A DNA stretch of 64,000 nucleotides from Sphingosinicella humi (GTDB taxonomy: Bacteria; Pseudomonadota; Alphaproteobacteria; Sphingomonadales; Sphingomonadaceae): the NCBI RefSeq assembly GCF_003129465.1, contig NZ_QFFF01000001.1, positions 1,783,501-1,847,500 of the forward strand, written 5' to 3'. Below the pieces are notes generated by a model that was not told the DNA's origin, did no database searches, and saw nothing but the letters and a program-made list of their open reading frames with translations. Every line of letters begins with the position of its first letter. Position 1 is the first letter of the stretch. A program made the position numbers and the translations under genes. Of the stretch, positions 1 through 64,000 are shown piece by piece.

Positions 1-365
1 AGACGGAAGCCGTGCAATCCGTTGCCGAGCATCGCCTCGACGACGAGAATATCCATATCGGTCCCAGCGACTATGTCGCCTGGCAGAACGATAACAAGAT
101 CTGCTTCCTGCGCATGGAGGGCCAGGTCTTCGGCGGCGTGCCGATGAACCTGGAGCTGCGCCTGTCGGTCGAGGACAGCCCCAATTCGGCGGGCGTCGCC
201 ATCGACATGATCCGCTGCGCCAAGCTCGCCAAGGACCGGGGCCTCGCCGGCGCGATCGACGCCCCCGCCATGTTCTTCTGCAAGCATCCGCCGCGCCAGC
301 TTCCCGACGACGAGGCCTATGAGGCGCTGGAGGCGTTTATCGCAGGCGAGGCCGGCCGCCTCTGA
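1..365 (+). CDS. ino1: Myo-inositol-1-phosphate synthase, C-terminal part (cut by window edge)
   Basis: The reading frame is open from the first base and enters the window already coding, so only about the last 120 residues are present. The segment MNLELRLSVEDSPNSAG followed by IRCAKLAKDRG and a Pro-rich tail is typical of the C-terminus of bacterial myo-inositol-1-phosphate synthase. That enzyme makes inositol-3-phosphate from glucose-6-phosphate in an NAD-dependent reaction. Family assignment rests on this stretch alone. The 16 bases between its stop and the convergent FUSC gene hold no clear terminator. Confidence 0.75.
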   Translation, partial: TEAVQSVAEHRLDDENIHIGPSDYVAWQNDNKICFLRMEGQVFGGVPMNLELRLSVEDSPNSAGVAIDMIRCAKLAKDRGLAGAIDAPAMFFCKHPPRQLPDDEAYEALEAFIAGEAGRL

Positions 366-381
366 CCGCGGCGGCGCTGGA

Positions 382-1482
382 TCATTGATCGAGGTCTGCG
401 AGCCGCTTCGGCGACAGCCGGCGCAGCACGCGTCCGAACCGGCTGCGGAAGCCCGGGCTGTGCAGCGCGACTGCGCCGATGAAGCCGATGTATGCACCGA
501 GCAAGGTGTCGATGAAGCGCGCCTGGATCAGACCGGTGCTGGACTCGTCGCCGAGCATCGGCGCCTCCGCAAGCAGGATGGTCAGCGGCGTGATGAAGAT
601 CGCGGCGAAGCCATAGTGCCGAACCACCGCGGTCTCGATGAGGAACGTCAGCAGGATGATGGCGATTGCGATCGTCCATCCGTCCTTCAGCACCAGCAGC
701 AGTACCCAGGTGACGCCTAGGCCGATACCGGTCCCGAGAATGCGGTGCACCTGCCGGTTCCATGAAGCCCGGAGCGACAGCCCCTGAAGGACCGCAAGGC
801 AGCTCACCGGAACCCAATAGGCCTTTTCGAGCGAGAGCAGCTGCGCGACGGCCAGCGAGAGGCCGACCAGCAAACCGATGATCACCGAATCCACCCAGAC
901 ATAGTCGTAAGTCGGCTGTTGGATCGCGGGAATGGGATCGGGCCGCCTGCGCCTGAGGATATGCAGGCTGTAGAGGAAGGCGATCAAAACGGCGTTGATG
1001 CAGCCGATGGCCAATATGCCGGTCCTGAACAGCGCATCCGCCAGGGTTCCGGGCGAATAGGCGGCGATGGCGGCGGTCATGATGAAGAACAGGCTGCCGG
1101 GCGCAGCCACCCGATAGTAGCGGCAGACCATCGTCACCAGGATCGCGCAGAGAGTGATGAGCGGCACCCTGGCGGCAGGCACGAGGTGGCTGAGCGCACC
1201 CAAGGCGAAACAGCTGATCATCCCGAAGGCGCACGCCATCAAGGTGACCATGCGGTGGTGCATCGGCGTGGACGGCAGATAGAGGAAGACGAGCCCGGCA
1301 AGAGCCGCCACGACGCCTTCCGCGACCCGATCGAAGGCCGCCGCGACGAGCATCGGGCCGCCGCTGGCGATCGCCGCCGCGAAGGGCATCTGCCAGGGAC
1401 GGTCGCTGGCCTTGATCGTCACCAGCTCGCGCCATTCGCGAACAACGAGGTTCCTGATCAAGGTACGGTCGGGAACTTTCAT
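382..1482 (-). CDS. FUSC-family integral membrane exporter
   Basis: A 366-residue polytopic membrane protein built as two hydrophobic blocks (about residues 25-170 and 195-330) around a basic loop (HILRRRRPDP). The second block contains the FUSC-type stretch YWVPVSCLAVLQ. Related proteins (AaeB/YccS type) export aromatic acids or other small molecules across the inner membrane; the substrate here is unknown. An upstream in-frame ATG at 1599 exists, but the ATG at 1482 is preceded by GGAG at proper spacing and by no conserved sequence, so I start there. No membrane-fusion partner is adjacent. Confidence 0.8.
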   Translation of the reverse strand: MKVPDRTLIRNLVVREWRELVTIKASDRPWQMPFAAAIASGGPMLVAAAFDRVAEGVVAALAGLVFLYLPSTPMHHRMVTLMACAFGMISCFALGALSHLVPAARVPLITLCAILVTMVCRYYRVAAPGSLFFIMTAAIAAYSPGTLADALFRTGILAIGCINAVLIAFLYSLHILRRRRPDPIPAIQQPTYDYVWVDSVIIGLLVGLSLAVAQLLSLEKAYWVPVSCLAVLQGLSLRASWNRQVHRILGTGIGLGVTWVLLLVLKDGWTIAIAIILLTFLIETAVVRHYGFAAIFITPLTILLAEAPMLGDESSTGLIQARFIDTLLGAYIGFIGAVALHSPGFRSRFGRVLRRLSPKRLADLDQ

Positions 1483-1804
1483 GTTGCTCCAATCAAGCGT
1501 GCCGGGGCTTGTCTCGGCCGCGCATGGTGAACTCCGTTGGGCGCGACCGAGGGGCTCGTCCTCAACGCCGGTCTGCGGCTGCGGTTCGGAAGTGAGCACC
1601 AGACCCGGCTGCCCGGTGGCGCAGCGACGCGCGCGAAAGCTCTTCGGCGAAGCAACCTTGGACGCCGCCGCAGTCGCAACCTTAATTTCGGCAGCGGATT
1701 GTCAGCTACCGGTCAGCTTAGCGCCTTCTCGAAAGTCCCGACGAATTGCTGAGTTTTCCGAGACCCACGATCCTTTGTCATCGTTGGTTATGTCTACGGA
1801 AGGT
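1483..1804. other. Intergenic stretch without a supported gene
   Basis: About 320 bases between the FUSC gene and tRNA-Ala, both read leftwards. I see no convincing reading frame, no long repeat and no clear hairpin-plus-T-run terminator for the tRNA. It presumably carries the FUSC promoter. Confidence 0.5.
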
Positions 1805-1880
1805 TGGTGGAGCCGAGGGGAATCGAACCCCTGACCTCTGCAGTGCGATTGCAGCGCTCTCCCAGCTGAGCTACGGCCCC
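1805..1880 (-). tRNA. tRNA-Ala (anticodon CGC)
   Basis: Read on the minus strand this folds as a full cloverleaf of 76 bases with the CCA end encoded. The acceptor stem is GGGGCCG with CGGCTCC and includes the G3:U70 pair that marks tRNA-Ala. The anticodon arm is CTGCA-ATCGCAC-TGCAG, giving anticodon CGC for codon GCG, a codon expected to be common in this GC-rich genome. The T arm contains GGTTCGATTCC. Confidence 0.95.
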
Positions 1881-1903
1881 GCGCCTGTCGGGCGAAGGCG
1901 CTC

Positions 1904-1932
1904 CCCATAGCCGCGCCGCGCGCCGGGTGCAA
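1904..1932 (-). promoter_or_regulatory. Sigma-70-type promoter of tRNA-Ala
   Basis: On the minus strand TTGCAC (1927-1932) and TATGGG (1904-1909) are separated by exactly 17 bases. The predicted start is about 17 bases upstream of the mature tRNA 5' end. Both hexamers match the consensus at 4 or more of 6 positions. Confidence 0.55.
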
Positions 1933-2118
1933 TGCGGCATTTCATGTGCGCGGAAGCCTCGTCAAAAAGGAGAACGGTCGTTCCGCCGCCGGGCCGCAAC
2001 GGGCTGGCCCTCGGGGCTGGAACGAGGCTCTCCCTTCCTTCGTTTCATCACTGGAATGCAAGCGCGGACTCACCGTCCGTGAAGCCGGCGAACCATCAGG
2101 AAAAGAAGGAGAGTCTTC

Positions 2119-3177
2119 ATGGCCAATCAACGTGGCGACTATCGATACGGCAACCAGTATCGCTCGCAGGATCGATGGCGCGATCGCGAGCGTGGATCAC
2201 GCTATGGCGGCGGCTATCGCGGCGACGAGGAGCGCGGCTCCCGCTACGGCGGCGGCTATCGCGAGGATGAGGATCGTGGCTTCTTCGACCGGGCCGGCGA
2301 CGAAGTCCGCTCCTGGTTCGGCGACGACGAGGCGGAAGGCCGCCGCGAACGCGACCAGCGGCGCTGGGAACGCGAGCAAGGCTATGGCGACCGCTACGGC
2401 TCCAGCGATTATGGCGGCGGCTATTATGGCAGCGACTTCAACCGCTCCAACGAGGAATATCCCAGGGGCGACTATGGCCAGGATACGAGTTATTCCGGCC
2501 AGTCGGGCTACGCCGGTACGGCGAGCACCTGGGGCGGGTCCGGCTTCGGCGGCTATGGCGCCGGCGGCCGTCGCTTCGACCGCATCGACGTGGGCAGCAC
2601 CGGCACGCACGGCGCTCATCCGATGTCGGCTCCGGCGGGCAGCACCTATGGAGGCGGCTACGGCATGATGTCGCCGGGCTATGGCGGCTCTTCGGCGCGT
2701 TATGCGAGCGTCTATGGCGGCGATATCCACGACCGCAACTATTCGGAGTGGCGCCAGCGGCAGATGCAGCAGCTCGACCGCGACTATGACGAATATCGCC
2801 GCGAACATCAGTCCCGCTTCGAGCAGGAATTCGGCGGCTGGCGCGAAAAACGCCAGGGTCAGCGCCAGTCGCTGGGCCAGGTCACCGAGCATATGGAAGT
2901 GATGGGCTCGGATGGCGAGCATATCGGCACCGTCGACAAGGTGCGCGGCGACCGGATCATCCTCACCAAGAGCGATCCGAGCGCCGGCGGACATCATCAT
3001 TCCATCCCCTGCTCCTGGATCGAACGGGTCGATGAGAAGGTGATGGTCAACAAGACGTCGGCCGAAGCCATGGCCGCGTGGCGCGACGAGGACCGCAATC
3101 GGGCGCTCTTCGAACGCGAAGACCAGGGCAGCGAAGGCCCGCACGTGCTGAACCGGAGCTTCTCCGGCACCTATTGA
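2119..3177 (+). CDS. SWFGD-motif protein with C-terminal DUF2171 domain
   Basis: A 352-residue hydrophilic protein. The N-terminal third is low-complexity Gly/Arg/Tyr sequence with a ten-residue unit (RGSRYGGGYR) present twice, at residues 25-34 and 39-48. The SWFGD signature follows at 65-69 with a charged helix after it. Residues about 253-321 form a DUF2171 domain, a PRC-barrel-like fold. Proteins with this architecture occur in sphingomonads and some rhizobia and are often linked to general stress; their biochemical role is unknown. The start is supported by the ribosome site GAAGGAGAG before the ATG. It stands alone and ends in a strong terminator. Confidence 0.85.
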   Translation: MANQRGDYRYGNQYRSQDRWRDRERGSRYGGGYRGDEERGSRYGGGYREDEDRGFFDRAGDEVRSWFGDDEAEGRRERDQRRWEREQGYGDRYGSSDYGGGYYGSDFNRSNEEYPRGDYGQDTSYSGQSGYAGTASTWGGSGFGGYGAGGRRFDRIDVGSTGTHGAHPMSAPAGSTYGGGYGMMSPGYGGSSARYASVYGGDIHDRNYSEWRQRQMQQLDRDYDEYRREHQSRFEQEFGGWREKRQGQRQSLGQVTEHMEVMGSDGEHIGTVDKVRGDRIILTKSDPSAGGHHHSIPCSWIERVDEKVMVNKTSAEAMAAWRDEDRNRALFEREDQGSEGPHVLNRSFSGTY

Positions 3178-3223
3178 GGGCGGTTCCCCCGGTCTCCGCG
3201 CGACGGGCGCGGGGACGCACTGG

Positions 3224-3252
3224 AAGCCCGGCCGCGTGGCCGGGCTTTCTTT
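3224..3252 (+). terminator. Rho-independent terminator of the SWFGD gene
   Basis: A perfect 10-bp stem (AAGCCCGGCC with GGCCGGGCTT), a GCGT tetraloop and a following TCTTT tract, about 45 bases after the stop codon. Confidence 0.8.
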
Positions 3253-3301
3253 GCGGAACGGCCCTGGCTAGGTTGCGGATCGCAACGAGAAGGAGAGGCT
3301 C

Positions 3302-4294
3302 ATGACCGGCACGCGCGCCTGGCATCTCGCATCGCGGCCTTCGGGGCTGCCCGATATGACCCATTTCGACCTCAGGGACATCGCCCCCCAGCCGCTCCAG
3401 GTCGGGATGGTGCGGGTCGAGAACCGCTGGCTGTCGGTCGATCCCTACATGCGCGGCCGCATGAACGACGTGAAAAGCTATGTGCCGCCCTTCGAGGTCG
3501 GCGCGCCGCTGCAGGGCGGAGCGGTCGGCAAGGTCGTGGAATCGCGCTCGCCCGATCTCAATGTCGGCGACACCGTCCTCCACATGATGGGCTGGCGCGA
3601 GCAGGCGGTAGGCGAGGCGAAGCATTTCACCAAGGTGCCGGCGATGGGCGTGCCGGACGAGCAGTGGCTCGGCAATCTCGGCCTCACCGGGGCTACCGCC
3701 TATTTCGGCCTGCTGCGCGTGGCGGAGGCCAGGGAAGGAGATGTTGTCTTTGTCTCGGCCGCGGCGGGCGCGGTCGGCTCCGCCGTCGTGCAGATCGCCA
3801 AGGCCAGGGGCATGACGGTGATCGGCTCCGCGGGCGGGGAGGAGAAATGCGCCTGGGTGCGCGAGCTCGGCGCCGATGCGGCGATCGACTACAAGGCCGG
3901 ACGTGTCGTCAGGCAATTGATGGACGCAGCGCCCGAGGGAATCGACGTCTATTTCGACAATGTCGGCGGCGATCATCTCGACGCCGCCTTCGCCGCGGCC
4001 CGCAACAATGCGCGCTTCGCCATCTGCGGCATGATCGAGAATTACAATGCCGGGCCGCCGCCCAGCTTCCGCTACATCATGCGCGTGATCGCGGCCCGCA
4101 TTCGCATGCAGGGTTTCATCTTCACCGACTTCATGGCCGAGATGCCCGACTTCTACCGCGACATGGGCAGCTGGATCGCAGAGGGAAAGGTGAAGTCACG
4201 CGAGACGGTGCGCGAGGGCATCGAAGCGATGCCGCAGGCGTTTCTGGACCTCTTCTCCGGCGGCAATATCGGCAAGATGCTGGTCAAGCTCTAG
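3302..4294 (+). CDS. NADP-dependent oxidoreductase, zinc-free MDR family (CurA/YncB type)
   Basis: A 330-residue medium-chain reductase. The N-terminal region has the VDPYMRGRM stretch characteristic of the COG2130 group, and the Rossmann loop AAAGAVGS lies at residues 153-160. The zinc-ligand pattern of alcohol dehydrogenases is absent. Family members reduce alkenal or alkenone double bonds, such as curcumin or prostaglandin analogues, using NADPH. A ribosome site (GAAGGAGAG) precedes the ATG. It converges with the UdgX gene with only three bases between the two coding ends. Confidence 0.88.
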   Translation: MTGTRAWHLASRPSGLPDMTHFDLRDIAPQPLQVGMVRVENRWLSVDPYMRGRMNDVKSYVPPFEVGAPLQGGAVGKVVESRSPDLNVGDTVLHMMGWREQAVGEAKHFTKVPAMGVPDEQWLGNLGLTGATAYFGLLRVAEAREGDVVFVSAAAGAVGSAVVQIAKARGMTVIGSAGGEEKCAWVRELGADAAIDYKAGRVVRQLMDAAPEGIDVYFDNVGGDHLDAAFAAARNNARFAICGMIENYNAGPPPSFRYIMRVIAARIRMQGFIFTDFMAEMPDFYRDMGSWIAEGKVKSRETVREGIEAMPQAFLDLFSGGNIGKMLVKL

Positions 4295-4297
4295 GGG

Positions 4298-5740
4298 TCA
4301 CGCCAAGGCCTTCGCCCGCTCGCCGATCGCGTGCAGGTCCTCCACGAACCGTGCATATTCCTCCTCGCGATTGTCGCGGACGCGCAGCAGGAAGCTCGGG
4401 TGGACGGTGACCCAGGTTTCGCCGGCTTCAAGCGCGTGCGGCTTGCCGCGCGTGGCCGAAATGGTGACCGCCTTGCCGAAGAGGGAGCGGGCGGCGGTGG
4501 CGCCGAGCGCGACGGTGATCGGCGGCCGGATCAGCGCCAGCTCCTGCTCCAGCCACCAGCGGCAGGCGGTTATCTCCGGTCCGTCCGGTTTGGAATGGAT
4601 GCGGCGCTTGCCACGGCGTTCGAACTTGAAATGCTTGACCGCATTGGTGACGTAAGTGGCGGCGCGATCGACGCCGGCGTCGGCCAGCGCCTTGTCGAAA
4701 ACGCCGCCGGCGGGGCCGACGAAGGGGCGTCCGGCGAGGTCCTCCTGATCGCCCGGCTGCTCACCGACGAAGAGGAGGCGCGCATCGAGTGGGCCTTCGC
4801 CGAACACGGTCTGGGTGCCGCATTTGTAGAGGTCACAGCGGGTGCAGCTGCGCGCTTCGGCAACCAACGCCTCCCACGCCGCCAGCGCGTTGCCGCCCGG
4901 CTGCAGCCTCTTCTCGGCCGCGACCGCTTCGGCGAGCCCCCCTTCCGCCATCTTCGCTCGTGAGCGCTCGACCATTTCCGCTTCCCGCGCCTGTGCGCCT
5001 GCGATCAACTGCCCGACCAACGCGGTCTCGGGCATGTTTTTCCAATATTTCTTCGGCATCTCCTTCAGCATCGCACCGACCTTGACCCGGGCCGGATTGA
5101 AGATGGAGGCGTAATAGGTCTTCCAAACCTCCTCGACCTGGTCGCCCGATGGTGCATCGGCGCGGGTGGCTCCGGGCCCCTCCTTGAGCGTCTCGCCGTC
5201 CCAATGGAGGGAAAGTTCCGGCGTCAGGATGGACCAGCGCATCGAGGCGAAACGGCGGACGAAGAAGCCCGCATTGGCGCGGACGATATGATGCTCCGGC
5301 TCGAACCAGGCGACGTAACGGGTGCCGCCCGCTTCATCCGCCCCCTCGACTTCGCGGAAGCGGAGGAAGGCGCGCATCTTGTGGATGTCGCGGCAGACCG
5401 CCTTGGCCATGCTCTCGAGCCGCTGCAGAAGCGGGTCCGCCGCGTCCTCCATCGCGCCTGGATGGGCCCGCAGGCGCAGCAGCAATGTGTAGAGCAAGGC
5501 GAACCGCTCCGGATCGCTATGGCAGACGACGGAGCGCGCGAGCTCGATGAACGGGCGCGGGACGGAAAAGGCGGGGCCGTCATCTGACGCCAGCACGGCT
5601 TCATCGGCGAACAGGTCGTGCGGCGCATCGCCCACCTGCCAATGGATTTCGCTCGGCGGGACACGGCTCAACGCAAGCGACCGGGCGGCGTCGCGCCATC
5701 CTTCGAAATCCTCCTGATGAGCCAGAAAAGCGGTGCGCAT
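4298..5740 (-). CDS. DUF4130-UdgX fusion, uracil-DNA-binding repair protein
   Basis: A 480-residue two-domain protein. Residues 1-250 are the DUF4130 domain that usually accompanies a radical SAM partner. Residues 285-480 are a UdgX-type family 4-like uracil-DNA glycosylase. They have GEQPGDQED (326-334), the UdgX-specific loop KRRIH (378-382) and HPSFLL (447-452). C299, C302 and C393 are candidate 4Fe-4S ligands. In studied UdgX proteins the His of the KRRIH loop becomes covalently linked to the abasic site after uracil removal; H382 is the equivalent here. The gene starts six bases after the radical SAM gene ends and is surely co-transcribed, so it should share its SOS promoter. Confidence 0.92.
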   Translation of the reverse strand: MRTAFLAHQEDFEGWRDAARSLALSRVPPSEIHWQVGDAPHDLFADEAVLASDDGPAFSVPRPFIELARSVVCHSDPERFALLYTLLLRLRAHPGAMEDAADPLLQRLESMAKAVCRDIHKMRAFLRFREVEGADEAGGTRYVAWFEPEHHIVRANAGFFVRRFASMRWSILTPELSLHWDGETLKEGPGATRADAPSGDQVEEVWKTYYASIFNPARVKVGAMLKEMPKKYWKNMPETALVGQLIAGAQAREAEMVERSRAKMAEGGLAEAVAAEKRLQPGGNALAAWEALVAEARSCTRCDLYKCGTQTVFGEGPLDARLLFVGEQPGDQEDLAGRPFVGPAGGVFDKALADAGVDRAATYVTNAVKHFKFERRGKRRIHSKPDGPEITACRWWLEQELALIRPPITVALGATAARSLFGKAVTISATRGKPHALEAGETWVTVHPSFLLRVRDNREEEYARFVEDLHAIGERAKALA

Positions 5741-5746
5741 GGCGGC

Positions 5747-6991
5747 TTAAGCCGCGAAGAGCTCGAGCTGTTCCGTCGCGGGCTTGAGGCGCTGCTGAAG
5801 GTCGACACGGTCGATCAACGCCGTCGGTCGCCAATCGGCGGCGACGATGAACGGGCGGAGCTTGGCGACCGACACGGTGAGGCGCGCAATGTCGCCGAGC
5901 CGGAGACGACGCCAGCGGCGAGAGGCGATGATCCGATCCACCGCTTTTACGCCGAGCCCCGGCACACGAAGCAGCATCTCCCGCGGGGCACGATTGACGT
6001 CGACCGGGAAACGCTCGCGAAACTTGAGCGCCCAAGCGAGCTTCGGATCGATGTCGAGCGGGAGCATGCCCGTGTCGTCGGCTGCCGCCACCACCTCTCC
6101 CGGCTTGAACCCATAGAAGCGCATCAGCCAGTCCGACTGGTAGAGCCGGTGCTCGCGCATCAGCGGCGGGCGTCGAAGGGGAAGCACGGCGCTCGCATCG
6201 GGAATGGGGCTGAAGGCCGAATAATAGACCCGGCGAAGAGCGAAGCGGTCGTAGAGGGTGCTCGCGCGTTTGATGATGTCGCCATCGCTCGCGCCGTCGG
6301 CGCCGACGATCATCTGCGTGGACTGGCCGGCGGGGGCGAAGCCCGGAGCGCTGCGAAAGCGCTTCTTCTCGTCCGCGCCCTGGTCGATCGCTGCCTTCAT
6401 CCCCTTCATCGCACCTTCGATGCGGGCGCCGTCCTTTTCGGGCGCGAGACGCTTCAGCCCCTGCTCGGTCGGCAGCTCGACGTTGATCGACACGCGATCG
6501 GCGTAGAGGCCGGCCTTGTGCACCAGCTCGGGGTCCGCATCGGGAATGGTCTTCAAGTGGATATAGCCGCGGAAGTCGTGATCCTCGCGAAGGCTCCGCG
6601 CCACCTCGACGATCTGCTCCATCGTATAGTTGGGCGAGCGGATGATGCCGGAGGAAAGGAAGAGCCCTTCGATGTAGTTGCGGCGGTAGAAGGACAGGGT
6701 GAGCTGCACCACCTCCTCGGCCGTGAAGCGGGCGCGTCGGACGTTCGAGCTCTTTCGATTGATGCAATAATGGCAATCGAAGATGCAGCTGTTGGTGAGC
6801 AGGATCTTCAGCAGGGAGATACAGCGCCCGTCCGGCGCGTAGGCATGGCAGATGCCCATGCCTTCGGTCGACCCGATGCCCTTGCCGCCGGCGCTATCGC
6901 GCTTCTTCGTGCCTGATGAGGCGCAGGACGCATCATATTTGGCGGCGTCGGCCAGGATGGCGAGCTTCTCGCGAGTGTCGAGGCGCGGCAT
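5747..6991 (-). CDS. Putative DNA modification/repair radical SAM protein (UdgX partner)
   Basis: A 414-residue radical SAM enzyme with the cluster-binding motif CIFDCHYC (C69, C73, C76). Near the C-terminus a helix-hairpin-helix stretch, VPGLGVKAVDRIIASR, suggests DNA binding. This is the family that co-occurs with DUF4130/UdgX proteins; its reaction is unknown. The frame is open upstream to 7180, but family similarity begins at MPRLDTREKL. The ATG at 6991 lies directly downstream of a promoter and LexA box, so the longer form would start inside or before the promoter. There is no room for a Shine-Dalgarno sequence, so the messenger is probably leaderless. Confidence 0.9.
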   Translation of the reverse strand: MPRLDTREKLAILADAAKYDASCASSGTKKRDSAGGKGIGSTEGMGICHAYAPDGRCISLLKILLTNSCIFDCHYCINRKSSNVRRARFTAEEVVQLTLSFYRRNYIEGLFLSSGIIRSPNYTMEQIVEVARSLREDHDFRGYIHLKTIPDADPELVHKAGLYADRVSINVELPTEQGLKRLAPEKDGARIEGAMKGMKAAIDQGADEKKRFRSAPGFAPAGQSTQMIVGADGASDGDIIKRASTLYDRFALRRVYYSAFSPIPDASAVLPLRRPPLMREHRLYQSDWLMRFYGFKPGEVVAAADDTGMLPLDIDPKLAWALKFRERFPVDVNRAPREMLLRVPGLGVKAVDRIIASRRWRRLRLGDIARLTVSVAKLRPFIVAADWRPTALIDRVDLQQRLKPATEQLELFAA

Positions 6992-6993
6992 AT

Positions 6994-7008
6994 GTTCTAT
7001 ATATGTTC
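6994..7008 (-). promoter_or_regulatory. LexA (SOS) box, GAAC-N7-GAAC
   Basis: On the minus strand GAAC-ATATATA-GAAC, equivalently GTTC-N7-GTTC on the plus strand. This is exactly the alphaproteobacterial LexA operator. It ends two bases before the start codon of the radical SAM gene and covers the -10 element, so bound LexA would block RNA polymerase. It implies that this gene and the UdgX fusion are induced by DNA damage. Confidence 0.85.
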
Positions 7009-7026
7009 TTGAAGTTCCACTGTCCA
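6998..7026 (-). promoter_or_regulatory. Sigma-70 promoter of the radical SAM-UdgX operon
   Basis: On the minus strand TGGACA (7021-7026) and TATATA (6998-7003) are separated by exactly 17 bases. Six bases separate the -10 from the ATG at 6991, so transcription should begin at or next to the start codon. The LexA box overlaps the -10. Confidence 0.7.
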
Positions 7027-7041
7027 GCGAGCGGGGGCCTT

Positions 7042-7638
7042 TTAGCTGCGCGTCGCTTTGCTGGAACGCGGCTGCTCGGCAAGGGCTGCCATGGATCCGA
7101 CTCTGGAAGTCATCGACGGTGAGGGGGCGTCTGCGCGGGCAGGTCCTGCGCCGGCCCCGCCGTCCCAGAACTCCTCCCATAGCGCGTCGTTGTCATCGTC
7201 CATGAAGTCTTCGCGGCGGTTGGGGGCGGGCGGCTCGGCATTCGCTTCGGCGTGAGGGATGGGTACCCAGATTTCGTCCTGAGCGGCAGGCTCAGCGTGG
7301 GCTTCGGCGGTATCCGTCGTGCTGTCCGGTGCCCGGCCGGGCTCGATGTCGGGAGGGATGCCCGGGCCCAGTGTGCGGAGCACTTCCTCGATCGTGGGAC
7401 GCGTTGAAGAAAAGGCGGCGTGTGCGGCCTCGGTGTCGGCGGCCAGATAGGCCGTCACGGCATTCTCCGGCGGAGTCGTTTGCCACACCACCCGGCATCC
7501 TTTGGGGATGCCCCAATCGCCATAGGCGGTGCGGACAAGGTCGCGCCCGCAGCGTTTGCATCGGGCGAAATAGTATCCGGCGTTCCAGCGCGGCCAAGGC
7601 TCCGGTCGGTGTCGACCCAAGGCGCAAAGCAGCCTCAT
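7042..7638 (-). CDS. Hypothetical protein with N-terminal CxxC zinc-ribbon-like segment
   Basis: A protein of about 198 residues. The first 50 residues carry a Cys, a GRH sequence and CKRCGRDL, reminiscent of small zinc ribbons in sphingomonad proteins. The remainder is acidic and Pro/Ala-rich, probably disordered, with a DDDNDALWEEFWDG patch. I start at the ATG at 7638 because it overlaps the stop of the preceding gene by one base (TGATG), a translational-coupling arrangement; an ATG at 7698 is possible. No function is assignable. Confidence 0.6.
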   Translation of the reverse strand: MRLLCALGRHRPEPWPRWNAGYYFARCKRCGRDLVRTAYGDWGIPKGCRVVWQTTPPENAVTAYLAADTEAAHAAFSSTRPTIEEVLRTLGPGIPPDIEPGRAPDSTTDTAEAHAEPAAQDEIWVPIPHAEANAEPPAPNRREDFMDDDNDALWEEFWDGGAGAGPARADAPSPSMTSRVGSMAALAEQPRSSKATRS

Positions 7639-7964
7639 CAAAAGCCGGATTCGCCGAAAACATCGGAGACGCGACTCATGTTGAGCCGGGCCCAACATGC
7701 GTCCAGCGCCTCATCGAAGAAGGCGATCCGTGCCTCTTTGTGGGGATGATAGAGGGTGATGAAATCGTGAAACTTGCCGATCGAACTGCATTGCACGAGG
7801 AAACCCGGCACCACGGGCCTCAACTCGCCCTCCATCAGGGCGGCTCGTGACCGCATGTACCGGACGGCCAAGTCCCGATGAGTGGGCCCCGTGGTCACGA
7901 CGGCGAAAAGGACGTCTCTCAGCTCCTGCAGCGCCTCGACCATCGTCAATTTCGGCTCGACCAC
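7638..7964 (-). CDS. Hypothetical cytoplasmic protein, 108 residues
   Basis: A small protein without signal peptide or membrane segment, not recognised. It contains RYMRSRAALMEGELRP and DFITLYHPHKEARIAFFDEAL stretches. The GTG at 7964 is chosen because AAGGA lies seven bases before it; an ATG at 7943 lacks such a site. It is translationally coupled to the following zinc-ribbon-like protein, so the two probably act together. Confidence 0.6.
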   Translation of the reverse strand: MVEPKLTMVEALQELRDVLFAVVTTGPTHRDLAVRYMRSRAALMEGELRPVVPGFLVQCSSIGKFHDFITLYHPHKEARIAFFDEALDACWARLNMSRVSDVFGESGF

Positions 7965-8013
7965 GATCCGTTCCTTGCCCGCTTCGCGCCAGCCACGCGC
8001 GCCCCTCGTGGGG

Positions 8014-8511
8014 TCACTCTATTACGATGACCTCCTGCTGCTGCCTTGGCTGGCCCTGCGGCTCAACGAGCTTCAGCTTGCTGCCTTCATCCTCCACCGG
8101 AGCCTTGCGCTTCATCGTTCCTTCGACGCAGCCGCCATTCGCGATCCGCAGCCGCTCATAGATGATGTCGCCGGTAACCAGGGCGCCGGCCTCGATGGCG
8201 AGATCTCGCGTGTCGATCGCGCCTTCCACCATGCCCGAGACGCGAACGCGCTCCGCATGGATGCTGCCATTGACCGAGCTGTTCCCTCCCAGAATGAGGG
8301 TCGCGCAGCGGACATCTCCGTTCACCCGGCCTTCGATGTGGAGGTCGACCGAAGCTTCGATATTCCCTGTTATGACGATGTCGGCACCGATCATCGAAAT
8401 GGGGCTCTTCTCGCCATGCGCGTCGCCCGCGCTGGCTGGTTCCGATCTGATGGAAGCATCTCCGCTGGAGCGCTCCGGCTTTTCGTGTGGACGTGGATAA
8501 TGATTCTGCAT
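8014..8511 (-). CDS. Bactofilin (polymer-forming cytoskeletal protein)
   Basis: A 165-residue protein with unstructured ends and a central beta-helical bactofilin domain (about residues 40-135). The repeating pattern includes GADIVITGNIEASVDLHIEGRVNGDVR and later VSGMVEGAIDTRDLAIEAGA in successive rungs. Bactofilins polymerise without nucleotide on the inner face of the membrane and organise cell-wall enzymes or stalk and curvature formation. The ATG has a strong GGGAGG ribosome site. No peptidase or wall gene is directly adjacent. Confidence 0.9.
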   Translation of the reverse strand: MQNHYPRPHEKPERSSGDASIRSEPASAGDAHGEKSPISMIGADIVITGNIEASVDLHIEGRVNGDVRCATLILGGNSSVNGSIHAERVRVSGMVEGAIDTRDLAIEAGALVTGDIIYERLRIANGGCVEGTMKRKAPVEDEGSKLKLVEPQGQPRQQQEVIVIE

Positions 8512-8643
8512 CGTACCTCCCCTGGCTGTTCACGCGTACAGGGTCGGGGGATCGACCGATCAAGAGGCCGATGATACCTTAAGTGGAGCGCCTTCCAAAA
8601 TTATATCTTTGTTTGGCACATACTTGCTCAGATCCGGGACAGC

Positions 8644-10041
8644 CTAGTCGGGCAGCAGTGCCGGCTCCCGTTCGATGAGGCGCTTGGACAGGAACAGCTT
8701 GAACAGCAGGAAGGCCGCGCCCGCGGTGGCGGCGAAGCCGGCGTGCATCAGCCAGAAGCTGGTGGTGGGCATGGTCTCCAGGAAGCCGCCCACCCAACCG
8801 ACCAGCGAGTTGCCGGCGAAGAAGGAGAGGTAATAGAGGCCGATCACGGTCGCGTTGATCGCCTTGGGCGCGAGCTTTGCGAAGAGTGCGAGGCTCACCG
8901 GCAGCATATGGGCGAAGCCGATCGAGTTCACGACGTGGAAGATGACGGGCCAGAAGAGGCCGATCTTCTCGCCCTCGCCCTGGGTGGCCGCGGCCATGAA
9001 CAGGCAAAGTTGGCCGCCGATCGAGAAAAGCGAGCCGATGATGATCTTGCCGAGCTCGTCCGGCTCCTTCCAGTGCTTGCCGTACCAGCGGTAGAAGAGG
9101 GCGACGCCGGCGAGGAAGCTGACGCTGACGATCGCATCCAATGTGACGAGCCAGGTGGTGGGGAGCTTGGTCCCCATGAAGGTGAGGTCGAACTCGCGAT
9201 CGCCCCACACCAGATAGGCGTTGAAGATCTGGTTGTTGGGGACGATCGAGACGGCCATCACCGGGATGAGCAGCAGCAGGGCGATGACCGCCGGCCAGTC
9301 GCCGGGCTGCATCTTCACCGGCGCGACATGGCCCTTGTGCTGAGGCTCGAAATGCTCCTTCGGCAGATATTTCTGGCCGGCGAGATAGATGACGAGGCCG
9401 ATCAGCATGCCGACGCCGGCGGCGCCGAAGCCATAATGCCAGCCATAGACCTCGCCCAGGGTCCCGACGATCAGCGGCGAGGCGATCACGCCGGCGTTGA
9501 TGCCGAGGTAGAAGATCTGGAAGGCATCGGCGCGGCGATTGTCTTCTGGGGCGTAGAGCGCGCCAACCTGGCTGGCGATATTGCCTTTGAACATGCCCGA
9601 CCCGAGGACGAGGCAGAGTAGCGCGAAGAGGAAGGTGAGCTCGAAAGCCATCAAGAAATGGCCGACGGCCATGGTGATCGCGCCGATGAGCACCGTTCGA
9701 CGCTTGCCGAGCACCCGGTCGGCAAGCCAGCCGCCGATGATCGGGGTCAGGTAGACCGACGCCGCGTAGGTGCCGAAGATGGCGGAGGCGAGGGCCTGGC
9801 CCTCCAGCCCGCCGTAAAGGGCGCTGAACTGCTCGAACAGGGCGATATTCTCGACACGGCCGGGGAGCAGCAGCTCGTTCACCATGTAGAGGACGAGCAG
9901 CGCCTGCATGCCGTAGAAGGAGAAGCGCTCCCACGCCTCGGTGAAGGCGAGATAGCCGAGACCCTTGGGATGACCGAGGAAGGCGCGGTCGTCGCGGTCG
10001 GCGACGGCGTCCAGTTCCGGAGTGGCTTCGGCTACCGTCAT
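8644..10041 (-). CDS. POT-family proton-coupled oligopeptide transporter
   Basis: A 465-residue major-facilitator protein of the peptide transporter (PTR2/POT) family. The signature TEAWERFSFYGM lies in the first helix (residues 34-45) and corresponds to the ExxERFxYY proton-coupling motif. A long hydrophobic linker after KYLPKEHFEPQ is consistent with 12-14 helices. It would import di- and tripeptides with protons across the inner membrane. It is followed by a gap of about 130 bases with no clear terminator, then the bactofilin gene. Confidence 0.92.
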   Translation of the reverse strand: MTVAEATPELDAVADRDDRAFLGHPKGLGYLAFTEAWERFSFYGMQALLVLYMVNELLLPGRVENIALFEQFSALYGGLEGQALASAIFGTYAASVYLTPIIGGWLADRVLGKRRTVLIGAITMAVGHFLMAFELTFLFALLCLVLGSGMFKGNIASQVGALYAPEDNRRADAFQIFYLGINAGVIASPLIVGTLGEVYGWHYGFGAAGVGMLIGLVIYLAGQKYLPKEHFEPQHKGHVAPVKMQPGDWPAVIALLLLIPVMAVSIVPNNQIFNAYLVWGDREFDLTFMGTKLPTTWLVTLDAIVSVSFLAGVALFYRWYGKHWKEPDELGKIIIGSLFSIGGQLCLFMAAATQGEGEKIGLFWPVIFHVVNSIGFAHMLPVSLALFAKLAPKAINATVIGLYYLSFFAGNSLVGWVGGFLETMPTTSFWLMHAGFAATAGAAFLLFKLFLSKRLIEREPALLPD

Positions 10042-10114
10042 TCGCTCCCTCCCCTCAAAGGCTGGAGCACCCTATCCGCTAATGCCCGCGGCGCCAGACG
10101 TTTTTTTGACGCCG

Positions 10115-10324
10115 CTAGTCCGTAAGCGTGAAGCCGATGCGCAGCGTCACCTGATAATGGGCCACCTTGCCGTTCTCGACGTGACCGCGCGTCTCTTTGA
10201 CCTCGAACCAGCCTATCTCGCGCACCGTTTTGGCGGCGCGGGCGATGGCGCCCTCGATCGCGTCCTCGATGCCGGTGGACGAGCTGCCGACGACCTCGAC
10301 GATCTTGTAGATATGGTCGCTCAT
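10115..10324 (-). CDS. Dodecin family flavin-storage protein
   Basis: A 69-residue protein starting [21 protein letters not shown], the classic dodecin N-terminus. The segment [14 protein letters not shown] contains the Trp that stacks on flavin in studied dodecins. These proteins form hollow dodecamers that bind riboflavin, FMN or coenzyme A and buffer free flavin. The start at 10324 is backed by AAGGAAGG; a longer form from 10357 is not needed. Confidence 0.93.
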
Positions 10325-10448
10325 GGACCTTCCTTCCCGCTGCTGATGGTGAGCCAACGGGCGGCGACGGCAATGTTTCCGGGCCCTCTTGCGCCGCGCT
10401 CGCGCCGGGATATGAAATCGTAGCGATCAAAGGGAGGGGGAAGGGGTC

Positions 10449-12197
10449 ATGCGTACGATATTCATCGCGCTGCTGCTGGGAGCGGCCACGCCTGCGCTGG
10501 CGGCGCCGGCGGACGATTTGAAGACGGTGATCGACGATCACTGGGCCTGGTATCTGAAGGAAAACCCGATCCAGGCGACCCTGGTCGGCGTACGCGACTA
10601 CGACCGCGAGCTTGGCGATTTCAGCCTTGCGGCGCAGGACCGGCGGGCGGCCGAGGCCGCGGCCTTCATCAAGCGGCTCGACGCCATCCCCGACAGCGGG
10701 CTCCACGCCGCCCAGCGCACCAACAAGGCGATCCTCCGCCGGTCGCTCGCCGAGGCGGTGGAGGCGAACGGGTTCGGGGCGCGCATGATGCTGTTCAGCA
10801 GCACCAACAGCTTCCACCAGTTCCTCCCCGAGCTCGGCAATTTCATGCCGCTCAGGACCAAGGCGGATTATGAAAGCTATCTGGCGCGGCTCGGCAAGAT
10901 ACCGGCGCTGATGGATGAGGCGATCACGATCAGTCGTCAGGCGGTGGAGGGCGGCTTCACCCAACCCTGCGTCACGCTCGAAGGTTTCGAGCCGACCATC
11001 ACCGCCGAGATCAAGGCCGATCCGGCGCAGTCGCGCTTCTATGCTCCGTTTGCCGGCCGCCGGCCCGACGCCATCGCCGAGGCAGACTGGCAGGCGATGC
11101 AGGCCCGGGCGCGGGAGATCGTCACCGCCGGCATCAATCCCGCCTACACGCGCTTCGCGACCTTCTTCCGCGAAGACTATATGCCGGGATGCCGCAAGGA
11201 CATCGCCGCGACCTCGCTGCCCCAGGGGAAGGAATATTATGCCTTCCAGGTGCGGCAGATGACGACCACCGATCTGACGCCCGAAGAGATCCACCAGATC
11301 GGCCTGGACGAGGTGAAGCGCATTCGCGGCGAGATGGAGGCGCTGGCCAGGAAGGCCGGTTATCCGAGCCGCGAGGCTTTCATCCAGGTGCTGCGCACTG
11401 ATCCCAAATATTATGCCAAAACGCCTGAAGAGCTGATGGAATATGTCTCCCGCCAGGCCAAGATCATCGACGGCAAGATGCCCGGCATCGTCGGCACCCC
11501 GGCGCGGCTTCCTTATGGCGTGCGCGAGATACCGGCGGCCAACGCCGAGACGCAGACCACGGCCTATTATTTCCCCGGCTCAACGGAGAGCGGGCTGGCC
11601 GGCTTCTATTATGTGAACACCTCCAAGCTCGACCAGCGGCCGCTCTGGGAGGTGCCGGTGCTGACCATCCACGAGGCGGTGCCGGGCCATCACCAACAGC
11701 TCGCGCTGCAGCAGGAGTTGGACCTGCCGGAATTCCGCAAGCACGCCGCCTTCTTCACCGCCTTTATCGAAGGCTGGGGGCTGTATTCGGAGCGGCTCGG
11801 CATCGAGATGGAGCTGTACGACACGCCCGAGAAGGAGATGGGCCGCCTCTCCTACGACATGTGGCGGGCCTGCCGTCTGGTGGTCGACACCGGCATGCAC
11901 GCCAAGGGCTGGACCCGCGACCAGGCCGTCGCCTTCATGAAGGACAATAGCGCGCTCACCGACGCCAATATCGACGCCGAGATCAACCGCTATATCGGCT
12001 GGCCCGGCCAGGCCCTCGCCTACAAGATCGGCCAGCTCAAGATATTAGAGCTGCGGCAGAAGGCGGAGAAGGAACTGGGAGCGAAGTTCGACCTGCGCCG
12101 CTTCCACGACGCCGTGCTCGGCCAAGGCTCGGTGCCTCTGGACGTGCTGGAGCGGCAGATATCCGACTGGATCGCGGCGGAGAAGGCGAAGGCCTGA
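10449..12197 (+). CDS. DUF885 family secreted metallohydrolase
   Basis: A 582-residue protein with a signal peptide (cleavage near ALAA, residue 19). It carries the zinc-peptidase-like motif HEAVPGHH: H408, E409 and H414 would bind and activate zinc. DUF885 proteins are predicted M32-like periplasmic peptidases of unknown substrate. A Gly/Ala-poor helical body surrounds the motif as in the family, and the length is typical. The ribosome site GGGAGGGGGAAGGGG precedes the ATG. It is convergent with the small secreted protein at 12200-12607. Confidence 0.88.
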   Translation: MRTIFIALLLGAATPALAAPADDLKTVIDDHWAWYLKENPIQATLVGVRDYDRELGDFSLAAQDRRAAEAAAFIKRLDAIPDSGLHAAQRTNKAILRRSLAEAVEANGFGARMMLFSSTNSFHQFLPELGNFMPLRTKADYESYLARLGKIPALMDEAITISRQAVEGGFTQPCVTLEGFEPTITAEIKADPAQSRFYAPFAGRRPDAIAEADWQAMQARAREIVTAGINPAYTRFATFFREDYMPGCRKDIAATSLPQGKEYYAFQVRQMTTTDLTPEEIHQIGLDEVKRIRGEMEALARKAGYPSREAFIQVLRTDPKYYAKTPEELMEYVSRQAKIIDGKMPGIVGTPARLPYGVREIPAANAETQTTAYYFPGSTESGLAGFYYVNTSKLDQRPLWEVPVLTIHEAVPGHHQQLALQQELDLPEFRKHAAFFTAFIEGWGLYSERLGIEMELYDTPEKEMGRLSYDMWRACRLVVDTGMHAKGWTRDQAVAFMKDNSALTDANIDAEINRYIGWPGQALAYKIGQLKILELRQKAEKELGAKFDLRRFHDAVLGQGSVPLDVLERQISDWIAAEKAKA

Positions 12198-12199
12198 CC

Positions 12200-12607
12200 T
12201 TAGCGCTCCCGCTCCGCCGCCGTCCGGCGCCGCTCCTCGCGGGCCTGGCGGACCATCTCGGCCCAGCAGCCGGTGAAGCCGCTGGGGCCGACGGCGGAGC
12301 AGCTCTGGATGCCCGCGTCGCCGACATATTCGATGCTCTGGGCACGGGACGCCCAGGACTCGCTCGCCGGATCGTCGACCTCGCCCTCGCCGCGAAGATC
12401 CTCGGGAATGCGGTAGCGCTCGGTCTCGGGGAGCCGCGCGCAGACCACGATCTCGCCTCCGGTGCTGGGCGGGCAGGGATCGTCGCCATAGACGACGACG
12501 CGGCGGACCCTTTCCTGCGCTTGCGCCACCGGATCGGCGGGCTCCTGCGCCGGGGCGGACAGCGTCGTGGCAAGCAGAGCGGCGGCAACGGGAATGGCGC
12601 CCTTCAT
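12200..12607 (-). CDS. Secreted four-cysteine protein, paralogue A
   Basis: A 135-residue protein with a signal peptide ending near SAPAQ. The mature part has GDDPCP, EIVVCAR, RYRIPEDLR, QSCSAVGP and TGCW, that is, four Cys residues. It is a paralogue of the protein at 12663-13151, with the same motifs in the same order. The function is unknown; the family appears specific to sphingomonads in my memory. The Cys spacing suggests two disulfides in the periplasm. Confidence 0.78.
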   Translation of the reverse strand: MKGAIPVAAALLATTLSAPAQEPADPVAQAQERVRRVVVYGDDPCPPSTGGEIVVCARLPETERYRIPEDLRGEGEVDDPASESWASRAQSIEYVGDAGIQSCSAVGPSGFTGCWAEMVRQAREERRRTAAERER

Positions 12608-12662
12608 GACGGCCTCCTTTTCCTCTCCGGAATAAGGGCCGTGGCCGCCGCTTTGTTCCGTC

Positions 12663-13151
12663 TTATTCGGCGGGATTCAGCTGCTGCTCTACAGCCTCAG
12701 CCTCGGCGTCGATGCGGCTGAGCCGCTCGCGGCGCGCCTCCTCGATCAGGCGGTTCCAGTTGACCGAGTCGCGACCCTGGCGCTCGGCTCGGGCCTTGCG
12801 GACCAGTTCCTCATAGCAGCCGGTCATGCCGCCGGGACCGACCGGCGAGCAGCTGCCGATGCCGGCCCGGCCGACATATTGCAGCTCGGTGGCGCGCTCG
12901 GTCCAGGTCTCGATTTCCTTGTCCCCCGTCTCGCTGCGCAGATTTTCGGGGATGCGGTAGCGGTCGGATTCGGGCTTGCGCGCGCAGACGACGATCTCGT
13001 CGCCGGTGCTTTGCGGGCAGGGGTCGTCGCCGAAGACGATGAGCTGGCTGATCCGCTCGCTGCCGGGCGCCGGCGCCGCGGCCTCCTGGGCGGCGGCCGG
13101 AACGGTAAGCAGCGCAGCGGCGCCGGCTGCGGCAACGAACAGGGATTTCAT
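12663..13151 (-). CDS. Secreted four-cysteine protein, paralogue B
   Basis: A 162-residue protein with a signal peptide (MKSLFVAAAGAAALLTVPAAAQ). It shares GDDPCP, EIVVCAR, RYRIPENLR, SCSPVGP and TGCYEELVRKAR with paralogue A. It has a longer, charged C-terminal helix rich in Arg and Glu. The start at 13151 lies four bases after the coq7 stop with AGAGGA in front, so it is the last gene of the dsbB-coq7 transcription unit. Upstream in-frame starts inside coq7 have no signal peptide and are rejected. Confidence 0.8.
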   Translation of the reverse strand: MKSLFVAAAGAAALLTVPAAAQEAAAPAPGSERISQLIVFGDDPCPQSTGDEIVVCARKPESDRYRIPENLRSETGDKEIETWTERATELQYVGRAGIGSCSPVGPGGMTGCYEELVRKARAERQGRDSVNWNRLIEEARRERLSRIDAEAEAVEQQLNPAE

Positions 13152-13155
13152 TGAC

Positions 13156-13734
13156 TCAAATCCTCTTGGAAAGGGCGATGGCGGCGCGGCAGCCGGCGCG
13201 GATGACGGCGGACAGAACGGGATAGCCCAGCGCATTTTCGGCGCCGGCGGCGATGGCGGCGTCGCGGTGCTCCAGCTCTTCGGCCTGGAACTCGGCGATC
13301 GTTTCCGCGAGGTCGGCATCGTCGTCGCCCAGCGCCTTCAGCTGCTCGGCATAATGCTTGTCGATCTCGGTCTCGACGGCGGCGGTGCAGGCCATGGCCG
13401 CCTCCGGCCCGAGCAGGGCAGTGGCGGCGCCGAGCGCGTAGCCCGCCACGTTCCACACCGGCTGGAGCAAGGTGGGGCGGACGCCGCGATCGGCGATCAG
13501 CCGGTCGAACTCCTCCAAATGGCGCTGCTCCTGCGTCGCCATACGGGCGATGGCGCGCGCGGCCGGGTGGCGGTCGCCGAGCACGGCGAGCTGCCCGGCA
13601 TAGATGCGAGTGGCGCCATATTCGCCCGCCTGATCGACGCGGATCATCGACGGGATATCGGCCCGGTCGTCGCCGGGGCGCCAGCCGGGGGCGCTCACGC
13701 GTTCGCCGGTCGGGGTCGTCTGAGGCTCAGCCAT
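13156..13734 (-). CDS. coq7: COQ7 family demethoxyubiquinone hydroxylase
   Basis: A 192-residue di-iron hydroxylase that performs the last ring hydroxylation in ubiquinone synthesis on the inner membrane. The iron ligands are in place: E38 (GEYGA), E69 with H72 (EQRH), E121 (VETEIDKHY) and E153 with H156 (EELEH). The start overlaps the end of dsbB by 40 bases, indicating co-translation. A longer upstream frame lies inside dsbB and is not conserved. Confidence 0.92.
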   Translation of the reverse strand: MAEPQTTPTGERVSAPGWRPGDDRADIPSMIRVDQAGEYGATRIYAGQLAVLGDRHPAARAIARMATQEQRHLEEFDRLIADRGVRPTLLQPVWNVAGYALGAATALLGPEAAMACTAAVETEIDKHYAEQLKALGDDDADLAETIAEFQAEELEHRDAAIAAGAENALGYPVLSAVIRAGCRAAIALSKRI

Positions 13735-14186
13735 AGAATCACCAATGCGGAGGATATGGAGATTAGCGCATTCCACCCCGCCATCGAAATGCCGAGGAAC
13801 GACCATTGCACTTGGTCGCAGCGGATCAGTGGGGTCGCCATGATGTTGGCGAGCATATCGGCACTGGAGCCGCCCGTAATCGATGCGGTGCAGGCGGTGA
13901 CGCCCTCGAATACGCCCAACTCGACGCCGGCATGATAGACGCCGATCACCCCGCTCGTGAGAATGGCGAGGCCCGCGAGCCAGACGAGGCTCCGGCCCCG
14001 GTCGGGCTGTCCCCGGAGCGCGAACGAGCCGATCGCCAGCGCAGCGGCTGCATAATGGGGCCAGCGCTGCCAATAGCACATTTCGCAGGGGTGAAGGCCG
14101 CCTATATATTGGGAGCCGAGCGCGCCGGCGAGCAGAGCGACGGGCACCAGCAGGGCCAGCACCCGCGCTTTTTCGAGATGGTTCAC
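13695..14186 (-). CDS. dsbB: Disulfide bond formation protein B (DsbB)
   Basis: A 163-residue inner-membrane protein with four hydrophobic helices. The first periplasmic pair is C34-C37 (CEMC) and the second is C99 and C123. DsbB reoxidises the periplasmic oxidase DsbA and passes electrons to ubiquinone. No dsbA is in the window. It lies 22 bases after ctpA and overlaps coq7, a ubiquinone enzyme, so electron donor and acceptor pathways are encoded side by side. Confidence 0.92.
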   Translation of the reverse strand: MNHLEKARVLALLVPVALLAGALGSQYIGGLHPCEMCYWQRWPHYAAAALAIGSFALRGQPDRGRSLVWLAGLAILTSGVIGVYHAGVELGVFEGVTACTASITGGSSADMLANIMATPLIRCDQVQWSFLGISMAGWNALISISSALVILWLSLRRPRPANA

Positions 14187-14208
14187 GACCGGATGCTCCC
14201 CTCAGCGA

Positions 14209-15543
14209 TCAGCGTGTGCCCGTCTTCTTGGGCGCCGCCGCCATCCGAGTCTCGCCCAGCCGAGCGATGGACTGGAGGGCATAGTGGAGCTGATAATCCT
14301 CGATGCCCTTCTTCTCCAACTCCTCGGCGGTCGCGGTGAAGCGTGGATCGGGCTTGCCGTCCTCCTGGATCACCTCGTCCTCCACCTTCAGCTCGTTGAT
14401 GAGATGGCGGCGAAGATCGGATTCGCGGAAGATCGGGCGATCCTTGTAATCGGGGTCCGAAAGCTGCGGCACGACGATGTCCGGCTTGATGCCGCCTTCC
14501 TGCACCGAGCGGCCGGACGGCGTGTAGTAAAGCGCCGTCGTCAGCCGGAGCGCGGTTTCGCTGCCGAGCGGGAGCAGGGTCTGGACCGAGCCCTTGCCGA
14601 AGCTGCGCTCGCCCATCACGATCGCGCGATGATGGTCCTGCAGCGCGCCGGCGACGATCTCGGCCGCCGAGGCGCTGCCGGCGTCGACGAGCACGACCAC
14701 CGGAAGACCGTTCGCGGCGTCGCCCGGCCGCGCATAATAGCGCTCGATATCGCCCTTGGTCCGGCCGCGCTGCGAGACGATCTCGCCATGCTCCAGGAAA
14801 GCATCGCTGAGGCTGATCGCCTGATCGAGCAGTCCGCCCGGGTTGGAGCGGAGGTCAAGGATGTAGCCCAGCGGCTGGCTGCCCAGCGACTTCTCGATGC
14901 CGGTGATGGCGGCGAGGACCGAGTCGGTGGTCGTCTTGTTGAAGGTGTTGACGTTGATGACGCCCACGCGGTCCTTCACTTCCCATTTGACGGCGGGAAG
15001 CTCGATGATGGCGCGGGTGAGCTTGACGTCGAACGGCTTGTCGCGGCCGGGCCGGACGATCGTGAGCACGGTGGAGGTGCCGGGCTTGCCGCGCATCTCC
15101 TCGACCGCTTCGTCGAGCGTGCCGCCATAGATGAGCTTGCCGTCTAGGTGGGTGATATAGTCGCCGGCCTTGATGCCGGCGCGTTCGGCCGGCGTATCCT
15201 CGGTGGGGGCGATGACCTTCACCGCGCCGTCCTCCAGGGTGACGGTGAGGCCGAGGCCGCCATATTCGCCGTCCGTCGTCATCATCAGGCTCTTGAAGCC
15301 CTTCTCGTCGAGATAGGAGCTGTGCGGATCGAGACTGGCGAGCATGCCGTCGATGGCGCCGCGGATCAGCGTCTTATCGTCGACCTGCTCGACATATTCG
15401 GAGCGGACGCGCTCGAACACGTCCATGAACTGGTCGAGCTCGCGATAGGTGTCGACGTCGACGGCGGCGATCGCGGCGGTTGCGGCGGGGATGAGGGCGA
15501 GGGCGCTGACGAGGCCGAGCGCGGGGAGAAAATTCTTGGCCAT
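14209..15543 (-). CDS. ctpA: S41 family C-terminal processing peptidase
   Basis: A 444-residue periplasmic protease with an N-terminal signal or anchor (residues 1-27) and a PDZ domain (about 95-165). The catalytic core has Ser292 in GSASAAE and Lys317 in FGKGSVQ. It cleaves hydrophobic C-termini of envelope proteins. Its position directly after an EnvC-like gene is typical for alphaproteobacteria, where it is linked to control of cell-wall hydrolases. Confidence 0.94.
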   Translation of the reverse strand: MAKNFLPALGLVSALALIPAATAAIAAVDVDTYRELDQFMDVFERVRSEYVEQVDDKTLIRGAIDGMLASLDPHSSYLDEKGFKSLMMTTDGEYGGLGLTVTLEDGAVKVIAPTEDTPAERAGIKAGDYITHLDGKLIYGGTLDEAVEEMRGKPGTSTVLTIVRPGRDKPFDVKLTRAIIELPAVKWEVKDRVGVINVNTFNKTTTDSVLAAITGIEKSLGSQPLGYILDLRSNPGGLLDQAISLSDAFLEHGEIVSQRGRTKGDIERYYARPGDAANGLPVVVLVDAGSASAAEIVAGALQDHHRAIVMGERSFGKGSVQTLLPLGSETALRLTTALYYTPSGRSVQEGGIKPDIVVPQLSDPDYKDRPIFRESDLRRHLINELKVEDEVIQEDGKPDPRFTATAEELEKKGIEDYQLHYALQSIARLGETRMAAAPKKTGTR

Positions 15544-15611
15544 GGGGAATCCTGCTAACGCGGTTCTTGGGCTTCTACAGCCTTTCTACACCGGGGAAAA
15601 GCAACACAGGC

Positions 15612-16781
15612 TTAACCGGCGAGCCCGAGCAGCGGCGCGATGGGGAAGGGGCGGCCGTCACGGCGCAGCTCGACGGTCACGCGCGGCGCATCTGATCCGG
15701 CGCGGCCGAGCGGCATTCCCTTTTGAACGCGCTGGCCGACTTCCACCTCCAGGCTGGCGAGATTGGTGACGAGGGTCGTCCAGCCGGAGCCGTGGTCGAT
15801 GACGACGATACCGCCATAGCTGCGAAAATCGCCGGCATAGACGATGCGGCCGTCGCGGGGCGCGACCACCGGGGCGCCGTCCTCGGTCGCGAAGGTGAGG
15901 CCGCGGGCATGGACCCCCGCATCGGAAATCTCGCCCATTCCCCGGATCAGGCGGCCCTGGACCGGAAGAATGTAGGGCGGTTCCGTGCCCGGCCGCGGCG
16001 GCGGCCGCCCGGAATCCGGCCGTGGGACCGGCCCGGGGAGTCTGGCCAGGCTTTGGCGCACACGCGCCCGATATTCTCGCGTGCTCATCAGCGCGGCGAG
16101 CGTCCGCGCCTCCTCGCCGAGGGCCAGAGCGCGATCGGATTCGAACTGAGCCGACCGGGCGAATTCCAGGGAGCGGCCCCGCTGCCGTTCCTCCAGTTGC
16201 GCGAAGGCGAGGCGCTCGCGCTTCAACGCCTCGCGGCTGCGGACGAGCGCCGCCATGGCGGTATCGGCCTGGTCGCGAAGGCGGTTGCCGGCCTCGACTT
16301 CCTCGCGCACGGCGGCGGTGCGCTCGCGGATGACGGGCAGGGTGGAGGCGAGCAGGGCGCGGACGCGCACCGTGTCGTCGAGCGAGCCCGGCTGGACGAG
16401 CGCGAGCGCCGGCGGCCGGCGGGCCATCATCTGGAGCGCGGCGGTGAGCCGAATGAGCGGCTGCTGCCGTTCGGCGAGACGGGCGCGCTGCTCGGCGCGC
16501 ATGGCCTCGATGATTCGGACCCGCGTTTCGGCGGCCGTGATGTCGGCTTCGGCGGCCTGGATGCGGGCGGCGATCGCTTCCGCCTGGGCGCGGGCTCGCT
16601 CGGCTTCGCTTCCCGCCTCGGCGGCGCGCTTCTCCAGCACCTCCGACCGGCGCGTCGCCTCCGCCGCCTGGCGCTTGGCCAGGGTCAGCGCCTCCGCGCC
16701 GCTGGAAGAGGTTTGACCCCGCGCCGCGACGATGCCGCCGGCGGCGAGCAGCAGGCCCAGGGGAAGGAGGAAGCGCCTCAT
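15612..16781 (-). CDS. envC: EnvC-like murein hydrolase activator with degenerate M23 domain
   Basis: A 389-residue protein with a signal peptide, a long Ala/Glu/Arg-rich coiled coil (about residues 25-245) and a C-terminal LytM/M23 fold. The catalytic set is lost. The first His survives (VHARGL), but the HxH motif reads RVTVE and the usual His before the glycine loop is missing (TLVTNLASL). It should therefore activate amidases, as EnvC does in E. coli, rather than cut peptidoglycan. The ATG at 16781 has GAAGGA in front and lies four bases after the rlmH stop. Confidence 0.88.
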   Translation of the reverse strand: MRRFLLPLGLLLAAGGIVAARGQTSSSGAEALTLAKRQAAEATRRSEVLEKRAAEAGSEAERARAQAEAIAARIQAAEADITAAETRVRIIEAMRAEQRARLAERQQPLIRLTAALQMMARRPPALALVQPGSLDDTVRVRALLASTLPVIRERTAAVREEVEAGNRLRDQADTAMAALVRSREALKRERLAFAQLEERQRGRSLEFARSAQFESDRALALGEEARTLAALMSTREYRARVRQSLARLPGPVPRPDSGRPPPRPGTEPPYILPVQGRLIRGMGEISDAGVHARGLTFATEDGAPVVAPRDGRIVYAGDFRSYGGIVVIDHGSGWTTLVTNLASLEVEVGQRVQKGMPLGRAGSDAPRVTVELRRDGRPFPIAPLLGLAG

Positions 16782-16785
16782 GCGT

Positions 16786-17208
16786 CTATCCTTCGCGATG
16801 ATAGGGGTGGTTCGCAAGGATGCTGGTGGCCCGCCACAATTGTTCGGCGAGCATGGCGCGGGCGAGGAGATGCGGCCAGGTCGCCCGGCCGAAGGCGAGG
16901 AGGAGGTCCGCCCGCTCGCGTTCCTCGTCGCTGAAGCCGTCGGCGCCGCCGATCATGAAGCGGGCCTCGCGCCGGCCGTCGTCGCGCCAGCGCTCGAGCC
17001 GGCGGGCGAAATCCACCGAGCCCAGCATTTCCCCCTTTTCGTCGAGCAGGATCGTGACGCAATTCTCGGCCGGAGGCGGCGGCCGACCGCCGCTTTCGGG
17101 CAATTCGGTGAGCCGGGTGGGCCAGGCGATCCGCTTCATATAGCGATCGACCAGCTCGGCCTCGGGGCCGCGCCCGATCTTCCCCCGCGCGACGATGTGG
17201 AGCAGCAT
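16786..17208 (-). CDS. rlmH: 23S rRNA pseudouridine(1915)-N3-methyltransferase RlmH
   Basis: A 140-residue SPOUT-fold methyltransferase, slightly shorter than the E. coli enzyme. The SAM-binding knot shows in FMIGGADGFS, and the C-terminus is the family's HPYHREG. It methylates the pseudouridine of helix 69 in the 50S subunit. It lies in the usual rsfS-rlmH-envC order. Confidence 0.95.
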   Translation of the reverse strand: MLLHIVARGKIGRGPEAELVDRYMKRIAWPTRLTELPESGGRPPPPAENCVTILLDEKGEMLGSVDFARRLERWRDDGRREARFMIGGADGFSDEERERADLLLAFGRATWPHLLARAMLAEQLWRATSILANHPYHREG

Positions 17209-17213
17209 CAGCC

Positions 17214-17318
17214 TAGCGCGTCATGGCGAGGCGCCGGTCGAGCCTGTGCTGAGCGCCTGCCTTGCAGGTGGACGAAAGGCGGCGATCCACCTTGAAACTC
17301 CCGCGCTCGCAATGACGG
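17214..17318. repeat. Degenerate copy of a dispersed inverted repeat
   Basis: The gap between rlmH and rsfS has GCGTCATGGCGAG at its left and GCTCGCAATGACGG at its right. These arms resemble the near-perfect element at 33699-33773. The middle is unrelated, so it looks like an eroded copy. Confidence 0.5.
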
Positions 17319-17717
17319 TCAGACCTGACCGCTTGCGGGCGCGGCGGCGTTCTCCTCGAAGGCCCACATGCGTTCGAGATTGTAGAAGCTGCGTACTTCG
17401 GGCCGGAACAGATGGATGATGACATCGTCGGCATCGATCAGGACCCAGTCGGCGACGGGCAACCCTTCGACCCGGACATTGCGGCCGAGATCCTGCTTGA
17501 TCCGCTCGGTCAGCTTCTGCGCCATGGACGCGACCTGCCGCGACGACCGCCCCGAGGCGATCACCATATGGTCGGCGATGCTGGATTTGCCGGAGAGGGG
17601 GATGGAGACGAGGTCGACGGCCTGGTCGTCATCGAGAGAGCGAAGCACGAGATCATGCAGGGCTTCGACCTGTTCATGAGCTCCGCGATCGTGCGGAGCG
17701 GGTGCGGGTGCGGGCAA
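17319..17717 (-). CDS. rsfS: Ribosome silencing factor RsfS
   Basis: A 132-residue RsfS/Iojap protein that binds uL14 and prevents subunit joining in stationary phase. Family stretches are SIADHMVIASGRSSRQV and ADWVLIDADDVIIHLF. The likely start is TTG at 17717 behind AAGGAGG; about 18 N-terminal residues precede the conserved domain. It follows nadD by nine bases. Confidence 0.92.
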   Translation of the reverse strand: MPAPAPAPHDRGAHEQVEALHDLVLRSLDDDQAVDLVSIPLSGKSSIADHMVIASGRSSRQVASMAQKLTERIKQDLGRNVRVEGLPVADWVLIDADDVIIHLFRPEVRSFYNLERMWAFEENAAAPASGQV

Positions 17718-17726
17718 AATGCCTCC

Positions 17727-18380
17727 TTACATCAATGGCCGCCGCGTCACGCCGTCGCGGAGCGCCATGGGGTTGGGTGAATGATTCAACGATTTGGCTA
17801 ACGATTGGTGCCAGTCGGGATCGGCGGCGCGCAAGGCGGTGGCGGACGTGGTATCGGGCGGCAATTTGAGCAGCACGAGCGCCGGCAGTCTCCACCTCGT
17901 CCATTGCCGAGCCTGGTTGGCGGGCCGGACGAAGCGCCGCAACCAGCCCATCGCGCGTGCCGCATGGGCAGCGCCATCATATCCCGGCCGCGCCACGACC
18001 GCAATCGGAACCGTCGCCGCGATCCTCCGCCAGTCGCGCCAGCGGTGGAACTGGGCGAGATTGTCGGCGCCCATCAGCCAGACGAAGCGGTGGTCGGGAA
18101 AGCGGCGTGTGAGTGCCTGCAGCGTATCGACGGTGAAGCGCGTGCCGAGCTCCCGCTCGATCGCGGTGACCCGGATCGGCAGCCGCCGGGCCGCTTTCAG
18201 GGCCGAGGCGAAGCGGGCGGGAAGGGGCGCCATTTCTCCCGGGTCCTTCAAGGGGTTGCCGGGCGAGACCAGCCACCAGACTTCATCCAGGTCGAGCGCC
18301 TCCAGAGCATGGGCGCTGATCCGTCTGTGCCCCCGGTGGGCGGGATTGAAGGAGCCGCCCAGGAGGCCGATGGTCCGCAT
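17727..18380 (-). CDS. nadD: Nicotinate-nucleotide adenylyltransferase
   Basis: A 217-residue enzyme forming deamido-NAD from nicotinate mononucleotide and ATP. It has the nucleotidyltransferase motif GGSFNPAHRGH (residues 8-18) and a SATALR segment near the C-terminus in place of the usual ISSTxIR. The frame is open upstream to 18704 but overlaps the divergent DUF3667 gene; family similarity begins at MRTIGLLGG. It is the first gene of the nadD-rsfS-rlmH-envC-ctpA block. Confidence 0.93.
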   Translation of the reverse strand: MRTIGLLGGSFNPAHRGHRRISAHALEALDLDEVWWLVSPGNPLKDPGEMAPLPARFASALKAARRLPIRVTAIERELGTRFTVDTLQALTRRFPDHRFVWLMGADNLAQFHRWRDWRRIAATVPIAVVARPGYDGAAHAARAMGWLRRFVRPANQARQWTRWRLPALVLLKLPPDTTSATALRAADPDWHQSLAKSLNHSPNPMALRDGVTRRPLM

Positions 18381-18476
18381 GGGCGGCTCGATAGCATGAC
18401 CGGCGCCGGGCGCGAACGCCTCTCGACCATACCGCCATATCGGGGGTAAGAAACTCCGGGGCAGAGGGGACGGACG

Positions 18477-19610
18477 ATGGTAGACGGCATCGAAGGCATG
18501 GGCGAGGCGGTGACGGGAGGGGTCATCGCGCGCGCGGTCGAGCCGAAGGCGGGCGAGGCGCGAGCGGCGGACGACCATCCCGCGACCTGCCTCAACTGCG
18601 GAGCCGCGCTGCTCGGGCCCTATTGCCATAGCTGCGGCCAGTCCGGCCATGTTCACCGCACCCTCACCGCCTGGTGGCACGACCTGGCCCATGGCGTCCT
18701 CCATCTCGACGGCAAGGTGTGGCGGACATTGCCGCTGCTCGCCTGGCGCCCGGGCGAGCTCACCCGCCGCTACATAGAGGGCGAGCGGGCGAAGTTCGTC
18801 TCGCCCATGGCCTTGTTCCTCTTCTCCGTTTTCCTGATGTTCGCCGTGTTCAGCACGCTCGGCGGGCCGATCGTGGTCGAACGGGACGCCGCGGCGAGCG
18901 AGGCGGCGACCGCGGAGTATGAGGCCGAACTCGAATCCACCCGCGACAGACTGGCGGAGCTGAAGGCCGAGCGCGAGGAGCTGCGCAAGGCGGGCGACCC
19001 GACCGCCGGCTTGGACAAGAAGATCGAGAGTGTCGAAGGAGACCTCAAGGTCCTCACCGCGGCCGGTGCCCTGGTCGGGAAGGGCGCCCCGTCAACCGCC
19101 AAGCAGTTCACCGAACCGTTCAAGACGGCGCCGACGCCGGGCGACCAGGACCTGGAGGCGGACGGCTTCCAGTTCGGCGAGCCGAAGCTCGATGCGGCGA
19201 TCGAGAAAGCGCAGGAGAATCCGTCGCTCCTGTTCTACAAGATCCAGACCAATGCCTATAAATTCTCCTGGGCGCTGATCCCAATCTCGGTTCCGTTCGT
19301 GTGGCTGCTGTTCTTCTGGAAGCGGCGCTTCCGGATGTACGACCACGCCGTCTTCGTCACCTACTCTATCGCCTTCATGTCGCTGGGCGTCATCACCCTG
19401 TCGATCCTGCGGCCGTTCGGCATCAGCGAGGGCCTGCTCATCCTCGCGATGATCATCGTTCCTCCGCTCCACATCTACCGGCAGTTGAAGGGCGCCTATG
19501 GCCTCACGCGATTCGGCGCGATCTGGCGGACCATCCTGCTGGTCAATTTCGCCTTCGTTGCCGGCGGCTTCTTCTTCACGCTGCTGGTGATGCTCGGCGC
19601 CCTCGCCTGA
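18477..19610 (+). CDS. DUF3667 membrane protein with N-terminal zinc ribbon
   Basis: A 377-residue protein. Residues 38-53 form a CxxC...CxxC ribbon (C38, C41, C50, C53). Then comes a conserved segment, HLDGKVWRTLPLLAWRPGELTRRYIEGERAKFVSP in pieces, leading into the first membrane helix. A charged coiled-coil insertion (about 145-200) and three or four C-terminal helices follow. DUF3667 proteins are widespread in Bacteroidetes and sphingomonads and have no known function. It is divergent from nadD. Confidence 0.85.
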   Translation: MVDGIEGMGEAVTGGVIARAVEPKAGEARAADDHPATCLNCGAALLGPYCHSCGQSGHVHRTLTAWWHDLAHGVLHLDGKVWRTLPLLAWRPGELTRRYIEGERAKFVSPMALFLFSVFLMFAVFSTLGGPIVVERDAAASEAATAEYEAELESTRDRLAELKAEREELRKAGDPTAGLDKKIESVEGDLKVLTAAGALVGKGAPSTAKQFTEPFKTAPTPGDQDLEADGFQFGEPKLDAAIEKAQENPSLLFYKIQTNAYKFSWALIPISVPFVWLLFFWKRRFRMYDHAVFVTYSIAFMSLGVITLSILRPFGISEGLLILAMIIVPPLHIYRQLKGAYGLTRFGAIWRTILLVNFAFVAGGFFFTLLVMLGALA

Positions 19611-19619
19611 GCCGGGACT

Positions 19620-19655
19620 AAAAAAGAACCGGCCACCTTGGGGTGACCGGCCCTT
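19620..19655 (-). terminator. Terminator of ftsH
   Basis: A 9-bp stem with one mismatch (CCGGCCACC with GGTGACCGG, 19629-19650). On the minus strand it is followed by a run of Ts, seen as A19620-A19625 on the plus strand. It sits between the convergent DUF3667 and ftsH genes and could work in both directions. Confidence 0.65.
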
Positions 19656-19673
19656 CCTGTCCTTAAGTCTTGA

Positions 19674-21620
<1,947 letters not shown>

Positions 21621-21753
21621 TGCTTGGTCCCGCGAAATGGGCACTTTGCGGGGCCTCGGCAGGGGCGGTCCGCGCAGCACGAAATGTCTCTCCCGACCTA
21701 GATAGGATCGGGGCACGCCGAGGACAATGTAGGATGAAAGGCTGAATGCCGGA

Positions 21754-22734
21754 TTAGCGGCCCGTCGTTTCATCCCATGGACGCGCCGCGCGCCGCGGCG
21801 GGGCGGGAGCGATGCGCCATGGGGCGCCTCCGGTGCATTTGACACCGGCGAGGGTGGCCGTTTCCCCCCGCCCCAAGGCGGCGAGAAGACGAGAGAGCTC
21901 TTCACCGCGCGGGGGAGCGGCGCCGAAGGCGGCGAGGGCGCGGGCGAGGAGGCGCCGGGCCAGCTCAGGCGGAAGGCCGGAAGGATCGAGCGTGAGGGTG
22001 TCGCCGTCGCGGACCGCGCGCTCCTGCCAGAAGCGGGTGGCCATCCATTCCAGCGCTTCCTCCGCTTCGGCGAGGGCGGCGGCGCTGCGGGCGAGGGGGG
22101 CGGGCTCTAGCCAGGGCGTTCGGGCCAGCAGGGCCCGCGTCTCGGTGCGGTCGAACCGGGGGTCGCGGTTGCTGGGGTCGTCGATCGGCTCGACCCCCGC
22201 CTTCCGGACGATCTCCACCAGCTCGGCCTTGGCCCAGCCGAGCAGCGGGCGAAGGATGAGAAGGTCGCCTTCCCGGCGGACGGCGCGGATGCCGGAAAGC
22301 CCGGCCACCCCCGCTCCTCGCCTCAGGCGCATCAGCAGAGTCTCTGCCTGGTCGTCGGCATGATGGGCGGTGGCGACCGCGTCGAGGCCCTTTTGAGCCG
22401 CCCACTGCCCCAGGGCCTGGTAGCGCGCCCATCGCGCCTCGGCCTGCAGCCCCGCCCCGCCCTCGGCCACGGCAACGGGCAGGATGGAATGGGGGCAGGA
22501 AAGGCCGGCGCAAATCTCGCCGACATAGAGCGCCTCGTCGCGGCTCTCCGGGCGGAGGCCATGGTCGACGGTGGCGGCCTCGACGCGGTCGGGCCAGGCG
22601 GCGTGAGCGAGGAGGAGCAGGGCAAGGCTGTCCGGCCCTCCCGAGACGGCGAGGCCGAGACGCTGCGGCACGCCGCCGGCGAGGGCGTCCAGGCCGCGGG
22701 CGAAGCGGGCGACGGTGTCCCGATCGATATCCAT
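21754..22734 (-). CDS. tilS: tRNA(Ile)-lysidine synthase
   Basis: A 326-residue PP-loop ATPase with the signature SGGPDS at residues 31-36. It adds lysine to C34 of the CAU-anticodon tRNA-Ile so that it reads AUA. The protein lacks the long C-terminal domains of the E. coli enzyme, as is common in alphaproteobacteria. AAGGA precedes the ATG. The tilS-ftsH order is conserved in the group. Confidence 0.94.
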
Positions 22735-22805
22735 GCGCCATCCTTAGCGCCATCGACGCCGGAAGCGCCATTGGAACGGAGCGGCGTTTCTGATAGCTCC
22801 CGATC

Positions 22806-25076
22806 ATGCTCGGTCCGTCCGCTTCCTCAGCCCGCGAGATATTGACCGGCCTTCATGAGGTGATGGCCTCGCGCTCCGGGGCGCAGGCCAAGTTGAACAA
22901 GGTCGTGAAGATCATCGCCGATGCGATGAGGAGCGAGGTCTGTTCGATCTACCTGCTGCGCGACGGGGTGCTGGAGCTCTACGCCACCGTCGGGCTCAAC
23001 CAGAACGCCGTGCACGTGACCAAGCTCGCCATGGGCGAGGGGCTGGTCGGCACTATCGCCCGCGACGTCTCGGTGCTGAACCTCGACGAAGCGACCAGCC
23101 ATCCCGAATTCGCCTACCGACCGGAGACGGGTGAGGAACTGTACCATAGCTTCGCCGGCGTGCCGATCGTGCGGCGCGAGCGGGCGATCGGCGTCCTGGC
23201 GGTTCAGCATGCCGAGCCCAGGCGGTACGACGATGTCGAGATCGAGGCGCTGCAGACGGTGGCGATGGTGCTGGCAGAACTGATCGCCAACGCCGGCCTT
23301 GCCGACAGGGCCTCCGCGGCCGCGGAGGCGGCGCGGGAGGTGAGCTCGGCGCGACTGATGGGCCTGAAGCTGGTGCTCGGCATGGCGCGCGGCATCGCCG
23401 TCTTCCACCAGCCGCGCATCCTCATCGAACATACGGTCGCCGAGGATATCGAGGCCGAGCGCCACCGGGTCTATTCCGCCTTCCGCAAGATGCGCGAGCA
23501 GATCGATGCGATGACCAGCGCGCCGGAATTCGGCACCGCCGGCGAGCATCAGGAGATCCTCGAGACCTACAAGATGTTCGCCTATGACGAGGGCTGGTCG
23601 CGGCGGATCAACGAGGCCATCGACAGCGGCCTCACAGCCGAGGCGGCGATCGAGCGCGTGCAGCAGCGAACACGCATGCGGATGCGCGAGATCGACGACC
23701 CGCTGCTGCAGGAACGGATGCACGACCTCGACGACCTCGCCAACCGGCTCTTGAGGATCGTGTCGGGACGGCTGGGAACGGCGGCGCAGATGGGTCTGCA
23801 GCAGGACACGATCCTGGTGGCGCGCAACCTCGGCCCGGCGGAACTGCTCGAATATGACCGGCGGCGGTTAAAGGGCGTTATCCTGGAGGAGGGGTCGCTC
23901 ACCGCCCATGTCACCATTGTCGCGCGGGCGATGGGCGTGCCGATGATCGGGCGCGTGCGCGCCGTGCGCCAGATGATCAACGAGGGTGACGAGCTGCTGC
24001 TCGACGGCGACGAGGGCGTCGTCCATGTCCGCCCGTCGGCGCCGACCAGCGGCGCGTTCGACGCCAAGCTGCTGGCGCGGCAGAAGCAGCGGGCGGAGTT
24101 CGCCGCCTTCAAGTCGCTGCCCTCGATCACCAAGGACGGCGAACGGCTGACCATCGCGATGAACGCGGGACTGCGCGACGACGTCGAAGCGCTGGAGACG
24201 ACCGGCGCCGACGCCATCGGCCTGTTCCGCACCGAATTCCAGTTCCTGGTCTCGGCTACCTTGCCGCGGCGCGAGGCGCAGCAGCGGCTCTACAAGGCCG
24301 TACTGGACGCCGCCGACGACAAGCTCGTCGTTTTCAGGACGCTCGACATCGGCGGCGACAAGGCGCTCCCCTATCTGCGCAGCGATGATGACGAGGAGAA
24401 TCCTGCCATGGGCTGGCGGGCGCTGCGCCTGTCGCTCGACCGTTCGGCGCTGATGAAGACGCAGGCGCGGGCGCTGCTCGAGGCGGGGGCGGGCCGCGAA
24501 ATCTACATCATGTTCCCGATGGTGTCGGAACCCTGGGAGTTCGATGCGGCGAAAGCGCTGGTCGAGGAGCAGCGGGAATGGCTCATCGCCCGGAAGAAGC
24601 TGACGCCCCACAAGATCAATTATGGCGCGATGCTGGAGGTGCCGGCGCTGGCCGAGACGCTCGACCTGTTGCTGCCGAAGATCGATTTCCTGTCGATCGG
24701 CACCAACGACCTTACGCAGTTCCTGTTCGCCGCCGACCGCTCGCATCCCAAGCTTGCCGAGCGCTACGACTGGCTCTCGCCGGCCATCCTGCGCTTCATC
24801 CGGCGGGTGGTGCGGCTGGCAAGGGAGCATGGCGTTCCCGTCGCGGCCTGCGGCGAAATGGGCGGCCGGCCCTTGGAGGCCATGGCGCTGGTTGGGCTCG
24901 GCATCCGCCGCCTCTCCATCACGCCGGCGGCGGTGGGGCCGGTGAAAGCCATGGTGCGCTCGCTCGACCGTTCGGCGTTGTTGGCGCATATGGAGGCGCT
25001 GCTGGCAAAGCCGCCGGACGACATGCGCGCGGCGCTCGCCGACTGGGCGGACGAGAATCGCGTGGCGATCGGGTGA
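22806..25076 (+). CDS. ptsP: Phosphoenolpyruvate-protein phosphotransferase, nitrogen type (PtsP)
   Basis: A 756-residue enzyme I(Ntr). A GAF domain covers about residues 17-165, followed by the enzyme I N-terminal domain with the phosphorylated His368 in LTAHVTIVARAMG. The PEP-binding TIM barrel contains GLFRTEFQFL, MGWRALRLSLD and SIGTNDLTQF. It starts the phosphorelay to NPr and EIIA(Ntr), which links nitrogen and potassium status to regulation. No Shine-Dalgarno is visible before the ATG. It is divergent from tilS with a 71-base gap. Confidence 0.95.
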   Translation: MLGPSASSAREILTGLHEVMASRSGAQAKLNKVVKIIADAMRSEVCSIYLLRDGVLELYATVGLNQNAVHVTKLAMGEGLVGTIARDVSVLNLDEATSHPEFAYRPETGEELYHSFAGVPIVRRERAIGVLAVQHAEPRRYDDVEIEALQTVAMVLAELIANAGLADRASAAAEAAREVSSARLMGLKLVLGMARGIAVFHQPRILIEHTVAEDIEAERHRVYSAFRKMREQIDAMTSAPEFGTAGEHQEILETYKMFAYDEGWSRRINEAIDSGLTAEAAIERVQQRTRMRMREIDDPLLQERMHDLDDLANRLLRIVSGRLGTAAQMGLQQDTILVARNLGPAELLEYDRRRLKGVILEEGSLTAHVTIVARAMGVPMIGRVRAVRQMINEGDELLLDGDEGVVHVRPSAPTSGAFDAKLLARQKQRAEFAAFKSLPSITKDGERLTIAMNAGLRDDVEALETTGADAIGLFRTEFQFLVSATLPRREAQQRLYKAVLDAADDKLVVFRTLDIGGDKALPYLRSDDDEENPAMGWRALRLSLDRSALMKTQARALLEAGAGREIYIMFPMVSEPWEFDAAKALVEEQREWLIARKKLTPHKINYGAMLEVPALAETLDLLLPKIDFLSIGTNDLTQFLFAADRSHPKLAERYDWLSPAILRFIRRVVRLAREHGVPVAACGEMGGRPLEAMALVGLGIRRLSITPAAVGPVKAMVRSLDRSALLAHMEALLAKPPDDMRAALADWADENRVAIG

Positions 25077-25184
25077 ATGCGGGCGTCGTGGTGCCGAAGG
25101 GCTTTGGTTGACAACGCGGCCCCATACTATGCCATGATGCAGATCAATCGAGACGGCACACAAGGCCGGGCGCGGGGATAGTGA

Positions 25185-26024
25185 ATGAGTGAAGCGGATC
25201 CGGAGCAAATGGTGACCAATTCCATCGGTGACAAGCTGAGGAAGGCCCGGGAGGGCAATGACCTGACCCTGGAGGACGTCGCAAACCGGACCCGCATCCC
25301 CATCCGCCACCTCCAGAATATCGAGAATGGCGAGTGGGACGCGCTCCCCGCCCCCACCTATGCGATCGGCTTTGCCCGATCCTATGCCAATGTCGTCGGG
25401 CTCAACGGCAGCGAGATCGGGGTGGAGCTGCGCGAGGAACTCGGCGCCGGACAGCACCGGCCGGTCCCCGCCACGGCCTATTATGAGCCGGCCGACCCGG
25501 CCCGGGTGCCGCCGCGTTCGCTCGCCATCATCGCCGGCGCGATCGCCCTGCTGCTCATCATCGGATATGCCGTGTGGCGCAGTGGAGCCGTCGATGACTC
25601 CGGCGTCGATCGGGCCGAGGTGGTAGAGGTCGAGACGCCGCTGGATGAGGCGACCCCGGCCGGAACCGTGCCGGGCCAGGCCTCCGCGCCCGCCACGCCG
25701 CCGGCGACCGGCCCCGTCACCCTCACCGCGACGGAAGAGGTGTGGCTCCGCATCTACGAGGAAGGCGGCGAAAGGCTGCTCGAGAAGATTATGACGCCGG
25801 GCGAAAGCTATGTCATACCCTCCACCGCTCAGCGACCGCTGATCCTCACCGGCCGGCCCAACGTGCTTCGCGTCACCGTCGGCAGCACCGAAATCCCGGC
25901 GCTCGGGCCCGCCGAGCGAACGATCTCCGACGTCAGCCTCGCGCCTGCCGACCTGCTGGCGCGGGCTGGGGCGGCGCAAGGCACGGCTCCGCCCGCCGCC
26001 GGAGCGGCGCCCTCCGGCCAATAA
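25185..26024 (+). CDS. RodZ-like HTH membrane protein with DUF4115 domain
   Basis: A 279-residue protein. A cytoplasmic helix-turn-helix (about residues 14-80, GDKLRKAREGNDLTLEDVA) is followed by one membrane helix (112-131), a Pro/Thr-rich linker and a periplasmic DUF4115 domain (about 180-265). This is the RodZ layout, in which the HTH binds MreB to guide cell elongation. It lies 76 bases before cpoB, also an envelope gene. Confidence 0.88.
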   Translation: MSEADPEQMVTNSIGDKLRKAREGNDLTLEDVANRTRIPIRHLQNIENGEWDALPAPTYAIGFARSYANVVGLNGSEIGVELREELGAGQHRPVPATAYYEPADPARVPPRSLAIIAGAIALLLIIGYAVWRSGAVDDSGVDRAEVVEVETPLDEATPAGTVPGQASAPATPPATGPVTLTATEEVWLRIYEEGGERLLEKIMTPGESYVIPSTAQRPLILTGRPNVLRVTVGSTEIPALGPAERTISDVSLAPADLLARAGAAQGTAPPAAGAAPSGQ

Positions 26025-26100
26025 GCTTCGCTTAAGACTGGCGACAGGACCGCCGACCTAATAGAGGCGGGCGAACACTATCCAGCGGGGACAGGAGCTT

Positions 26101-26967
26101 ATGCGTTTTCATCTTCTCGGCCTGGTAATTCTGGCCAGCACCGCCATGCCGGCCCTTGCCCAGGAGCGTATCGACCGCCGCCTCGACCGGCTGGAGCAGG
26201 AGATGCAGGCGGTCCAGCGCGTCGTTTTCCCCGGCGGTGCCGGACGCCAGGGGGCGATCGTCCCGCCCGAAATCCAGCCGCAGACCGGCACCACCATCGG
26301 CGGCATTCCGGCGACGAGCGCCCTGTCCGATCTCACCGCCCGCGTGGATGCGCTCGAGGCCCAGCTCGAGCGGCTGACCGGCCAGGCCGAGGAAAATGCC
26401 TACCGCCTCCGCCAGATGGAGGAGGCGATGACCAAATATCGGGGCGATGTCGATTTCCGGCTCAACGCCCTCGAGCAGACTCGGGCTCCCGCGGCTGGAC
26501 CGGCCCGGCCGCCCGAGGCGGACAAGCCCGTGGGCGGTACCGCCGAACCCGCCGCCGTCGACCAGCCTAATACCGGCGATGCGGGCGAGGACGCCTATCT
26601 CCTCGGCTATCGCCTGTGGGATACCGGCCGCTTCGCCGACGCGCAGAAGGCGCTGGAAGCCATGGCGAAGAAATATCCCAGTCACCGGCGCGCCAGCTAT
26701 GCCCGCAATCTCGCCGGCCGCGCCGCCCTCGACGACGGCAAGCCCGCCACCGCCGCCAAGATCCTGCTCGCCAACTATCAGGACGACCCAAAGGGCGAGC
26801 GCGCCGCCGACAGCCTCTTGTTCCTCGGCCAGGCGCTGGTCGAGCTGAAGAAGCCGGAGGACGCGTGCAAGGTCTATGCGGAGCTTCAGGACGTCTATGG
26901 CGGCTCCATGCGCGACTTCATCCGCCAGCGCCTCCCGGGAGCGCTAAAGGCGGCTCGCTGCAGCTGA
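26101..26967 (+). CDS. cpoB: CpoB/YbgF-type Tol-Pal-associated periplasmic protein
   Basis: A 288-residue protein with a signal peptide (cleaved after ALA, residue 20), a trimerising coiled coil (about 21-135) and a C-terminal TPR domain (about 163-285; AYLLGYRLWDTGRFADAQKAL in pieces). CpoB coordinates septal peptidoglycan synthesis with outer-membrane constriction. The tolQRAB-pal genes usually upstream are not in the window. The ribosome site ACAGGAG precedes the ATG. Confidence 0.88.
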   Translation: MRFHLLGLVILASTAMPALAQERIDRRLDRLEQEMQAVQRVVFPGGAGRQGAIVPPEIQPQTGTTIGGIPATSALSDLTARVDALEAQLERLTGQAEENAYRLRQMEEAMTKYRGDVDFRLNALEQTRAPAAGPARPPEADKPVGGTAEPAAVDQPNTGDAGEDAYLLGYRLWDTGRFADAQKALEAMAKKYPSHRRASYARNLAGRAALDDGKPATAAKILLANYQDDPKGERAADSLLFLGQALVELKKPEDACKVYAELQDVYGGSMRDFIRQRLPGALKAARCS

Positions 26968-26984
26968 GGCGCTGCTATCAGGGC

Positions 26985-27009
26985 CCGGTGAGCGCGGCGC
27001 ACTCACCGG
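26985..27009. terminator. Inverted repeat between convergent cpoB and nitronate monooxygenase
   Basis: A perfect 8-bp stem (CCGGTGAG with CTCACCGG) and a nine-base loop, 18 bases after the cpoB stop. There is no T-run, so termination in either direction is only inferred from position. Confidence 0.4.
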
Positions 27010-27027
27010 AGCGGCGGGCGCGAGCGA

Positions 27028-28068
27028 TCAGGCGTGGATGGCCCGCCGTTCGAGCGCGTGGGCGGCTTCGTCGACCAGCGTCTGGATGATCTCGGCGACG
27101 CTCGCCTCCTCCTTCACCATCCCGACCGATTGGCCGGCCATGACCGAGCCTGTCTCCACGTCCCCGTCGATCACCGCCCGCTTCAGCGAACCCGCCCAAT
27201 AATGCTCGATCTGGAGCTGGGCCTCGGCCATCTCGATCTTCTCCTCGTCGAGGAGCTGGGCGACCTCGCGCTGCTTGGCGGCGAAGGCCACCATCTCCTT
27301 GTTGCGGATCGCGCGGACCGGGATGACGGGGAGGCGCGGGTCGACCTGGACGCTGGTGACGGCGTCGCGGGCCGAGGCGCGTATGAACGCCTTCTTGAAA
27401 TTGGGATGGGCGATGCATTCGTGGGCGCAGACGAAACGGGTGCCGAGTTGCACACCGACCGCGCCCATTTCCAGATAGCCGGCGATGAGTCCGCCCTTAC
27501 CGATGCCGCCAGCGACGAAGACGGGAATGTCGGCGGCGACTTCGGGAAGAATCTCCTGGGCGAGGACGGAGGTCGACACCGGGCCGACATGGCCGCCCGC
27601 CTCCATGCCTTCGATGACCAGCGCGTCGACGCCGGAGCGGATCAGCTTCTTCGCCAGCGCCAGCGCGGGAGCGAAGCAGATGAGCTTGGCGCCGCCCCCC
27701 TTGATCCGCTCGATCGCGCCGGGCGGCGGGAGGCCGCCGGCGAGGACGACATGGCCGACATCATGCTTGCGGCAGACATCGATCAGGTCGCTGATCTCAG
27801 GGTGCATGGTGATGAGGTTGACGCCGAAGGGCTTGGTCGTCCGCTTCTTGGTCTCGGCGATCTCGGTGTCGAGCAGGTCGGGCGTCATCGCGCCGCAGGC
27901 GATGACGCCGAAGCCGCCGGCGTTGGAGATAGCGGAGACGAGATTGCGCTCCGAAATCCAGCTCATCGCGCCGCCCATGATCGCGACCTCGCAGCCGAGG
28001 AAGTCGGTGCCGCGCTGCATCAGGCGCTTCAGGCGGTCATGGCCTATCGATTGGTTCACATCATTCAC
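27028..28068 (-). CDS. Nitronate monooxygenase (2-nitropropane dioxygenase) family flavoprotein
   Basis: A 346-residue FMN-dependent TIM-barrel enzyme with GGAMSWISERNLVSAISNAGGFG, MEAGGHVGP and VAGGIGKGG stretches. Members oxidise alkyl nitronates or act as enoyl-type reductases; the substrate here is unclear. The start codon is GTG and overlaps the lysC stop as GTGA, so it is translationally coupled to aspartate kinase, a combination with no obvious metabolic logic. Confidence 0.88.
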   Translation of the reverse strand: MNDVNQSIGHDRLKRLMQRGTDFLGCEVAIMGGAMSWISERNLVSAISNAGGFGVIACGAMTPDLLDTEIAETKKRTTKPFGVNLITMHPEISDLIDVCRKHDVGHVVLAGGLPPPGAIERIKGGGAKLICFAPALALAKKLIRSGVDALVIEGMEAGGHVGPVSTSVLAQEILPEVAADIPVFVAGGIGKGGLIAGYLEMGAVGVQLGTRFVCAHECIAHPNFKKAFIRASARDAVTSVQVDPRLPVIPVRAIRNKEMVAFAAKQREVAQLLDEEKIEMAEAQLQIEHYWAGSLKRAVIDGDVETGSVMAGQSVGMVKEEASVAEIIQTLVDEAAHALERRAIHA

Positions 28069-29306
28069 GCTTCAGTCTCCGCATCGAGGCCGTAGGCGGT
28101 GTGGAGGACGCGGACGGCTAGCTCGGTATATTCCTCGGGGATCAGCACCGAGACCTTGATCTCGCTGGTGGCGATGGCGAGGATGTTGATGCCGCGATCG
28201 GCCAGCGCCTCGAACATCCGGGCGGCGATGCCGGCGTTGGAGCGCATGCCGACGCCGACGGCGCTGACCTTCACGACATTCATGTCGGTGATGATCTCGT
28301 CGAAGCCGATCGCCTCCTTCGCCCGGCTGAGCGCGTCGACGCTCTGGGCGAGGGCGGCGGTCGGGACGGTGAAGGTGAGGTCCCGCTTCTCGCCGGGGCG
28401 GGCGACGCTCTGCACGATCATGTCGACATTGATGTTGGCCTCGGCCAGCGGCGCGAAGATCGCGGCGACCGTGCCCGGCTTGTCGGAGAGACCGAGCAGG
28501 CTGATCCGCGCCTCGTTCTTGTCGTAGGCGATGCCGGTGATGATCTGGCGTTCCATGTTCATGTCTTCGAGTTCCTCGTCGCTTACGACCATCGTTCCGG
28601 GCCGGTCCTCGAAAGAGGAGAGGACGCGGAGCGGCATTTTCTCGCGCATGGCGAGGCCGACCGAACGGGTCTGCAGCACCTTGGCGCCTACCGACGCCAG
28701 CTCCAGCATTTCCTCATAGGTGATGACGCCGAGCTTGCGGGCGCGGGGCACGATCCGCGGATCGGTCGTATAGACGCCGTCGACGTCGGTGTAGATGTCG
28801 CAGCGATCCGCCTTCATCGCGGCGGCGAGGGCGACGGCCGAGGTATCGGAGCCGCCGCGGCCCAAAGTGGCGACGCTGCCGTCGGCCGCGACGCCCTGGA
28901 AGCCGGGGATCACGGCGATGCCGCCGCCCTGGAACACCCGGTCGAGCACGGCGACGTCGATCGCCTCGATAAGGGCGGCGCTGTGAGCCGCGGTCGTGCG
29001 GACGGGGAGCTGCCAGCCCATATAGGAGCGGGCGTTGAGACCCATGCCCTGGAGGGTGATGGCGAGGAGGCCGCTCGTCACCTGCTCGCCCGAGGCGACG
29101 ACTACGTCATATTCGCGCCGATCGTAGAGCGAGGAGGCCTCGCGGCAGAATTGGATGAGACGGTCGGTCTCGCCGGCCATGGCGGAGACGACGACGGCCA
29201 CCTCATGACCCGCCTCGGACTCGTGCTTCACGAGATTGGCGACATGGCGGATGCGCTCGATGCCCGCCATCGAGGTGCCGCCGAATTTCATGACGATGCG
29301 GGCCAT
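28065..29306 (-). CDS. lysC: Aspartate kinase
   Basis: A 413-residue enzyme: kinase domain beginning KFGGTSM (residues 7-13) with GRGGSDTSA, then two ACT domains (about 265-413) for feedback control. It phosphorylates aspartate at the head of the lysine, threonine and methionine pathways. The frame extends to 29345, but MARIVMKFGG is the family start. Divergent ubiG and nearby ptsP are its usual alphaproteobacterial neighbours. Confidence 0.96.
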   Translation of the reverse strand: MARIVMKFGGTSMAGIERIRHVANLVKHESEAGHEVAVVVSAMAGETDRLIQFCREASSLYDRREYDVVVASGEQVTSGLLAITLQGMGLNARSYMGWQLPVRTTAAHSAALIEAIDVAVLDRVFQGGGIAVIPGFQGVAADGSVATLGRGGSDTSAVALAAAMKADRCDIYTDVDGVYTTDPRIVPRARKLGVITYEEMLELASVGAKVLQTRSVGLAMREKMPLRVLSSFEDRPGTMVVSDEELEDMNMERQIITGIAYDKNEARISLLGLSDKPGTVAAIFAPLAEANINVDMIVQSVARPGEKRDLTFTVPTAALAQSVDALSRAKEAIGFDEIITDMNVVKVSAVGVGMRSNAGIAARMFEALADRGINILAIATSEIKVSVLIPEEYTELAVRVLHTAYGLDAETEA

Positions 29307-29343
29307 GCGCCGGGTCGATCTCCCAAAAACCTCCAGGGATGTC

Positions 29344-29448
29344 ACCCCAGCCAGAGCTGGGGTCTCTTTTCCTTCTTCGACCAGAAGTGCAAGAGAGATT
29401 CCAGCCCTTCGGCGGGCTCAGGACATGCTTTCGCTGGAATGACGGAGA
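29344..29448. repeat. Repeat-like segment with terminator-shaped hairpin between lysC and ubiG
   Basis: The gap between the divergent lysC and ubiG genes opens with ACCCCAG-CCAGAG-CTGGGGT followed by CTCTTTT (29344-29370). It ends with CCAGCCCTTCGGCGGGCTCAGG and GGAATGACGG, which look like fragments of intergenic repeats. The hairpin plus T-tract would act as a terminator on the plus strand although no plus-strand gene precedes it. Confidence 0.45.
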
Positions 29449-29453
29449 GTGAA

Positions 29454-30176
29454 ATGGCCGCGAAGACGACGATCGACCCCAGGGAAGCGGCGCATTTCGG
29501 CAAGCTCGCGGCCGAATGGTGGGACCCTAAAGGTTCCTCGGCCATGCTCCACCAGATGAATCCGGTGCGGCTGGGCTATATCCGCGACCAGATCGACCAT
29601 TATTGGCGGATCGACGAGCATGACCGGCGGCCGCTCGCGGGCAGGAAGGTGTTGGACGTGGGCTGCGGCGCCGGGCTGCTGGCCGAGCCGCTGGCGCGGC
29701 TGGGGGCGGAAATGACCGCGATCGATGCGGCGCCCGAGACGATCGCCGCGGCGCGTCATCATGCGGCAGGGCAGGGGCTGGCGATCGACTATCGCGTCGG
29801 CGGCGTCGAGACGCTGGAGGGCGCGTTCGATCTCGTCACTTCGATGGAGGTGATCGAGCATGTCACCGATCCGCGCGCCTTCGTGGCGGGCCTCACCGAT
29901 CGTCTGGCGCCGGAGGGGCTGCTGATCCTGTCGACGCCGAACCGCACCTCGCGCTCGCGGCTGATGATGATCGTGATCGGCGAGGGCACGGGCCGCATCC
30001 CCAGAGGCACGCATGATTGGGACAAGTTCCTGACCCCCGACGAGATGTGCGCCATGCTGCAGGAGGCGGAGCTGGAGGTGCTCGACGTCACCGGCATGGC
30101 CTGGTCCGCGACGCGCGGCTTCAGCCTATCCGACGACAAGTCGCTCGACTATTTCGTGACGGCGCGGCGGGCTTAG
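29454..30176 (+). CDS. ubiG: Ubiquinone biosynthesis O-methyltransferase
   Basis: A 240-residue class I SAM methyltransferase that performs both O-methylations in ubiquinone synthesis. Motif I is DVGCGAG (68-74). The UbiG-type segments FGKLAAEWWDPKG, LHQMNPVRLGYI and GTHDWDKFLTP are present. The ATG at 29454 has GGAGAG six bases before it; an ATG at 29439 would add five residues. Together with coq7 this gives two ubiquinone genes in the window. Confidence 0.95.
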   Translation: MAAKTTIDPREAAHFGKLAAEWWDPKGSSAMLHQMNPVRLGYIRDQIDHYWRIDEHDRRPLAGRKVLDVGCGAGLLAEPLARLGAEMTAIDAAPETIAAARHHAAGQGLAIDYRVGGVETLEGAFDLVTSMEVIEHVTDPRAFVAGLTDRLAPEGLLILSTPNRTSRSRLMMIVIGEGTGRIPRGTHDWDKFLTPDEMCAMLQEAELEVLDVTGMAWSATRGFSLSDDKSLDYFVTARRA

Positions 30177-30179
30177 CCG

Positions 30180-30243
30180 TTCCCCGGCGGAAGCCGGGGT
30201 CCAGTTGCCAACTCCGTTCTGGACCCCGGCTTCCGCCGGGGAA
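30180..30243. repeat. Perfect 24-bp inverted repeat after ubiG
   Basis: Left arm 30180-30203 and right arm 30220-30243 are exact reverse complements of 24 bases, with a 16-base loop. The arms contain CCCCGGCGGAAGCCGGGG. It lies between convergent ubiG and the M20 peptidase gene and could terminate both, though no T-run is present. It resembles short palindromic elements common in sphingomonad genomes. Confidence 0.8.
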
Positions 30244-30260
30244 CTCAAGTTGCGACCCGT

Positions 30261-31568
30261 TCAGCGCTTCTCCCCCGCGTAGCGGGTCATGAGGATGGCG
30301 GCGCGCTTGGCCTGGCGGGCGAGGCTTTCGAGATCCACCCATTCGCCCTCGGCGTGGGCCTTGCCGCCCACGACGCCGAGACCGGCGAGAACGTCGACGT
30401 CGGCGGCGACGAAGCTGCTGTCCGCGGCGCCGCGGCGGGCGGGGTCATATTCCGGCATCTCCGGCAGGCCGAGATCGCGGTTGACCGCGTTCAGCTTGGC
30501 GAGGATGGCGCGGTTGCCCTCGGCCGGCTCCATCGGCGGGTAGCCATGGTCGGCGAACTCCAGCTCGGCCGAGGTCTCCGGCAGATGCTGGGCGACGATC
30601 GCCTTCATCTTGGCGCGGACGCGGGCGTCCTGCTCGCGGGTGAGGCTGCGCAGGTCGCCGCGAGCGATGGCGGTCTCGGGGATGATGTTGGTCTTGCCGG
30701 ACGCGGTGACGCGGAAGCCCTGCTCGTCGATGCTCGCGGGCGTGCCGCCGGCCATGACGCCGACATTATAGGTGAGGTTGGGCTCGGGCAGCTCGCGGCG
30801 GAAGGCGTCGAGGATGCGTGCCATTTCGTAGATCGCGCCATAGCCGGCGCCTTCGCGGAAGATGCCGCTCGAATGGCCGGTGCGGCCATGGGTGGTGAGC
30901 GTCCAGCCGGTCGAGCTGCGGCGGGCGACGGTGCCATATTCGACGCCGGCGTCGTCTCGCGCGAGATTCTCGAACTCGAGCGCGACGTCGGCCCAGCGGC
31001 CGGCCTCGATGAGATCGCGGCGGGCGACTTCGATCGGCGAGCCGGTGCGCTCCTCGTCGCCGGTGAGGACAACCTTGATATCGGCCTCGCCGAGCGTGCC
31101 GGCCTTGTCCATCGCCCTCAGCGCGGCGACGATGATGGCGACCCCGCCCTTGTCGTCGCCGATGCCGGGGCCGACGGCGCGGTCGCCCTTGCGGGTGAAG
31201 GCCTGGAAGGACGAGTCCGGCTCGAACACCGTGTCTAGATGACCGATCAGCAGCACGCGCTTGCCCTGGCCGTCGCCCTTGTGAGTGGCGACGATGTGGC
31301 CGGCGCGGCCGGTCTCGCGCATGTCTACCCATTGGACGTCGAAGCCGAGCGGCTCCAGCTCCGAGCGCACCATCTTGCCGACCGCTTCGACGCCGGCGAG
31401 GTTCAGGGATCCGCTATTCTGGTTCACCATCCGCTCGAGGAGGCCGATGGTTCGCTCACGCTCCGCGTCGACGGTCTGGACGATCTGTCGCTCCTCCGCG
31501 CTGAGCCCGGTCTGGGCGACGGCGGGGAGGGCGAGGAACAGGAAGGACAGGAACGCGAGGAATTTCAT
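30261..31568 (-). CDS. Secreted M20 family metallopeptidase (glutamate carboxypeptidase-like)
   Basis: A 435-residue di-zinc peptidase with a signal peptide (cleaved after AVAQ, near residue 19). Metal and catalytic motifs are IGHLDTVF, GPGIGDDKGG and TGDEERTGSP, with a later TSSARRGAADSSF-type end motif (DPARRGAADSSF). It probably releases C-terminal Glu from peptides or folates in the periplasm. The ATG at 31568 has GGAG in front. Confidence 0.9.
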   Translation of the reverse strand: MKFLAFLSFLFLALPAVAQTGLSAEERQIVQTVDAERERTIGLLERMVNQNSGSLNLAGVEAVGKMVRSELEPLGFDVQWVDMRETGRAGHIVATHKGDGQGKRVLLIGHLDTVFEPDSSFQAFTRKGDRAVGPGIGDDKGGVAIIVAALRAMDKAGTLGEADIKVVLTGDEERTGSPIEVARRDLIEAGRWADVALEFENLARDDAGVEYGTVARRSSTGWTLTTHGRTGHSSGIFREGAGYGAIYEMARILDAFRRELPEPNLTYNVGVMAGGTPASIDEQGFRVTASGKTNIIPETAIARGDLRSLTREQDARVRAKMKAIVAQHLPETSAELEFADHGYPPMEPAEGNRAILAKLNAVNRDLGLPEMPEYDPARRGAADSSFVAADVDVLAGLGVVGGKAHAEGEWVDLESLARQAKRAAILMTRYAGEKR

Positions 31569-31616
31569 GGCGATCTCCGATTGGGGGCCTTTCATGCCGG
31601 GCTCGTCACGAAGGGG

Positions 31617-32882
31617 TCAAGGCTGCATCCAGTACGGTATTCTGTCGGCCTTGATCAGCGCCTCGACGTCGATGCGCTCCCGGACGACCGCCCACCGGTC
31701 GCCGTCGACGAGCACCTCGGGGGTGAGCGGCCGGCTATTGTAGGTGCTCGCCATGGTCGCGGCATAGGCGCCGGCGGTGCGGAAGAAGAGGAGGTCGTCC
31801 GCCTCCACCCGGTCCATACTGCGGGCGGTGGCGAAGGTATCGCCGGTCTCGCACACCGGTCCGACGACATTGGCGACCCATTGCTCGCCCCTAGGCGCGA
31901 CCGCCTCAATCGCGTGCCAGGCGTCGTAAAGGCTGGGCCGCATCAGGTCGTTCATCCCCGCGTCGACGATGATGAAGGGATGGACCACCCCGGGCTTCAC
32001 CCGGATCACCCGCGTCAGCAGCACGCCGGCATTGCCGACGATGAGGCGGCCCGGCTCGAAGATCAGGCGCACGTCCCAACCGTCGGTCAAGCGCCGAACC
32101 ATCTCGCCATAATCCTCCGGGCTCGGTGGCAACGGGGCGGCGGGATCATAGGGAACGCCGAGCCCGCCGCCCAGATCGGCGGTGTCGATTCTGTGGCCGT
32201 CTGCGCGGAGCACGCGGATCAGTTCGCCGATCTTGGCGAAGGCGCGCTCGAGCGGCGCGAGGCTGGTGAGCTGGCTGCCGATATGGACTGCAACCCCTCG
32301 CACATCGAGTCCGGGAAGGGTCCGCGCCAGCCGATAGGCCGCGAGCGCGTCGTCGATCGGCAGGCCGAACTTGTTGTGCGCGGCCCCGGTCGAGATCTTG
32401 GCGTGGCTCCCGGCCTCCACATCGGGGTTGATGCGAAACGCGGCCGGTGCGGCCTTTCCGAGCGAATGGGCTACCTCCGCCAGCATCCGCGCTTCCTCGA
32501 GCGATTCCAGGTTGAACTGGCAAAGCCCGCCTTCCAGCGCGAGGCGCATTTCCTCGACCGTCTTGCCGACGCCCGAGAAAACGATCTTGTCCGCCGCAAT
32601 GCCGGCCGCGCGGGCGCGGGCATATTCGCCGCTGGAGACGACGTCGGCGCCGAGGCCCTCCCGCGCGAGCGTCGCCAGCACCGCCGCGTTGGGATTGGCC
32701 TTGACGGCATAGGCGACGAGCGGATCGGACAGCGGCTCAAGCGCTTCCCGGAACACCCGCGCATGGCGGCGCATGGTGGCCGAGGAATAGACGTAGACGG
32801 GCGTGCCGACCGCCTCGGCGATCAGCGGGAGCGGGACCTCCTCGCAATGAACGATGCTGTCCTTGAGCTGGAAATGGTCCAT
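31617..32882 (-). CDS. lysA: Diaminopimelate decarboxylase
   Basis: A 421-residue PLP enzyme of the alanine-racemase-like fold. Lys61 in YAVKANPN is the PLP lysine. Further motifs are HIGSQLTS, GGGLGVPY, EPGRLIVGNAG and CETGDTF. It makes lysine from meso-diaminopimelate. A GGGAG site precedes the ATG. It is 48 bases upstream of the M20 gene on the same strand. Confidence 0.96.
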   Translation of the reverse strand: MDHFQLKDSIVHCEEVPLPLIAEAVGTPVYVYSSATMRRHARVFREALEPLSDPLVAYAVKANPNAAVLATLAREGLGADVVSSGEYARARAAGIAADKIVFSGVGKTVEEMRLALEGGLCQFNLESLEEARMLAEVAHSLGKAAPAAFRINPDVEAGSHAKISTGAAHNKFGLPIDDALAAYRLARTLPGLDVRGVAVHIGSQLTSLAPLERAFAKIGELIRVLRADGHRIDTADLGGGLGVPYDPAAPLPPSPEDYGEMVRRLTDGWDVRLIFEPGRLIVGNAGVLLTRVIRVKPGVVHPFIIVDAGMNDLMRPSLYDAWHAIEAVAPRGEQWVANVVGPVCETGDTFATARSMDRVEADDLLFFRTAGAYAATMASTYNSRPLTPEVLVDGDRWAVVRERIDVEALIKADRIPYWMQP

Positions 32883-32896
32883 CTCGCTCCCACTTC

Positions 32897-32970
32897 GTCA
32901 TGCCGGACTTGATCCGGAATCCCGGCCCACCGGCCCATATTCATCGCACCCTTCCGGGCTGCTCAGCAGG
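32897..32970. repeat. Short repeat fragment upstream of lysA
   Basis: The sequence contains CCGGACTTGATCCGG, a small inverted repeat inside CGTCATGCCGGACTTGATCC, which is a common dispersed-repeat core in alphaproteobacteria. Only a fragment is present. Confidence 0.4.
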
Positions 32971-33645
32971 TCAGAAAAAGTCCACCTTGTCGTAATGCGT
33001 GGGCGGCGCGATCACTTCCATCCGCTCGCCGAGGAACGAACGGAAGCTCGGCCGCGACTTCATCACCGCATACCAGTCGGTCGTCTGTTTGTGCCCGCGC
33101 CAGTCGATGCCGCCGAGATAGTCAGCGACCGATAGATGGGCGGCGGCGGTCAGGTCGGCCAGGCTCAGCACCGGGCCGGCGAGCCAGCGGCGGTGGTCGA
33201 GCAGATAGTCGATATAGTCGAGATGATTGTTGGCGACCTTCATCGCTTCGCGCAGCACGCGCGTGTCGGGCGGGTCGCGGCTGATGAGGCGCTTCTTCAT
33301 CCGCTCCTCGATCAGCGGCCCGACGACCTCGCCATAGAGCCGGTCGTCGAACCAGGCGACGAGGCGGCGGACCTCGGCGCGATTGACCGCCGTGCCGGGG
33401 ATCATCGGCGCCCGGTCGATCGTCTCCTCGAAATATTCGCAGATGGCATTGGAATCGATGAGGACGGTGCCCTTGCTGTCCTCAACCAACACCGGCGTCT
33501 GGCCGGCCGGGTTCATGTCGATGAACTCGTCGCGCTTCAGCCAGGGCGATTCGCGCACCAGCCCATGCTCGACGCCCTTCTCGCCCAGCATCAGTCGGAC
33601 CTTGCGGGAAAAGGGACAAAGCGGGAATTGGAAGAGCTGCCACAT
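32971..33645 (-). CDS. Glutathione S-transferase family protein
   Basis: A 224-residue protein with a thioredoxin-like N-terminal domain. CPFSRKVR carries the probable catalytic Cys10. It continues through the cis-Pro region QTPVLVED and the glutathione-binding DSNAICEYFEE into an all-helical C-terminal domain. Its substrate is unknown. Confidence 0.88.
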   Translation of the reverse strand: MWQLFQFPLCPFSRKVRLMLGEKGVEHGLVRESPWLKRDEFIDMNPAGQTPVLVEDSKGTVLIDSNAICEYFEETIDRAPMIPGTAVNRAEVRRLVAWFDDRLYGEVVGPLIEERMKKRLISRDPPDTRVLREAMKVANNHLDYIDYLLDHRRWLAGPVLSLADLTAAAHLSVADYLGGIDWRGHKQTTDWYAVMKSRPSFRSFLGERMEVIAPPTHYDKVDFF

Positions 33646-33698
33646 GGCCAGCGACTAATAGCGCCGCAAAGGCCGGCGTCCACTGGCTATTAGGGTCT

Positions 33699-33773
33699 CG
33701 TCATTGCGAGGAGCGGAGCGATGCGGCAATCCAGCTACCGTGCCTGGATTGCTTCGCTACGCTCGCAATGACG
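33699..33773. repeat. Dispersed palindromic repeat
   Basis: The outer arms CGTCATTGCGAG (33699-33710) and CTCGCAATGACG (33762-33773) are exact complements. Inner arms GCAATCCAG and CTGGATTGC also pair. This is the widespread CGTCATTGCGAG type of intergenic element; an eroded copy lies at 17214-17318. It separates the GST gene from the next minus-strand gene. Confidence 0.8.
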
Positions 33774-33780
33774 GCCGATG

Positions 33781-34224
33781 TCATTCGTCCCAATGGTAAT
33801 GATAGGGGCGCATCGCCTCTTCCATGCGGCGCTCGAGGTCGATCATCGAGCGGCTGAGCACCGGGATCAGCGCGGCGAGCTGCTCGGTCATCAGGCCCAT
33901 CTGGCCGGTAATCGCATCGATCGATCCCCGCATCCGCGCCTCGGCATAGGGATCGTCGCGCGTCGCAAAGTCGCGGACCGTCCGGTTGCGCTCGGCTTCG
34001 CTATGATAGCGCCCCGGCTCCATCGCCTCGACGATGCCGCCGACCGGCATGTCCATGACCGCGCCGACCATCCGCTCCATGACATGGCCCATCGCCTCGA
34101 CCTCGTGCGTCGAGGGAAGCTCGCGCACGACCTCCTCGCCGGGCGCTTCCGGATAGGGATAGGGCTGGGCGACAGCGGGCGCGGCGAAGGCGAGGCTGGC
34201 GGCGGTGATCAGAAGTTTACGCAA
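33781..34224 (-). CDS. Secreted hypothetical protein, 147 residues
   Basis: A signal peptide (MRKLLITAASLAFAAPAVAQ) is followed by a Pro/Tyr-rich start and amphipathic helices containing AMGHVMERMVGAVMDMPVGGIVEAMEPG. The C-terminus ends HYHWDE. Not recognised beyond sphingomonad-type hypothetical proteins. The start is TTG behind AGGAGG at seven bases. Confidence 0.72.
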   Translation of the reverse strand: MRKLLITAASLAFAAPAVAQPYPYPEAPGEEVVRELPSTHEVEAMGHVMERMVGAVMDMPVGGIVEAMEPGRYHSEAERNRTVRDFATRDDPYAEARMRGSIDAITGQMGLMTEQLAALIPVLSRSMIDLERRMEEAMRPYHYHWDE

Positions 34225-34325
34225 GACGGGACCTCCTCAAGCACAAGGGCGGCGCGACTCAACGCGCGGCGGAGCGACTCGGTTGCTCTCTTATAGCCGA
34301 CCGGTGTCCCTTTGCTGAACGGGGA

Positions 34326-34898
34326 TCAGGTATTGGGCCCCGCTTCCGCCATGCTCTCGTCGGAAAGCCATTGCTCGACCAGTTCCTGGCTCTTGCGCTC
34401 GATCTCCGGCATGCGCTCGGCCGCCGCGCGCATGCCGATCTTGCTCAGCTCCGCCATGAGCGAGGGCGCGAGCCCTTCCATCTTCTTCATGACGGGATGC
34501 TCCTGCAGGCGCTTCAGCTCCCTCAGTTCCTCGGCCGTGAAATAGCGGGCGTAAATGGCGGCGGCATCCTGGCGGAAGGTCGGCGCCATCTGCTCCACCA
34601 TCAGCTTCGTTTCCTCGTAGATCAAGGCGCTCAGCCGTTCCGTCAGCGACTGCGGCATGTCGATGCCCTTGGCCTTCAGCGATTCCATGTCGGCTTCCAT
34701 CGACGCCTTCGCCATGTGAAGCGCCGAGGCAAGCAGCTGCCCATCGACGTCCTGGCCATCGAACAGGGCGAGCGCGGCGGCGAGCGTATCCGCATCGCCG
34801 GCGGTCGCCGCCGGCGGCGAGGATGTGTTCGACCCCTCGTCGGCCAAAGCGGGCGCGGCGATGAGGCATAGCGCAGGCAGGACGCTGACGAATTTCAT
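34326..34898 (-). CDS. DUF2059 family secreted protein
   Basis: A 190-residue protein with a signal peptide (cleaved after ALA, residue 19). The helical DUF2059 segment spans about residues 115-175 (YARYFTAEELRELKRLQEHP in its core). The role of DUF2059 is unknown. It probably belongs to the same strand unit as the preceding secreted protein, with a gap of about 100 bases. Confidence 0.82.
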   Translation of the reverse strand: MKFVSVLPALCLIAAPALADEGSNTSSPPAATAGDADTLAAALALFDGQDVDGQLLASALHMAKASMEADMESLKAKGIDMPQSLTERLSALIYEETKLMVEQMAPTFRQDAAAIYARYFTAEELRELKRLQEHPVMKKMEGLAPSLMAELSKIGMRAAAERMPEIERKSQELVEQWLSDESMAEAGPNT

Positions 34899-34968
34899 TG
34901 GACTACCCCCGAACGAATGGCGTTCCGGGGCAGCGTCTCACCTCAGCCCTTAAGGATCAATCAAAAGC

Positions 34969-35772
34969 TCAGCGCGCGAGCAGCCAGGCCAGCGCGGCGC
35001 CGCCGATGACGATTCGATACCAGGCAAAGGGGGCGAAGCCGTGGCGCGAAACGATGCCGATGAACCATTTGATGACCAGCAGGGCCACGACGAAGGAGAC
35101 GACGAAGCCGACCGCGATGGTGGCCCAGGCGCCCTGGCCCAGCTCCGCGCCGGACTTGAAGAGGTCGTAGCCGGAGGCGGCGAGCATGGTTGGCACGGCA
35201 ACGAAGAAGCTGAACTCCGCCGCGCTCTTCCTTTCGACGCCAAGGCCGATGGCGCCCATGATCGTCGCGCCCGAGCGGCTGACTCCGGGGATCATCGACA
35301 GACACTGGATGACGCCGATGCCGAGCGCGGTTTTCCAGCTCATCGCCTCGACGCTGGGCGTCGTCGGATGACGGTTCCAGCGTTCCAGCACCAGGATGGC
35401 GACGCCGCCGACGATCAGCGCGACGGCGACGATGATCGGCGCATCGAGCATCGCCTTCACCGCGTCATAGACCATGAGGCCGATCATAGCGGACGGAAGG
35501 AAGCCGAGGAGAATGTTGCGCGTGAAGACGATGGAGTCCCGGTCCTGGCCGCCAAGGCCGATGAGCACGTCCCAGAAGCGCCGCCAGTAAAGAACGATCA
35601 CGGCGAGGATGGCGCCGAGCTGGATGACGATCTCGAAGGTGCCTGAGGCCTCGGAATCGAAGCCCAGTAGCTCGCCCGCCAGCACGAGGTGCCCGGTCGA
35701 GGAGACCGGAATGAACTCGGTCAGCCCCTCGACGATGCCGAGCAGGATGATGGTGAGGAGGGAAGCTTCCAT
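34969..35772 (-). CDS. uppP: Undecaprenyl-diphosphate phosphatase
   Basis: A 267-residue integral membrane enzyme of the BacA/UppP family that recycles the lipid carrier for peptidoglycan. Both catalytic motifs are intact: EGLTEFIPVSSTGH (residues 15-28) and PGVSRSGATIMG. The expected eight or so helices are present. Confidence 0.95.
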   Translation of the reverse strand: MEASLLTIILLGIVEGLTEFIPVSSTGHLVLAGELLGFDSEASGTFEIVIQLGAILAVIVLYWRRFWDVLIGLGGQDRDSIVFTRNILLGFLPSAMIGLMVYDAVKAMLDAPIIVAVALIVGGVAILVLERWNRHPTTPSVEAMSWKTALGIGVIQCLSMIPGVSRSGATIMGAIGLGVERKSAAEFSFFVAVPTMLAASGYDLFKSGAELGQGAWATIAVGFVVSFVVALLVIKWFIGIVSRHGFAPFAWYRIVIGGAALAWLLAR

Positions 35773-35777
35773 TCTTG

Positions 35778-35861
35778 GCTCGTCATTCCGGCCAAGGCCG
35801 GACTCTTTCTTTCTGTGCGGCCGGAGACGGCACGATTCCGGCGTCCGCCGGAACGACCGTC
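35778..35861. repeat. Degenerate inverted repeat between uppP and the NDUFA9-type gene
   Basis: GTCATTCCGGCC near the left end and CGCCGGAACGAC near the right end are imperfect complements (about 10 of 12). An inner GCCAAGGCCGGA and further GC-rich half-palindromes suggest an eroded intergenic repeat. Confidence 0.45.
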
Positions 35862-35876
35862 ACGCGGCCGGATTCA

Positions 35877-36821
35877 TCAATAAGGCGACTTGACGGCGAA
35901 GCGGCCGTGGCGGCGGTAGGAGGTCAGCCATTCCGGGGTGACGGCGGCGAGCGGGGTCGGCGCGACGCCGAGATCGTTGAGACCCTTGGCGCCGGGCGAG
36001 ACGACATTGTCGTGCTGGAGCATCAGCCACTGGTCCCAGGTCATCGGCGCGCCGGGAAGCCAGCCGAAGAGCCCGGCCATCGCCGATGCCAGCGCGTCCG
36101 GCACGTCGAGAAGAGGCCGCGAGCGCCCGGTCGCCTCGCAGATCCGCTGGTTCAGCGTCCGCATCGTCATGACCTCGGGCCCGCCCAGCTCGTAGGTTTT
36201 GCCGCCATGCGTCCGCGGATCGAGCGCCGCGGTTGAGACCGCGCGGCCGACATCGGCGACATAGACCGGCTGGAATTTCGTATCGCCCTTGATCACCGGC
36301 ACGACCGGCAGCAGCCGCGCGAGGGCGGCGAAGCGGTTCACGAAATTATCTTCCTGCCCGAACACGATCGACGGGCGGACGACGGTGACGCCGGGGAAGG
36401 CGGCGCGCACGGCATCCTCGCCCTCGCCCTTGCTGCGGCCATAGTCGGACTTGGCCGAGGGATCGGCGCCGATGGCGGAGAAATGGACGAGGGCGTGGAC
36501 GCCCGCCTCCCGCGCCGCTTCGGCGATGTTGCGGGCGCCGTCGACATTGACGGCATAGGGGTTCTTGAAGACGCCGACCAGGTTCACGACCGCGTCGCTG
36601 CTCGCGACGGCGGCGGCGACCTGCTCCGGCTTGCGGATGTCGCAGGCGACGAAATGGGTCTGGCCGAGCCCGCCCAGCGGCTTGAGGAAGAAGGCCTGCC
36701 GCGGGTCGCGCTGCGCGATCCGCACGCGGACGCCCGTCCGATACAGGGCCTGGGCGACATAACGGCCGATAAATCCGCCGCCGCCGAACAGGGTTACCAG
36801 TCGATCGAGTTTCTGCACCAT
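35877..36821 (-). CDS. Complex I NDUFA9 subunit-like NAD(P)-binding protein
   Basis: A 314-residue atypical short-chain dehydrogenase with a Rossmann start VTLFGGGGFIGRYVAQAL and no catalytic YxxxK. Segments such as AVVNLVGVFKN, VRPSIVFGQEDNFVNRFA and YELGGPEVMTM are typical of the NDUFA9/39-kDa group. In alphaproteobacteria these may assist respiratory complex I, but this is not shown here. Confidence 0.88.
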   Translation of the reverse strand: MVQKLDRLVTLFGGGGFIGRYVAQALYRTGVRVRIAQRDPRQAFFLKPLGGLGQTHFVACDIRKPEQVAAAVASSDAVVNLVGVFKNPYAVNVDGARNIAEAAREAGVHALVHFSAIGADPSAKSDYGRSKGEGEDAVRAAFPGVTVVRPSIVFGQEDNFVNRFAALARLLPVVPVIKGDTKFQPVYVADVGRAVSTAALDPRTHGGKTYELGGPEVMTMRTLNQRICEATGRSRPLLDVPDALASAMAGLFGWLPGAPMTWDQWLMLQHDNVVSPGAKGLNDLGVAPTPLAAVTPEWLTSYRRHGRFAVKSPY

Positions 36822-36878
36822 GAGCCTAGAAAATCACCCTCGAAAAATCCGCGCCTCCCATGCCCGCTTGGCTAGCCG

Positions 36879-36908
36879 TTGACAAGCGCGCTCTGGGCTG
36901 GCTAAGCG
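36879..36908 (+). promoter_or_regulatory. Probable promoter of tRNA-Leu
   Basis: A perfect -35 TTGACA (36879-36884) is followed after 16-18 bases by weak -10 candidates (GCTAAG or TAAGCG). The tRNA begins about 30 bases later. Confidence 0.45.
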
Positions 36909-36937
36909 CGCCGCCTACCTAAGAATCTTGTCCCCGT

Positions 36938-37024
36938 GCCCAGGTGGCGGAATTGGTAGACGCACCAGCTTCAGGTGCTGGCGCTCGCAAGGGCGTGGAG
37001 GTTCGAGTCCTCTCCTGGGCACCA
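36938..37024 (+). tRNA. tRNA-Leu (anticodon CAG)
   Basis: An 87-base type II tRNA with long variable arm. The acceptor stem GCCCAGG pairs with CCTGGGC and the CCA end is encoded. The anticodon arm CCAGC-TTCAGGT-GCTGG gives anticodon CAG for codon CUG, and the T arm contains GGTTCGAGTCC. Confidence 0.96.
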
Positions 37025-37052
37025 CTGTTACGAAGCGGGTCCTTGCTCGCGT

Positions 37053-37622
37053 TCATTGTTGCTGAGGCGCAGTTTGCGCCACGTAGCGTCCGATCAGAAT
37101 GGCTGCGGGATAAAGGATCTCCTCCTCCTCACGAGCATGCGCTGCGAGATTGTCGGCGAAGCGCACATAATCCTCGCGTCCGTTGCGCTCAGCGGTGGCG
37201 CGAAACCGGGTCAGGGCGTTCCGAATGGCTTCGTGTTCGCGGAGCATCTGAGGCATTTCACGCTCAAGCGCGTCCGTCATCGGAAGCACCGCTCGCATTT
37301 CCGCCGTCGCCTCCCCCTGCGCCAGCGCCGGCAGAAGACCTAGTGGCGGCGTTGCAATCTGCTCTTCACGCTCAAAATGGGGCGCGAGAGCACGTTCCAG
37401 CTCGTGAGCGGCGGCTGCCATCTCGCCGCCCTCTGCCGTCGCTCGTGCGAGTGTCTCGTGAAGCTCACGATGCTCCGCAGCTATCGATTGCGGCGTATTG
37501 ATCATTGTAGACCTTTCCCGCGCGGGGGTCTGTCGCGGCTGCGCGGTTGGTGCTTGGCCACAAGCGGCGAGCAGAACGGCCATCGACCCGGCTGCAACCA
37601 ACCACTTCAAGTGGAGCATCAT
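37053..37622 (-). CDS. Hemerythrin-domain lipoprotein
   Basis: A 189-residue protein. The first 21 residues are a lipoprotein signal with lipobox LLAAC, then a linker, then a hemerythrin four-helix domain (about residues 45-180). The expected di-iron ligands are visible: EHRELH, HFEREE, LREHEAIR and HAREEEEILYP. Hemerythrins bind oxygen reversibly or sense or detoxify oxygen and NO. A lipid-anchored one in the envelope is unusual. It follows the cytochrome b561 gene by 33 bases and should share its promoter. Confidence 0.85.
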   Translation of the reverse strand: MMLHLKWLVAAGSMAVLLAACGQAPTAQPRQTPARERSTMINTPQSIAAEHRELHETLARATAEGGEMAAAAHELERALAPHFEREEQIATPPLGLLPALAQGEATAEMRAVLPMTDALEREMPQMLREHEAIRNALTRFRATAERNGREDYVRFADNLAAHAREEEEILYPAAILIGRYVAQTAPQQQ

Positions 37623-37641
37623 ACCACACCTCGATGAGCTT

Positions 37642-37657
37642 GAGCCCCCTGGGGCTC
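37642..37657. other. Intercistronic hairpin between cytochrome b561 and hemerythrin genes
   Basis: GAGCCC-CCTG-GGGCTC forms a 6-bp perfect stem and tetraloop that includes the stop codon of the cytochrome gene. It has no T-run and may stabilise or set the ratio of the two cistrons. Confidence 0.35.
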
Positions 37658-38204
37658 ATGAGTGGACCGGTATCATTCGCGCAAACACATGGTCCTTGAG
37701 AATATAGTGGTGGAATAGCGAAGCGGCTGCGTGAATGCCTATCAACCAATAGCCGATCGTTCCTCCAAACTCATGAAGCTGCTCGGTCTGCTCCGCAAGG
37801 ATCTTGTCCGTGCCGACAAGCGCCGGGAGTTCGAGGCCAAAGAATGGCACGGTTTCCCCTTCGGCGCTGAGGATCAGCCATCCCGCTAACGGCATTGCGA
37901 TCATGAAGAGGTAAAGAGCGAGGTGGACAGCTCTCGCCAACATCCGCCGCCACACTGGTTCGTCCGCAGGTGAGTGTGGCTTTGCCCATAAGAGCCTGGC
38001 TGCAATCCTCAACCATACCAAGCCGAGGACGGACAATCCGAGCATGAAATGCCACATCTTTAGCGCTTCACGCGGCCCACTGCCCTTCGGATAGAATTCG
38101 CGAAACTCCATCGCCGCATAAACAGCTACGATCAACAGCAACATGAGCCAATGAAGCGCTATAGACACGATGCTGTAGCGGTGAGTGGGCTCCGTTCGAA
38201 TCAT
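37656..38204 (-). CDS. Cytochrome b561-type membrane protein
   Basis: A 182-residue protein with four hydrophobic helices and well-placed His pairs: SIALHWLM in helix 1, KMWHFMLG in helix 2, RAVHLALYLFM in helix 3 and IGIHAAASLFHHY in helix 4. It should carry electrons from membrane quinol to a periplasmic acceptor. The ATG at 38204 has GGAG in front; the frame is open further upstream but without family similarity. It is divergent from a universal stress protein, with two candidate FixJ-type sites between them. Confidence 0.88.
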   Translation of the reverse strand: MIRTEPTHRYSIVSIALHWLMLLLIVAVYAAMEFREFYPKGSGPREALKMWHFMLGLSVLGLVWLRIAARLLWAKPHSPADEPVWRRMLARAVHLALYLFMIAMPLAGWLILSAEGETVPFFGLELPALVGTDKILAEQTEQLHEFGGTIGYWLIGIHAAASLFHHYILKDHVFARMIPVHS

Positions 38205-38274
38205 AGACTTCTCCGAACGCAACCATCGGTCCCGAACAGCCAGATCGCATTGAGTTAGATCATTTCGCGCGAAG

Positions 38275-38290
38275 TAAGACCGCGGCGGTA
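38275..38290 (-). promoter_or_regulatory. Candidate FixJ-type site for cytochrome b561-hemerythrin unit
   Basis: On the minus strand TACC-GCCGCGGT-CTTA, 70 bases before the cytochrome b561 ATG. One half-site is perfect and the other has one mismatch. It is among the weaker members of the motif set. Confidence 0.35.
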
Positions 38291-38300
38291 CGGATCCGAC

Positions 38301-38316
38301 TACGTATCCACCCTTA
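38301..38316 (+). promoter_or_regulatory. Candidate FixJ-type site for universal stress protein gene
   Basis: TACG-TATCCACC-CTTA, with 57 bases between the site and the ATG at 38374. It carries the full TACGTA core and a perfect second half-site. Confidence 0.6.
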
Positions 38317-38373
38317 TTGAGATAGAGGACCAACGGCCGGAGAGATAGCCTCTGACTTGGGAAGGAAGGTGCA

Positions 38374-39216
38374 ATGCAATGCATTCTGGTCGCCACGGAT
38401 CTCAGCAGTGAAGCTTACAATGCGTTGGGGCGGGCATGCAGGCTCGCGCGTCAGTCTGGTGCCGACCTGCACATCCTGCACGCGGCGGCATCGGATTGCG
38501 AGATCGAGGAGGTCTCGGAGATAAGGCGACGGCTGCACGACGAAGCCGAAACCCTCGCGGAAGCGCCGCCTCTGGTCGAACTGGAATTGTCGGTGCACGT
38601 GACGAAGGGAGAGGGGGCCGCCGTCATCCTGGCAGAGGCGCGGCGGTTGAAGCCGGACCTCATCATCCTGGGCGCGCATGGCGAACCTCATTTCCGCGAC
38701 GTCGTTTTCGGGACCACGGCCTCGCGCGTGTCGAGCGAAGCCGAGCAGCCGGTGCTGGTCGTCCAAAACGACTACCATCGCCGATATGCGCGGGTCATGG
38801 CTGCGGCGGAGGAGGGGCGCGCCGAAGAAGTGCTTCGCCTTGCCTGCGGCATCGCTTCCATGCACGAGCTCTATGTCGTCCACGCCTATGGCTCGGCCAC
38901 CAAGAGCCTGTTCGGCTATGGCGACATCCTGGAAGATGTGCGGGCGGACCAGACGGCGAAAATCGACCAGGTGATCGCCAGCATCCCCGCGATGGAGGAC
39001 GTCCGGCCTCAGATCCACAGCATCGTCGAAGAGGGCGAGGTCATGTCGGTGCTCATGCGGGAGTGGGACAAAGCGAAGCCCGATCTCGTGGTGATCGGAA
39101 CGCATGGGCGGCAGGGTCTGGCAAGACTATTTCAGGCGAGCGTCGCCGAGGCGGTCCTGCTGGGCTGCCCTAGCGATATCCTTGTCGTGCCGGGACGGCC
39201 AGCATTACCCGGCTAA
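38374..39216 (+). CDS. Universal stress protein, tandem UspA domains
   Basis: A 280-residue protein made of two UspA folds (about 1-131 and 140-275). The second ends with the nucleotide-binding pattern VIGTHGRQGLARLFQASVAEAVL, matching GxxG-xGRxxxxxxGSVAxxV loosely. The first has LGAHGEPHFRDVVFGTTASRV. Such proteins promote survival in energy shortage, hypoxia and oxidative stress. A GGAAGG ribosome site precedes the ATG. It is the first of four Usp proteins in this half of the window. Confidence 0.92.
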   Translation: MQCILVATDLSSEAYNALGRACRLARQSGADLHILHAAASDCEIEEVSEIRRRLHDEAETLAEAPPLVELELSVHVTKGEGAAVILAEARRLKPDLIILGAHGEPHFRDVVFGTTASRVSSEAEQPVLVVQNDYHRRYARVMAAAEEGRAEEVLRLACGIASMHELYVVHAYGSATKSLFGYGDILEDVRADQTAKIDQVIASIPAMEDVRPQIHSIVEEGEVMSVLMREWDKAKPDLVVIGTHGRQGLARLFQASVAEAVLLGCPSDILVVPGRPALPG

Positions 39217-39238
39217 TCAACGTCTGGCTGGCGAACCA

Positions 39239-40048
39239 TCAGTGGCCGAGGAGCAGCGGAACCGGCGCATCCTGGATCAGCGACCGTGTGACGCCGCCGA
39301 GCAGCCATTGCCGCAAGCGCGAATGCCCATAGGCGCCCATGACGATCAACCCGGCGTTGAGCGCGATGGTGGCGCGCCTGATCGCCTCGGCTATGTCGCC
39401 GTCGACCGGGGGGTGCTGCATGATCTCCGGCTCGATGCCGTGCCGGGCGAGATAGCGGGCGGCCCGATCGCGCGGATAGCGAGACGCGCGCTCTTCGACC
39501 TCGAGCAGCTTCACTTCGGGGACCAACCGGAGCAGCGGCAGGGCTCCCTTCAGCGCGACAGCCGCTTCGGGTGATCCATTCCAGGCGACGACCGCGGGAC
39601 GATCGAACGTCAGCTGCTCTAGGCCGGAGGGGACGGCGAGGACCGGCGCCGGTGCGCGGGTGGATACCTTGGCTGCAAGCGGACGGGGCTCGTCCCTCAG
39701 CAATGCGGGGCCGGCCAGGCTCAGCACGAGCACGTCGCTCAGCACCGACCAGTCGATGAGCGCGGTTGAGATCAGATCGTCGACGTGGACCCAATCCCAG
39801 CGTGCCCCTTCGCGCTGTAGACGCTCCTCGACCCGCCTCTGGAGGGCCAGGCGCAAATCGCGCATCTTGTCGGAGAATTCTTCTGGAAGCGCGGCGGCGA
39901 TCAGCGGATCGACGGCAAGATAATCCTCGAGCGGCGTGGCGTGCAGGCAGGTGATGTGCCCTTCGAAGGCGCGGGCGAGGTCCAACGCCGCCTGCAGCCT
40001 GCTTTCGAGGCCCGCATCGTCGTAAATGTGGAGCAGGATCGACTGCAT
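39239..40048 (-). CDS. Universal stress protein, tandem type, paralogue 2
   Basis: A 269-residue protein starting MQSILLHIYDDAGLESRLQAALDLA. The C-terminal UspA domain ends MGAYGHSRLRQWLLGGVTRSLI, with the GxxGxxR and GGVT phosphate-binding loop. It is closely similar in layout to the protein at 59122-59934 and ends in the same LLLGH. GGAGGG precedes the ATG at 40048. It converges with the first Usp gene. Confidence 0.92.
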   Translation of the reverse strand: MQSILLHIYDDAGLESRLQAALDLARAFEGHITCLHATPLEDYLAVDPLIAAALPEEFSDKMRDLRLALQRRVEERLQREGARWDWVHVDDLISTALIDWSVLSDVLVLSLAGPALLRDEPRPLAAKVSTRAPAPVLAVPSGLEQLTFDRPAVVAWNGSPEAAVALKGALPLLRLVPEVKLLEVEERASRYPRDRAARYLARHGIEPEIMQHPPVDGDIAEAIRRATIALNAGLIVMGAYGHSRLRQWLLGGVTRSLIQDAPVPLLLGH

Positions 40049-40108
40049 TGCTTGCCCTCCGGGTTGCCGAGTCACTCGACAATGGCCGCCGGGCCGCTCG
40101 CGAGGAAA

Positions 40109-40124
40109 TAAGTAGCTCTACGTA
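40109..40124 (-). promoter_or_regulatory. Candidate FixJ-type site for Usp paralogue 2
   Basis: On the minus strand TACG-TAGAGCTA-CTTA, 60 bases before the ATG at 40048. Its half-sites are identical to those of the site at 38301. Confidence 0.6.
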
Positions 40125-40198
40125 CGGCAGCTTGCGCCCGGCTCGGTCAGGATCGTCTGATGAGCTTCCGGCCGGGCCCCCTCCAGCCTTGGGAGATT

Positions 40199-40214
40199 CA
40201 CGTATCCAAGCCGA
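40199..40214 (+). promoter_or_regulatory. Candidate FixJ-type site for HWE kinase gene
   Basis: CACG-TATCCAAG-CCGA, 57 bases before the ATG at 40272. It keeps ACGTATCCA of the site at 38301, but the half-sites are degenerate. Confidence 0.4.
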
Positions 40215-40271
40215 AGAGGTGCCGCTGTACGCATGATGATGGGGGACTGATGTCGATCTGAGGGTGAATCG

Positions 40272-41300
40272 ATGAGACAGAGACGGACCTCCGACCCTGT
40301 GCCTTCGCCGCGTTCCCTTGCGGGCATGAGTTCCGCCTTGTTCTCCGATCCGGAGGTCCAGACGATCCTTTCCCTGATCGGCGATGGCGTCATCAGTACC
40401 GACGGCAACGGAACGATCCTCTACTTCAACCCGGCGGCGGAGACGATGTTCGGCTATTCGGCGGCGGAAGTGGTGGGCCAGCCCGTCGAGCTGCTGATGC
40501 CGCAGCGCTTTCGCGACGATCACAAGCTCTCGGCCGCTCGTTTCGCCACGTCCGCTCGTCCCGAGCCTCGCCTGATGGGCGCCCGGCGGGACGTGGTGGG
40601 ACGGCGCAAGTCCGGCGAAGAGTTCCCGCTTGAAGCGACCCTGTCTCGGCAGGACCTTGCGAGCGGACGTCTCCTCACCGTGGTTATCCGGGACATCAAC
40701 GAGCGCAAGCAAAGAGAGGAGGAGCAGCAACTCATCGCCGGCGAACTCGCCCACCGGATCCGCAATCTGATGACGATCGTGACATCCTTGGTTTCACTGA
40801 CCGCCTGCGGCAGCCACGACGTCGATGGGTTCAGGGACACGCTCCTGGCGCGCCTAATGGCGATCTCTCGAGCCAATGACGCCCTGATCGCAGGCGCCTG
40901 GCGCGAGACGCAGCTTCGGCCTCTCATCGATGCCGAACTGGAGCCGTTTAGGACCCCCCGTACACCCATCATTCTCGAGGGCCCCAAAGTTCGGGTAAGC
41001 GCCAAGATCGCTATCGCGTTGGGGCTGGTGATGCATGAGCTGGCGACGAACGCCGCCAAATATGGGGCCCTGTCCTGCGCGGGCGGCCGTGTCGAAGTAG
41101 ATTGGTCTCTGGCCCCGGATGGCCAGGTCGCAATCCACTGGAGAGAGCGCGAAGGTCCGCCCGTGCGCCCCCCGGTTAAGGCCGGCTTCGGCACCGAGAT
41201 GATCCGCCGGACACTGGCCGCCCAAAGGGGCGAAGCATCGATGCATTATAACCCGGCCGGTTTCGAATGCGGCCTTCGGGTTCCTGGAGGCGCGGCCTAG
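40272..41300 (+). CDS. PAS-domain HWE histidine kinase
   Basis: A 342-residue soluble sensor kinase with one PAS domain (about 25-145) and an HWE-type kinase core. H161 in GELAHRIRNLM is the phosphorylated residue; MHELATNAAKYGAL is the N box and VAIHWREREGP provides the W and E of the family name. HWE kinases are common in general-stress signalling of alphaproteobacteria. No response regulator is adjacent, so it is an orphan. GAGGGTG precedes the ATG. It is divergent from Usp paralogue 2. Confidence 0.9.
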   Translation: MRQRRTSDPVPSPRSLAGMSSALFSDPEVQTILSLIGDGVISTDGNGTILYFNPAAETMFGYSAAEVVGQPVELLMPQRFRDDHKLSAARFATSARPEPRLMGARRDVVGRRKSGEEFPLEATLSRQDLASGRLLTVVIRDINERKQREEEQQLIAGELAHRIRNLMTIVTSLVSLTACGSHDVDGFRDTLLARLMAISRANDALIAGAWRETQLRPLIDAELEPFRTPRTPIILEGPKVRVSAKIAIALGLVMHELATNAAKYGALSCAGGRVEVDWSLAPDGQVAIHWREREGPPVRPPVKAGFGTEMIRRTLAAQRGEASMHYNPAGFECGLRVPGGAA

Positions 41301-42247
41301 GACAGGCGTCGGCGGAGAAAATCCTCTGTCCACGCCTTCACCTGCGCGCCTTGGCCGACCATGAGATGGCCGCCGCTTTCGAGTATTCTCATCTCGGCGT
41401 CCGGTATGTGTTCGGCAGTGAAGCGCGCGCCCGGCAGCGTCTTGAACAGATCGTCCTTCGCCGAGACGATCAGGACCGGAACCCGCATCTCCTCGAGAGG
41501 CCAGGCCGAAAGCTCCAGTCGGCTGTCCAGGGCAAGGCCGCCGACGCGCTCGGAAAGCGGCAGAATGCTCCGCATCACCTCGGTGACCCGAGCGCGCTCC
41601 GCGTCGGAGGCGCTTGCCTCCAGCTCCGGCCGAACACCGAGGAAGCGAATAACCGAGCCGCGCGCCACCTTGGTGCCAAGCCAGAAGAGAAAGTCCGACG
41701 AGGCCTCGATCAGTCGCAGCACAACCTGGCTGGACGCGCTGTCGTCCACCCCGACCGACTGGCTTGGATCGTAGGTGCGTGGCACCAGAAGGATCAGTGC
41801 CGATACGCGGTCAGGATGCCGGAGCGCGAGCTCTATGGCACTAGGCGCGCCGGCCGACACTCCGACCACGATAGCCTCGCCGATCGCGAGGTGGTCGAGA
41901 AGCGCCGCATGTGCCTCGGCCTGCGCCACAAGCGACGCATCTTCGGGAGCGGGGGTCCTCAAATAGCCGAAGCGCGACGGAGCGATGATGTGATAGCCTT
42001 CGCCGAACATGCGGCCGATGAGCAATCCCTGGTCGTAGCCGCCTCCAGCGCCATGGATGAGAAGCAAGGGCGCGCCTTGCCCCGCCTCGGCATATTCGAC
42101 GGGGCCCGCCGCGGTCGCTGCGATCGTTCCCCCGCGCAGGGCCGCGGCCCGAATGTCGGCGATGTCTCGGCGATACCGGACATATGTCAGCGCCGACGCG
42201 GCGGCCGCCGCCATCGCCAATGCCTGAACAGGCTTCCGCACGGCCAT
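41297..42247 (-). CDS. Alpha/beta hydrolase with N-terminal membrane segment
   Basis: A 316-residue protein. A hydrophobic segment (about residues 8-24) precedes an alpha/beta hydrolase domain. It has an LLIHGAGGGYDQG oxyanion region, nucleophile Ser in VGVSAGAPSA, an acid in SAKDDLF and His in ESGGHLMVGQ. The substrate is unknown. The last four bases overlap the end of the convergent HWE kinase gene. AAGGAG precedes the ATG. It is divergent from ppsA. Confidence 0.87.
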   Translation of the reverse strand: MAVRKPVQALAMAAAAASALTYVRYRRDIADIRAAALRGGTIAATAAGPVEYAEAGQGAPLLLIHGAGGGYDQGLLIGRMFGEGYHIIAPSRFGYLRTPAPEDASLVAQAEAHAALLDHLAIGEAIVVGVSAGAPSAIELALRHPDRVSALILLVPRTYDPSQSVGVDDSASSQVVLRLIEASSDFLFWLGTKVARGSVIRFLGVRPELEASASDAERARVTEVMRSILPLSERVGGLALDSRLELSAWPLEEMRVPVLIVSAKDDLFKTLPGARFTAEHIPDAEMRILESGGHLMVGQGAQVKAWTEDFLRRRLS

Positions 42248-42305
42248 CCCTCTCCTTCGCCGCCAAGATGAGGAGGCTGCTCGCGAGCGCCGGAAGGCAC
42301 CATAA

Positions 42306-42323
42306 GGGAATGCACCTATTCCC
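42306..42323. promoter_or_regulatory. Inverted repeat in the ppsA upstream region
   Basis: GGGAAT-GCACCT-ATTCCC, a perfect 6-bp dyad seven bases before the candidate FixJ-type site of ppsA. It could be a second operator; the binding protein is unknown. Confidence 0.35.
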
Positions 42324-42329
42324 CTTCTC

Positions 42330-42345
42330 TACGTATCTTCCCGCA
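42330..42345 (+). promoter_or_regulatory. Candidate FixJ-type site for ppsA
   Basis: TACG-TATCTTCC-CGCA, 55 bases before the ATG at 42401. The core CTACGTATC and the CCC run match the site at 38301 at the same spacing. Confidence 0.5.
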
Positions 42346-42400
42346 CAGACTTGCGGCCTGCACCGGCCCAAGCTGCCGGCTTCAACGAGGAGCTGGTTCC

Positions 42401-44836
42401 ATGCAGGACGTTATCTGGTTCAATGAGATCGGCATCGGCGATGTCGCCCGGGTGGGCGGCAAGAACGCCTCTCTGGGTGAAATGACCCGGGCTCTGACGA
42501 ACAAGGGCATTCGCGTCCCGGGCGGATTCGCGACCACGGCTGGCGCCTATCGGCGCTTCATCGAGCTTAATCGCCTCGAACAACCGATGCAGGGCATTCT
42601 CACGCGGTTGAAGGACGGTGAAATCGCGCTGAGGGAAGCTGGGCGGTCGATCCGTTCGCTGATCCTCGGCGGCACATTTTCGCCCGCCATGACGCGCAGC
42701 CTGGAATCCGCCTATGATCGCCTCGCCGCTGAGCTGGGGGTCGACGAGCCGGCGGTAGCGGTCCGCAGCAGCGCCACGGCGGAGGATCTGGGCGACGCCA
42801 GCTTTGCCGGGCAGCAGGAAACCTTCCTCAACGTCCGCGGCAAGCCCGCCCTGCTGGATGCCTGCCGCCGCTGTTATGCCTCGCTCTTCACCGACCGGGC
42901 GATCAGCTATCGCGAACTCAAGGGTTTCGGGCATCTGGACGTCTCGCTGTCGGTCGGAGTTCAGCACATGGTCCGGGCGGACCTCGCCGGGTCCGGCGTC
43001 ATGTTCACGCTCGACACCGAAACGGGCTTCCCCAATGTGGTGGTGATCAGCGCCGCCTGGGGGCTGGGCGAGACGGTGGTGCAGGGGCTCGTCGATCCGG
43101 ATCGATACGTTCTGTTCAAGCCTCTCCTCGGGGAGGGCGGCTGCAGCCCTCTCATCGAGAAAAGCCTGGGCGCAAAGGCGAAACGGATGATCCTCGCGCG
43201 CCATCCGGATGAGCGCACCCAGGTCGTGCCGACAGCCATCCGACAACGCAAGGCCAATGTCCTCAACGATGCCGAGATATTGGAGCTGGGGCGTTGGGGC
43301 GTGTTGATCGAGGCTCATTACGGCCGGCCGATGGATATCGAATGGGCCAAGGATGGAGAGACGGGGCTGCTCTACATTCTGCAGGCGCGGCCGGAGACGG
43401 TTCACTCGTCGCGAAAGCCGGGCAGCTTCGAGCTTTATCGCCTCAAGTCAAAAGGCCCGGTGCTCCTGCGAGGAACAGCCATAGGCACCGCCATCGCTGT
43501 CGGAGAGACCTGCGTAATTCGTTCGCCCAAGGACATCCACAAGTTCCGGGATGGCGCCGTCCTCGTCACGGACGTCACCAATCCCGACTGGGTGCCGATC
43601 ATGAAGCGGGCCGCCGGCATCGTCACCGATCATGGCGGGAGCACCAGCCACGCTGCGATCGTCAGCCGCGAGCTGGGTGTCCCGGCGGTAATCGGCACCA
43701 GTGATGCCACGTCGGTCCTGAGGGAAGGCCAGCCAATCACGCTTTCCTGCGCGGAGGGCGAGAAGGGAACCGTCTATGACGGCAAGCTCGCCTTCACGCG
43801 CGAGACGATCGAAACCGGCGATCTGCCGGAAACACGCACCGCCTTGATGGTGAACCTCGCCGATCCGGCGGCGGCCTTTCGCTGGTGGCCCCTGCCGGCC
43901 AGGGGGGTGGGGCTTGCCCGGATGGAGTTCATCATCAGCAGCGGGATTAAGATGCATCCAATGGCGGCCGCCCATCCCGAGCGGCTCGACCCTAAGGCGG
44001 CAAGGCAGGTCCGCAGGCTGGCGAATGGAGGCGATCCGGCCGATTATTTTGTCGACACCCTCTCAATGGGAATCGCCCGGCTGGCTGCGCTCTATCACCC
44101 TCATCCGGCGATCGTCCGCCTCAGCGACTTCAAGACCAATGAATATGCGAGCCTGATAGGAGGCCATTGCTTCGAGACGGTCGAGGAGAATCCGATGCTC
44201 GGCTTTCGCGGTGCCTCGCGCTATTACAGTGAGCGCTATTGCGATGGCTTCGCGCTTGAATGCCGGGCCTTGAAGCGCGTTCGCGAAGAGATGGGCTTCA
44301 CCAATGTGATCGTGATGGTGCCGTTCTGCCGCACCCCAGCCGAGGCGGACAAAGTGCTGGCTGCCATGGCCGGGAACGGCCTACGTCGCGGCGAGGCCCG
44401 ACTCCAGATCTACATGATGTGCGAGATACCTTCGAACGTCATCCTGGCCGACGCGTTCGCGGCGCGCTTCGATGGCTTCTCCATCGGCTCGAACGACCTG
44501 ACGCAGCTCATTCTCGGGGTCGACCGCGATGCCGCCGAACTGGCCAGCCTGTTCGACGAGCGGGACGAGGCGGTGAAGCGGTTGATCGAGCAGGCGATCG
44601 AGACGGCGCACCGCTCCGGCATCAAGGTCGGCATTTGCGGCCAGGCCCCCAGCGACCACCCGGAATACGCGCCGTTTCTGGTGGGGGCCGGCATCGATTC
44701 GATGTCGCTCAACCCGGACAGCTTCGTGAAGACGCTCGGTCTCGTGGCGCGGGCCGAGGCCGCAATTCGCGAGGAAACACCGACTGTCGACAGCGCATCT
44801 CCCGCGAAGGAGAAGAGGCTTCTATCGGTGGAGTGA
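42401..44836 (+). CDS. ppsA: Phosphoenolpyruvate synthase
   Basis: An 811-residue pyruvate, water dikinase. It has an N-terminal ATP-grasp domain (VRSSATAEDLGDASFAGQQET in pieces), a swivelling phosphohistidine domain with His417 in GGSTSHAAIVSREL, and a C-terminal PEP/pyruvate barrel with GSNDLTQLILGVDRD and CGQAPSD. It converts pyruvate to PEP with ATP to AMP, for gluconeogenesis. A GAGGAG ribosome site precedes the ATG. Its presence among stress genes suggests carbon re-routing under low oxygen. Confidence 0.95.
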   Translation: MQDVIWFNEIGIGDVARVGGKNASLGEMTRALTNKGIRVPGGFATTAGAYRRFIELNRLEQPMQGILTRLKDGEIALREAGRSIRSLILGGTFSPAMTRSLESAYDRLAAELGVDEPAVAVRSSATAEDLGDASFAGQQETFLNVRGKPALLDACRRCYASLFTDRAISYRELKGFGHLDVSLSVGVQHMVRADLAGSGVMFTLDTETGFPNVVVISAAWGLGETVVQGLVDPDRYVLFKPLLGEGGCSPLIEKSLGAKAKRMILARHPDERTQVVPTAIRQRKANVLNDAEILELGRWGVLIEAHYGRPMDIEWAKDGETGLLYILQARPETVHSSRKPGSFELYRLKSKGPVLLRGTAIGTAIAVGETCVIRSPKDIHKFRDGAVLVTDVTNPDWVPIMKRAAGIVTDHGGSTSHAAIVSRELGVPAVIGTSDATSVLREGQPITLSCAEGEKGTVYDGKLAFTRETIETGDLPETRTALMVNLADPAAAFRWWPLPARGVGLARMEFIISSGIKMHPMAAAHPERLDPKAARQVRRLANGGDPADYFVDTLSMGIARLAALYHPHPAIVRLSDFKTNEYASLIGGHCFETVEENPMLGFRGASRYYSERYCDGFALECRALKRVREEMGFTNVIVMVPFCRTPAEADKVLAAMAGNGLRRGEARLQIYMMCEIPSNVILADAFAARFDGFSIGSNDLTQLILGVDRDAAELASLFDERDEAVKRLIEQAIETAHRSGIKVGICGQAPSDHPEYAPFLVGAGIDSMSLNPDSFVKTLGLVARAEAAIREETPTVDSASPAKEKRLLSVE

Positions 44837-44850
44837 TCGGGCCGGCCAGT

Positions 44851-46050
44851 TCAGTAGGATTGCTCCTTCACCCTCACCCCGTCCCGGACGCGGTCGCTGG
44901 GATGGAGGATGACGCGAAGACCGGGGTCGATGTTACGGACTTCAGCCATCTCGTCGTTCATCGCCACGACCGTCAGCGGCATGAGCTGCGCCCGTCCGTC
45001 GGCATCGATCGCGAAGCACGACCAGCCTTCGCCTTGGCGAAAGAGGGCGCTCACCGGCACGCGCAGCACGGCGGGCTTGGACGACACCGCGATGCGGACG
45101 ATCACGCGATAGCCGTGGCCGAGCCGTTCCCACGCATCGCGGGGCTCGGACAAGGCGATGATGACATTGACGCGCTGTTCCTCGACGCCGAGCGCGGAGA
45201 TCTTCCTGAAGCCGTAGGGCTCGATCAGGCGCACCTGTCCGCGGAGCAGGCGATCACCGCCCCAGGCGTCGATCTCCACCGGCGCTCCAGGCCTGATCCG
45301 CACCGCGTCGGCGGAAGGAAGATCGGTGACGATCTCGAGACGTGCGGGGTCTCCGATCTCGACGAGCGGCGTGCCCGCGATCACCACCCGCTCGCTCTCC
45401 TGCGGGACCGTCATGATGCGCCCGTTGACCGGCGCGACGACATCGGTGGATCCAAGACCCTGCCCTCGCGTGATCAGCTGTGCCTCGGCCGCCTCCCGGT
45501 CGAAGCGCGCTGCCTCGGCGGCCTCGCGCACTTCAGAAAAGGATGCGAGAGCCCGATCGCGCTCCGCCCGGGCCCGCTCGAGGGCGGCCTTGGAGACGAA
45601 TCCGCGTCTGAACAGCGTTTCGGCGCGCTCGAGTTCGCGTTCCGCCAGGTCGCGCCTCGCCCGAGCTTCGTCCGCTCGCGCTCCGATCGCCGCCTGCTGC
45701 GAGGTGAGGGCCCGGATTGTCGCCAACGTCTCGGCATAGCGCCTGGAGGAAAGCGGCTCCGGCTGGATAGGCTGGATGCGTGCCAACACGGTCCGGCCGG
45801 CAATCACCGGATCCCCCGGTTTGAGCGGCACCCGCCGGAGCTGACCCGTCATGGGGGCAGAGACGATATAGAGATTGGCGACCCTGGTTTCTCCTTCGTC
45901 CTCCACCGAGATGAGCAGCGGTCCGCGGCTCACCTCACCGACCTCGACCGGAACTGGCGCCTGCCGCACGGCGAAATAGACCGCGATGGCGAGCGCGAGG
46001 AGCAAGAGGCCACCGATAATCCGTGGGCCAGTGATAAGTCGCGCGGCCAT
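44851..46050 (-). CDS. HlyD/MacA-type membrane-fusion protein of an ABC exporter
   Basis: A 399-residue periplasmic adaptor. A single N-terminal membrane helix (about 11-29) precedes a lipoyl/barrel-sandwich domain and a helical hairpin (about 105-195, rich in Arg/Glu/Ala). Then come the return lipoyl segment VVAPVNGRIMTVPQESERVV and a beta barrel. It follows the permease by three bases, so ATPase, permease and adaptor form one operon, read leftwards. Confidence 0.88.
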   Translation of the reverse strand: MAARLITGPRIIGGLLLLALAIAVYFAVRQAPVPVEVGEVSRGPLLISVEDEGETRVANLYIVSAPMTGQLRRVPLKPGDPVIAGRTVLARIQPIQPEPLSSRRYAETLATIRALTSQQAAIGARADEARARRDLAERELERAETLFRRGFVSKAALERARAERDRALASFSEVREAAEAARFDREAAEAQLITRGQGLGSTDVVAPVNGRIMTVPQESERVVIAGTPLVEIGDPARLEIVTDLPSADAVRIRPGAPVEIDAWGGDRLLRGQVRLIEPYGFRKISALGVEEQRVNVIIALSEPRDAWERLGHGYRVIVRIAVSSKPAVLRVPVSALFRQGEGWSCFAIDADGRAQLMPLTVVAMNDEMAEVRNIDPGLRVILHPSDRVRDGVRVKEQSY

Positions 46051-46053
46051 CGT

Positions 46054-48429
46054 CTATTCCCGCGTCTTGAGCGCGCGGACGAGATCCAGGCGATCGACGC
46101 GTTGCTTCACCAGCGCCCAGGTCCCGGCCGCCGCCGCGCCGACCACTAGGACGCCTTCGGCGAGGGTGGCCGGGTTGGTCACGACGGGAATCGTGAAGAG
46201 ATCCCCGCTGAACTGCTCTGTCATGTAGCGCGACAGCAGCACGCCCAAGATCAGGCCGAGCGGCAGGGAGAGGAGAAGCAGAAGAGCCTGCTCGCCGAGG
46301 AGGACATAGGCGACCTCCCGGCGCCGGAAGCCCAGCACTCTCAGCGACGCAAGGTCGCGTGCGCGCTCGGAGAGGCTGATCCTGGCGCTGTTGTAGACGA
46401 CCCCCAGCACGATCGCCGCCGCGAAGCCCGTGTTGAAGAGCGTGACGATGCCCATGTTGCTGGCGATCGTATCGCGCACTCCCTGAACCACTGCGGATTG
46501 GACGGACACTCCCGCGATCAGCGGGGTCTCCTTCAGCCGCCGGTAGATGTCGGGTAGGTGTTTGCGGTCGACCGCCATATAGGCTCCGGAGACAATTTCC
46601 CCCTCCCGCAAGTGGCGATTGAGCGCGGCTCGGCTCATGACGAGTCCCGCGCCAGTGGGACTCTTCACCACCGCTTGAACCGTAAGATCGAGCGTCCGGC
46701 GGTGCCCCTCGGCCGGCCTTGCCTCGATCCTGTCGCCCGCTCCAACCTCAAGATCGCGGGCAAGGCGTTCACTCAGCACGGCGCCGCTGGGAGGCGGCGG
46801 CACGACCCGGCCCTCAAGATCGACGAGGCGGGCGAGGTCCGCGCCCCGGTCCAGGCCCAGCAATGCCTGCCGCTCGGAACGCGGTCCGGCGCGAAGAGTG
46901 GCGGAGACGCTTCGATAAGGCTCCACACGCACCACCCCGGGTAGGCTCGCCAGCTCCGACAAAGCGCGCCGGTGCCGGGGTTCGGCGAAAGTGACCGCGA
47001 GGTTTTCGCGCTGCGCGCGGCCGAAGCTGAGCTCTATCATCCGCTCGACATTGTCCGTGGCCGAGGCGGAGGCGATATAGAGGGACAGTGAGGCGGCGAG
47101 GCCGATCACCGACAGCATCGATCGCAGCGGCCGGCGTGCAAGGCCGCGCAGGATCATCCGCGTCGGCTCGTCCAGTCCGTGAAGCGCTGAGCGCGCGCGC
47201 GTGACGCGTCCCGAGAAGTCGGCGGGGGCGGGGGGGCGCATCGCCTCCGCGGGAGTGAGCGCGGCGGCCCGGCGGACGGCGCCCGCCGCTCCGATCAGCA
47301 CGGCTCCCAGAGCCGCTCCGACGGCGATCAGATAGATGTCAAAGCCAGCGCCGAAACGCAGGAAGGGGAAGACGTAGAAATCCTGGTACAAGGCCGCCAG
47401 CCCGCGGCCCAGCCACGCCCCGAGGACGCAGCCCAGGATTGACCCGCCCATCGACATCAACAGGGCAAGCTCGCCATAGTGGATGAAGATGTCGCGGTCG
47501 CGATAGCCAAAGGCCTTCAGGAGGCCGATCACCTCGCGTTCGGTTTCGACCAGGCGGGCCAGCACGATGTTCAGGAGGAACGCGGCGACAACCAGGAAGA
47601 TGGGCGGCAGCACTTCCACCGTCGTTCTCAGCTGGCTGATCTCGTTGGTGAGAAAACGGTCCGAAATCTGCTCGTCACGCCCATAGGCGGTGACGCCCCC
47701 ATAGCGAGCGAGGATGATGTCCAGCCGCCGGATCACCTCCGCCTCGTCGGCCGCTGGCTGCAGCCTGACCGTGACTTCGTTGAAGGCTTCATCCAGGTTG
47801 AGTGCGGCGCCCAAGGGTTCGCGGTTCATCCACAAGGTCCCGAAACGGCGGTTGTCGGGAAAGAGCTGCCCAGGCGCGACCGAGTAGACATATTCGGGAG
47901 AGAGCACTGTCCCGCTGATGCGCAGCTCGGTCCGCTTCCCGTAGAGAAGTGCCTGAAGGGTATCTCCGGACCTGAGGCCTCTGGCCTCGGCGAAGCTTTC
48001 GCCGAGCAGTACCTCGTTCGGCCGGCGCGGATCGGGCCAGCGTCCGGAGCGGAGCACCAGCGCATTAATGCGAGGTTGTCCGCCCGGCGGGATCGAGTGG
48101 AAGCGGGCCGACACCGGCTCGTCGACGCCCGCTATGTCCAGGGTCGCCGCCGCGGTGATCCGGCTTTCGGCGTCGGCGATGCCCGGCAGCGCCCGGACCT
48201 GGACAATCACGCTTTCCGGGGCACGCTTAAGCGGCGCCCAGACATTGGCGAGGCGGTAGCGTCCATAATAGGCTTCCCGCGTTGCCTCCAACGAGCGGAT
48301 CATGCCGAACGACATCACCACCATTCCGACACCCGCGGCCATGACCAGGGCGATGGCGACGGATTGCGCACGCAGCCGCCAGAGGTCGCGCCACAGCTTG
48401 GCGACCAGCGGGGAGCGGCGCGCTACCAT
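46054..48429 (-). CDS. FtsX-like ABC transporter permease, duplicated type
   Basis: A 791-residue permease with an N-terminal helix and a large extracytoplasmic domain. Three helices form the first FtsX module (about residues 285-390), then a second helix-domain-FtsX unit follows, ending [11 protein letters not shown]...[20 protein letters not shown]. This is the LolE/DevC-like class with about eight helices. Its substrate is unknown; related systems export lipoproteins, glycolipids or peptides. It overlaps the ATPase gene by seven bases. Confidence 0.88.
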
Positions 48430-49166
48430 TTGAGTTCCAGCGGAGATTGCCGGGCCGTATTGCGGTAGCTGGATGCTATGCGACCATCGCCGAACAATAT
48501 GACCTCGTCCGCCATCCCCGCGATCACCGCGTTATGGGTGATGACGAGCGCTGTCGTCGAAAGCTCCTGGTTGATCGTCTCGATGGCGGCGAGCACGCGC
48601 GTTCCCGTCTCGCTGTCGAGCGCGCCGGTGGGCTCGTCGCAAAGCAGAACGTCAGGCCGCTTCGCAATCGCCCGGGCGATCGCCACCCTTTGCTGCTCGC
48701 CTCCCGATAGTTGCGCAGGGAAATGGTCGAGGCGTTGTTCGAGACCGACCAGCGTCAGAGCCTCGGCCGGATCCATCGGATCCTCGCTGATCTCGGTGAT
48801 GAGCGAAACATTCTCGCGCGCCGTCAGCGACGCGATCAGGTTGTAGAACTGGAAGACGAAGCCGACATGGCGCCGGCGATATTCGGTGAGCTCATCGTCA
48901 TCGCATTCCGTGAGGTCGACGTTACCGAACCAGGCATGGCCGCCGCTCGCCCGGTCGAGCCCGCCGATGATGTTGAGCAATGTGGATTTTCCGGACCCGG
49001 ACGGGCCGAGCAGGACGATCAGCTCGCCTCCTGCGATGACCAGGTCGACCCCACGCAATGCATGAACCGCGCTACTCGCGACGCCGTAGACCTTGCTCAG
49101 TCCTTCGAGCCGATAGAGCGGCGGCACGTCCGCCAAGGGAGCCGGACGTTCGCCCACTTGGATCAT
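48423..49166 (-). CDS. MacB/LolD-type ABC transporter ATPase
   Basis: A 247-residue ATPase with Walker [11 protein letters not shown]-loop [13 protein letters not shown], signature [14 protein letters not shown], Walker [12 protein letters not shown] and the H-loop VITHN. It drives the permease downstream. The start is uncertain: the frame continues to a GTG at 49241, but the extra 25 residues are basic and not family-like, so I use the ATG at 49166. Neither has a clear ribosome site. Confidence 0.88.
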
Positions 49167-49380
49167 CCGAGGCCGTGGGCGGCCGGGCTCGCCACCTCGC
49201 CCAGCATTTCGCGCCAGATTGGTTTCGCTTCGCCCTCGCACCTGTTTGATACAGTCATCGATCGTCTCCGAGACTGCGCATCAAGCGAGCCTCCCCGTCT
49301 TGATGACTGGAGCGCCACCGGAGCTGAATCAGGATTATTCCGTAGCCGCTCCAGCACCTCCTGCTCGTCCCAGCCCTGGC

Positions 49381-49396
49381 TAGGGATTCATACCTA
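49381..49396 (+). promoter_or_regulatory. Candidate FixJ-type site for lipoprotein gene
   Basis: TAGG-GATTCATA-CCTA, a perfect TAGG/CCTA dyad, 55 bases before the ATG at 49452. Read on the minus strand it gives TAGGTA. Confidence 0.5.
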
Positions 49397-49451
49397 TCGA
49401 AAGGATCTAGCTCGCGGGGGGATAGGGAGGACAAACTGAGGGAGTGAGCGG

Positions 49452-50024
49452 ATGGACACTCAGCGACCGCGTCATCCTGGACGCCCGCTTCTCATGCTGA
49501 CCCTCGTAGCGACCCTGGTGGCATGTGCGGGCCAGTCCACGCCCTATCAGGCTGATATAGGCGGTCAGCGCCCCGCTGGCGGATATTATGAAGAAGAGGT
49601 GGCCACGGGCCGCTTCAGGGTGACGTTCTCAGGCGCGCCGGCGACGCCCACGAGGACGCTCGAACATTTCCTGCTACGGCGCTGCGCGGAGCTTACCCTC
49701 CAGGAGGGCTTCGACTGGTTCCAGATCGTCGCGCGTTCGGTGGAGCAAGACGTCTACGTCTATGCGGCTCCCGACGGTAGCTATCGGCTCCGCTACAGCC
49801 CCGGCTACGCTTCGTGGAAATCCTATTGGCGCCTCTATCGCCATGGTCTCAGACTTGGTGATGTTCCAGGGGACCCGGCCTGGTGGCCTAAAGACTCATC
49901 GACGAGGAACCGGCGGGATGAGGCTCAGGCGGAAATCGTGATGGGTCGCGGCGCTGCACCAGTGGAAGCCAGGGCGGCTTTCGACGCGCGTCGCCTGCTG
50001 AGTGACCCCGCCTTCACCGGCTGA
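49452..50024 (+). CDS. CC0125/CC1285-like lipoprotein
   Basis: A 190-residue lipoprotein with a basic N-terminus, hydrophobic stretch and lipobox LVAC (Cys25). The mature part has GGYYEEEVATGRFRVTFSG and RRCAELTLQEGFDWFQIV, which match a lipoprotein family known from Caulobacter. The function is unknown. GGGAGTGAGCGG lies before the ATG. It is divergent from the ABC exporter and convergent with hsp20. Confidence 0.78.
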   Translation: MDTQRPRHPGRPLLMLTLVATLVACAGQSTPYQADIGGQRPAGGYYEEEVATGRFRVTFSGAPATPTRTLEHFLLRRCAELTLQEGFDWFQIVARSVEQDVYVYAAPDGSYRLRYSPGYASWKSYWRLYRHGLRLGDVPGDPAWWPKDSSTRNRRDEAQAEIVMGRGAAPVEARAAFDARRLLSDPAFTG

Positions 50025-50042
50025 GGCGCCCTGACGACTCGC

Positions 50043-50073
50043 AAAAAGGGCGTCGCCGTGGTTGCGACGCCCC
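50043..50073 (-). terminator. Terminator of the hsp20 gene
   Basis: A perfect 9-bp stem (GGGCGTCGC with GCGACGCCC), seven-base loop, and on the minus strand a run of five Ts (A50043-A50047 on the plus strand). It is placed between convergent genes. Confidence 0.75.
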
Positions 50074-50093
50074 CTCGACCGCTCAACCGGCGA

Positions 50094-50597
50094 CTATTTG
50101 GCGTCGATCTCTATGCGCCGCTTGCGGGCGTTCGCCTTCTCATCCTTGGGCAAGGTGATGGTCAGCACGCCATCCTTGCTCCTGGCGGTGATCTTGTCCG
50201 CCGCCGCGTCGCCTGGAAGTTGGAGACTGCGCTGGAATGAGCCGTAGCTGCGTTCGGAGAAATAATAATTTTTCTCCTTTTCCTCCCTCTCTTCCTTTTT
50301 CTCGCCAGTGATGGTCAGGACGCCCTCGGCGACCGTCACCTCGACATTGGCGGCGTCTATGCCCGGAAGCTCGGCAGTAAGCTTATAGGCCTCGTCGGAC
50401 TCCGTCATCTCGAGGGCAGGGACTGGCGCCGTGGGCCCTGTCCGCCCGAATTGAAGGGCGGGCATGCGGCTTGGGACCTCGTCAAAAAGCCGGTCTAGCT
50501 CGGACCTCAGCCTGCCAAAGGGTTCGAACAGTTGCTCCGTGAACGCCGGCAAAGCGCGTCGCACGGTACGGGGCGTGGTCGATTGATCGGGGCGCAT
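50094..50597 (-). CDS. Hsp20/alpha-crystallin family small heat-shock protein
   Basis: A 167-residue ATP-independent chaperone. The N-terminal part ends near PALEMTES, and the alpha-crystallin domain (about residues 57-165) contains YKLTAELPGIDAANVEV, GVLTITGEKKEE and GVLTITLPK. It lacks a C-terminal IxI tail of full length. It binds unfolding proteins under stress. A strong AAGGAGGA site precedes the ATG. Confidence 0.94.
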   Translation of the reverse strand: MRPDQSTTPRTVRRALPAFTEQLFEPFGRLRSELDRLFDEVPSRMPALQFGRTGPTAPVPALEMTESDEAYKLTAELPGIDAANVEVTVAEGVLTITGEKKEEREEKEKNYYFSERSYGSFQRSLQLPGDAAADKITARSKDGVLTITLPKDEKANARKRRIEIDAK

Positions 50598-50660
50598 GTC
50601 GGATCCTCCTTCCCGTTCATAGCCGAACCCGAAAATACGCCTGGCAAAGGACCTCGATCA

Positions 50661-50676
50661 TACGAAATCATACGTG
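50661..50676 (-). promoter_or_regulatory. Candidate FixJ-type site for hsp20
   Basis: On the minus strand CACG-TATGATTT-CGTA, 63 bases before the ATG at 50597. The octamer ATCATACG occurs twice in the vicinity (50657-50664 and 50667-50674). Confidence 0.45.
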
Positions 50677-50783
50677 GTAGGAGCGCCGCACGGCGTTATC
50701 CAAGTGTGGTGCAACGGGACTTGGCTCCCAGGCTGTGGTAATTCTCGTCCTCATCCGGAGTCAGGCCTATCCGGAGAGGAAAG

Positions 50784-50984
50784 ATGGATCCCTGGCTGAC
50801 CAGGCTGAATATCCAGAACTTTGAGCGTCGGCTGAGTCGTTCCTCCAATCCCGCCCAGAAGCGGGTCCTCAGGCAGCTGCTTGCGGAGGAACGCTCCAAA
50901 CTGGCCCGCTGCGGTGACGGCGACAGCGGGGAGGAGGCCTCGATTCAGGCTCCAGGGATCGGCGAAAGCGCCACGGATCTCTAG
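50784..50984 (+). CDS. Small hypothetical protein, 66 residues
   Basis: A charged, soluble small protein with a helical core NIQNFERRLSRSSNPAQKRV and LRQLLAEERSKLAR. It resembles short alphaproteobacterial proteins with a QLLAEE motif, often next to stress genes. GAGAGGAAAG precedes the ATG. It lies between hsp20 and the alcohol dehydrogenase. Confidence 0.6.
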   Translation: MDPWLTRLNIQNFERRLSRSSNPAQKRVLRQLLAEERSKLARCGDGDSGEEASIQAPGIGESATDL

Positions 50985-51000
50985 TAAGGACCATTGCGTA
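50985..51000 (+). promoter_or_regulatory. Candidate FixJ-type site for alcohol dehydrogenase
   Basis: TAAG-GACCATTG-CGTA, 63 bases before the ATG at 51064. On the other strand it reads TACG-N8-CTTA, the same half-sites as at 38301 and 40109. It begins right after the stop of the small gene upstream. Confidence 0.6.
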
Positions 51001-51063
51001 GCGACCGCCCGCGCCAAGGCGTGCATCACCTCTCCTCGGCCCGGTTGGAGAGGAGCAGCAAGC

Positions 51064-52140
51064 ATGGCGACCAAGATGAAGGCCGCGATCTTCATTGAGC
51101 CGGGACGGATAGTCCTCGGCGAAAAGCCGATTCCGGACATAGGGCCGCTGGACGCGCTCATCCGGATAACGACCACGACGATCTGCGGCACTGACGTCCA
51201 TATCCTGAAAGGGGAATATCCCGTCGATCGCGGCCGGACCGTTGGCCATGAGCCTGTGGGCGTGATCGAGAAACTGGGCTCCGCCGTGCAGGGTTTCACC
51301 GAGGGACAGCGCGTGATTGCTGGCGCCATCACACCTTCCGGGCAATCCAACGCGTCGCTCTCGGGCTGCTGGGCGCAATGCGGCGCCGGGACCAGGCATG
51401 GCTGGAAAGCGATTGGAGGATGGCGCTTTGGAAACAGCATCGATGGCGCCCAGGCGGAATATCTTCTCGTGCCCGACGCCATGGCCAATCTCGCCCTGAT
51501 CCCAGAGGGGCTCACCGATGAGCAGGTCCTGATGTGTCCCGACATCCTTTCGACCGGCTTCGGCGGTGCGGAGTCGGGCCATGTCCGGCTCGGCGACACC
51601 GTCGCGGTGTTCGCGCAGGGACCCATCGGCCTGTGCGCGACCGCCGGGGCTCGGCTCATGGGAGCCGCAAGGATTTTCGCCGTGGAGCATGTTGCCGAGC
51701 GTCAGGCACTCTCGCGCGAGATGGGCGCCAATGAGGTCATCGACTTCGCGGCCGTCGATCCGGTAGCCGAGATAATGCGCCTAACCGATGGGCGCGGCGT
51801 AGACGTGGCGATCGAGGCCTTGGGGACACAAGCCACGTTCGAAGCGGCGTTACGAGTGCTCAGGCCCGGGGGAACCCTGTCTTCGCTTGGCGTCTATTCC
51901 TCCGATCTCAAGATACCGCTCGACGCCTTCGCCGCGGGTCTTGGCGACCACAAGATCGTGACCACGCTCTGCCCTGGCGGCAAGGAACGGATGCGGCGGC
52001 TGATGGACCTCGTCGCGAACGGGCGGATCGACACCGCACCGCTCGTCACGCATCGCTTCGGCCTCGACGATATCGAAAGCGCTTATGACCTGTTCGCCCA
52101 TCAGCGCAACGGTGTCATCAAGGTGGCGATCACGCCGTGA
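51064..52140 (+). CDS. Zinc-dependent alcohol dehydrogenase, CbADH/TbADH-like
   Basis: A 358-residue medium-chain dehydrogenase. Catalytic zinc ligands are C41 (CGTD), H62-E63 (GHEPVG) and D160 (CPDILSTGFGGAE). The Asp ligand and the absence of the structural four-Cys lobe are features of clostridial secondary alcohol dehydrogenases rather than the horse-liver type. A CLCPGG-like segment (TTLCPGGKERMRRLMDLV) also matches that group. It may reduce aldehydes or ketones to dispose of electrons. AGGAGC precedes the ATG. Confidence 0.9.
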   Translation: MATKMKAAIFIEPGRIVLGEKPIPDIGPLDALIRITTTTICGTDVHILKGEYPVDRGRTVGHEPVGVIEKLGSAVQGFTEGQRVIAGAITPSGQSNASLSGCWAQCGAGTRHGWKAIGGWRFGNSIDGAQAEYLLVPDAMANLALIPEGLTDEQVLMCPDILSTGFGGAESGHVRLGDTVAVFAQGPIGLCATAGARLMGAARIFAVEHVAERQALSREMGANEVIDFAAVDPVAEIMRLTDGRGVDVAIEALGTQATFEAALRVLRPGGTLSSLGVYSSDLKIPLDAFAAGLGDHKIVTTLCPGGKERMRRLMDLVANGRIDTAPLVTHRFGLDDIESAYDLFAHQRNGVIKVAITP

Positions 52141-52211
52141 GGAGCTGGCCACTCGAGGGCCTTTCAGCGTACGGCTTCGCCAGCCGCTCCCTCTATTCTC
52201 CCTGGGTGACA

Positions 52212-52394
52212 TTACTGCCCTGGGTGTTCGGATAGCCCGCACGTCACGAGCCTGCGCACGGCTTCCTCTCGAGAGGGGCGTGGCCCACGACGCCTCGCAA
52301 TCCAGTTGTCCAAGGCGAGCAGCTCTATTTCGCTCAGCGTCACAGTTATGACTCTGCTCGTACTGGAGTTCCTCAAGGGAGAGGTGGTGATCAT
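52212..52394 (-). CDS. Small ribbon-helix-helix-like protein
   Basis: A 60-residue protein. SRVITVTLSEIELLALDNWIARR followed by SREEAVRRLV has the strand-helix-helix pattern of CopG/Arc-type DNA-binding proteins. The ATG overlaps the stop of the GNAT gene as ATGA, so it is translationally coupled to it. It may regulate its own operon. Confidence 0.6.
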   Translation of the reverse strand: MITTSPLRNSSTSRVITVTLSEIELLALDNWIARRRGPRPSREEAVRRLVTCGLSEHPGQ

Positions 52395-52975
52395 CGGTGA
52401 GCGGCCAGCTTCTTCTCGGCGATCATGAGCGTCGAGTCCTCGGCGCAAAGATGGACGGTAAAGCCCATCTCCCGTTCCAGCTGCAGCGCCATTGCATCAT
52501 CCGATGTCTCGATCGACTTCATCGTTCCGATGCCCGCGGCTTGGGCATAGCGCACAAGATGATCGAGAAGGGTCCAGCTGATGCCCTTCTGTTTCCATTC
52601 GGGCCTGGTGGACAGGGCGAACTCTCCTTCGGAATAATCTTTCGTCGCCGCCAGCATCGCAGTGGCGAGGATCGTGCCCGACGGTTCATCGACGGCGAGG
52701 AAGTTGATTGTGTGGGGATCGTCGTTTCGGACCATATCCTTCAATCGCTCATGTCCGACTTCTTTAAGTCCCGTCAGGAAGCGGTGTCGCAAGTCTTCGG
52801 GAGGAAGGCTTCGGAAGAAGGCGGCGAGACTCTCCTCGTCGCTCGGCCGCGCGGGCCGGACATGGAAGGGGACTCCGCTCTTTGTCACCAGATCCGCGCT
52901 CCAGCCGATCTCGGCGGCCTGGGTGGAAAGCGGCGACGCGGCGTCGCGGGCGAGTTCGGTGTGGGTCGAGGCCAT
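52391..52975 (-). CDS. GNAT family N-acetyltransferase
   Basis: A 194-residue protein whose GNAT fold starts near residue 35 (PFHVRPARPSDEESLAAFF in the first strand and helix). The acetyl-CoA loop is replaced by RPEWKQKGISWTLLDHLV. It resembles the acetyltransferase modules of protein-acetylating Pat enzymes. AAGGA precedes the ATG at 52975. It follows the P-type ATPase by 29 bases in the same unit. Confidence 0.85.
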   Translation of the reverse strand: MASTHTELARDAASPLSTQAAEIGWSADLVTKSGVPFHVRPARPSDEESLAAFFRSLPPEDLRHRFLTGLKEVGHERLKDMVRNDDPHTINFLAVDEPSGTILATAMLAATKDYSEGEFALSTRPEWKQKGISWTLLDHLVRYAQAAGIGTMKSIETSDDAMALQLEREMGFTVHLCAEDSTLMIAEKKLAAHR

Positions 52976-53004
52976 GGCATTTTCCTTCGGCTGTGGGAGC
53001 CGGT

Positions 53005-55686
53005 CTAGGCGACCGCTGCGTCCCTTCCGATCCGTAAATGTCCGTAGAAGCGCGTGACACCGAGCTTGGTGGCCTCGGTCACGATGACGATCAGCGCCAT
53101 GCCGGCCAGACAGGCTACGAGGATGGGCGGTTCGACCGGTCCCGTGCCCAGCACTGCGCGCAAAGGACTCCAGTGCATGGCGAGGAGGTGGAGCGAGAGC
53201 GCCAGGCCGACCCCCAGCAGGAGCCATCGGTTCGAAAGTGGCGGCTCGCGATGAAGCGGCCGGTGCTCGCTGCGCATGCATAGCACATAGGCGTTCTGGA
53301 AGAGCACGGTCATCAGGAGCACTGCATTTTGGATCTCGGCCAAGGCCATGCCCCGATCCACGCCCCACTGAACGATGGCCAGCGCGAGCACGCTCATGGT
53401 CGCGGCGGGAGGCAGCATCAGCACAAGCGCCGAGCCGTCGATGATGGGCTCGTTGGGCCGCCGCGGTCTACGGCGAAGCTCATCCCCTTCGCCGCGCCCG
53501 AAACCCAGCATCACGTCCTGCGCGCCGTTGGTGACGAGATTGCTCCATAGCAGCTGAACGGGCGTCAGCGGCATCGGCAGCCCGAGGCCGACGGCGCCGA
53601 TGAACATGAATATCTCGGCGATGCCGGTGGCCAGCAGGAAAATCACGATCTTGCGTATATTGGCATAGGTGATCCGCCCTTCCTCAATCCCTGCGACGAT
53701 GGACGCGAAATTGTCGTCGGACAGGACTAGATCGGACGCCCCGCGGGCTACGTCGGTGCCGGCACGACCCATGGCGACGCCGATATGCGCGGCCTTGAGC
53801 GCCGGCGCGTCGTTGACCCCGTCGCCGGTCACGGCGACTAGTTCGCCGGCCGCGCTGAGCGTCTCCACGATCCTGAGCTTTTGAGTCGGCTCGATCCTGG
53901 CGAAAACGCGGCCTTTCGCCACTAGTTCGGCAAAGCGTTCAGGATGAGCGGCACCGAGGTCTTGTCCCGTAACCACCTGCTCGGCAGTTGCGGTGAGTCC
54001 GAGCTGGCGCGCGATGGTGAGGGCGGTGCCCGGATGATCTCCCGTTATCATCCGGACCTTGATCCCCGCCTCGGCGCATCTTGCGATGGCCGCAGGCGCT
54101 TCTGGCCGGATCGGATCGAGCAGGCCGACCCATCCGAGGAGCCGCAGCCCGTGAGGGCTGCCGCAGTCAATGCTCTCATTGGGCGCCAGGGCTCGCCCCG
54201 CTACCGCCAGGACCCGATAGCCTGCTTCGGCAAGCCAAACGGCTGCCCGCGAGGCGCCGTCATCCCGCAACTCGCACATGGGTAGGACGACCTCTGGGGC
54301 GCCCTTCACATAGAGCTGACCGGCACCGTTGCCGCCGACGGCGGCGGCGGCAAAGCGGCGCGCGGGCTCATAGGGCAGCATGGCGATGCGTGGTGTGTTG
54401 GCAGCCTTGGCGAAATCGATTCCCGCCTCGGTCACGAACTCGGCCAGGGCAACATCGACGCTGTCCCCGAAGGCGCCGTCGGGCGCCGGCGCCGCTTCGT
54501 TGCAGGTCGCGACGGCCTTCGCGAGTTCCTTCAACGCCGGATCGTGCCAGTTTTCTCGCGTGAGGCATCGTCCGTCGGGCAACGACACCCGCTCGACCGA
54601 CAAGCGGTTCTGGGTCAGCGTCCCGGTCTTGTCGCTGGCGATCAGAGTGCAGGCGCCGAGGCCTTCCACCGCCGGGAGCGTCCTCACGATCACATTGCGG
54701 GCGGCCATGCGCCGAGTGGCTGCCGACAAGGCTACCGTGACGGCGATCGGAAGGCCCTCGGGAATAGCGGAGACGGCGAGCGCGACGGCGAGCAGCAATA
54801 TCTGGGAAAAGGGCTCGCCCTCGCTGCCTAGCAGGATCGCGAGCAGTGCGATCAAAGCGACGGTGCCGATCGCTATCTGTCTGGCGAGGCGCTCCAGCCG
54901 CAGCACCAGCGGCGGGGGCGCGGTGGCCGCGGTTCCGAGCGAGGCGCTGATCTCGCCCAAGACGGTTGATAGGCCGGTAGCCACGGCCACCGCGACACCG
55001 CGGCCTTCCTCGACGGTGGTTCCGGCGTGGAGCATGTTGGGCCGGTCGCCTGTTCCGGCTGATTGAGCGGGAACGGCGCTGGCTTCCTTGCGGACGGCCA
55101 GTGACTCCCCGGTCAAGGTGGACTCATTGACGCGAAGCTCGCTGCTCCACAGCAGGCGAAGGTCGGCGGAGACGGCGACACCTGATTCCACTTCCACTAT
55201 GTCGCCCGGCACTAGTTGGTCGGCCTCGACAATTGTCGAGGCGCCGTCGCGCCGCACCCGCGCCTTCTGGCGGATCAGCCGGCGCAGCGCCGCCATGCTG
55301 GTCTCCGCGCGATATTCCTGGAGACTGCCGATGGTGGCGTTGATCATGAGGACGACGGCGATGAATATCGCGTCGCGCCCATGATCGAGCAGGACTGAGA
55401 CGAGCACCGCGCCGAGCAGGAGATAAATGAGCGGGCTTCGAAACTGCCTCACGAACAGGAGTGCCAGGCCGGTGCGGCCCCCGGCGGGGATGATGTTGCG
55501 GCCGAACCGTGTGAGCCGGTCGGACGCCTCCCGGCTGGTCAGGCCTTCGGCGTGGGTTGCAAGCCGTTGGAGGCATTGCTGGGATGTCAAGCTATGCCAG
55601 GGGCCGATCGCCGGCTCTTCCTGACAGGGTCCCTCGGACAGAGCTCGATCCTGGGTAATCAGGGGCGTCACTTGGTTGCCTGTCAT
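53005..55686 (-). CDS. P2-type cation-translocating ATPase
   Basis: An 893-residue pump. It has a Cation_ATPase_N segment (HSLTSQQCLQRLATHAEGLT in pieces), the actuator TGES, the membrane motif PEGLP and phosphorylated Asp352 in DKTGT. The hinge is TGDGVNDAPALKAAHIGVAMG and a six-helix C-terminal half follows. It looks like Ca2+/Mg2+-type P2 ATPases; the ion is not predictable. The frame allows a start at 55731, but 55686 is used because the upstream candidate operator would then sit at a similar distance as in other genes. Confidence 0.9.
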   Translation of the reverse strand: MTGNQVTPLITQDRALSEGPCQEEPAIGPWHSLTSQQCLQRLATHAEGLTSREASDRLTRFGRNIIPAGGRTGLALLFVRQFRSPLIYLLLGAVLVSVLLDHGRDAIFIAVVLMINATIGSLQEYRAETSMAALRRLIRQKARVRRDGASTIVEADQLVPGDIVEVESGVAVSADLRLLWSSELRVNESTLTGESLAVRKEASAVPAQSAGTGDRPNMLHAGTTVEEGRGVAVAVATGLSTVLGEISASLGTAATAPPPLVLRLERLARQIAIGTVALIALLAILLGSEGEPFSQILLLAVALAVSAIPEGLPIAVTVALSAATRRMAARNVIVRTLPAVEGLGACTLIASDKTGTLTQNRLSVERVSLPDGRCLTRENWHDPALKELAKAVATCNEAAPAPDGAFGDSVDVALAEFVTEAGIDFAKAANTPRIAMLPYEPARRFAAAAVGGNGAGQLYVKGAPEVVLPMCELRDDGASRAAVWLAEAGYRVLAVAGRALAPNESIDCGSPHGLRLLGWVGLLDPIRPEAPAAIARCAEAGIKVRMITGDHPGTALTIARQLGLTATAEQVVTGQDLGAAHPERFAELVAKGRVFARIEPTQKLRIVETLSAAGELVAVTGDGVNDAPALKAAHIGVAMGRAGTDVARGASDLVLSDDNFASIVAGIEEGRITYANIRKIVIFLLATGIAEIFMFIGAVGLGLPMPLTPVQLLWSNLVTNGAQDVMLGFGRGEGDELRRRPRRPNEPIIDGSALVLMLPPAATMSVLALAIVQWGVDRGMALAEIQNAVLLMTVLFQNAYVLCMRSEHRPLHREPPLSNRWLLLGVGLALSLHLLAMHWSPLRAVLGTGPVEPPILVACLAGMALIVIVTEATKLGVTRFYGHLRIGRDAAVA

Positions 55687-55756
55687 ATTCACTCGATGGG
55701 TCCTGGGTCCGCGGAGGCTCCAGACCTTCATTCGCCGCCTGCGCGCGAAGCTGCGA

Positions 55757-55772
55757 TACGGAATATTCCTAG
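55757..55772 (-). promoter_or_regulatory. Candidate FixJ-type site upstream of the P-type ATPase
   Basis: TACG-GAATATTC-CTAG on the plus strand, 70 bases before the ATPase ATG at 55686 and 128 bases before fixL. The centre is the perfect palindrome GGAATATTCC. One half-site is perfect and the other has two mismatches. Confidence 0.35.
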
Positions 55773-55900
55773 GGCGAATGGCCGAGGGACAAGAGCCTTC
55801 ACTTGTCGCCGCTGCCCGGCTGGCCGAGTTGCAGTTGCCTAAAGCCTCGCTAGCTATACCGTCGCCGCTCCTGTTGGTAAAAGACCGGCAGGGGTGACCA

Positions 55901-57487
55901 ATGGCCGATCAGGATACTCCGCGGAAGCCTCTTGAAGCGTCGCTCGCCGACGGCAGAGGTCGGGTAAGGCAGGAAGCCATGGGCCTGGCTGCCGCCGTGG
56001 TGGCTGTCGCGCTTGCCCTCCTCATCCGTTACGCACTCCAGCCGTGGCTCGATGGTCGTGCGCCGCTCATCCTGTTCACCGTCTCGGTTCTTGCGTGCGG
56101 CATCTATTTTGGCCGCGGTGCCGCCACCGCCGCGGCTGTCCTTTCGATCGCGTCCGGGGCACTCATCTTCCTTGAAGACGGGGTCCTGAACACGGCGGAC
56201 GCCGTTCATCTCGGCATCTACTTCGCCGTTTGCGCCGGCATCGTGTTTCTGGTCGAGCGTCTGGTGCGCGCCAGAGGCGCCGAGAAAGGGCAGCGGGAAT
56301 TCGCCGAAGCCGAGCATGCGCGTGCCCTGCATGCCGCCGAGGAGGTGGGCGCGCTCGTAGGCGAGCTCGAGAGGCGCGAACGTCACCTCCGCTCAATCCT
56401 CGAGACAGTTCCCGATGCCATGATCGTCATCGATGTGCAGGGTCATATCGTCTCCTTCAGCGCGACGGCGGAGGAGATGTTCGGATATGCCGAAGCCGAG
56501 CTGCTGGGCGAGAATGTCAGCACGCTGATGCCCTCGCCGGATCGGGAGCGGCATGACGGCTATCTGGAGCGCTACCTTCGCACCGGGGAGCGGCGGATCA
56601 TCGGGATCGGGCGAGTCACGACGGCGCGGCGGCGGGATGGCTCCACTTTTCCCATTCACCTCCATGTCGGCGAGACGCGGATCGGCGAGGAACGTCTTTT
56701 CACCGGCTTCATCCAGGACCTGACGGAGCGGCAGCAAACCGAATTGCGACTGCATGGCCTCCAATCGGAACTGGCCCATGTGTCGCGCGTGACGGCCATG
56801 GGCTCGCTTGCCACGTCGCTTGCCCACGAACTGAACCAGCCGCTCACCGCGATCGCCAATTATGTCGAGACGGTGCGGGACATGCTGGAAGATGCCAGAC
56901 CGGAGACGGTGGAGACGGTCCGCGAGGCGCTGGACGATTGCGCCTCCCAGTCTGTTCGCGCGGGCCATATCGTGCGGCGACTGCGGGACTTCATCTCCCG
57001 CGGCGAGACCGAACGCCGTATCGAGAGCCTCAGCCGCCTCATCAGCGAGGCAAGCGCCCTCGCGCTGGTCGGCGCGGGCGAGCGGGGCATTGAAGTCGAC
57101 GTGAAGCTGCGGCGCGATCTCGACCGAGTCCTCGTCGATCGCATCCAGATCCAGCAGGTGCTGCTCAATCTCATCCGAAACGCGATCGAAGCCATGGATG
57201 GCTTAATGGTCCGCCGGCTGGAGATCAGCTCGCGACGGCATGACGATGAATTCGTCGAGGTCGTCATCGCCGACAGCGGTCCTGGCTTGCCTCCAGAGGT
57301 CTCGAAGCGTCTGTTCGATCCATTCGTCAGCACCAAGTCGGCCGGCATGGGGCTCGGCCTTTCTATCTGCCACACCATCATCACAGGCCATGGCGGAAGG
57401 ATTTGGGCCGAGCCGTCGCAGCTCGGCGGCACGGCCTTTCACTTCACGCTGCTCGAAGCGGGGGGAGAGTCGGATGAACGACAATAA
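55901..57487 (+). CDS. fixL: Oxygen-sensing histidine kinase FixL
   Basis: A 528-residue kinase. Four membrane helices (about 27-46, 54-70, 74-91 and 102-121) are followed by a PAS domain (about 160-280) and a HisKA/HATPase core. The PAS domain keeps the haem pocket: His218 in [11 protein letters not shown], Arg224, and Arg238 in IIGIGR, matching H200, R206 and R220 of Bradyrhizobium FixL. The phospho-acceptor is His309 in SLAHELNQP. Oxygen bound to haem should switch the kinase off. The four-helix layout is like the Sinorhizobium form. It overlaps fixJ by 14 bases. Confidence 0.93.
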
Positions 57488-58106
57488 CCGCATCGTCTAT
57501 CTGGTCGATGACGACGAGGCGATCCGCCGCTCGGCCGGCTTCATGCTCAAGACGTCGGGCTTCTTGGTGAAGTCCTTCCTCTCGGGCACCGAGTTCCTGA
57601 AGGAGAGAGAAGTCGAGCCCGGCTGCATCCTTCTCGACATCCGCATGCCCGGCATGGACGGGCTGGAGGTGCAGCAGGCGCTGCGGGATCGCGGCTCGAC
57701 GCTCCCCGTCATCGCCATGACCGGCCATGGTGACGTCAATGTCGCCGTCCAGGCGATGAAGGCAGGCGCCGTCGACTTCATCGAAAAACCCTTCGAAAAG
57801 GCAGTACTGATAAAGGCGATCGAGGAGGGCTTTGCCCGTATAGATCAGGCGGATCGGACCCGTGTCCGTCGCAATGAAGCGCAGGTGCGGCTCCAGGCTC
57901 TCACACCGCGCGAGCAAGACGTGCTGAAGGGGCTCGTTCGCGGCCACCCCAACAAGACGATCGGCTATGACCTCGACATCAGCCCCCGGACCGTCGAGAT
58001 CCACCGTGCCAATCTGATGAGCAAACTAAGCGTCGTCAGCCTGTCGGACGCCCTTCGAATCGCCTTCGCGGCGGGTTTGGGTGAGGATGGGGATCCTAAT
58101 CTCTAG
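57474..58106 (+). CDS. fixJ: FixJ family response regulator
   Basis: A 210-residue regulator. The receiver domain has acidic residues 12-14 (DDD), phosphorylated Asp55 in [11 protein letters not shown] and the conserved Lys in EKPF. The LuxR-type HTH contains [15 protein letters not shown] and [25 protein letters not shown] precedes the ATG. The overlap with fixL makes the pair an operon and cognate partners. No fixK or nif gene is in the window. Confidence 0.94.
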
Positions 58107-58112
58107 CATCGC

Positions 58113-58520
58113 CTACCGCCTCCGCAGCAATCTAGTGACGGCTTGAGAACTCTTCCGGCCATTGCCGGTTCTTTCAACCTCTCCTTCCAGGCGCGTCCGG
58201 ATCCGCTCGATCTCGGTATCGGTAAGATGCTCAATGCCGATGAACTCGTTTCTGGCATGTCCCAAGGCGCGGATAACCTCGTCGAGTTTCGCCTGGAGCG
58301 CCGCGGCATCCCTGTTCTGCGAGTTCTGGATGAGGAACACCATGATGAAGGTGATGATCGTCGTCGCTGTATTGACGACGAGCTGCCATGTGTCGGACCA
58401 GCCGAATAGGGGCCCCGTTCCGATCCAGAGGAGTATCAGCGCGACCGATAGGGCGAATGCCGAAGGTTGACCTGCCTTGCTGGCCATTACGCTGGCAAAG
58501 CTGGTGAAGAACCGCTCCAT
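58113..58520 (-). CDS. Low-affinity iron permease family protein
   Basis: A 135-residue protein with two or three N-terminal hydrophobic helices. The signature WQLVVNTATTIITFIMVFLIQNSQNRD is typical of the Iron_permease (Fet4-like) bacterial family, followed by a helical charged tail (LQAKLDEVIRALGHARNEFIG in its middle). The role in iron uptake is inferred from a yeast homologue and unproven. Its ATG directly follows the stop codon of the preceding gene (TAGATG). Confidence 0.85.
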   Translation of the reverse strand: MERFFTSFASVMASKAGQPSAFALSVALILLWIGTGPLFGWSDTWQLVVNTATTIITFIMVFLIQNSQNRDAAALQAKLDEVIRALGHARNEFIGIEHLTDTEIERIRTRLEGEVERTGNGRKSSQAVTRLLRRR

Positions 58521-58916
58521 CTATCGTGTAGACGTCTGCGCCGTCGCTAACCCGCCGAGGGCACTCAAACTCGCGACCCGGAAGGGGAGGCGCTCTCCGT
58601 CAGGCTCGGTCAACGTTATATATTCGCCGAGGCGCATCGGATGCGTTTCGAGATGGAAGACCGACTCGTCGTCCTCCTCGCCGGGGCGATAGGAAAAGGC
58701 CCAGCCCCGCGGCGTCCGGACGACATAGCCGGAAAGGTCCGGCTCATTGGGCCAGAAGCGGCGGACGGTGGCTCTTCCGGGTTCCGCCTTGCGCGCCGTC
58801 TCGTCGATCATGCCGTCCTCGGTGAGGGGAAGGCGCAGCAAATAGCAGCGGCTCGCTGATCCTTGCGGGAAGTCCTTGGTACGGGCGAGCTCGAGGCGGA
58901 TGCTGTTCCAGGTCAT
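58521..58916 (-). CDS. Conserved hypothetical protein, 131 residues
   Basis: A soluble protein starting MTWNSIRLELARTKDFPQGSA. It contains RFWPNEPDLSGYVVRTPRGWAF and FHLETHPMRLGEYITLTE segments. I recall short sphingomonad proteins of this kind but no function. The start at 58916 follows family similarity; an ATG at 58952 is possible. It is coupled to the iron permease-like gene. Confidence 0.65.
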   Translation of the reverse strand: MTWNSIRLELARTKDFPQGSASRCYLLRLPLTEDGMIDETARKAEPGRATVRRFWPNEPDLSGYVVRTPRGWAFSYRPGEEDDESVFHLETHPMRLGEYITLTEPDGERLPFRVASLSALGGLATAQTSTR

Positions 58917-59040
58917 GTGAATATTTCTGCCGCTTCCTTCCGACCCAATCATTACGCATTTCTACGGATGCTCTGCGCTGGCGATGATCCCGTCCCGCGC
59001 TTCGCGATTCGCGGCGGCATCGCCGCGTCTACCGCCTCAG

Positions 59041-59062
59041 TAGGTATACGTAATTACGTGAG
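59041..59062 (+). promoter_or_regulatory. Candidate FixJ-type site(s) for Usp paralogue 3
   Basis: TAGG-TATACGTA-ATTA (59041-59056) lies 65 bases and TACGTA-ATTACG-TGAG (59047-59062) 59 bases before the ATG at 59122. The overlap contains the perfect palindrome ACGTAATTACGT (59048-59059). On the minus strand TACG-TATACCTA-CTGA also reads out. Confidence 0.5.
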
Positions 59063-59121
59063 GTCTCTCCTCCTCTAGCCAGAGACGATCGTGCGCTCGC
59101 GACCGGCACAGGAGAGGTCCC

Positions 59122-59934
59122 ATGAAGTCGATCCTGCTTTACGCAAATGAAGATCCAGGCCTCGAAGTCCGCGTCGAAGCCGCATTGAACCTGGTCGAGG
59201 CGGACCACGGGCACCTGACCTGCGTTCAGGTTATGCCCTTCTCGTCCTACGTCTTCGGCGACCCATTCGGCGGTACCTATGTGATGGCCGAAGCCATTAC
59301 GGGCCTTGAGGAACAACAAGCAGCCAACCGCGCCCGCGTCGAGCAGACATTGCGGCGGGCTCAGGTGCCCTGGACGTGGCTCGATTATAGCGGCGTTCCC
59401 GCCTCGGTTCTCGTGGAACGCTCGCGTCTCGCCGATATTGTCGTGATGAGCCTTCCCGATGGCGATGGCGCCCGGGCCGACCGGGTGCTTCCCACCACCG
59501 CTGATGTCGCGGTCCACGCCCGCACCTTGACCCTGGCCGTTCCCGATGGCGGCAACGCCTTCGATATGAGCGGTCGGGCTTTGATCGCCTGGAATGGATC
59601 TGCCGAGGCTTCGCAGGCGCTGCGCCTGGCGGTGCCGCTCCTGCAGCGCGCATCCGCGGTCGATATCGTTACGGTGATCGAGGATGAGCTCAATTTTCCG
59701 GCTACCGATGCTTGCGAATATCTGGGCTATCATGGCGTGCGGCCGGAGCTTCACGAATGGCAGTGGTCGGGGCGGTCGGTCGCGGAGTGCATCGACGACG
59801 CGGCGGCCGTGCTTGGATCGGACTATGTCCTGATGGGCGCCTACGGCCACTCTCGTATCCGCGAAGCGGTGCTGGGCGGCGTCACCCGCTCCATGTTGAA
59901 CCAGTCCCGCCGGCCTCTCCTGCTGGGGCACTGA
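59122..59934 (+). CDS. Universal stress protein, tandem type, paralogue 3
   Basis: A 270-residue tandem UspA protein. It begins MKSILLYANEDPGLEVRVEAALNL and ends MGAYGHSRIREAVLGGVTRSML with LLLGH, very like the protein at 39239-40048. The GGVT loop suggests ATP binding in the second domain. CAGGAGAGG precedes the ATG. It heads a unit with a membrane protein and an SDR enzyme. Confidence 0.92.
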   Translation: MKSILLYANEDPGLEVRVEAALNLVEADHGHLTCVQVMPFSSYVFGDPFGGTYVMAEAITGLEEQQAANRARVEQTLRRAQVPWTWLDYSGVPASVLVERSRLADIVVMSLPDGDGARADRVLPTTADVAVHARTLTLAVPDGGNAFDMSGRALIAWNGSAEASQALRLAVPLLQRASAVDIVTVIEDELNFPATDACEYLGYHGVRPELHEWQWSGRSVAECIDDAAAVLGSDYVLMGAYGHSRIREAVLGGVTRSMLNQSRRPLLLGH

Positions 59935-59935
59935 C

Positions 59936-60406
59936 ATGATTGCCGCCGCCATCGCCGCAATCGGCTACTTCCTCTCGGTCTTCGCCTTTGGCGTGGCCTT
60001 CGGTAGTGTGAGAGAATTGCTTGTCGAGCCGGAAGTGGGCGACGTGGCGGCCGTGCTGCTGGAGCTGCCATTCTTCCTGGCGGCGTGCTCGGTCGCCAGT
60101 AAGATGCTGATAGATCGCCTCCCGAGCCTGAAGTCGATTTCGGCTGCTTTGACCATGGGGTTGCTGGCCTTCGCCCTGTTGCTGGCGACGGAGATCTGGT
60201 TGGCGCTGTGGATGCCGGGACTCACGATTGGGGATTGGCTCGCGCAGTACCGCCACGCCGCCCCGCTGCTCGAACTGGCGGGTCAGCTGCTGGCGGCTTT
60301 CATTCCGTTGGGCCAGGTGCTGATCTGGATACGGCGCCAACGAAAGCGCGTCACGGTCCCGCCGCCAAGCCCAAGAACACTCTGGGTGGAGAAACCCCGT
60401 GGCTGA
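59936..60406 (+). CDS. Hypothetical integral membrane protein
   Basis: A 156-residue protein with four predicted helices (about 3-22, 38-55, 68-88 and 108-133), a basic cytoplasmic tail and no recognised motif. The ATG lies one base after the Usp stop (TGACATG), so it is translationally linked to the stress protein and may be its membrane partner. Confidence 0.72.
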   Translation: MIAAAIAAIGYFLSVFAFGVAFGSVRELLVEPEVGDVAAVLLELPFFLAACSVASKMLIDRLPSLKSISAALTMGLLAFALLLATEIWLALWMPGLTIGDWLAQYRHAAPLLELAGQLLAAFIPLGQVLIWIRRQRKRVTVPPPSPRTLWVEKPRG

Positions 60407-61160
60407 GCCCGTCGCCCCGGTCGCGCTCGTGACCGGCGCCGCCTCGGGTATAGGGCGCCAGACGGCCTACGCTTTTGCTCGCCGAGGTTATGTGACGGTT
60501 GTCACGGATGTCGATGAGGACGCCGGCCTTCGAACCGAGGCGGGTATCGCTGCCGAAGAGTTTCGGGCCTTCTTTATGCGCTGCGACGTGTCGGACGAGG
60601 AAGAGGTTCGGACGCTCTTCGACACGATCGATGAGCGGTTCGGGAAGCTGGACGCGGCCTTCAACAACGCCGGCATCGAGGGGCGACAGGCGTCCATAGC
60701 GGACGGAACGGTCGACAATTTCGATCGGGTCATCGCCGTCAACCTTCGGGGCGTTTGGTTGTGCATGCGGGAGGAGATCAGGATGATGCTGCGCCAGCCC
60801 AAAGGGGGCGCAATCGTCAACTGCTCCTCCGTTGCCGGGCTAATCGGATTGCCGAACATCTCCGCCTATGTCGCGTCCAAACATGGCGTAGTCGGCCTCA
60901 CCAGGACGGCCGCCCTCAAATATGCGCGACACAACATTCGGGTGAACGCCGTTTGTCCCGGCGCGATCGAGACCCCGATGCTCGAACGCTATATGGCGGC
61001 CGTGGAGGGCGGCCGCGACACTATGGTGGAAATCGAACCCATGGGCCGCATCGGCCGCCCCGAGGAGATTGCGTCCGCGGTCTTGTGGTTGTGCTGCGGA
61101 GAAGCGAGCTTCACCACGGGACAGGCCATCGCCATCGACGGCGGGTGGACGGCCAAGTAG
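60399..61160 (+). CDS. Short-chain dehydrogenase/reductase
   Basis: A 253-residue classical SDR with TGAASGIG (12-19), NNAG (89-92), a catalytic Ser near 143, Y157 and K161 (YVASK), and the C-terminal VNAVCPGAIETPM and IDGGW segments. NAD(H) preference is likely from the Asp-rich loop TDVDED. The substrate is unknown. The start is GTG behind GGTGGAG and overlaps the preceding gene by eight bases. Confidence 0.92.
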   Translation: MAEPVAPVALVTGAASGIGRQTAYAFARRGYVTVVTDVDEDAGLRTEAGIAAEEFRAFFMRCDVSDEEEVRTLFDTIDERFGKLDAAFNNAGIEGRQASIADGTVDNFDRVIAVNLRGVWLCMREEIRMMLRQPKGGAIVNCSSVAGLIGLPNISAYVASKHGVVGLTRTAALKYARHNIRVNAVCPGAIETPMLERYMAAVEGGRDTMVEIEPMGRIGRPEEIASAVLWLCCGEASFTTGQAIAIDGGWTAK

Positions 61161-61187
61161 CGAACTCAACCGCATCCTTTGGCGGTG

Positions 61188-62086
61188 CTAAGGGACGAGC
61201 ACGGCCGCTCCGTTGAGACGCCCTTCACGTAGTGCCGACAGAGCCTCATTGGCCTGGGCCACGGAAAAGACAGTGGTGCGGGTGCGAACAGGCACTCGAG
61301 GGGCAATGTCGAGGAACGCGATGCCGCCGGCGCGCGTCAGGTTCGCGACGGACAGGATCGAGCGTTCGCCCCAGAAGTCCGCATAGGGGAAGCTCGGAAT
61401 ATCGCTCATATAGATGCCGGCGCAGACGACGCGGCCGCCCTTGCGCACATGCTTCAGCGTCGCGGCACCAGCGCTCCGACGGGAGCGAAGATGATGGCGG
61501 CGTCGAGAACCTCGGGCGGGTCCTCGTCCGATGCGCCCGACCATTCGCAGCCCAGCTCCCGGGCGAAGGCTTGTCCGGCCGTGTCTCCGGATTGGGTGAA
61601 GGCGAAGACTCGCCGACCCTCCCACAAGGCGACCTGAGCCAGCACATGCGCCGCGGCACCAAAGCCGTAGAAGCCCAGGCAGGAGGCATCCCCCGCCATT
61701 TGGTAGGCGCGATAACCAATGAGGCCGGCGCACAGCAGCGGAGCGGCCTCGACGTCCGAAAATGACTGAGGCAAGGAGAAGCAATAGGCCGCGTCCGCCA
61801 CCAAATGCGTGGCAAATCCGCCATCGCGCGTGAAGCCGGTGAATTGCGAAAAGCCGCTCGCGCCGTCGCCGACTTCCAGTATGTGACCGACCACCTCATG
61901 GGCGGGAATGATCGGCAGCGGTCCGTCAAGGTCGCCGTCAACGACATGAAGGTCCGTCCGGCACACAGCGCAAGCGGAGACCTGGATCAGCAGCTCGCCT
62001 TTGCCGGGCGTCGGCCGTGACCGCTCCACGGGCCTGAGGGGCTGCCCCGGAGCGTCCAGCTGCATGGCCAGCATCGTTGCGGTCAT
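61188..62086 (-). pseudogene. Zinc-dependent alcohol dehydrogenase, broken by deletion and frameshift
   Basis: The N-terminal part (MTATMLAMQLDAPGQPLRPV, CRTDLHV, AHEVVGH) and the C-terminal part (TLKHVRKGGRVVCAGIYMSDIPSFPY in pieces) of one dehydrogenase lie in different frames. The frame changes at about 61462-61468, where one base seems lost in GTGCCGCGACG. In addition, the structural-zinc lobe of about 35 residues, normally between EVGDGASGF and FTGFTRDGG, is absent (junction near 61845). Two lesions argue for decay rather than a single sequencing error. The family is that of AdhA-like enzymes with the CAGLIGYRA motif. Confidence 0.85.
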
Positions 62087-62094
62087 GGGCCCCG

Positions 62095-62241
62095 TTAGGG
62101 CGCAGCCATCGCGGCCGCTCCCGGAAAGCCGGCATGCCGAATGTCGGAAGCGCCGAGTTGGCCGATCCGGATCAGGCCCATCACTGCCAGGAGCATCGCG
62201 AAGGCGACGGCCAAACGCTCCTTGTCCGCTCTTGTTGCCAT
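62095..62241 (-). CDS. Small membrane protein, 48 residues
   Basis: A short protein beginning MATRADKERLAVAFAMLLAV, with one membrane helix and a Gly/Ala-rich end. AGGAGA seven bases before the ATG is a strong ribosome site, and a motif resembling the island's shared operator lies 56 bases upstream. It lies eight bases before the broken alcohol dehydrogenase on the same strand. Confidence 0.6.
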   Translation of the reverse strand: MATRADKERLAVAFAMLLAVMGLIRIGQLGASDIRHAGFPGAAAMAAP

Positions 62242-62297
62242 CTGCGGGTCTCCTATGCCTTTCGCTCGGGATAAATGACCCTCCCATAGCGCCGACA

Positions 62298-62313
62298 TCC
62301 GCAATCCTACCTA
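62298..62313 (-). promoter_or_regulatory. Candidate FixJ-type site for the small membrane protein
   Basis: On the minus strand TAGG-TAGGATTG-CGGA, 56 bases before the ATG at 62241. The TAGGTA core matches, the second half-site only in part. Confidence 0.35.
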
Positions 62314-62396
62314 ATGAACGCAGCGCCGGGGCTTTATGAGCCATGCGCCTGTGCCCGCTCGGCTGAGGAGGCTACGCTCGCCCGGACCTTGGTCGC

Positions 62397-62412
62397 TAAG
62401 GAGATTCCCGGA
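62397..62412 (+). promoter_or_regulatory. Candidate FixJ-type site for Usp paralogue 4
   Basis: TAAG-GAGATTCC-CGGA, 73 bases before the TTG at 62486. A weak member of the set. Confidence 0.3.
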
Positions 62413-62485
62413 TGGGCGCCCAGGATCAAACATGCGAGTTGTCGCCAGCCAGCGCCGAGCCAACGGCCTTCAAAGGGGACGATAA

Positions 62486-62908
62486 TTGTACTCCAGCATC
62501 CTCGTGCCGATTGACCTGGAGGAGCCCAGCTCATGGTCGAAGGCGGCGCCAACGGCGCTCGCGCTGGCTCGCTGCTTCAATGCCCGGCTGACCTTGGCGA
62601 CAATTGTCGAGGACAAGGTGGCGGCACGCGCGGCGCAATGGTCATTAATCGCTTACCGGGACCTTCTGTCCTCCGCCCGCGCTCGCCTTGGCGCGCTCGC
62701 GGATGAGTTGCGCGGGGCGTCGCCCATGGAAACCCGAGTCGGCACCGGCAACATCAGCGGCGGGATTCTCGACGTGGCAGAGCAGGTCGAAGCCGACATG
62801 ATCGTTCTTGCCTCGCATCGCCCGGAGATGCGCGACTGGCTCATTGGAGCGAACGCGTCACGCGTCGTCCGCCACGCCCGTTGCTCGGTGCTGGTGGTGC
62901 GGGAATGA
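62486..62908 (+). CDS. Universal stress protein, single domain
   Basis: A 140-residue UspA protein starting with TTG (MYSSILVPIDLEEPSSWSKAAP). Its end VLASHRPEMRDWLIGANASRVVRHARCSVLVV fits the family with a degenerate GxxG loop. AAAGGGG precedes the start. It is 22 bases upstream of a P-type ATPase gene and surely co-transcribed. Confidence 0.88.
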   Translation: MYSSILVPIDLEEPSSWSKAAPTALALARCFNARLTLATIVEDKVAARAAQWSLIAYRDLLSSARARLGALADELRGASPMETRVGTGNISGGILDVAEQVEADMIVLASHRPEMRDWLIGANASRVVRHARCSVLVVRE

Positions 62909-62930
62909 GAGGCTCCCCGGGCCCCCTGTC

Positions 62931-64000
62931 GTGAAGCGAGGCGTACCTGCAGATCGGGCGCATCTACTCGCAATGCCTCCGAATGAGGGACTTTCCGAAC
63001 AGGAGGCGACGGCATTTCGGAAGCGCTTCGGGAACAACATGATAGCCGAGCAGGCACCTCGGTCGCGAGCGGCGATGGTCCGAGACGCTGCAGGCGATCC
63101 TATGCTGTGGTTCCTGCTGCTGACAAGCGGCCTGTTCGGCCTCTTGGGGCAATATACGGATGCGGCGGTGCTGCTGGTCGCGATCGCGCCATTGACGGGA
63201 ATGGATCTCTATCTCCACCGTCGCACCCAGGCATCGATCGAGGGACTGAGCAGCGTGCTTGCGGGAGAGGCGACCGTCCTGCGCGACGGGGTGCGGGGCC
63301 GGATCGCCGCCGATCAGCTGGTGGCCGGCGACCTCGCCATTGTCGTACCCGGTGAGACCTTTCCAGCCGACGGGGTGATCATTGCCGGCACCGGGCTGCA
63401 GGCGGAGGAGTCCTCCCTGACGGGGGAAGCCTTTCCCGTTGCAAAACATCCGCATCGCGGATCGGCGGCACCCCCCGAGGAAGCGTGGTCCTTCGCCGGC
63501 ACACGGCTCCTGACCGGGGAAGCCCATGTTCGAATCCTGCTGGTCGGCGGCGACACTCTCTACGGTGAGGTCGTAAAGTCGGTCGTCGAGGGTCCTCAGG
63601 GCCGAACGCCTCTTCAGGATGCCGTGGCCCGGCTCGTAAGGATTCTGCTCGCTGCCGCGCTCGCCATCTGCCTCCTGCTCGCTGCGGTGCGGCTGTGGCA
63701 AGGCTTCGGGTGGGTCGATGCCTTCCTCAGCGCCGCCACCCTCGCTGTCGCCGCCATCCCGGAGGAGTTTCCGGTTGTCCTCACCTTTTTCCTCGGCGTC
63801 GGCGTTTACCGGCTCGCCAGGCGAAGAGCGTTGGTGCGCCAAGCCGTCGCCGTCGAGACTATCGGACGCGCATCGGCGATCTGCAGCGACAAGACGGGCA
63901 CCATCACCGAAGGGCGACTTGCGTTCAGCGACGCGGTGCCGGCTACAGCCATGGACGAGAAGTGGCTGATGACGGTCGCCGCCCTTGCTGCGCGAGCTGA
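62931..64000 (+). CDS. P-type cation ATPase, N-terminal part (cut by window edge)
   Basis: The frame is open to the last base, giving about 356 residues of a second P-type ATPase. A short N-domain (LSEQEATAFRKRFGNNMIAEQ in pieces) is followed by membrane helices, the actuator with SLTGEAFPV in place of the usual TGES, the membrane motif PEEFPVV in place of PEGLP, and DKTGT (Asp320 from the GTG start). The start is GTG at 62931 or ATG at 62973. The TGEA and PEEFP variants set it apart from the pump at 53005-55686. Confidence 0.82.
   Translation, partial: MKRGVPADRAHLLAMPPNEGLSEQEATAFRKRFGNNMIAEQAPRSRAAMVRDAAGDPMLWFLLLTSGLFGLLGQYTDAAVLLVAIAPLTGMDLYLHRRTQASIEGLSSVLAGEATVLRDGVRGRIAADQLVAGDLAIVVPGETFPADGVIIAGTGLQAEESSLTGEAFPVAKHPHRGSAAPPEEAWSFAGTRLLTGEAHVRILLVGGDTLYGEVVKSVVEGPQGRTPLQDAVARLVRILLAAALAICLLLAAVRLWQGFGWVDAFLSAATLAVAAIPEEFPVVLTFFLGVGVYRLARRRALVRQAVAVETIGRASAICSDKTGTITEGRLAFSDAVPATAMDEKWLMTVAALAARA

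Follow-up and report, generated by a model that had tools for sequence, protein, structure and literature searches.

FixLJ systems and comparable low-oxygen regulons

The FixLJ systems of Sinorhizobium meliloti and Bradyrhizobium consist of a heme-PAS kinase and a REC-LuxR regulator acting on a 16-bp box (TAAGTAATTTCCCTTA, PMC4999443), features that they share with the locus described here. This survey describes the FixJ regulon as a handful of genes with fixK as the sole known conserved member, places predicted rhizobial sites before four genes only (fixK, nifA, fixX, and SMc03253) and conserved Caulobacterales sites only before fixK, and names only Caulobacterales and Rhizobiales in its section on FixLJ (PMC4999443). 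At the S. meliloti fixK promoter, positions −69 to −44 and −57 to −31 are reported to be protected (PMC4999443), and R. palustris FixJ binds a fixK promoter with GTACGTAG in EMSA (PMC13327599). In Caulobacter, the FixLJ-FixT-FixK system includes the receiver-only FixT as feedback inhibitor (PMC7078487). FixL-FixJ genes are also found on two plasmids of Sphingobium hydrophobicum and are thought to be acquired by transfer (PMC6783567); that report, as far as available, gives their presence only, with no box or regulon.

Outside the Alphaproteobacteria, the lxa locus of Burkholderia cenocepacia contains metabolism, stress-response, and transport genes, including six Usp genes, and is induced by low oxygen (PMC9104464). 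In gene content this locus resembles the island studied here, although it belongs to another bacterial class. The mycobacterial regulator DevR/DosR has NarL/FixJ kinship and its regulon has Usp, Hsp20-type, and cation-ATPase members, while its sensors and box differ from those of FixLJ. This response regulator drives about 48 genes under hypoxia (PMC4973870).

The sequence analysed, hereafter the window, comprises 64,000 nt of Sphingosinicella humi (GCF_003129465.1, contig NZ_QFFF01000001.1, 1,783,501–1,847,500, forward strand). Between 38.3 and 63.0 kb it harbours a cluster of stress and energy genes of about 25 kb. Because many promoters of the cluster carry the FixL-FixJ site, it is probably switched on directly at low oxygen. 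In contrast to rhizobial FixLJ, numerous genes for stress and energy functions have the box here, and the island showed neither a Crp/Fnr nor a nif gene; unlike in Caulobacter, it also showed no fixT or fixK. We estimate a probability of roughly 0.8 that the island is a directly wired FixLJ regulon of about ten promoters. A tRNA-Leu gene (36938–37024) was considered as a genomic-island boundary and rejected, as its 3′ end has no second copy in the window or the next 16 kb.

The FixL and FixJ genes

As originally predicted, a FixLJ pair lies within the island:

55901–57487, plus strand, FixL: DUF4118 membrane region, heme-type PAS, HisKA, and HATPase_c (Pfam)
57474–58106, plus strand, FixJ: receiver and LuxR/GerE DNA-binding domain (Pfam), gene adjoining fixL

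The top PDB matches of the kinase include FixL, and its RHD segment, whose histidine we take to be the heme ligand, aligns with the sequence of a FixL structure. Its top NCBIfam family is FixL (512 bits, below the equivalog cut-off of 850). Similarly, the regulator matches a FixJ best in the PDB (E=1.5e-49), and NCBIfam FixJ is its best family by 65 bits, at 244.2 bits and below the cut-off of 255. This FixJ is the sole transcription factor that Pfam found among the scanned ORFs of the island. Across 80 FixJ loci, blast found a FixL-like kinase in 76; the heme histidine motif is present in the best such kinase of 57 of these and was searched for and absent in 19.

Learning the FixJ box

The motif was learned by EM on dereplicated segments from the best 80 of at least 539 confirmed FixJ loci, mostly from sphingomonads and centred on orthologs of the window FixJ; the window itself was kept out of training. 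The result is a 16-bp palindrome, TAMGKA-N4-TMCKTA. In intergenic DNA of these loci, TACGTA was found 122 times against 9.8 expected (without dereplication, window excluded). Enrichments within the 80 loci depend on the matrix, and scans of the window, the own genome, and S. meliloti are independent of it. In 40 kb of pSymA near fixLJ, the matrix ranks the footprinted S. meliloti fixK site first, with 17.2 bits, a score reached by one in two million random 16-mers. The claim that the dyad is a FixJ-type box is supported.

FixJ boxes in the island

At 12 bits, a threshold of our own choice, the window contains fifteen sites, all within 38.3–63.0 kb (14 intergenic and 1 coding). These, one weaker box, and the genes beside them are:

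38301–38316, plus strand, FixJ box TACGTATCCACCCTTA, 12.1 bits; usp (38374) follows after 57 bases; −10 score slightly favours the side away from usp, direction ambiguous
38374–39216, plus strand, tandem universal stress protein (Pfam Usp)
39239–40048, minus strand, universal stress protein (Pfam Usp)
40109–40124, minus strand, FixJ box, 15.7 bits; 60 bases before the minus-strand usp (start 40048); better −10 score toward the HWE kinase side
40189–40204, plus strand, FixJ box, 15.5 bits; upstream of a PAS-HWE histidine kinase (40272 or 40326); weak −10
42303–42318, minus strand, FixJ box, 12.6 bits; 55 bases before an alpha/beta hydrolase (start 42247, Pfam); −10 score toward the gene
42330–42345, plus strand, FixJ box, 14.1 bits; 55 bases before PEP synthase; −10 CAAGCT at +31
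42401–44836, plus strand, phosphoenolpyruvate synthase-type enzyme (Pfam PPDK_N, PEP-utilizers)
49329–49344, minus strand, FixJ box, 17.2 bits; upstream of ABC/FtsX exporter genes; −10 score toward the minus strand
49381–49396, plus strand, FixJ box, 13.8 bits; 55 bases before the start, at 49452, of a 190-aa protein with no Pfam family; lacks a good −10
50094–50597, minus strand, Hsp20 small heat shock protein (Pfam HSP20)
50661–50676, minus strand, weak box, 4.8 bits; 63 bases before hsp20 (start 50597); TATTTT at the −10 offset, score 4.87
50985–51000, plus strand, FixJ box, 13.3 bits; 63 bases before alcohol dehydrogenase; −10 score 2.96
51064–52140, plus strand, zinc-type alcohol dehydrogenase (Pfam)
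52391–52975, minus strand, GNAT acetyltransferase (Pfam), from a target cluster of 15 genes
53005–55692, minus strand, cation-transporting P-type ATPase (Pfam)
53031–53046, minus strand, FixJ box, the strongest of the window, 17.7 bits; inside the ATPase gene at its 3′ end, 55 bases ahead of the GNAT gene; −10 score 3.94
55757–55772, minus strand, FixJ box, 13.5 bits; 64 bases before the cation ATPase (chosen start 55692); −10 score 1.93
58953–58968, minus strand, FixJ box, 15.3 bits; 36 bases before a 131-aa protein without Pfam family (start 58916; target cluster of 6 genes, itself included); −10 score 2.61
59037–59052, plus strand, FixJ box, 14.1 bits; 69 bases before usp (59122); −10 score 2.58
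59122–59934, plus strand, universal stress protein (Pfam Usp), ahead of genes for a 156-aa protein and an SDR
62298–62313, minus strand, FixJ box, 12.5 bits; 56 bases before a predicted small ORF (start 62241), which stands upstream of the minus-strand alcohol dehydrogenase region
62397–62412, plus strand, FixJ box, 15.5 bits; 73 bases before usp (62486)
62486–62908, plus strand, universal stress protein (Pfam Usp)
62984–62999, plus strand, FixJ box, 12.4 bits; upstream of a gene from 63102 (ATPase-like, clusters with P-type ATPases); no good −10

Gene starts derive from a simple custom gene finder, and intergenic or coding status follows these gene calls. Twelve of the 13 measured boxes end 55–73 bases before the start codon.

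Eight sites of the original prediction reach at least 12 bits exactly where it placed them (38301, 40109, 42330, 49381, 50985, 55757, 62298, and 62397). Its distances to the genes were reproduced for these and for 50661, except at 55757, which lies 64 and not 70–73 bases away. Two further entries were displaced: 40199 scores 0.9, ten bases from the real box at 40189, and of the positions given as 59041–59062 the first scores 8.1 and the last −25.6, beside the box at 59037. At 38275, listed as a weaker site, there is none (score −20.9). The boxes at 42303, 49329, 53031, 58953, and 62984 are additional.

Boxes stand, as claimed, before the Usp, PEP synthase, alcohol dehydrogenase, and cation ATPase genes, and we consider these, together with the acetyltransferase gene, probable direct targets of FixJ. 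For Hsp20 the claim held only weakly, with a low matrix score and a −10-like element at the expected offset, and this gene is perhaps a direct target. The proposed control of the hemerythrin/cytochrome b561 genes was not borne out, with no site at 38275 and the direction-ambiguous 38301 box ending 96 bases from the b561 start. Overall, the original interpretation is partly supported.

Enrichment and promoter geometry

The own-genome scan covered 22 stretches (407 kb), of which seven were set aside to leave an unselected control of 300 kb: L137, L141, L144, and L157 were chosen for FixJ paralogs or a known site, L138 continues L137, and L152 and L153 flank the window. In this control, three sites reach 12 bits, all coding and none intergenic. 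Within the island, sites occupy 14 of 2,944 intergenic positions; outside it, in the remaining window and the control combined, they occupy none of 31,383 (Fisher p=1e-15). At other thresholds the window holds 14 intergenic and 1 coding site (10 bits) or 7 and 1 (14 bits). TACGTA-N6-CTTA occurs exactly twice in the 3.03-Mb genome, both times in the island and once at 38301. The half-site pattern originally put forward, TAMG-N8-CKTA, was found at 16 places genome-wide versus 128 for its reversal; four of the 16 are in the island, one of them (59842) inside a usp gene.

The dyad in the island promoters is a real signal, stronger than the original prediction itself had estimated. That it is a chance product of relaxed half-sites would be supported by the degenerate consensus, which is unenriched in the window at three mismatches (49 found, 41.6 expected), and the original warning that such half-sites match by chance was therefore right. 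However, the held-out matrix gives 14 intergenic island sites and none in the controls, and a complemented-sequence control yields 1 intergenic and 2 coding sites in the window at 12 bits, which makes chance a negligible explanation. Across 79 genomes the exact palindrome is too rare to decide, and outside the family a control pattern is as common or commoner; its association with FixJ presence (5 of 11 versus 3 of 36 genomes, p=0.011) is weak and comes from a test set up after the counts were seen.

Promoter geometry was examined in 203 promoters of the 80 loci, defined as box-gene pairs 35–120 bases apart with no intervening gene and with duplicates removed. A −10 element recurs at a single offset, 31 bases from the dyad centre, where Y-A is present in 112 of the 203 gene-oriented promoters, compared with 4–42 at other offsets from 8 to 53. 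Such an offset would be the geometry of an activator overlapping the −35 region. In the window, 14 of 16 sites were compared (40189 and 49329 were omitted, their gene being far or uncertain, and 38301 was counted toward usp), and at 11 of these 14 the gene side has the better −10 score (Wilcoxon p=0.0026; sign test p=0.029), the exceptions being 38301, 40109, and 49381.

Proposed mechanism and alternative regulators

With falling oxygen, the membrane kinase FixL would phosphorylate FixJ, which would bind as a dimer to the palindrome. Its centre would lie about 43 bases before the transcription start, in a numbering taken from the −10 element alone, and overlap the −35 region; this differs from the protections reported for S. 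meliloti fixK, at −69 to −44 and −57 to −31. Bound FixJ~P would activate about ten promoters, including those of Usp, PEP synthase, alcohol dehydrogenase, GNAT acetyltransferase, cation ATPase, exporter, and perhaps Hsp20 genes. Activation rather than repression, phosphorylation, binding, and the oxygen signal are steps that we infer.

The boxes could instead be bound by another FixJ/NarL-type regulator, or by several such regulators, with the island as a shared target. The genome encodes three further FixJ-like regulators (C1:343135, C1:751758, and C1:2686620; E≤1e-30, 45–50% identity). Four boxes that reach 12 bits lie close to a paralog beside Tad pilus genes, so the box alone cannot tell which paralog binds, and a second FixLJ pair has one box before an alternative oxidase. 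Nevertheless, both of these box groups adjoin their own FixJ-type gene, the island holds one FixJ-type gene, motif training used loci centred on orthologs of that gene, and no site in the 20-kb stretch of the paralog at 751758 reaches 12 bits. We regard binding by another such regulator as unlikely.

Less probable still is that FNR/FixK-type Crp regulators mainly govern the island, as for uspA and cybB of Sphingopyxis granuli, whose Fnr boxes are centred at −41.5 and −42.5 (PMC7713065). Crp/Fnr genes are present in the genome: the predicted absence of fixK holds for the island, but six HTH_Crp_2 matches above the Pfam cut-off, four of them strong, occur elsewhere. Among six loci analysed for HTH_Crp_2 matches, two of which look like other HTH families, only one has a box of at least 12 bits (14.2 bits); it lies about 590 bases from the fnr-like start, and a 5-aminolevulinate synthase gene begins 45 bases beyond its dyad centre. 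The whole window, however, contains no TTGAY-N4-RTCAA, and FNR control of the entire island was rejected on this ground. TTGAT-N4-ATCAA with two mismatches occurs 19 times in the window (9.9 expected), about half in the island and one at 38250 before cytochrome b561, so FNR may control single genes. EcfG general-stress promoters were also searched for and rejected, the only GGAAC-N15-18-SGTT of the window being at 2019 and none in the island.

FixJ boxes in other genomes and significance for sphingomonads

The box before PEP synthase is present in four of five carriers with a FixJ ortholog of at least 60% identity (S. humi itself, G019, G007, and G036, not G042) and in neither of two other carriers (G039, G070). 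In other loci, boxes precede genes for FixT-like receivers, fixL-type kinases, Crp/Fnr, cydA, phaC, and Hsp20, targets that fit oxygen limitation. Among the 80 loci, the box often precedes genes for receiver-only proteins, like FixT of Caulobacter; eight of these loci have no box. Of three copper-type plasmid loci, two have one box each and the third has none.

How Sphingomonadales respond to low oxygen is so far understood only in part. Many genes under anaerobic regulation in Sphingopyxis granuli TFA are Fnr-independent, and Fnr-independent regulators are one explanation offered (PMC7713065). In S. granuli NBRC 100800, seven boxes lie at the FixJ locus, which makes FixLJ a candidate for such a regulator. 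No paper naming a sphingomonad FixJ regulon was found by title or abstract opening in the searched literature, which mostly excludes subscription journals. For Sphingomonadales, the present analysis provides a FixJ matrix fit for use, the layout of the promoters, and a set of genes that FixJ probably controls directly. We give even odds to a wider reading, in which sphingomonad FixLJ would be a one-step oxygen switch and not, or not only, the head of a FixK cascade. FixJ would then directly activate, from class-II-like promoters, a mobile and sometimes plasmid-borne module for hypoxia survival (Usp, Hsp20, PEP synthase, dehydrogenases, ion pumps, terminal oxidases, and PHB synthase), as an alphaproteobacterial counterpart of DosR, and may be the missing Fnr-independent arm in Sphingopyxis.

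Gene content of the island and its sensor pair

The genome of S. humi (3.03 Mb) harbours an island of stress and energy genes at approximately 38.2-63.1 kb of the window (C1:1783501-1847500, C1 being contig NZ_QFFF01000001.1). Pfam scans revealed four universal stress protein (Usp) genes in this island, which also encodes a PAS-HWE histidine kinase, an alpha/beta hydrolase, PEP synthase, an HlyD/FtsX/ABC exporter, Hsp20, alcohol dehydrogenase, a GNAT acetyltransferase, a cation P-type ATPase, a low-affinity iron permease and an SDR, among others, and the following pair:

55901-57487 (+), fixL
57474-58106 (+), fixJ

FixJ was the sole transcription factor found in ORF scans of the island, where several ORFs had no family match. 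Comparison with the PDB placed FixL among the top structure matches of the kinase, with the RHD segment aligned; the histidine of this segment is the heme ligand. The top PDB match of the regulator is likewise a FixJ (E=1.5e-49). FixL and FixJ were also the respective best NCBIfam assignments, both under the curated equivalog cut-offs. Relatives of the window FixJ at 60-78% identity belong mostly to sphingomonads.

The second alcohol dehydrogenase gene (61188-62344, minus strand) corresponds to two adjoining gene calls, with ADH_N in the upstream part only, and seemingly lies in two frames near 61450, perhaps due to a frameshift. An FNR-like site, TTGAGTTAGATCAT, with two mismatches, is present at 38250-38263 of the window, before a cytochrome b561 gene. 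An Fnr box is described for the cytochrome b561 gene cybB of Sphingopyxis granuli (PMC7713065).

Motif learned outside the window

The motif was derived from 80 loci around FixJ orthologs, the best 80 of at least 539, with the window left out. These loci are mostly from sphingomonads, plus two from Caulobacter and a few from unclassified MAGs. In a search for over-represented spaced words, TACGTA was found 122 times in their intergenic DNA versus 9.8 expected. Dereplicated segments were subjected to expectation maximisation, which yielded a palindrome of 16 bp, TAMGKA-N4-TMCKTA. At a threshold of at least 12 bits, the symmetrised matrix detected 263 sites among the 212,437 intergenic positions of the 80 loci and 28 among their 1,300,528 coding positions, an excess that is partly by construction as the matrix was learned there. 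The complemented-sequence control gave 4 intergenic and 20 coding sites in the same loci.

Held-out sites in the island

The window contains 15 sites of at least 12 bits, fourteen intergenic and one coding, the latter at the 3' end of the ATPase gene directly before the GNAT gene. The matrix scan detected no such site in the first 38.2 kb. Three sites were found in 300 kb of own-genome stretches unselected for sites, every one of them coding, so that fourteen intergenic held-out sites stand against none in the control (enrichment in the island, Fisher test, p=1e-15). The original prediction, that promoters of this island share a FixJ-type dyad as one regulon, was right in substance. The footprinted fixK box of S. 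meliloti scored 17.2 bits and ranked top in 40 kb of pSymA, approximately 0.5 kb from the fixJ match.

Single-pattern scans of the genome agree with the matrix result. TACGTA-N6-CTTA occurs at two places, both in the island, which also holds 7 of the 47 places matching TAMGTA-N5-CCNWA with at most one mismatch and 4 of the 36 matching TACGTA alone. A degenerate consensus with three mismatches was not enriched in the window.

Promoter geometry

Among the 203 gene-oriented promoters of the 80 loci, one column pair downstream of the dyad is prominent: relative to the dyad centre, 112 carry Y-A at +31/+32, and the other offsets from 8 to 53 gave 4-42. If this pair belongs to a TANNNT element at -12 to -7, the dyad centre would fall near -43, overlapping the -35 element. 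In these loci, the start codon most often lies 42-45 or approximately 58-76 bases from the dyad centre. The -10 score was better on the gene side at 11 of the 14 window sites compared, the exceptions being 38301, 40109 and 49381. The box of hsp20 (50661) is weak, with 4.8 bits, and its -10 element, TATTTT, has the best score among the 16 sites shown.

Conservation and recurrent targets

Of 79 genomes searched, 7 encode PEP synthase, that of S. humi among them. A box of at least 12 bits, with its dyad centre 60-92 bases before the PEP synthase match, was found in S. humi and in genomes G019, G007 and G036; the G036 enzyme is 52% identical and encoded on a contig other than that of fixJ. No upstream box of at least 12 bits was detected for PEP synthase of G042, G039 and G070.

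At least one box was present in 72 of the 80 FixJ loci. The target clusters of these loci and the window, named by Pfam on one representative per cluster, comprise genes for Usp (34), receiver-only proteins (29), GNAT (15) and FixL-type PAS kinases (13). Smaller clusters correspond to Hsp20 (10), flavodoxin-fold reductase (9), alcohol dehydrogenase, Crp/Fnr and ion channel (7 each), and the smallest given to OmpW and PhaC (5 each) and cydA (4).

Other boxes and FixJ-like regulators in the genome

S. humi possesses a second FixLJ pair at C1:343135 (positions 5132-8536 of L141, the stretch C1:338001-358000), in which FixL2 has EHD in place of the RHD of FixL1. A box of 14.5 bits (L141:7282) lies between fixL2 and a divergent gene for alternative oxidase; a receiver-only gene comes next. 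Fast anaerobic induction of aox in S. granuli is distinguished from ytfE kinetics by the authors of PMC7713065.

Another box, of 14.2 bits (positions 408-423 of stretch L172), is centred 45 bases upstream of a 5-aminolevulinate synthase gene adjoining an fnr-like gene with N-terminal cysteines, and one of 17.7 bits at C1:2321494 precedes the gene of a large beta-helix protein. A third FixJ-like regulator and four boxes of at least 12 bits are located near Tad pilus genes, at 9594-19800 of L137 (C1:2677000-2696999). The Tad genes encode a TadE-like protein and a prepilin peptidase, and a 701-aa ORF aligns as histidine kinase. Perhaps a related box is used there for pili.

Plasmid loci and the reach of the probable regulon

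FixJ relatives at E<=1e-50 were detected in 123 of 72,556 plasmid records, 60 of them from Sinorhizobium; loci from four of the 123 records were examined, plus pSymA. A Sphingomonas panacis plasmid, typed as conjugative, possesses fixLJ together with a further receiver gene, two usp genes, adhP, and genes for GNAT and an aldehyde dehydrogenase; six boxes of at least 11 bits fall within 18.6 kb there. In Novosphingobium, Sphingobium and Caulobacter, plasmid loci (L168, L169 and L170) have FixLJ and a receiver-only gene inside copper-resistance clusters. These three loci contain one, one and zero boxes, which indicates that the box wiring is not common to all FixLJ pairs.

Judged from its sequence, the island is probably a FixJ regulon of sphingomonads with stress and energy genes as direct targets: FixJ would bind to the boxes and activate their genes, with oxygen as the presumed signal.
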